DNA of 19,592 nucleotides. Origin: Candidatus Poribacteria bacterium. Lineage in GTDB: Bacteria > Poribacteria > DTPJ01 > WJIO01. The notes under the pieces are model-generated. The model saw nothing but the letters and a program-made list of their open reading frames with translations, did not search any database and was not told the origin of the DNA. Below are positions 1 to 19,592 of this stretch, piece after piece. Location: contig WJIO01000283.1 in the NCBI GenBank assembly GCA_014730235.1, positions 1 through 19,592 of the forward strand, in the 5' to 3' direction. Position 1 is the stretch's first letter. Every line of letters begins with the position of its first letter. The translations under genes and the position numbers were made by a program.

Positions 1-152
1 AATGTTACTCCGCAGGTCTTGCATTGATATCGCTGAGTACCATTGGGACTGTGGCCAAAACCTATTATGTTATCATTATTCGTTTTTCCATAATCTGGAC
101 ATTCTTTGTTATCACAGAATTTATTGGCAGTTATCATTTCCGGCTTGGACAT
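1..152 (-). CDS. N-terminal fragment of a zinc-ribbon protein, probably an IS1-like transposase (runs off window edge)
   Basis: An open frame starts at an ATG at 152 and runs without a stop for 50 codons to the window edge. A strong Shine-Dalgarno GGAGG at 159-163 sits six bases before the ATG and fixes the start. The protein has two cysteine pairs, C13-x4-C18 and C44-x2-C47, with the pattern CPDYGK near the first and RYQCKTCG at the second. This is the layout of the zinc-ribbon at the N-terminus of IS1-type (InsA-like) and related transposases, which helps bind the element ends. The catalytic part lies outside the window, so the family cannot be confirmed. It could also be another zinc-ribbon DNA-binding protein. 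A good promoter at 187-215 precedes it, so it looks expressed on its own rather than from the upstream genes. Confidence 0.6.
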   Translation of the reverse strand, partial: MSKPEMITANKFCDNKECPDYGKTNNDNIIGFGHSPNGTQRYQCKTCGVT

Positions 153-186
153 TCTACACCTCCATATGCTCTTGTTTTCTGCCAAT

Positions 187-215
187 ATTATATCATCTTT
201 TTCTAACAACATCAA
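187..215 (-). promoter_or_regulatory. Sigma70-type promoter for the zinc-ribbon gene
   Basis: On the minus strand, TTGATG (210-215) is followed after exactly 17 bases by TATAAT (187-192). The -10 is a full consensus match and the -35 matches four of six positions. A start of transcription near 180 would give a leader of about 28 bases that contains the GGAGG ribosome binding site of the gene starting at 152. Confidence 0.65.
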
Positions 216-244
216 AAAGGGTGACTACTAAAATTTATACTATG

Positions 245-1033
245 TTATTTAATAGCACCCCAGCTTGTTGCCAATTTTGCGGCGGGTTCAACAGCAGTAG
301 ATCCGCCAATGGCACCTATGTATTCGATCATTTCGGCCATAACCGGGCCTCTGGGCATAGTATCATCGCTAACCTGATGATTGATACCTACAAGACCACC
401 GTATGTGAGGTTCTGAATAATAGCCGGATCGGCATTATCGCCATTTGTACCGAATATTGCCAGGAATTCCCAGTCTGGATTTTCTTCAACCTGAGCAATT
501 ACGAATGCGCGGTGGCTGGTAAAAGGCTCAAGGCTGGGGAGATATTTTTCTCCATCGGCTGTGGGCTCGATTTCTGTATTATCAGTCCACAGATCGAATT
601 CACTATCGGTCATATTTTTCAAACCAGCATCGCCATTGGCACCGCCGCCCTGGGTAACGTAGAAGATATAGTCGGCGGTATTCATAATCATGTCGCCGCC
701 TTCCAGGAAAAGTTCACCAACGGAACCATCTGGTTCGGCATTGCCGGGAGGATAAAGGCTGACTGGCCAGTAACCGAAGGTAACGATAATATCCAGGTTA
801 CCGTCGCCTGTATTTGCTTCGGCAAATGCTCCCATCTCTTCATCATTGAGCACTTCTATGCTGCTTGCTGATGTTACGTTGGCAAGGATAACTTCTGTAG
901 CTTCAGCGGCGGCTTCGACTGTTGTCCAGCCTACCAGTTCATTGAAAATGGCGATCTTGTCGATCTGAGCCATACTCAGGCTCGAAAATACCAGTGTGAG
1001 AAAGATCGTAGCAATTAAACACTTTTTTAACAT
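245..1033 (-). CDS. Secreted protein of unknown function, paralogue A
   Basis: This 262-residue protein begins with a classic signal peptide: KK, a hydrophobic stretch, and a likely cut after SLSMA near residue 22. It should be exported to the periplasm or beyond. The start ATG at 1033 has AAGGAGAGG just upstream. The mature part opens with IAIFNELVGWTTV, has an alternating beta-strand/helix look, and contains TGDGNLDIIVTFGYWPVSLY and NTADYIFYVTQGGG, which are nearly identical in the neighbouring paralogue. The extreme C-terminus reads VEPAAKLATSWGAIK. I do not recognise a characterised domain. The strand-then-gap pattern vaguely recalls ThuA or class I amidotransferase-like folds, but I see no catalytic residues to support that. 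It lies 62 bases downstream of its paralogue on the same strand, so co-transcription is likely, with a perfect palindrome in the gap. Confidence 0.85.
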   Translation of the reverse strand: MLKKCLIATIFLTLVFSSLSMAQIDKIAIFNELVGWTTVEAAAEATEVILANVTSASSIEVLNDEEMGAFAEANTGDGNLDIIVTFGYWPVSLYPPGNAEPDGSVGELFLEGGDMIMNTADYIFYVTQGGGANGDAGLKNMTDSEFDLWTDNTEIEPTADGEKYLPSLEPFTSHRAFVIAQVEENPDWEFLAIFGTNGDNADPAIIQNLTYGGLVGINHQVSDDTMPRGPVMAEMIEYIGAIGGSTAVEPAAKLATSWGAIK

Positions 1034-1071
1034 TTCCCTCTCCTTATTTAGGTTGTTTCAGATACAACTTA

Positions 1072-1092
1072 CATTGTGAATTATTCACAATG
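1072..1092. repeat. Perfect 9-bp palindrome between the two secreted-protein genes
   Basis: CATTGTGAA, a TTA spacer and TTCACAATG form a perfect inverted repeat starting a few bases past the stop codon of the upstream gene (stop at 1096-1098). As RNA it would form a 9-bp stem with a 3-base loop. No U-tract follows, so it is not an ordinary intrinsic terminator. It may be an mRNA processing or stabilising hairpin that sets different expression of the two paralogues, or a dimeric operator. Confidence 0.5.
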
Positions 1093-1095
1093 ATT

Positions 1096-1896
1096 TTAGA
1101 AATCAGCTTTGATTTCCCCCCATGTAAGTGGGAGTTTATCCGCTGGCTCAACTGGTTGGGGCCTTACAACGGTGGCCAACCAGTTATTTAGAATCTCAAC
1201 TATAACATCGCCTCTTGGCATGGCGTCATTGCTAACCTGGTGAACAACACAAACGCGACCATCATATTCTGTGTTACGAATAACAGAAGGATCGGAATTG
1301 AGACCATTGGTACCAAATTCTACTTCCAGTTCCCATTCATCATCAGCCTCCACCTGACCCTTTTGAAATGCCCGATGACTGGTGAAAGCTTTAAGACTGG
1401 GAGTGTATTTTTCACCATCTTCAGTAGGTTCAATGGCAGTGTTATCAGTCCACAGATCAAAAGTGCTGTCTGTAATATTCTTCAGAGCGGCATCACCATT
1501 AGTACCTCCACCCTGAGTTACATAGAATATGTAATCAGCGGTGTTTATGAACATGTTGCCATCTTCCAGAAACAATTCAGCAACAGAATCATCCGGTTCG
1601 CCATTACCAGGAGCATAAAGACTTACAGGAAAATAGCCGAAAGTAATGATAACGTCAAGGTCACCATCACCTGTGCCATTTTCAGCAAATGTGCCGATAT
1701 CTTTATCGTTTAAAACCTCAATATTCTTTGTAATTTTTATTCTATCCAGAATAATCTGGGTTTGTTGAGTTGCATGTTGCACAGTTGTCCAACCCACAGC
1801 TTCATTGAATATTGCTATCTGACCCATATCGGCAGCAAAGCATGGCATTGCAGCAAAAACTACAAATAACAAACTTAAAGCAAAAATTTTCTTCAC
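1096..1896 (-). CDS. Secreted protein of unknown function, paralogue B
   Basis: This 266-residue protein is the first gene after a perfect promoter. I place the start at the GTG at 1896, not at the ATG 21 bases upstream, because AAGGAGGTGA lies six bases before the GTG and inside the longer frame, and because the protein then starts with a clean signal peptide, MKKIFALSLLFVVFAAMPCFA. The mature region aligns throughout with the neighbour encoded at 245-1033, sharing IAIFNE-VGWTTV, IEVLND, TGDGxLD, NTADYIFYVTQGGG, DLWTDNT and FTSHRAF. Both end in a Pro-rich joint and a WGxIK tail (here VEPADKLPLTWGEIKADF). A tandem duplication explains the pair. The function is unknown. The tail resembles short C-terminal tails that I associate with exported proteins of some uncultured phyla, and it might be a sorting signal. 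Confidence 0.85.
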   Translation of the reverse strand: MKKIFALSLLFVVFAAMPCFAADMGQIAIFNEAVGWTTVQHATQQTQIILDRIKITKNIEVLNDKDIGTFAENGTGDGDLDVIITFGYFPVSLYAPGNGEPDDSVAELFLEDGNMFINTADYIFYVTQGGGTNGDAALKNITDSTFDLWTDNTAIEPTEDGEKYTPSLKAFTSHRAFQKGQVEADDEWELEVEFGTNGLNSDPSVIRNTEYDGRVCVVHQVSNDAMPRGDVIVEILNNWLATVVRPQPVEPADKLPLTWGEIKADF

Positions 1897-1971
1897 TATT
1901 TCACCTCCTTGTATCATGATTTGCAGTCTTAATAAACTTATCAGGATATAGCAATAATCAACCTTTATGGG

Positions 1972-1991
1972 TTAATAATTGCTTAATAATT
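1972..1991. promoter_or_regulatory. Tandem direct repeat, candidate operator
   Basis: TTAATAATT occurs twice, separated by GC (1972-1980 and 1983-1991), so the period is 11 bp, about one helical turn. The pair lies from roughly +4 to +24 relative to the predicted start point of the promoter at 2002-2030, where a bound repressor would block transcription. The surrounding DNA is very AT-rich, so chance is possible. Confidence 0.35.
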
Positions 1992-2001
1992 TATTAATTT
2001 T

Positions 2002-2030
2002 ATTATAAAGCCTTACCCCTATTTTGTCAA
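2002..2030 (-). promoter_or_regulatory. Perfect consensus sigma70 promoter for the secreted-protein pair
   Basis: On the minus strand, TTGACA (2025-2030) is followed by a 17-base spacer and TATAAT (2002-2007). Both hexamers and the spacer match the sigma70 consensus exactly. The predicted start is near 1995, giving a leader of about 100 bases that ends in the strong AAGGAGGTGA before the GTG at 1896. Confidence 0.8.
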
Positions 2031-2099
2031 CTCATAAATCACAAAAACAAAGATGAAAAGTTATTTCGGTTTTATTTTTCTTGATTAGAAAATATTTTT

Positions 2100-2161
2100 G
2101 GCTTTTCCGGGTTCAGTGTGGTAAACTTTTTTATCTTTACCCCACTCAAGCCGGAATAGCC
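2100..2161. repeat. Compact copy of the palindromic repeat family (copy E)
   Basis: Terminal inverted repeats at 2100-2122 and 2139-2161 share the core TTCCGGGTTCAGTGTGGT with the copies near 10.5, 12.1, 15.4 and 19.4 kb. Only 16 bases separate the ends, so this copy lacks the ATTCCTGC...GCAGGAAT hairpin of the others. The right half retains TTATCTTTACC, which is also found next to one end of the copy at 10488-10657, so it looks like an internal-deletion form. Confidence 0.8.
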
Positions 2162-2193
2162 AAAGTTTTCACGGATAAATTTTATGCTTGGGC

Positions 2194-2222
2194 TTGACAT
2201 CACTATGTTTAAGTTCTAAACT
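2194..2222 (+). promoter_or_regulatory. Probable promoter of the dehydrogenase/GH4 operon
   Basis: A perfect -35 TTGACA (2194-2199) is followed after 17 bases by TAAACT (2217-2222), which matches four of six -10 positions. Transcription from about 2229 would give a leader of about 100 bases before the ATG at 2330. Confidence 0.55.
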
Positions 2223-2329
2223 ATCATTATACTGGTTAAAAATTCTACTTTACCTTTAGCTTTTATAGAGGTATATTATCCTGATATGGGTTTTAGAGGT
2301 TTATTTGTATATAAAGTGAGGAAAATCAA

Positions 2330-3385
2330 ATGTCAGATGAAAAAGTAAAGATCGGTTTTGTAGGTGTTGGAAGCATGGGCCAGTGTGCCCATCTGAAAAA
2401 CTATGTAACTTTAGATAACTGCCAGGTAGTGGCCATTGCAGAATTGCGCACCGAATTGGGTAAAAAGGTTGCGGCAAAATATGCCATTCCAAAGGTCTAT
2501 CCATCCCATGAAGATATGATAGCCAATGAGGAACTGGACGGTATCGTAGCCGCCCAGCCTTTTAACCGTCATGGTATTGTGGTTCCCCAGGTACTAAAAG
2601 CCGGAGTTCCGGTATTCACTGAAAAACCCCTGGCGGCATCCCTGGAAGTGGGTAAAAAGATAATAAAAGCTATCGAGGAAAGTGGAACTTGGCACATGGT
2701 AGGCTATCACAAGCGAAGTGATCCGGCCACCATGTATGCCAAAAAAGAGATAGATAAGCTGAAAGAATCCGGTGAACTGGGCGGGATGAGATATATCAGA
2801 ATTCTTATGCCAGCCGGTGACTGGGTGGCCAATGGCTTTATAGATCTGGTCAGCGATGGCCCTATGCCACCGGTAGAATGGGATCCACCAGCTTCGGATA
2901 TGGACGAAGATACATATAGTAAATACGGCGCTTTTGTTAATTATTACATACATCAGGTAAATCTGATGCGTTATCTCCTGGGCGAACCTTATCACGTTAC
3001 ATACGCCGATCCGTCGGGTGTTATACTGGCAGGCCAGAGTGGCAGTGGAATTGCATGTATTATAGAGATGACTCCGTACCAAACCACTGTAGCATGGCAG
3101 GAATCGGCGTTAGTATGCTTCCAGCATGGATATATCAAGATCGATCTCCCCGCACCCCTGGCCAGTAACAGACCCGGAACAGTGGAAGTACTCAAAGACC
3201 CGGGCGGCGGAGTCACACCTCAGACAATTATCCCACAGCTTCCCTGGATACATGCCATGAGACAGCAGGCCATGAATTTTGTCGCGGCTGTTAAGGGTGA
3301 AGCAGAACCACCATGTGTAGCTCAGGAAGCCCTGGAAGACCTGAAAGTAGCCCGGGAATACATTCGTCTGATGAATGGTGTTTAG
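2330..3385 (+). CDS. Gfo/Idh/MocA-family NAD(P)-dependent oxidoreductase
   Basis: This 351-residue cytoplasmic protein has the two-domain build of sugar and inositol dehydrogenases in this family. The N-terminal Rossmann fold carries GVGSMG at residues 12-17. The catalytic lysine motif EKP lies at 98-100 in PVFTEKPLA. A YHKR segment (116-119) and the substrate-side H198 in YYIHQVNLMRYLLG follow. Family members oxidise or reduce a ring hydroxyl of a sugar or cyclitol, but the substrate cannot be read from the sequence. The ATG at 2330 is preceded by GTGAGGAAAAT. The gene is first in a plus-strand run with an FG-GAP protein and two GH4 glycosidases. This suggests a role in the same sugar pathway, for instance making or reducing a 3-keto sugar. 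That role is inferred from context. Confidence 0.88.
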   Translation: MSDEKVKIGFVGVGSMGQCAHLKNYVTLDNCQVVAIAELRTELGKKVAAKYAIPKVYPSHEDMIANEELDGIVAAQPFNRHGIVVPQVLKAGVPVFTEKPLAASLEVGKKIIKAIEESGTWHMVGYHKRSDPATMYAKKEIDKLKESGELGGMRYIRILMPAGDWVANGFIDLVSDGPMPPVEWDPPASDMDEDTYSKYGAFVNYYIHQVNLMRYLLGEPYHVTYADPSGVILAGQSGSGIACIIEMTPYQTTVAWQESALVCFQHGYIKIDLPAPLASNRPGTVEVLKDPGGGVTPQTIIPQLPWIHAMRQQAMNFVAAVKGEAEPPCVAQEALEDLKVAREYIRLMNGV

Positions 3386-3431
3386 TCTGAGACTGTTAAT
3401 TTAAAATAAATGAGATATAGGAGGCAAAAAA

Positions 3432-4490
3432 TTGCCTGTCAAATTCAAAAAAATATTCATATCCGAACACCGCTACGAATCAGCAGGTGTCTTTGATGTA
3501 GATGGTGACGGCATCCTGGATATAGTATCGGGAGGATACTGGTATCAGGGGCCGGATTTTAAAAATCGCTATACTATCGGTGATATAATGACAGCCGGGG
3601 AGTACTTTGATGATTTCTCTACAATACCAATGGACGTAAATGGCGACGGCAAGATGGATTTCATCACCGGTGGGTTCTGGGGTAACTCCCTTCGATGGCG
3701 GGAAAATCCCGGCGATCCCAATGCCCAGTGGCCTGAACACATAATCGCTGAATGTGGAAGCGTGGAAACTACCCGGGCATGGGATGTAGACGATGACGGT
3801 CATCTGGAAGTTGTCCCAAACACTCCCGGCGGCCCTCTGGTGGTCTACAAACTGGTGGATGGCAAATTTGAAGCCTATAAGGTTTTTGATCGAAACCAGG
3901 GGCATGGCCTGGGATTTGGGGATGTCAACGGTGATGGTCGGGGGGATTTTATCCTCTACGATGGGTGGCTGGAAGCTCCAGAAGATACATACAATGGGGA
4001 ATGGGTTTTCCATCCCGATTTTAATCTTGGCAGCGCCAGTATCCCCGTCCTGGTAGTGGATGTCAACGGGGATGGTCTTAATGACCTTATTGTAGGTCAA
4101 AGCCACGCCTATGGTCTGGACTGGTGGGAGCAGAAGGTTGATAATGGTAAACGCACATGGATCAAGCATCCTATAGATTCATATAACTCCCAGTATCACG
4201 ACCTGCAATGGATTGACATTGATAACGACGGTGAATGTGAACTTGTCACCGGAAAGCGCTATCGTGCCCATAACAGTCATGATCCTGGTGGCAATGATGA
4301 TATAGGTCTTTATTACTTTAAATGGAACGGTGAATCTTTCAGTAAACAGGTTATTGATTACGGTCCTCCCGAAAAAGGCACAGGCTGCGGCATATTCTTT
4401 ACCGTTATTGATCTAAATGGTAATGGACTGCTGGATATTGTGGCTCCGGGGAAAGACGGGCTGTATGTTTATAAGAATCTAGGTGAATAG
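3432..4490 (+). CDS. FG-GAP/VCBS repeat beta-propeller protein without signal peptide
   Basis: The 352-residue protein contains seven spaced calcium-loop motifs of the type DxDxDGxxD: residues 22-30, 68-76, 118-126, 164-172, 210-218, 262-270 and 327-335. This number and spacing fit a complete seven-bladed propeller of the FG-GAP/VCBS kind. The start is a TTG at 3432, chosen because GGAGG lies about eight bases upstream and no better start is near. Most relatives are exported, but no signal peptide is visible here, so it should be cytoplasmic unless exported by another route. Other distinctive segments are HGLGFGDVNGDGRGD and SASIPVLVVDVNGDG. It follows the dehydrogenase by 46 bases and precedes a GH4 gene by 15 bases, so it is operonic. 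Binding of a carbohydrate or scaffolding is plausible. No catalytic site is recognised. Confidence 0.82.
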   Translation: MPVKFKKIFISEHRYESAGVFDVDGDGILDIVSGGYWYQGPDFKNRYTIGDIMTAGEYFDDFSTIPMDVNGDGKMDFITGGFWGNSLRWRENPGDPNAQWPEHIIAECGSVETTRAWDVDDDGHLEVVPNTPGGPLVVYKLVDGKFEAYKVFDRNQGHGLGFGDVNGDGRGDFILYDGWLEAPEDTYNGEWVFHPDFNLGSASIPVLVVDVNGDGLNDLIVGQSHAYGLDWWEQKVDNGKRTWIKHPIDSYNSQYHDLQWIDIDNDGECELVTGKRYRAHNSHDPGGNDDIGLYYFKWNGESFSKQVIDYGPPEKGTGCGIFFTVIDLNGNGLLDIVAPGKDGLYVYKNLGE

Positions 4491-4505
4491 GAGAGGTGCT
4501 AGAAA

Positions 4506-5918
4506 ATGGCTAAAGTTGCAATTATTGGCGCAGGAAGCATTGTTTTCTGTAAAACATTAATTCTTGACATCCTGGCCACAGAAGGTCTGGAAGACACAGA
4601 ATTTGCCCTTATGGCCCCCAGCACAAGACGAACGCCCCAGGTTGAACGTTTTGTCAACAGGGTTATAAAAAAGAACAAACTGCCGGCAAAAGCATGGGTG
4701 ACAACAGATCGCAGGGAAGCTGTCAAAGACGCTGACTACGTTATTACTACTTTCCAGGTAGGCGGCATAAAGGGCTTTGAATATGATTATAAAATACCTT
4801 TAAAGCACGGTGTTGATCAGTGTATAGGGGATACTCTGGGCCCCGGCGGCATATTCCGGGCTTTGAGAAGTATCCCGGTTATGCTTGATCTGGCCAAAGA
4901 CATGGAAGAGCTTTGCCCTGATGCCTTTTTGCTAAACTATGTAAACCCCATGGCTATGGTCTGCTGGTCACTGGGCAAAACCAACGTAAATTTCGTTGGG
5001 CTTTGCCACGGCGTTCAGACAACAATGGACTTAATATCCGGTTATGTGGACTTACCAAAAGATGAAATTGATTACGTCTGCGCTGGTATAAACCACATGG
5101 GCTGGTTCCTGAAGCTGGAACACGATGGCAAAGACCTTTATCCCCTTTTGAGGGAACGTTTTGAAAAATCCGAATACTACGTCAATGAAAAAGTCCGGGG
5201 TGAAGTTTTCCGCCATTTCGGTTACTTCATGACCGAATCTACAGGACATCTGGCCGAATATGTGCCATATTTCAGGAAAAACCAGAAAGCTCTTGAGCTT
5301 TACTGTGACGAACCCGGTTTTGGCGGCGAAAGCGGTGCATACTACTACTGGTGTGAATCGGTGGGTGAAAGGTACAACGAACAGGACATCCTGGCTGGTG
5401 AATCTGATGAACTGCCGGACAGAAGCATTGAATACGGCTCTTATGTCATTGAAGCAATGGAAACAGGACGTACATTGAAACTCAACGGCAATGTGATAAA
5501 TAACGGCATGATTACTAACCTTCCGTCAGACTGCTGTGCAGAAGGCCCTATGTTTGTTGATAAAACAGGTCTGCATAAAACTATCGTAGGTGATCTACCT
5601 CCCCAATGTGCAGCCCTTAACCTGACAAACATAAACGTGCAACGACTTGCCGTCGAAGCCGCCGTAACAGGTGATCCGGAACACATCGTCCACGCCTGCG
5701 CCCTCGATCCTCTGACAAGTGCAGTGTTGACGCTGAAAGAGATCAGGGACATGGCTACTGAGATGCTGGAAGCTCAAAAAATGTGGCTTCCTCAATTTGA
5801 GGGCAAGGTAATCAAACCAACACCCACAATTGAAATCCCTGAAGACGTTGAAAGGGCTGACGTACCTGTTGATCCAGCTCTGGCAATTATGGCCAGATTT
5901 CAGGAATTATCAGAATAG
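4506..5918 (+). CDS. GH4 family NAD- and metal-dependent glycosidase, MelA-like (first of two)
   Basis: GH4 enzymes cleave glycosides by an NAD-dependent oxidation-elimination route that needs a divalent metal. The 470-residue protein has GAGS at 8-11, NYVNPMA at 144-150, GLCHGVQ at 165-171 and CAGINHM at 192-198. Cys167 and His197 match the usual metal ligands. The last motifs are those of alpha-galactosidase MelA rather than of AglA or 6-phospho-beta-glucosidases, although alpha-galacturonidases of GH4 are not excluded. Residue 37, normally Asp in LMD and used to hold the NAD ribose, is Ala (LMAPSTRR), unlike the neighbouring paralogue. About 30 extra residues, rich in Pro and acidic residues, extend the C-terminus. 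GAGAGGTG precedes the ATG. No signal peptide is present, so the substrate is imported. Confidence 0.87.
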   Translation: MAKVAIIGAGSIVFCKTLILDILATEGLEDTEFALMAPSTRRTPQVERFVNRVIKKNKLPAKAWVTTDRREAVKDADYVITTFQVGGIKGFEYDYKIPLKHGVDQCIGDTLGPGGIFRALRSIPVMLDLAKDMEELCPDAFLLNYVNPMAMVCWSLGKTNVNFVGLCHGVQTTMDLISGYVDLPKDEIDYVCAGINHMGWFLKLEHDGKDLYPLLRERFEKSEYYVNEKVRGEVFRHFGYFMTESTGHLAEYVPYFRKNQKALELYCDEPGFGGESGAYYYWCESVGERYNEQDILAGESDELPDRSIEYGSYVIEAMETGRTLKLNGNVINNGMITNLPSDCCAEGPMFVDKTGLHKTIVGDLPPQCAALNLTNINVQRLAVEAAVTGDPEHIVHACALDPLTSAVLTLKEIRDMATEMLEAQKMWLPQFEGKVIKPTPTIEIPEDVERADVPVDPALAIMARFQELSE

Positions 5919-5948
5919 CATTTTTGTTTAAAATAGAAGTTTTACCAG

Positions 5949-5967
5949 GGCACGCTTCACGCGTGCC
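5949..5967. terminator. GC-rich hairpin between the two GH4 genes
   Basis: GGCACGC, a TTCAC loop and GCGTGCC form a perfect 7-bp stem, followed by TGATTTTCTT. The short T-rich tail makes a weak or partial intrinsic terminator on the plus strand possible. Equally, it may be a hairpin that adjusts mRNA stability within the operon. It could also be a small repetitive palindrome. Confidence 0.4.
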
Positions 5968-5991
5968 TGATTTTCTTAAAGGAGAATTTTA

Positions 5992-7317
5992 ATGGCAAAA
6001 ATTACCTTTATCGGCGCAGGTAGTCTTGGTTTTACCCGAGGACTGGCCAGAGATATTCTAACCTTCCCCCTGCTGCAAGATGCAACCCTTACCCTGATGG
6101 ATATTAACGCTGAACGTCTGGAATTCGCTCAAAAAGCTGTCCAGCGTATTGTTGATATGGGCAACTATCCGGCTAAAGTCGAAGCAACTATGGACAGGGC
6201 TGAAGCCCTCAAAGATGCAGACGCGGTGATGTGTACCATTCTGGCCGGTGGTGTTGACGTGTGGCAGTATGATATTACCATTCCTAAAAAATATGGTATT
6301 GATACCAACGTAGGTGATACTCGTGGTCCGTCGGGTGTTTTCCGGGCACTCAGGACTATACCAGTTATGCTGGATATAGTAAAGGACATGGAGAAACAAT
6401 GTCCTGACGCTATACTGCTTAACTACACAAACCCCATGGCCATGCTTTGCCGGGCCATGCAAAGGGAATCTTTCATCCAGCTCACAGGTCTTTGCCACAG
6501 CGTGCAGGGAACGGCCATGATGCTGGCCCGGTGGATTGGCGCACCTTATGATGAAATAACTTATACATGCGCTGGTATAAACCACATGGCCTGGTATCTG
6601 GACTTTAAGTGGAATCACAAAGACGCTTATCCACTCATTCGGGAAGCTGTAGAGAAACCGGAGATATATAACGAAGAAATAGTCCGTAATGAGTTATTTA
6701 AGCATTTTGGCTATTACATCACTGAATCCAGTGGACACAATTCCGAGTATAACTGGTGGTTCCGCAAGCGTCCTGACCTGATTGAAAAATACTGCACCCA
6801 CGGAACAGGCTGGAATCCCGGTGAATATGCCTATATCCTAAAAAGCTATCGCGGCCGGGAGGATACATGGAAAGACGACGTAAAGAAATGGCTTGAAAGC
6901 GATGAGCCTATAAGCCTTAAGCGCGGTCACGAATACGCCGCATATATAGTCAATGCCCGTATGGGGGGCGAGATATTCCATTTCAACGGCAACGTTCCCA
7001 ATACAAACCTTATAACCAATCTGCCGGAAGATGCATGTGTTGAAGTTCCTGTTTATGTGGATAAAGGTGGTTTTCATCCGGTACATGTAGGCCCATTGCC
7101 ACCACAGCTTCTGGCTTTAAATCATATAAGTGTTATGGTGGAAGAAATGGCTGTGGAAGCGGCTATTACTGGTGATCCTACGCTGATTTTCCAATCTATT
7201 GCCTATGATCCCCTTACCGCTGCGGTTCTTTCTCTGGCAGAAATAAAGGAGATGGTGAATGAAATGCTTCAGCAAAATAAAGAATATCTCCCACATTTTA
7301 AAAGCCTGAAAGTTTAA
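5992..7317 (+). CDS. GH4 family NAD- and metal-dependent glycosidase, probable alpha-galactosidase (second of two)
   Basis: This 441-residue protein is a close relative of the preceding gene product and more canonical. It has GAGS at 8-11, LMD with Asp37 for NAD binding, NYTNPMA at 144-150, GLCHSVQ at 166-172 and CAGINHM at 193-199. Cys168 and His198 are the predicted metal ligands. The GLCHSVQGT and [11 protein letters not shown] strings are very like MelA, so alpha-galactosidase or a related alpha-glycosidase activity is the best guess. It has no signal peptide and acts in the cytoplasm. AAAGGAGA lies at the right distance from the ATG. Two divergent GH4 copies in a row suggest two related linkages or substrates handled together. 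Confidence 0.9.
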
Positions 7318-7355
7318 TAGTTTGATCTGTAAATAAAATACAAAATCTATTGGTT

Positions 7356-7385
7356 AGGTTGGGTTACGCAGGCTTAACCCAACCT
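7356..7385. repeat. 11-bp-stem hairpin after the GH4 operon
   Basis: AGGTTGGGTTA, an 8-base loop and TAACCCAACCT form a perfect inverted repeat in the gap between the second GH4 gene and the RND permease gene. Only TATATC follows, so there is no U-tract. It could end or stabilise the operon mRNA, or be a dispersed small palindrome. Confidence 0.5.
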
Positions 7386-7434
7386 TATATCAGATATTAC
7401 AAGCTAAATGATTATATACTGGGAGAAAAGATAG

Positions 7435-10400
7435 ATGAAGATAACACAGTTGGCTGTCCGTAATCCCGTTGGAACTATCTTAATTATACTGGTCGTTGCT
7501 GTATTAGGCATTATAGGTGTTTTAAGCCTACCCACTGGCTATTTTCCGGTATTCTCCATACCCGCTGCTGTTGTAGTTACAGCATATCCGGGAGCAAGTG
7601 CCTTGGAAGTAGAGCAAGAGATAACCAAGCCTATTGAACGCACTATATCAACTGTCACTGATATATACCAGATGCGTTCTACTTCATCGGAAGGATTTTC
7701 CCAGGTGCAATTAAGTCTTAACTGGGGGGCTGATCTGGATGAAGCGGTTTATGAAATCCAGACGCAACTGGAACAGGTGCGCAACGAGCTCCCCCGGGAA
7801 GCGGATAAACCAACCGTTGTTACAATAAACTCCCTTTTACAGGTTTCTATGGAGCTTGGTATAACATCCACAGAGCGGGATCTAGCTGAACTAAGGGAAT
7901 ATGTAGAGGACTACCTTCAGGATCGATTCAGTCGTGTGGAAGAAGTGGCCACTGTGCAGGTCTCTGGTGGAACAGAGCGGATCGTGGAAGTGCTGATAGA
8001 TCGGGGAAAACTGGCATCCCGTGATATTAGCCTTATGCAGGTTATGGGTGCGCTTCAATCCAATAACATAACTGCCCCTGGCGGCAGAATAACAGAAGAT
8101 AGTAAAGAATATGTAGTCCGGACTATAGGTAGATACCAGACAGTAGACGAAATAAAACGCACGCGCATTACCGATAAAGACGATATTCCTATATATCTTG
8201 AGGATGTGGCAAAAGTCAGCTTTACAAAGGCAGAAGAGCGAGTTTTTACCCGTATTAACTGTAAACCCAGCGTAGGGGTTGGCATCGGTACAAGAAGCGA
8301 TGGGAATGTGGTTGCTATGTGCGATGCTGTGAAAGAGGAATTGAAAGTCCTGGAGAAAACCCTTCCGGAAGATATAGAAATATTCATCGCACAGGACCAA
8401 TCGAAATTTATCAAGCGTTCTGTTAATTCTGTGGTAACGGATGCACTAATAGGTGGTCTGCTGGCGGCTGTTGTTGTGTTCCTGTTCCTGGGTAATATCC
8501 GCAATACACTGGTTATCGCTATATCAATACCAACGAGTATACTGGCTACTTTCATGATGATGAGGGCCTTCAATCTGTCGTTGAATATCGTATCCCTGGG
8601 TGGCCTGGCCCTGGGTATAGGTCTGGTTGTGGACAGTGCGATTATCGTTCTGGAAAGCATATACCGCCATATAGGAGATAATACCAAAGGTGATCGTGAG
8701 GAAAGCACCGTATTTGGCACAAGGGAGGTAGGTCTGGCCATTACAGCGTCAACCTTAACAACCCTGTCGGTTTTCTTACCTATGGTTTTCCTGAGGGGAT
8801 TGGCGGCTGTTTTGCTGGGTGAACTGGCTTTAACGGTGGTTTTTGCCCTTGTCGCTTCTCTTTTGGTGGCTATAACTGTTGTTCCCATGCTTGGTAATCA
8901 GCTTATCAAAGTTGAGGAAGGCCATGCCTCAAATTTATGGAATCGAGTTACAGGTATATATAAGACAATTCTGGACTGGTGTTTGAATCATCGCTGGATA
9001 ACTATAGGTGTTGCATTTGTAATATTCATTTTGAGTCTTGGCCTCACCCGGCTTATTGATGTGGAGCTTCTTCCGGCTACTGATGAAAGCCAGTTCCAGG
9101 TGACCCTTGAATATCCTGTAGGTACTTCTCTGGATATTACAGAGGATACATCGTGTAAGCTTGAGAAATTTTTGTCCCAGTATCCGGAAGTTGAGACAGT
9201 ATTTACCACCATAGGTCAAGCAGGGCCTTTTGCTGAGGAAGTTCCCTATAAAGCCGAAATGATGGTTCAGCTTTCATCTGACAGGGATGAATCAACTCAG
9301 GAATTTATTGAACAACTGAGGAAGGAAATACCAAGCTATCCTGATGCCAAGGTTGAGGTAGCTTTGACAACACTTATCAGAGATATAGGTGGAGCGGCGG
9401 TAGATGTCCGTATACAGGGCAGCGATCTGGATATTCTCAGGGATTTAGGCGAAAAGGCTGTGGCGGCTGTATCGGATATAGAGGGATTGGTAAACCTGCA
9501 AAGTAGTCTCAGCGAGGGAAACCCGGAAATTCAGGTGAAAATTGACCGGGAGATGATAGCTGATTTAGGTATAAATATAAGCGATATTACCGGAACTATA
9601 AGAACAGCCGTTGCCGGATCAACGGCGGATCAATGGAGCAGCAACGGTCGGGAATATGATATACAGGTAAGACTTCCTGAAGAATCCAGAGATTCGGCCT
9701 TTGAACTTAGTAATCTACTTATTCCTACCCGAAATAAGAACATACCTTTGAATCAGGTGGCAAAAATAACTTATGGTGAAGGTCCTGTAACTATAGAACA
9801 TAACGAACAGATCCGCAACGTGGCTATTACCGCCGATACCCGGGATGGAAGCCAGAGGGCCATAGTTGCTGAAGTGCGGGATCGCCTGGAAAATCTGGAT
9901 TTACCGGAGGGATACGAGGTGGTATACGAAGGACAATCCCGGGCTGTTCGGGATTCTTTCAGGAGTCTTGGCATTGCTCTGGCTATTGCAGTTTTTCTGG
10001 TTTATGTGGTGATGGGGGTTCAGTTTGAATCTTTCATTTATCCCTTTATAATCATGTTTTCCCTTCCTTTGGCCTCTGTAGGGGCATTTTTAGCCCTGTT
10101 TATTGCTAGGAGCAGTATTTCCTTGAATTCCTTTCTTGGATTGCTGGTTTTGGCCGGTATTGTGGTAAATGATTCTATTGTGCTGGTTGACTACATTAAC
10201 TCTCTGCGAAGCAGGGGAAAAGAACGCCAGGAAGCAATACTTACGGCTGGGCCTGTGCGTTTGCGACCGATATTGATGACTAGTTTTACAACCATATTCG
10301 GGCTTTTACCTATTGCTTTAGGACTTGGTGAAGGCGCGGAAACCCTTGCTCCCCTGGGAATATCAGTTATCGGTGGACTATTTACCTCTACATTTCTAAC

Positions 10401-10476
10401 CCTTTTGGTTATCCCTTGTGTGTATACGATAATTGATGATTTAAGTCGTCGTAAATTCAGATCAAAAGAAAATTGA
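7435..10476 (+). CDS. RND-superfamily efflux permease (AcrB/HAE1-like), inner membrane
   Basis: The 1013-residue protein has the duplicated RND build. It has a first membrane helix at about 11-31, a periplasmic porter region, a helix bundle at about 335-475, a helix near 522-545, a second porter region, and a final bundle from about 844 to 1000. Helix 4 keeps one of the two proton-relay aspartates (Asp400 in GLVVDSAIIV). The helix-10 position that carries Lys940 in E. coli AcrB reads Asn912-Asp913, which is common in RND members outside the AcrB core. Such pumps drive proton-coupled export of drugs, lipids or other amphiphiles, usually with a periplasmic adaptor and an outer-membrane channel. 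Neither partner gene is adjacent. ATG at 7435 follows GGGAGAAAAG. It may be read through from the GH4 operon 117 bases upstream or have its own promoter. Confidence 0.93.
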   Translation: MKITQLAVRNPVGTILIILVVAVLGIIGVLSLPTGYFPVFSIPAAVVVTAYPGASALEVEQEITKPIERTISTVTDIYQMRSTSSEGFSQVQLSLNWGADLDEAVYEIQTQLEQVRNELPREADKPTVVTINSLLQVSMELGITSTERDLAELREYVEDYLQDRFSRVEEVATVQVSGGTERIVEVLIDRGKLASRDISLMQVMGALQSNNITAPGGRITEDSKEYVVRTIGRYQTVDEIKRTRITDKDDIPIYLEDVAKVSFTKAEERVFTRINCKPSVGVGIGTRSDGNVVAMCDAVKEELKVLEKTLPEDIEIFIAQDQSKFIKRSVNSVVTDALIGGLLAAVVVFLFLGNIRNTLVIAISIPTSILATFMMMRAFNLSLNIVSLGGLALGIGLVVDSAIIVLESIYRHIGDNTKGDREESTVFGTREVGLAITASTLTTLSVFLPMVFLRGLAAVLLGELALTVVFALVASLLVAITVVPMLGNQLIKVEEGHASNLWNRVTGIYKTILDWCLNHRWITIGVAFVIFILSLGLTRLIDVELLPATDESQFQVTLEYPVGTSLDITEDTSCKLEKFLSQYPEVETVFTTIGQAGPFAEEVPYKAEMMVQLSSDRDESTQEFIEQLRKEIPSYPDAKVEVALTTLIRDIGGAAVDVRIQGSDLDILRDLGEKAVAAVSDIEGLVNLQSSLSEGNPEIQVKIDREMIADLGINISDITGTIRTAVAGSTADQWSSNGREYDIQVRLPEESRDSAFELSNLLIPTRNKNIPLNQVAKITYGEGPVTIEHNEQIRNVAITADTRDGSQRAIVAEVRDRLENLDLPEGYEVVYEGQSRAVRDSFRSLGIALAIAVFLVYVVMGVQFESFIYPFIIMFSLPLASVGAFLALFIARSSISLNSFLGLLVLAGIVVNDSIVLVDYINSLRSRGKERQEAILTAGPVRLRPILMTSFTTIFGLLPIALGLGEGAETLAPLGISVIGGLFTSTFLTLLVIPCVYTIIDDLSRRKFRSKEN

Positions 10477-10487
10477 TTTTCCAGAGA

Positions 10488-10657
10488 TTTGGTTCTTGCG
10501 GATTTAGTGTGGTTATAATTGAAAATTCTCTCAACTCGTCATTCCTGCGAAAGCAGGAATCAGGTCTTTATGCGGATCTACTGGATTCCTGCTTTCGCAG
10601 GAATGACAGCATATAGAAGTTTCTTATCTTTACCACACTGAACCCGGAAGAACCAAA
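10488..10657. repeat. MITE-like palindromic repeat with double core hairpin (copy A)
   Basis: Terminal inverted repeats at 10491-10513 and 10632-10654, extended by TTT and AAA outside, bound a 170-bp element. Inside are two copies of the core hairpin, ATTCCTGCGAAAGCAGGAAT at 10541-10560 and its reverse complement at 10585-10604, separated by a 24-bp spacer. One inner arm reads TAATTGAAAATTCTCTCA and the other TTCTTATCTTTACC, so the element has a direction. It begins 12 bases after the RND stop codon and may act as its terminator. No transposase is encoded. No target duplication was evident. Confidence 0.85.
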
Positions 10658-10698
10658 ATTTATTAAACTTATATAAAATTCCCAAATAAAATAAACTA

Positions 10699-10830
10699 TA
10701 CTTTCGCACTTTTTGAAAGACATAGTATTTATGCGCTTATAGAAATACGGCACGCCGTATCCCTACAACAAGCCAAGAACCCTTATGAAATCTGTATTTA
10801 CCGTTTCGATATATAAAAAGTGCAAAAGTA
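10699..10830. repeat. Second, unrelated inverted-repeat element upstream of hisC
   Basis: TACTTTCGCACTTTTT at 10699-10714 and its near-perfect reverse complement at 10815-10830 (15 of 16 match) bound 132 bp. A 7-bp-stem palindrome, ATACGGC-AC-GCCGTAT at 10745-10760, sits near the middle and is followed by CCCTAC. The layout is that of a small non-autonomous element, but only one copy is present in this window. Confidence 0.45.
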
Positions 10831-10845
10831 CAGAATAAAGAAAGT

Positions 10846-11919
10846 GTGTATATGCCATTATTCAGAGATGTAATTAGAAAAATGAAACCATATAAGCCGC
10901 CATTAGAGGGTAGATCTGACAGAGATTATACACTCCTGGATTTTAACGAAAGAACCATCGGAACAAGTCCAGAAGTAAAGGAAGCTCTGAAAAACTTTAT
11001 TGATGATGATAGGCTGCAGGTATATCCCGAATATGGAACTGTGGAAAGAGAGATAGCTGGATATGCAGAGATTAAAGATTCTCATGTGATTATAACCAAT
11101 GGTGGAGATCAGGGCATTGATATAATATGCCGGGCACATTTATCCAATGGTGACAAGGTAATAATTCCTTTTCCGGGCTTTGCAATGCACTACCAGTCTG
11201 CTGGAATTCAGGGGGCAGAATTTATTGAACCAGTCTATAATTCAAAAGACGGTTCATTTCCCCTGGATAAAGTAATAGATCTGATAAAACATCAGGAAAG
11301 GATCAGGCTGGTAATTCTTTGTAATCCCAATAACCCTCTGGGTACACCTATAGAAATCGACGATGTTAAATTAATTCTGGAAGAGGCAAAGGGAAGGGAT
11401 ATACCTGTATTACATGATGAAGCCTATTTTGAATTCTCCGGTATCACATGTAAAGATTTTATAGATAAATATGACAACCTTTACATAATAAGGACTTTTT
11501 CAAAGGCCTTTGGTCTTGTGGCTACAAGGGTTGGATATGTTATTTCCCAAGATAGCAACCTGGAAGAATTATTAAAAATAAGAGGGCCTTATGATGTCAA
11601 TATGTTTGCCAAAGTCGCCGTATTGGCGGCTCTGAAAGATCGGGGTTACATGGAGGATTATGTCAATGAAGTCATGAAAGTATCCAAACCCAAACTGGAG
11701 GGTTATCTTAAAAATAAAGGTGTAAAATTTTTTCCTTCTAAAGCCAATTTCCTTTTTCTGCCTGTTGATAATTCAGAAGCGATTATTGATGGATTAAAGG
11801 ATCAGGGTATTTTGGTAAGGCCTAAACAAGATCCTGATGGACACAAAAGAGTAAGGGTGGGTGTGGGTACTTCGGAAGATACTGATGCTCTAATTCGTGC
11901 CTTAGATAAGATTTTATAA
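10846..11919 (+). CDS. hisC: Histidinol-phosphate aminotransferase
   Basis: HisC is a PLP enzyme that transaminates imidazole-acetol phosphate to L-histidinol phosphate. The 357-residue protein is a fold-type I aminotransferase. Key parts are LDFNERT near residue 31, YPEYG at 60-64, CNPNNPLG at 149-156, DEAY at 181-184, and the PLP-binding Lys210 in RTFSKAFGL, followed by Arg218 in TRVGY. A C-terminal Arg in VRVGVGT is the usual substrate-phosphate or carboxylate contact. The RTFSKAFG and N-terminal motifs fit HisC better than other class I/II members. Three other his genes in the window support the call, although they lie apart on the other strand. The start is either GTG at 10846 or ATG at 10852. 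The upstream ribosome site is weak. Confidence 0.85.
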   Translation: MYMPLFRDVIRKMKPYKPPLEGRSDRDYTLLDFNERTIGTSPEVKEALKNFIDDDRLQVYPEYGTVEREIAGYAEIKDSHVIITNGGDQGIDIICRAHLSNGDKVIIPFPGFAMHYQSAGIQGAEFIEPVYNSKDGSFPLDKVIDLIKHQERIRLVILCNPNNPLGTPIEIDDVKLILEEAKGRDIPVLHDEAYFEFSGITCKDFIDKYDNLYIIRTFSKAFGLVATRVGYVISQDSNLEELLKIRGPYDVNMFAKVAVLAALKDRGYMEDYVNEVMKVSKPKLEGYLKNKGVKFFPSKANFLFLPVDNSEAIIDGLKDQGILVRPKQDPDGHKRVRVGVGTSEDTDALIRALDKIL

Positions 11920-12009
11920 TTACAATTCATTTAACTGAGAATTCTAAAAAATCTCTAAAATCAATGTTTATAAGAATTCAGCATTAGGAAACTGATGAAA
12001 ATGCTCAAA

Positions 12010-12141
12010 AAAATATACTTCTGTGTCATTCCTGCGAAATTAGGAATCCAGTAGATCCGCATAAAGACTTGATTCCTGCTTTCGCAGGAATGACGAGTTG
12101 AGAGAATTCTCAATTATAACCACACTGAACCGGGAAGAGCC
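12010..12141. repeat. MITE-like palindromic repeat, left end eroded (copy B)
   Basis: From about 12025 to 12118 this is nearly identical to the reverse complement of copy A (10488-10657), including the double core hairpin and the same spacer between the two hairpins. The right terminal repeat is at 12119-12141. The left terminal repeat is not recognisable, so the exact left limit is uncertain, and one core hairpin is damaged (GAAATTAGG). It lies after hisC and before the next gene, in the opposite orientation to copy A. Confidence 0.75.
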
Positions 12142-12198
12142 TATGATTTTAATTAATTTTAGAAATATCGGATTTAATAATTGGGGAGGAATATTAAA

Positions 12199-13290
12199 AT
12201 GGATAAAATCTGGAAAATTGGCCTTGTAGGTGCAGGACGCGGTTCATCTTATGGAAATATTACATACAGGCATGCCCGATTTGACGTTGTAGCATTATGC
12301 GATGCCAACGAGAACACCCTGGCCAGGTATCAGAAAGAACTGGAACTCTCTGATTCCCAATGTTTCACTGACTATGAAAAGTTTATCAATTCAGGGAGCA
12401 TGGACGCAGTTATAATCTGCACACCAATACTTTATCATGCTGAACAGGCCGTGATGGCACTGGAATCAGGCATAAACGTAATGAGTGAAGTTACGGCATC
12501 CAATACTATCGAAGGTTGTTCCAGCATAGTAAAAGCCGCAAAGAAAAGCGGTAAAATCTATATGATGGCCGAGAATACTATATATCGTCCTGTCTTCGAT
12601 GAATGGGCAAAGCTGATAGAATCATGTAAACTTGGTGAGATCATATATGCTGAAGCCGATTACCTGCATCCCATACATGCTTTGTTAATAGACCCAAATA
12701 CTGGCGAGAAAAAATGGAGAGCAAACAGGCCTCCGGTGCATTATTGTTCCCATTCTTTGGGCCCGATTCTTTACCTTACTGGTGATCGAATAACCCGGGC
12801 TATGGCAGTTGGCAACACATATAGAATTCTTCCGGAAGCTGGTGTCGGTGCGGCAGATATACAGTTGGCAGTTTTTGAGACCGAAAAAAATATGATTATA
12901 AAAATGACCCGAACCCAGGTTGCACCGAGACATTATCCAATTCATTACTACCATCTTCTTGGAACAGAGGGGTTTGTAGAAACAGACCGTTTCGGCCCGG
13001 ATAGAGATACCCGGATGCAAAAGGGGCTGCTTTATCTGAAAAACGATATGAAACATACCCAGCTTGCAGAATGGCCGGAGATAGATACATCCCTTCCCGA
13101 CTATGCACTTTTAGGTGGACATGGTACGTGTGATTACAGCACGTTGTTGCAGTTCCTGAACGCACTGGATTCGGGTAAAAAGCCTGTATTGGACGAAATC
13201 CGGGCATGGGATATGACTGTTCCCGGTTTGATAGCTGCTGAATCAGCTTTTCATGACGGTAAATGGATGGATGTACCTTTACCAGAATAG
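12199..13290 (+). CDS. Gfo/Idh/MocA-family protein with GH109-like motifs
   Basis: The 363-residue cytoplasmic protein starts at ATG 12199. GGGGAGGA eight bases upstream makes this start better than the in-frame TTG at 12181. The N-terminal Rossmann motif is GAGRGSSYG near residues 11-19. Where typical family members have the catalytic EKP, this one has EVT (97-99, in VMSEVTASN). It also has MAEN at 123-126 and HYCSHSLGP at 181-189. The EV-x-A, ME/AEN and H-x-LGP signatures recall GH109 enzymes, which are NAD-dependent glycosidases built on this fold. A plain dehydrogenase or a regulatory homologue remains possible. It stands alone behind a repeat and ends exactly where the converging peptidase gene ends. 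Confidence 0.75.
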   Translation: MDKIWKIGLVGAGRGSSYGNITYRHARFDVVALCDANENTLARYQKELELSDSQCFTDYEKFINSGSMDAVIICTPILYHAEQAVMALESGINVMSEVTASNTIEGCSSIVKAAKKSGKIYMMAENTIYRPVFDEWAKLIESCKLGEIIYAEADYLHPIHALLIDPNTGEKKWRANRPPVHYCSHSLGPILYLTGDRITRAMAVGNTYRILPEAGVGAADIQLAVFETEKNMIIKMTRTQVAPRHYPIHYYHLLGTEGFVETDRFGPDRDTRMQKGLLYLKNDMKHTQLAEWPEIDTSLPDYALLGGHGTCDYSTLLQFLNALDSGKKPVLDEIRAWDMTVPGLIAAESAFHDGKWMDVPLPE

Positions 13291-15279
13291 TTATATATAC
13301 TTTTTAAACCATTTCACCTGACGCTTGATTAAGTCCAGTATATGTCTTGGTTCGTTTATACTATGTCCTTCCCGGGGATATTTTACATATTCTACATCCA
13401 CACCCAGAGTTTTTAAGGCTCTGTAGAATTCTTCCGCCTGGGGTGGTGGAACCCGTTTGTCCTCTGCCCCATGCAGTAGAAGTGTAGGCGTTTTTACCTG
13501 TTTTATATATGTGATTGGTGAGTGTTTAAGGTATATCTCTATGCTTTCATAGGGAGAAAGACCTGTAAAGAATTGTCTAAGATATGTAGGTATGTCGTTC
13601 TGAGCATACATACTAACCAGGTTACTCAGACCAGCGCCGCTAGAAGCCGCTTTGAACCTGTCCGTTTGTGCAACCAACCAGTTAGTTAAATAACCACCAT
13701 AACTCCAACCTTCTACAACTAACTTATCAGGATCTGCATCCCTATTTTCTATAAGATAATCAATACCTGACATAATGTCCTGATAGTCTGCAACACCCCA
13801 GTTTTCGTAATTACCTTTACCAAACTCTGAGCCATAGCCTTCACTGCCTCTGAAATTAGGTTCAAATACAGCGAAACCTTTAGCACTGAAAAAGTGATGG
13901 TGGGGATTGAAACGAAATGTTACAGCACCGTAGGGCCCACCATGAGGTGATACAATAAGAGGATATTTCGTGTGCTCTTTGTAATCTACCGGCAGACGCA
14001 AAAGCCCCTGGACGTTTGTACCATCTTTACTGGGCCAATCCACTATATATGTTTTACCAAGGGGAAAATCACTTATCTGGGGATTAAGGTTGGTCAAGTG
14101 TCTGGTTTCTCCTGAAGCGATTGAACCAATCCATACATCCTTTGGTTTTTCCGGTGATTCACAGTGAAACGCAAATGTATCGTCATCATCAGCCAGTGAC
14201 ATAAAACGGGCAGTGTGATCTCCCTCGGTTATCTTAGTGATACTACCGTTTTTTAAAGAAACGCTGTATAAATTGAACCTTACACCCTCCACAGCCTCAA
14301 AGAATACCTTATTGCCCCTTGGTGACCAAAGGGGGAGAATTTTATTTTGATCGAAATTGGACGTGAGGTTTATACTTTTGCCGCCTTTGGAGGGAATTAC
14401 ATATATATCCCTCTGCAAAAGGTCATCAGGATTGGCTTTATAAAGGTAGGCTATCCATTTCCCATCCCGAGACCACCTGGGGGTTGACTCATAACCTTCA
14501 TGTTTCGTCAGCTTTCGCAGTTCTTTTGTCTCCAGATTTACAATATGTATTGTACTTCTGAACATGTAATCATCTGGTTTTGACGTTTCAGCATGAGCAA
14601 AAGCAATTTGCTTGCTGTCTGGTGACCACCGGGGATCGAATACGCTGTAGTTCCCCCGGGTTATTTCTTTGGACTTATCTTTATTTTCATTTTTGTTATC
14701 ATTATTTTCCGGTATAGAAAATATAAGTTCAGGCTCTTCATCCAGGACATTTACATCAATAACCCGGAGATGTTTTTGCTTAAAATCATCTTTATCTACA
14801 GTTATGGCATCGTCTTTGGCCTTCTTGCGTTTTTTCTTGTGTTTGTCATCTTCTTCATTTTTTACAAAGGCAATTTTTGTACCATCAGGTGACCATACCG
14901 GATTTGCGGCATCCTCTTTGACATAAGTCAACTGCCGGGCTTCGCCTCTTGTTATGTTTATAACGTATATCTGTGATTTATCTCCTGATCTTTTGGAAAC
15001 AAAAGCAATTTGACTGCTGTCCGGTGACCATTGAGGATCGCTGTCACCGTTGGGGCCGTTTGTTAGTTGATATTGAATTTTTCCATCAGTGGAAGAAATC
15101 CATATATGATTTATATATTCGCTTTTTTCGTTTTCCAGAACCGGTGAACCGACAACGTATGAAATCCATTTACCATCAGGAGAGATTCCCCCTCCATTAT
15201 TCAGTCGTTTCATAGAAACTACGTCTTCAGGTGTTAATTTTTTATATTGGCGGCAGCTTTTCTGGCTACAGTCTCCCAT
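13291..15279 (-). CDS. S9-family peptidase (prolyl oligopeptidase / acylaminoacyl-peptidase type)
   Basis: The 662-residue protein has an N-terminal WD40-like (PD40) propeller with repeats such as PQWSPDSSQIAFVS, PVWSPDGTKIAF, PRWSPDSKQIAFA and PRWSRDGKWIAY (about 30-400) and a C-terminal alpha/beta-hydrolase domain. The predicted triad is Ser526 in GWSYGG, Asp607 in HGAEDKRVP and His639 in REGHS. Such enzymes cut short peptides or remove blocked N-terminal residues, with the propeller gating access. No signal peptide is visible, so it is probably cytoplasmic. Two very charged Lys/Asp/Glu/Asn-rich insertions (about 141-157 and 190-206) interrupt the propeller. AGGAGG lies ten bases before the ATG at 15279. 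It has no operon partner. Confidence 0.9.
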   Translation of the reverse strand: MGDCSQKSCRQYKKLTPEDVVSMKRLNNGGGISPDGKWISYVVGSPVLENEKSEYINHIWISSTDGKIQYQLTNGPNGDSDPQWSPDSSQIAFVSKRSGDKSQIYVINITRGEARQLTYVKEDAANPVWSPDGTKIAFVKNEEDDKHKKKRKKAKDDAITVDKDDFKQKHLRVIDVNVLDEEPELIFSIPENNDNKNENKDKSKEITRGNYSVFDPRWSPDSKQIAFAHAETSKPDDYMFRSTIHIVNLETKELRKLTKHEGYESTPRWSRDGKWIAYLYKANPDDLLQRDIYVIPSKGGKSINLTSNFDQNKILPLWSPRGNKVFFEAVEGVRFNLYSVSLKNGSITKITEGDHTARFMSLADDDDTFAFHCESPEKPKDVWIGSIASGETRHLTNLNPQISDFPLGKTYIVDWPSKDGTNVQGLLRLPVDYKEHTKYPLIVSPHGGPYGAVTFRFNPHHHFFSAKGFAVFEPNFRGSEGYGSEFGKGNYENWGVADYQDIMSGIDYLIENRDADPDKLVVEGWSYGGYLTNWLVAQTDRFKAASSGAGLSNLVSMYAQNDIPTYLRQFFTGLSPYESIEIYLKHSPITYIKQVKTPTLLLHGAEDKRVPPPQAEEFYRALKTLGVDVEYVKYPREGHSINEPRHILDLIKRQVKWFKKYI

Positions 15280-15331
15280 AATCCTGTGTCCTCCTGTTTA
15301 TTTAATGAAAGCTGTCAGACAGGATAAGTTT

Positions 15332-15451
15332 GGTTCTTCCGGGTTTAGTGTGGTTGTAATTGAAAATTATCTCAGCCTGTCATTCCTGCAAAAGCAGGAA
15401 TGACAGGCTTATAAAAGTTTTCATTTTTACCACACCTAACTCCGAAGAACC
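15332..15451. repeat. MITE-like palindromic repeat with 16-bp core stem (copy C)
   Basis: Terminal repeats lie at 15332-15354 and 15429-15451; the right one is degenerate. The centre, 15374-15409, is a perfect 16-bp stem (AGCCTGTCATTCCTGC) with an AAAA loop. It lies between the end of hisA and the start of the peptidase gene, both on the minus strand. It is well placed to end hisA transcription, although no U-tract follows the core. Confidence 0.85.
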
Positions 15452-15500
15452 ATAAATTTTAAGCTGCTGCTTATAATATTATAATAACAAGCTTACTTAC

Positions 15501-16220
15501 TTATACTGATATTGCTTCTTCAAGGTTTATATTGCCTGTATACAGGGCTTTTCCTATAATTACTCCTGTTACACCAAGGGATTCAAGGGTTTTCAGACTT
15601 TTAATATCTTCAATAGAAGAAACACCACCTGAAGCGATTAATTCCGCTGATTGTAACACCTGAGCCATCTTTCTCAAAGCCTCTATATTGGGGCCTGTAA
15701 GCATACCATCCCGTTTAATATCTGTATAGATTATAGTCCTGACTCCAGCTTTCTCCATTTCTGTAGCAAATTCTATTGCTTTTTTCTTTTCTAATTCTGT
15801 CCAGCCGTGAATAGCCACCAGACCATCTCTGGCGTCAATACCCACAGCTATTCTACCGCCGTATTTCTCGCACATTGCTCCGGCAAAAGCGGGATCCTTC
15901 AAGGCAGAAGTGCCAAGTATAACCCTGTATACCCCGGCTTTAAAAACCGTCTCAATGGTCTTTTGATCTCTGATACCTCCACCCATTTCAATTGGGATTT
16001 CAATAGCATCAGCTATCTGTTTTATGATTTCCAGATTTTTCGGCTTACCCTCAAATGCACCGTCCAAATCTACCACATGAAGAAATTGAGCGCCTTTGCT
16101 TTCCCAATTCTTCGCCATAGTAACAGGGTCATCTGAAAAAATAGTCTCCGCGTCGGCCTTACCCTGAATAAGTCTGACGCATTTACCACCTCGCAGATCA
16201 ATAGCTGGTATTATTAGCAT
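15501..16220 (-). CDS. hisA: HisA, ProFAR isomerase
   Basis: HisA converts ProFAR to PRFAR by an Amadori rearrangement in histidine synthesis. The 239-residue protein is a full-length beta/alpha barrel with the two phosphate-binding halves typical of HisA. Asp8 (PAIDLRGG) and Asp129 (VGIDARDG) are the predicted catalytic pair, with TDIKRDGMLTG at 166-176 and the phosphate loops GGGIRD and ASGGVSS. These strings distinguish it from HisF. Its ATG follows the hisH stop by three bases, so the two genes are translationally linked. Confidence 0.95.
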   Translation of the reverse strand: MLIIPAIDLRGGKCVRLIQGKADAETIFSDDPVTMAKNWESKGAQFLHVVDLDGAFEGKPKNLEIIKQIADAIEIPIEMGGGIRDQKTIETVFKAGVYRVILGTSALKDPAFAGAMCEKYGGRIAVGIDARDGLVAIHGWTELEKKKAIEFATEMEKAGVRTIIYTDIKRDGMLTGPNIEALRKMAQVLQSAELIASGGVSSIEDIKSLKTLESLGVTGVIIGKALYTGNINLEEAISV

Positions 16221-16223
16221 AAA

Positions 16224-16835
16224 TTATCCTCTCACAAGCTCCCCGAAATTGCGGAGTATTCTCAGCCCTATCTTCTGGCTTTTTTCTGGGTGAAACTGAG
16301 TTGCGTAAAGATTATCTTTTGCTATTATAGAGGTAAAATTAATCCCATATTCTGTAGTAGCCGCTATCACCGAATCGTCGTCGGGTTTTACATAGTAGGA
16401 ATGAACAAAATACATATATGACCCATCAGGAATATCTTTGAAGATAGGCGCGTCTGGTTTTTTCAGATCAATCTGATTCCATCCCATATGAGGAACTTTT
16501 AACTGATTTGAAAACCGCACTACACGACCCGGTATTATATCCAATCCCTGATATATGCCGCCTTCTTCGCTTTCCGAAAAAAGCAGTTGCAGACCCAGGC
16601 ATATACCCAGACAGGGTTTGCCGGATTCTACAGCCTTTCGGAAGGCGTCACCGAGGCCCGTATCTTCCAGGCGGCTTATGGCATCACGAAAAGCCCCTAC
16701 TCCCGGAAGGATAACGCCGTCGGCTTCTTTTATTTTCTCTGGATCATCTGTAATGAAGGCTTCTACCTCTATAAAATCGAAACCAGCCTGAACACTGCGG
16801 AGGTTTCCCATTCCGTAGTCAATTATAGCTATCAT
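16224..16835 (-). CDS. hisH: HisH, glutamine amidotransferase subunit of imidazole glycerol phosphate synthase
   Basis: HisH releases ammonia from glutamine for HisF, which makes imidazole glycerol phosphate and AICAR. I start the 203-residue protein at ATG 16835 (MIAIIDYGMGNL), the family's usual start, with AGGTG upstream. A longer in-frame version from 16871 would add 12 unconserved residues. The class I triad is Cys79 in GICLG, with His182 and Glu184 in FHPEKS. PGVGAFRDA and YFVHSYY are also typical. It lies 62 bases after hisB and directly before hisA. HisF, its required partner, is not in the window. Confidence 0.93.
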   Translation of the reverse strand: MIAIIDYGMGNLRSVQAGFDFIEVEAFITDDPEKIKEADGVILPGVGAFRDAISRLEDTGLGDAFRKAVESGKPCLGICLGLQLLFSESEEGGIYQGLDIIPGRVVRFSNQLKVPHMGWNQIDLKKPDAPIFKDIPDGSYMYFVHSYYVKPDDDSVIAATTEYGINFTSIIAKDNLYATQFHPEKSQKIGLRILRNFGELVRG

Positions 16836-16897
16836 AATGCACCTATTATATATCGTTGCCTCAAACAGCAAATATCGGTCAATGTTATTAAATTTAA

Positions 16898-17488
16898 CTA
16901 AAGTGTTCCTTTTGTAGACAAAACACCCTTGATACGCTCATCATAAGATGTGGCCATATCCAGAGCTCTGCCAAAGGCCTTAAACACAGCCTCAATAATG
17001 TGATGGGTGTTGCCTCCGTATGCTAAATTTATGTGCATGGTTGCCCCTGAATGGTTCACAAAGGCGTGGAAGAATTCCTCCACCAGTTCCACGTCGAAGT
17101 CACCCACCTTTTGCTTTTCCAACGGAACGTTAAAGACCAGATGAGGCCTATCGCAAAGGTCCATGTTTACGGAAGCCAGGGATTCACCCATGGGTATGGT
17201 TGAATTACCGAATCTCTTTATTCCGGCTTTATCACCGCAGGCTTTGTGTATTGCATCACCAAGACATATCCCCACATCCTCAACCGTATGGTGATAATCT
17301 ACTTCCACGTCACCCAGTGCTTTTAGCTTCAAATCCAGAAAGCCATGTCGGGAAAAGAGGGTCAGCATGTGATCAAAGAAACCGACCCCGGTGATTATTT
17401 CTGATTTACCAGCGCCATCAATATTAATTTCCAGATCAATATCCGTTTCTTTTGTTGTTCGTTTGATCTGAGCTGTCCGGTCTGCCAT
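16898..17488 (-). CDS. hisB: HisB, imidazoleglycerol-phosphate dehydratase
   Basis: HisB dehydrates imidazole glycerol phosphate to imidazole acetol phosphate, the substrate of HisC. At 196 residues it is the single-function form without the phosphatase domain found in E. coli. The metal-binding motifs are present: FDHML near 39, DYHHTVEDV near 64, EEFFHAF, and [11 protein letters not shown]. The C-terminus is the typical STKGTL. AGGAG eight bases before the ATG sets the start. The gene begins 32 bases after the end of an unknown membrane protein gene on the same strand. Confidence 0.95.
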
Positions 17489-17520
17489 CTGTTAGTCTCC
17501 TGTTTTGAGTTATAAGTGGA

Positions 17521-17961
17521 TTACTCCGGCAAGCTCTTTGCCCAGGAATATATCGCAACATTCATGCCACAAATAAAGCCAAAAATATATGATTGCAAAA
17601 TAGGTAAGAGGGGATTCCGGGAAGCCAGAGCAAAACTCACAATCATAGGCACACCCAGGGCAGTAACAGTAAATATGGTGCTCTGTTTTCCTATTGATGT
17701 TTTCATCATCTTGACTTTTCTCATTAAAGCCAAAACATAATACCTGTCCCACAATCGTGAAGTCCATCTTCCGCCAATAGAACCCATCAGGATACCTATA
17801 ACAAAAAGCAAAAGACTCTCCAGGTGATTCCTGCTTTGCAGGGCCAGATACATCCACATCACCTCACCCAGAATGGTCACGAAAGTCAAGACCAGAAGGG
17901 TTCTGGGCTTCATGAGAAAAGGGAGCATACTTTTAGTTAATTTATACTTTTTTTCATCCAT
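17521..17961 (-). CDS. Four-helix integral membrane protein of unknown function
   Basis: The 146-residue protein has four hydrophobic segments at about 21-41, 47-65, 94-112 and 118-140. A basic cytoplasmic-type loop between helices 2 and 3 (RWTSRLWDRYYVLALMRKVK) and a charged N-terminus suggest both termini face the cytoplasm. I recognise no family. The ribosome binding site is weak. The gene sits between murA (91-base gap upstream) and hisB (32-base gap downstream), all on the same strand. It may simply be carried along in the operon. A 348-base frame overlapping it was judged a shadow, because this frame gives coherent membrane helices. Confidence 0.7.
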   Translation of the reverse strand: MDEKKYKLTKSMLPFLMKPRTLLVLTFVTILGEVMWMYLALQSRNHLESLLLFVIGILMGSIGGRWTSRLWDRYYVLALMRKVKMMKTSIGKQSTIFTVTALGVPMIVSFALASRNPLLPILQSYIFGFICGMNVAIYSWAKSLPE

Positions 17962-17983
17962 AAAAATCTTAATGTTTATTACT

Positions 17984-17995
17984 GGTTCAGTGTGG
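17984..17995. repeat. 12-bp remnant of the palindromic repeat terminus
   Basis: GGTTCAGTGTGG is identical to part of the terminal repeat of the MITE-like family, but no other part of an element is visible nearby. It sits in the gap between murA and the membrane protein gene. It is probably a decayed end, and chance is unlikely but not excluded. Confidence 0.35.
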
Positions 17996-18052
17996 AAGTG
18001 AAGAAAATCTAATAAGATTAATAATACCTGTTTTGCATTTTATCAAAAATAC

Positions 18053-19315
18053 TTATTCCGAAACCCTGACTATATCAGCCCCGGCACCGGCAAGTTTCTG
18101 TTCCATATGTTCATACCCTCGGTCGACATGATATATTCGGGAAATCACCGTCTGATTATCTGCGCCTAATCCGGCAATTACCAATCCTGCGCCGCCTCGT
18201 AATTCTGAGGCCATCACCGGCGCGCCGCTCAGGTAGTCCACACCTTTTACCACCGCGCTCTGTCCTTCTATTTTAATATCCGCGCCCATTCTGTTTAACT
18301 CGCTGACGTGCATGAAACGCTCAGGATGAACGGTTTCAGTTATGACGCTTATACCCTCAACTGTTGTCATAAGGGCCATTATCTGGGACTGTACGTCTGT
18401 AGGGAATCCGGGATAGGGTGATGTTCTCACATCCACCGGCTTGAGTGGATTTTCAGCGGATATTCTGATCCCGTCGCTTCCTTCTGCAATATTCGCGCCG
18501 ATTTCCCTGAGTTTATCTATAACAGATTCCATGAGAGACGCTTTGGCCTTTTTAATCAGCACGTTACCCCTTGTACTGACAGCGGCGATCATGTAGGTTG
18601 CGGCTTCTATTCGGTCGGGTATAACGCTGTGATTTGCACCGTGAAGCTCTTTTACCCCTTGAATTTTCATCAAGGGAGTTCCTTCACCCTCGATCTGCGC
18701 GCCCATATCCTTAAGAAAACCGGCAAGCTCAATAATCTGCGGCTCGCATGAGGCTTCCCTGATGGTTGTTACACCCTCGGCCTTAACGGCTGCCATCATC
18801 ACATTGACAGTTGCCCCTACGCTGGGCCCATTTGGGCCTCGCAGCAGCATATCCGCTCCAACCAGCTTATCCGCGCTGGCTATTATGTAACCATGCTCGA
18901 TTTCAATCTTCGCTCCTAGCTTTTCCAATCCCATGAGATGCAGGTCAATAGGTCGCGGGCCGATAACGCATCCTCCCGGAAATGAAACTCTGGCCTTACC
19001 ACATCGTCCTAAAAGCGCTCCCAGGGCATACACCGAAGCCCTCATTTTTCGCACAAGATCATAAGGTGCTTCATATTTATCGCATTTAATGGGATCTATG
19101 TTTAGCGTTGATCCTTCTAATCTAGCATCTGTTCCCAGCACCTCAAGAATTAATATCATTGACCTAATATCGGCCAGGTTTGGAACGTTTTTAATAACGC
19201 TGATTTCATCGCTGAGTATTGAAGCTATAACAAGGGGAAGGGCGGCGTTTTTTGATCCGCTTATGGTAATTTCACCTTCCAGCCTTTTGCCTCCGTTAAT
19301 TATAAATTTATCCAT
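18053..19315 (-). CDS. murA: MurA, UDP-N-acetylglucosamine 1-carboxyvinyltransferase
   Basis: MurA transfers enolpyruvyl from PEP to UDP-GlcNAc, the first committed step of peptidoglycan synthesis, in the cytoplasm. The 420-residue protein is full length. It has GSKNAALP with Lys22 and Asn23, the loop FPGGCVIGPRPIDLH with the active-site Cys116 (the fosfomycin target), and the late motifs PGFPTDVQ, ERFMHVSEL and ELRGGAGLV. Cys rather than Asp in the loop predicts fosfomycin sensitivity of the enzyme. AGGAAATAATA precedes the ATG at 19315. Only about 20 bases separate the start from repeat copy D, so transcription must come through or from that repeat. Confidence 0.96.
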   Translation of the reverse strand: MDKFIINGGKRLEGEITISGSKNAALPLVIASILSDEISVIKNVPNLADIRSMILILEVLGTDARLEGSTLNIDPIKCDKYEAPYDLVRKMRASVYALGALLGRCGKARVSFPGGCVIGPRPIDLHLMGLEKLGAKIEIEHGYIIASADKLVGADMLLRGPNGPSVGATVNVMMAAVKAEGVTTIREASCEPQIIELAGFLKDMGAQIEGEGTPLMKIQGVKELHGANHSVIPDRIEAATYMIAAVSTRGNVLIKKAKASLMESVIDKLREIGANIAEGSDGIRISAENPLKPVDVRTSPYPGFPTDVQSQIMALMTTVEGISVITETVHPERFMHVSELNRMGADIKIEGQSAVVKGVDYLSGAPVMASELRGGAGLVIAGLGADNQTVISRIYHVDRGYEHMEQKLAGAGADIVRVSE

Positions 19316-19335
19316 TATTATTTCCTATATTTTTT

Positions 19336-19457
19336 GGCTTTTCCGGGTTCAGTGTGGTATAAAGATAAGAAACTTCTTTATGCTGTCATTCCTGCTTTCG
19401 CAGGAATGACAAGCTGAGAGCATTTTCAATTATTACCACACTGAACCCGGAAGAACC
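19336..19457. repeat. MITE-like palindromic repeat between prmC and murA (copy D)
   Basis: Near-perfect terminal repeats at 19336-19358 and 19435-19457 bound a 122-bp element with the core hairpin ATTCCTGC-TTTC-GCAGGAAT at 19388-19407. Inner arms match those of copies A and B, in the same direction as copy B. It lies directly against the 3' end of prmC and 20 bases before murA. Confidence 0.88.
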
Positions 19458-19592
19458 TATTTTTTTTGCGCATGCAGTGAAATATCCTGGGTATGCCTGA
19501 GTAATCATTAACGAAGCAGTAATCGGTATATTTATCAGTTTTTATTGCTATCTCTCTAACTTTTTCCATTTGTTTATAACCAATTTCCAGAG
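19426..19592 (-). CDS. prmC: C-terminal end of PrmC, release-factor glutamine methyltransferase (truncated by window edge)
   Basis: PrmC (HemK) methylates the Gln of the GGQ motif in peptide-chain release factors using SAM. Only the last 54 codons are in the window. The frame reads LEIGYKQMEKVREIA, then VNDYSGIPRIFHCMRKK, matching the end of the PrmC fold, where LEIGxxQxxxV and a D-xxG-xxR strand pair are conserved. prmC directly before murA is a common bacterial gene order and supports the call. The last dozen or so residues (NRFFRVQCGNN) and the TGA stop at 19426-19428 are encoded by repeat copy D, so the C-terminus differs from an ancestral form. The methyltransferase NPPY motif would lie outside the window. 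Confidence 0.7.
   Translation of the reverse strand, partial: LEIGYKQMEKVREIAIKTDKYTDYCFVNDYSGIPRIFHCMRKKNRFFRVQCGNN

Follow-up and report, generated by a model that had tools for sequence, protein, structure and literature searches.

Palindromic repeats of a Candidatus Poribacteria genome as putative ISL3-type MITEs with a REP-class core at the joint of chimeric elements

The window, i.e. the whole stretch of 19,592 nucleotides analysed here, is contig 221 of a 5.53-Mb draft genome of a Candidatus Poribacteria bacterium (451 contigs, 91.6% complete) and contains palindromic repeats with two hairpins, one or none. Its MurA gene is nearest, at 57%, to that of a Candidatus Poribacteria draft. 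What are these repeats, what moves them, and how do their different forms arise? All data derive from a single draft metagenome assembly of one genome, of whose 5.53 Mb approximately 1.35 Mb were read base by base to build the analysis and 198 kb as a held-out test, the sample being partly weighted to contigs with exact terminal inverted repeats (TIRs).

The repeats in the window

All five copies that an earlier note on this DNA had given as a minimum are present, and its division into double-, single- and no-hairpin forms is correct. Its limits hold for copies A, D and E, whereas those of B had to be corrected to 10491-10654 and those of C enlarged to 11935-12171. The note had also read a direction from the arms, pairing B with D, which stands, and A with C, which does not: by arm type A belongs with B and D, all three having the B arm on the right, and C and E are reversed. 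The features are the following:

2100-2161, plus strand: copy A, a family-1 MITE without core (TIR1 at 2100-2122, a remnant of the B arm, TIR1 at 2139-2161)
10491-10654, plus strand: copy B, a family-1 MITE with A arm, 70-bp REP-dimer core and B arm
10538-10607, no strand: core of copy B, 70 bp, with a spacer between two TGTC/CGTC-type REP hairpins in head-to-head arrangement
11935-12171, no strand: copy C, chimeric, a family-3 MITE enclosing a family-1 half
11935-12024, plus strand: family-3 F arm of copy C, matching 3F arms elsewhere in the genome
12025-12094, no strand: core of copy C, a 70-bp REP dimer at which both families meet
12095-12141, minus strand: family-1 A arm of copy C, including TIR1 (12119-12141)
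12145-12171, minus strand: outermost 27 bp of a family-3 E arm left over in copy C, 3 bp past TIR1
15332-15451, plus strand: copy D, a family-1 MITE with A arm, 26-bp core (15379-15404) and B-like arm
near 17975-18010, plus strand: a sixth family-1 end, solitary and degenerate, resembling the D-type arm (repeat D3, 17969-17997)
19336-19457, minus strand: copy E, a family-1 MITE with B arm, 26-bp core (19385-19410) and A arm

Copy A is an internal deletion derivative of a family-1 MITE. Its flanks, TATTTTTG and AAAGTTTT, show no 8-bp target duplication (TSD), and neither do those of copy B (AGAGATTT and AAAATTTA) show a TSD. Copy D lies between ATAAGTTT and ATAAATTT, a 7/8 match, and copy E has TATTTTTT on both flanks, a perfect 8-bp TSD.

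Copy C is a chimera of two MITE families and not simply a truncated copy. Its outer ends are those of family 3 (CTGAGAATTC... on the left, ...AAATATCGG on the right), and ATTTAA flanks it on both sides (11929-11934 and 12172-12177), a 6-bp register that is off by one, as canonical family-3 copies have a 5-bp duplication. A family-1 element may have inserted into the E arm of a family-3 element, after which the stretch from core to core would have been deleted. Apart from the repeats, the window carries at 4506-7317 two adjacent related genes of ~470 and 441 amino acids (repeat D8, 78% DNA identity), putatively encoding family-4 glycosidases.

Family-1 repeats and their link to ISL3

The earlier note expected very many copies genome-wide and called for a search of the whole genome. 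This search, run with the pattern GGNTCTTCCGGGTTYAGTGTGGT and up to three mismatches, returned 799 matches versus 0 for the reversed pattern, in agreement with the expectation, and the 96 comparison genomes contain only a handful of weak matches to the TIR pattern. In the sample, inward-facing TIR pairs cluster at 109, 119-122, 140-142 and ~164 bp. The 8-bp TSD was perfect in 20 of 61 cases and matched at 7/8 positions in 12 further ones (shuffled expectation 0.4 and 1.8, respectively), and the 7- and 9-bp registers gave no comparable signal. Elements with one A and one B arm have a perfect 8-bp TSD in 39/87 cases and one at 7/8 or better in 53/87, leaving ~40% without TSD. Residual ends are not supported as the source of TSD loss within family 1 (2/61 versus 2/79), so that decay or other recombination must contribute to the A-B elements that lack a TSD.

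Only 15 of the 238 cores fall in long ORFs, although such ORFs make up 86% of the sequence. Family-1 elements are short, TIR-bearing, intergenic, present in high copy number and without coding capacity, all of which agrees, together with the 8-bp TSDs, with the earlier reading of the repeats as MITEs. Among 60 TSD-bearing copies 42 lie in co-directional, 16 in divergent and 2 in convergent gaps, compared to 570, 85 and 77 for all gaps; in these raw counts, which are not corrected for gap length, they are overrepresented in divergent and scarce in convergent gaps. An identity with the Correia element was ruled out by the 8-bp duplication, which is not TA, and by the different ends.

The 8-bp duplications and the ISL3-like ends suggest that the family-1 repeats are ISL3-type MITEs moved in trans, probably by an ISL3-family transposase, which was not found intact. 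The genome contains three ISL3 transposase genes, all partial and all at contig ends, one of the fragments adjoining the end GGTTCATCCGGTTAATGCGTAG. Alignment of the family-1 end with the ISL3 ends of its own genome and of G071 gave 16/23 identity (shuffle p ~1e-5 to 2e-5), and plasmid ISL3 ends share GGTTC(A/T)TC. Intact ISL3 elements elsewhere have GGTTCATCCGG... ends and perfect 8-bp TSDs; those on Pseudodesulfovibrio and Vibrio plasmids end in GGTTCATCCGGCTAAAGCGTAC and GGTTCATCCGGTAAATCGATAC and are likewise flanked by perfect 8-bp duplications. Within the phylum, the ends in G004 resemble the end beside the ISL3 gene in G071, and related ends occur in G029 on longer elements that lack the hairpin core, two pairs being flanked on both sides by TTATAGAG and GGTTATTG:

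L142:963-1523 (561 bp) and L144:1254-1523 (270 bp): ISL3-type elements of G029, core-less, with perfect 8-bp duplications

The earlier note had stated that the repeats encode no transposase and must be moved in trans. The lack of coding capacity was confirmed, and movement by an ISL3-family enzyme is what we infer. The full-length element with the same ends and a transposase gene that the note proposed to look for was not found in the draft, of which about one quarter was read base by base. A search for PF01610 retrieved only the partial genes of the genome itself and few in relatives, the flanks of TIR1 or TIR2 pairs spaced by 0.5-3.5 kb matched at no more than 6/8 bases, and viral contigs yielded no parent element. 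As the parent of family 1 was not found, we also infer the source of the transposase. With ISL3 insertion sequences and IS-derived MITEs family 1 shares ends of the type GG(T/C)TC(T/A)TCCGG..., 8-bp target duplications, intergenic location and non-coding character; unlike them, it carries a REP core and reaches several hundred copies in a single genome, and no matching autonomous copy was found. A search of the available literature for ISL3-derived MITEs retrieved none.

The hairpin core and the families that share it

The core is delimited by GTCATTCCTGC and GCAGGAATGAC, and its commonest lengths are 26, 47, 67, 70, 75 and 111 bp. Two hairpins, each with an 8-bp stem, a 4-nt loop and a TGTC tail, make up the 70-bp form as a head-to-head dimer. 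CGTC-class REPs are described in the defining survey as having an 8-9 bp stem that starts with AT, a 4-5 nt loop, a CGTC/TGTC tail and head-to-head dimers (PMC3733652). Stem, loop, tail and dimers of the core all correspond to this description, which places the core, by its sequence, in the TGTC/CGTC class of REPs. The 26-bp core has the form that a dimer would take after deletion from one hairpin to the other. Both senses of its loop occur (TTTC 29, GAAA 22), and the asymmetric cores are about equally frequent in either orientation (12:12 for 47 bp, 5:6 for 67 bp, 8:10 for 70 bp). The genome matches the 26-bp pattern 399 times; of the 96 other genomes only two (G003 and G040) match it at all, always with two mismatches. 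By extrapolation the whole genome contains ~900-1000 cores, and those without a recognisable MITE arm on either side (~5%) are mostly spurious or degenerate.

The core resembles the CGTC-tagged REPs of Neisseria (dRS3) and Rickettsia (RPE-6) in its 8-bp stem ATTCCTGC, 4-nt loop, TGTC tail and head-to-head dimers (PMC3733652). It is not dRS3 proper, the stem of which is ATTCCC(N8)GGGAAT, whereas the core has predominantly ATTCCT(N8)AGGAAT. In contrast to the CGTC-tagged REPs it lies almost always within MITEs and also exists in the collapsed 26-bp and other palindromic forms. A REP dimer in the centre of a longer palindrome is described for Anabaena variabilis and Halothiobacillus neapolitanus, and the excerpted account does not mention TSDs, several unrelated host elements or chimeras (PMC3733652).

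The arms that adjoin the cores sort into family 1 (TIR1), family 2 and family 3, the core being common to family 1 and at least two MITE families unrelated to it, among them families 2 and 3, which have 6-bp and 5-bp duplications, respectively. Family 2, with the TIR GTAATCGTTAAAAAATG, is represented by ~295 ends genome-wide; its 6-bp duplication is perfect in 8 of 18 cases (0.4 expected). Family 3 has the ends CTGATATTTCTAAAATTAAC and CTGAGAATTCTAAAAAATCTC, with 59 matches to the E end, and a 5-bp duplication in each of four readable canonical copies. Examples are:

L219:7259-7431 and L212:8673-8845: family 2
L191:3546, L201:9833, L207:12678 and L269:3859: family 3

Two family-2 elements, at L126:8802 and L198:5625, are core-less, the core being reduced to GTCAT, and apparently represent one deletion derivative that later spread.

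Chimeric elements and their formation

We defined a chimera as a core with one arm each from two families and considered families 1-3 only, family 4 being excluded from the rate since its arms are partly family-1 ends. Of the cores whose two arms could both be typed, 31 of 186 were cross-family joins, as were 7 of 34 in the held-out sequences (~17-21%), and only 1 of 230 shuffled arms was misclassified. The joins fall exactly at the core. Chimeras are without TSD, only 1 of 26 having one at 7/8 or better, as opposed to the 53/87 of A-B elements. Only 5 joins unite two A arms or two B arms, mostly arms of diverged subtypes; this scarcity would follow from an instability of long, near-perfect palindromes. 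The outer end of the partner lies just outside the chimera in 12 of 38 cases, compared to 3 of 108 control windows (Fisher p 6e-6), and the other 26 have no residual partner end; at two chimeras, copy C of the window and one at L261 (perfect 6 bp), the host duplication is still intact. Finally, 177 intergenic gaps contain one core and 8 contain two or more. From gap length 36 such gaps are expected, the minimum of 1000 simulations being ~25, and a Poisson estimate that treats all gaps as equal gives ~22. Selection against long inserts could account for part of this depletion.

We consider it likely that the repeats are ISL3-type MITEs with a passenger REP core whose arms are swapped by deletion between neighbouring cores. 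The elements would be transposed in trans by an ISL3-family transposase that makes the 8-bp duplication, carrying along the core, either the head-to-head dimer or a palindrome shortened from it. A second element would insert beside or inside a first MITE, and the DNA from one core to the other would then be lost. Slippage at the palindromes, or cleavage of the hairpins followed by annealing, is the most likely cause of such a deletion. The product would be a single core with one arm from each parent, so that arms and cores would be exchanged among families and about one core would remain per intergenic gap. The twelve chimeras with the outer end of the partner nearby and the host duplications at two argue that these chimeras formed in place.

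The same observations make it unlikely that distant cores recombine to produce the chimeras, each of which would then mark a chromosomal inversion or translocation. The cores are short, identical palindromes (some 900-1000 per genome, as extrapolated) and many elements lack TSDs, and for Neisseria a recombination of dRS3 repeats by the integrase of phage Nf1 has been suggested (PMC3898611). However, the sample contains no reciprocal exchange partners, which counts against simple exchange though with little power, and a search of the genome for an IS110-type recombinase domain found none.

It is less probable still that the hairpin moves on its own, as a REP mobilised by a RAYT-type Y1 transposase and inserted preferentially into MITE centres. 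Such mobility would fit its CGTC/TGTC class and its presence in several MITE families, and the genome has one Y1_Tnp gene; yet the contig that bears this gene yielded no core, against a RAYT/REPtron, and cores without arms are as few and as doubtful as described above. CGTC REPs are moreover reported without a dedicated transposase (PMC3733652), and the half-and-half structure of the chimeras would be left unexplained.

That the chimeras are assembly artefacts, as might be suspected in a draft metagenome in which some contigs terminate within elements, we regard as very improbable. Overlaps at contig ends are exactly 141 bases, which suggests an assembly k of 141; as this exceeds the shared 26-bp core, the core should not cause false joins. 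Misjoins would not yield residual ends or preserved host duplications either, and TSD loss shows no clear rise with core length. That the repeats are simply intrinsic terminators or a conserved RNA structure, as the very stable hairpins (z about -13) might suggest, is hardly credible given the TIRs and the target duplications, which already contradict them, and given that the repeats are present in hundreds more copies, nearly absent from relatives and not shared among unrelated species, few in convergent gaps and without a match in Rfam, all in line with the preference of the earlier note for MITEs over conserved terminators.

A large MITE family is of a known kind; the architecture of a shared core with chimeras appears to be a novel form of it. 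A literature search for chimeric or hybrid MITEs showed none among the titles listed. The earlier reading contained neither the assignment to ISL3 nor the recognition of the hairpin as a REP, nor did it include the sharing of the hairpin across families or the chimeras. The nearest likeness is with the neisserial intergenic mosaic elements (NIMEs), which combine dRS3-like hairpins with varied repeat units into mosaics. The arms described here differ from these units in being halves of MITEs whose TIRs and TSDs can be recognised, and there is usually a single core per gap instead of an array. We tentatively raise the possibility, rather doubtful at present, that CGTC REPs generally spread as interchangeable cores of MITEs that depend on a transposase, that deletion between cores is a regular route of arm exchange that seeds new families, and that NIMEs result from the same process.

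The result added here is that a REP-class core is common to unrelated MITE families and serves as the joint where families fuse. CGTC-class REPs occur in several phyla, and the survey that defined them found no dedicated transposase (PMC3733652). In this genome they are part of elements whose target duplications are clear; this offers a concrete route of spreading, and these elements suggest that a widespread class of hairpin repeats might spread without a transposase of its own. The chimeras, together with the pattern of one core per gap, provide a simple, testable mechanism for bacterial mosaic repeats.
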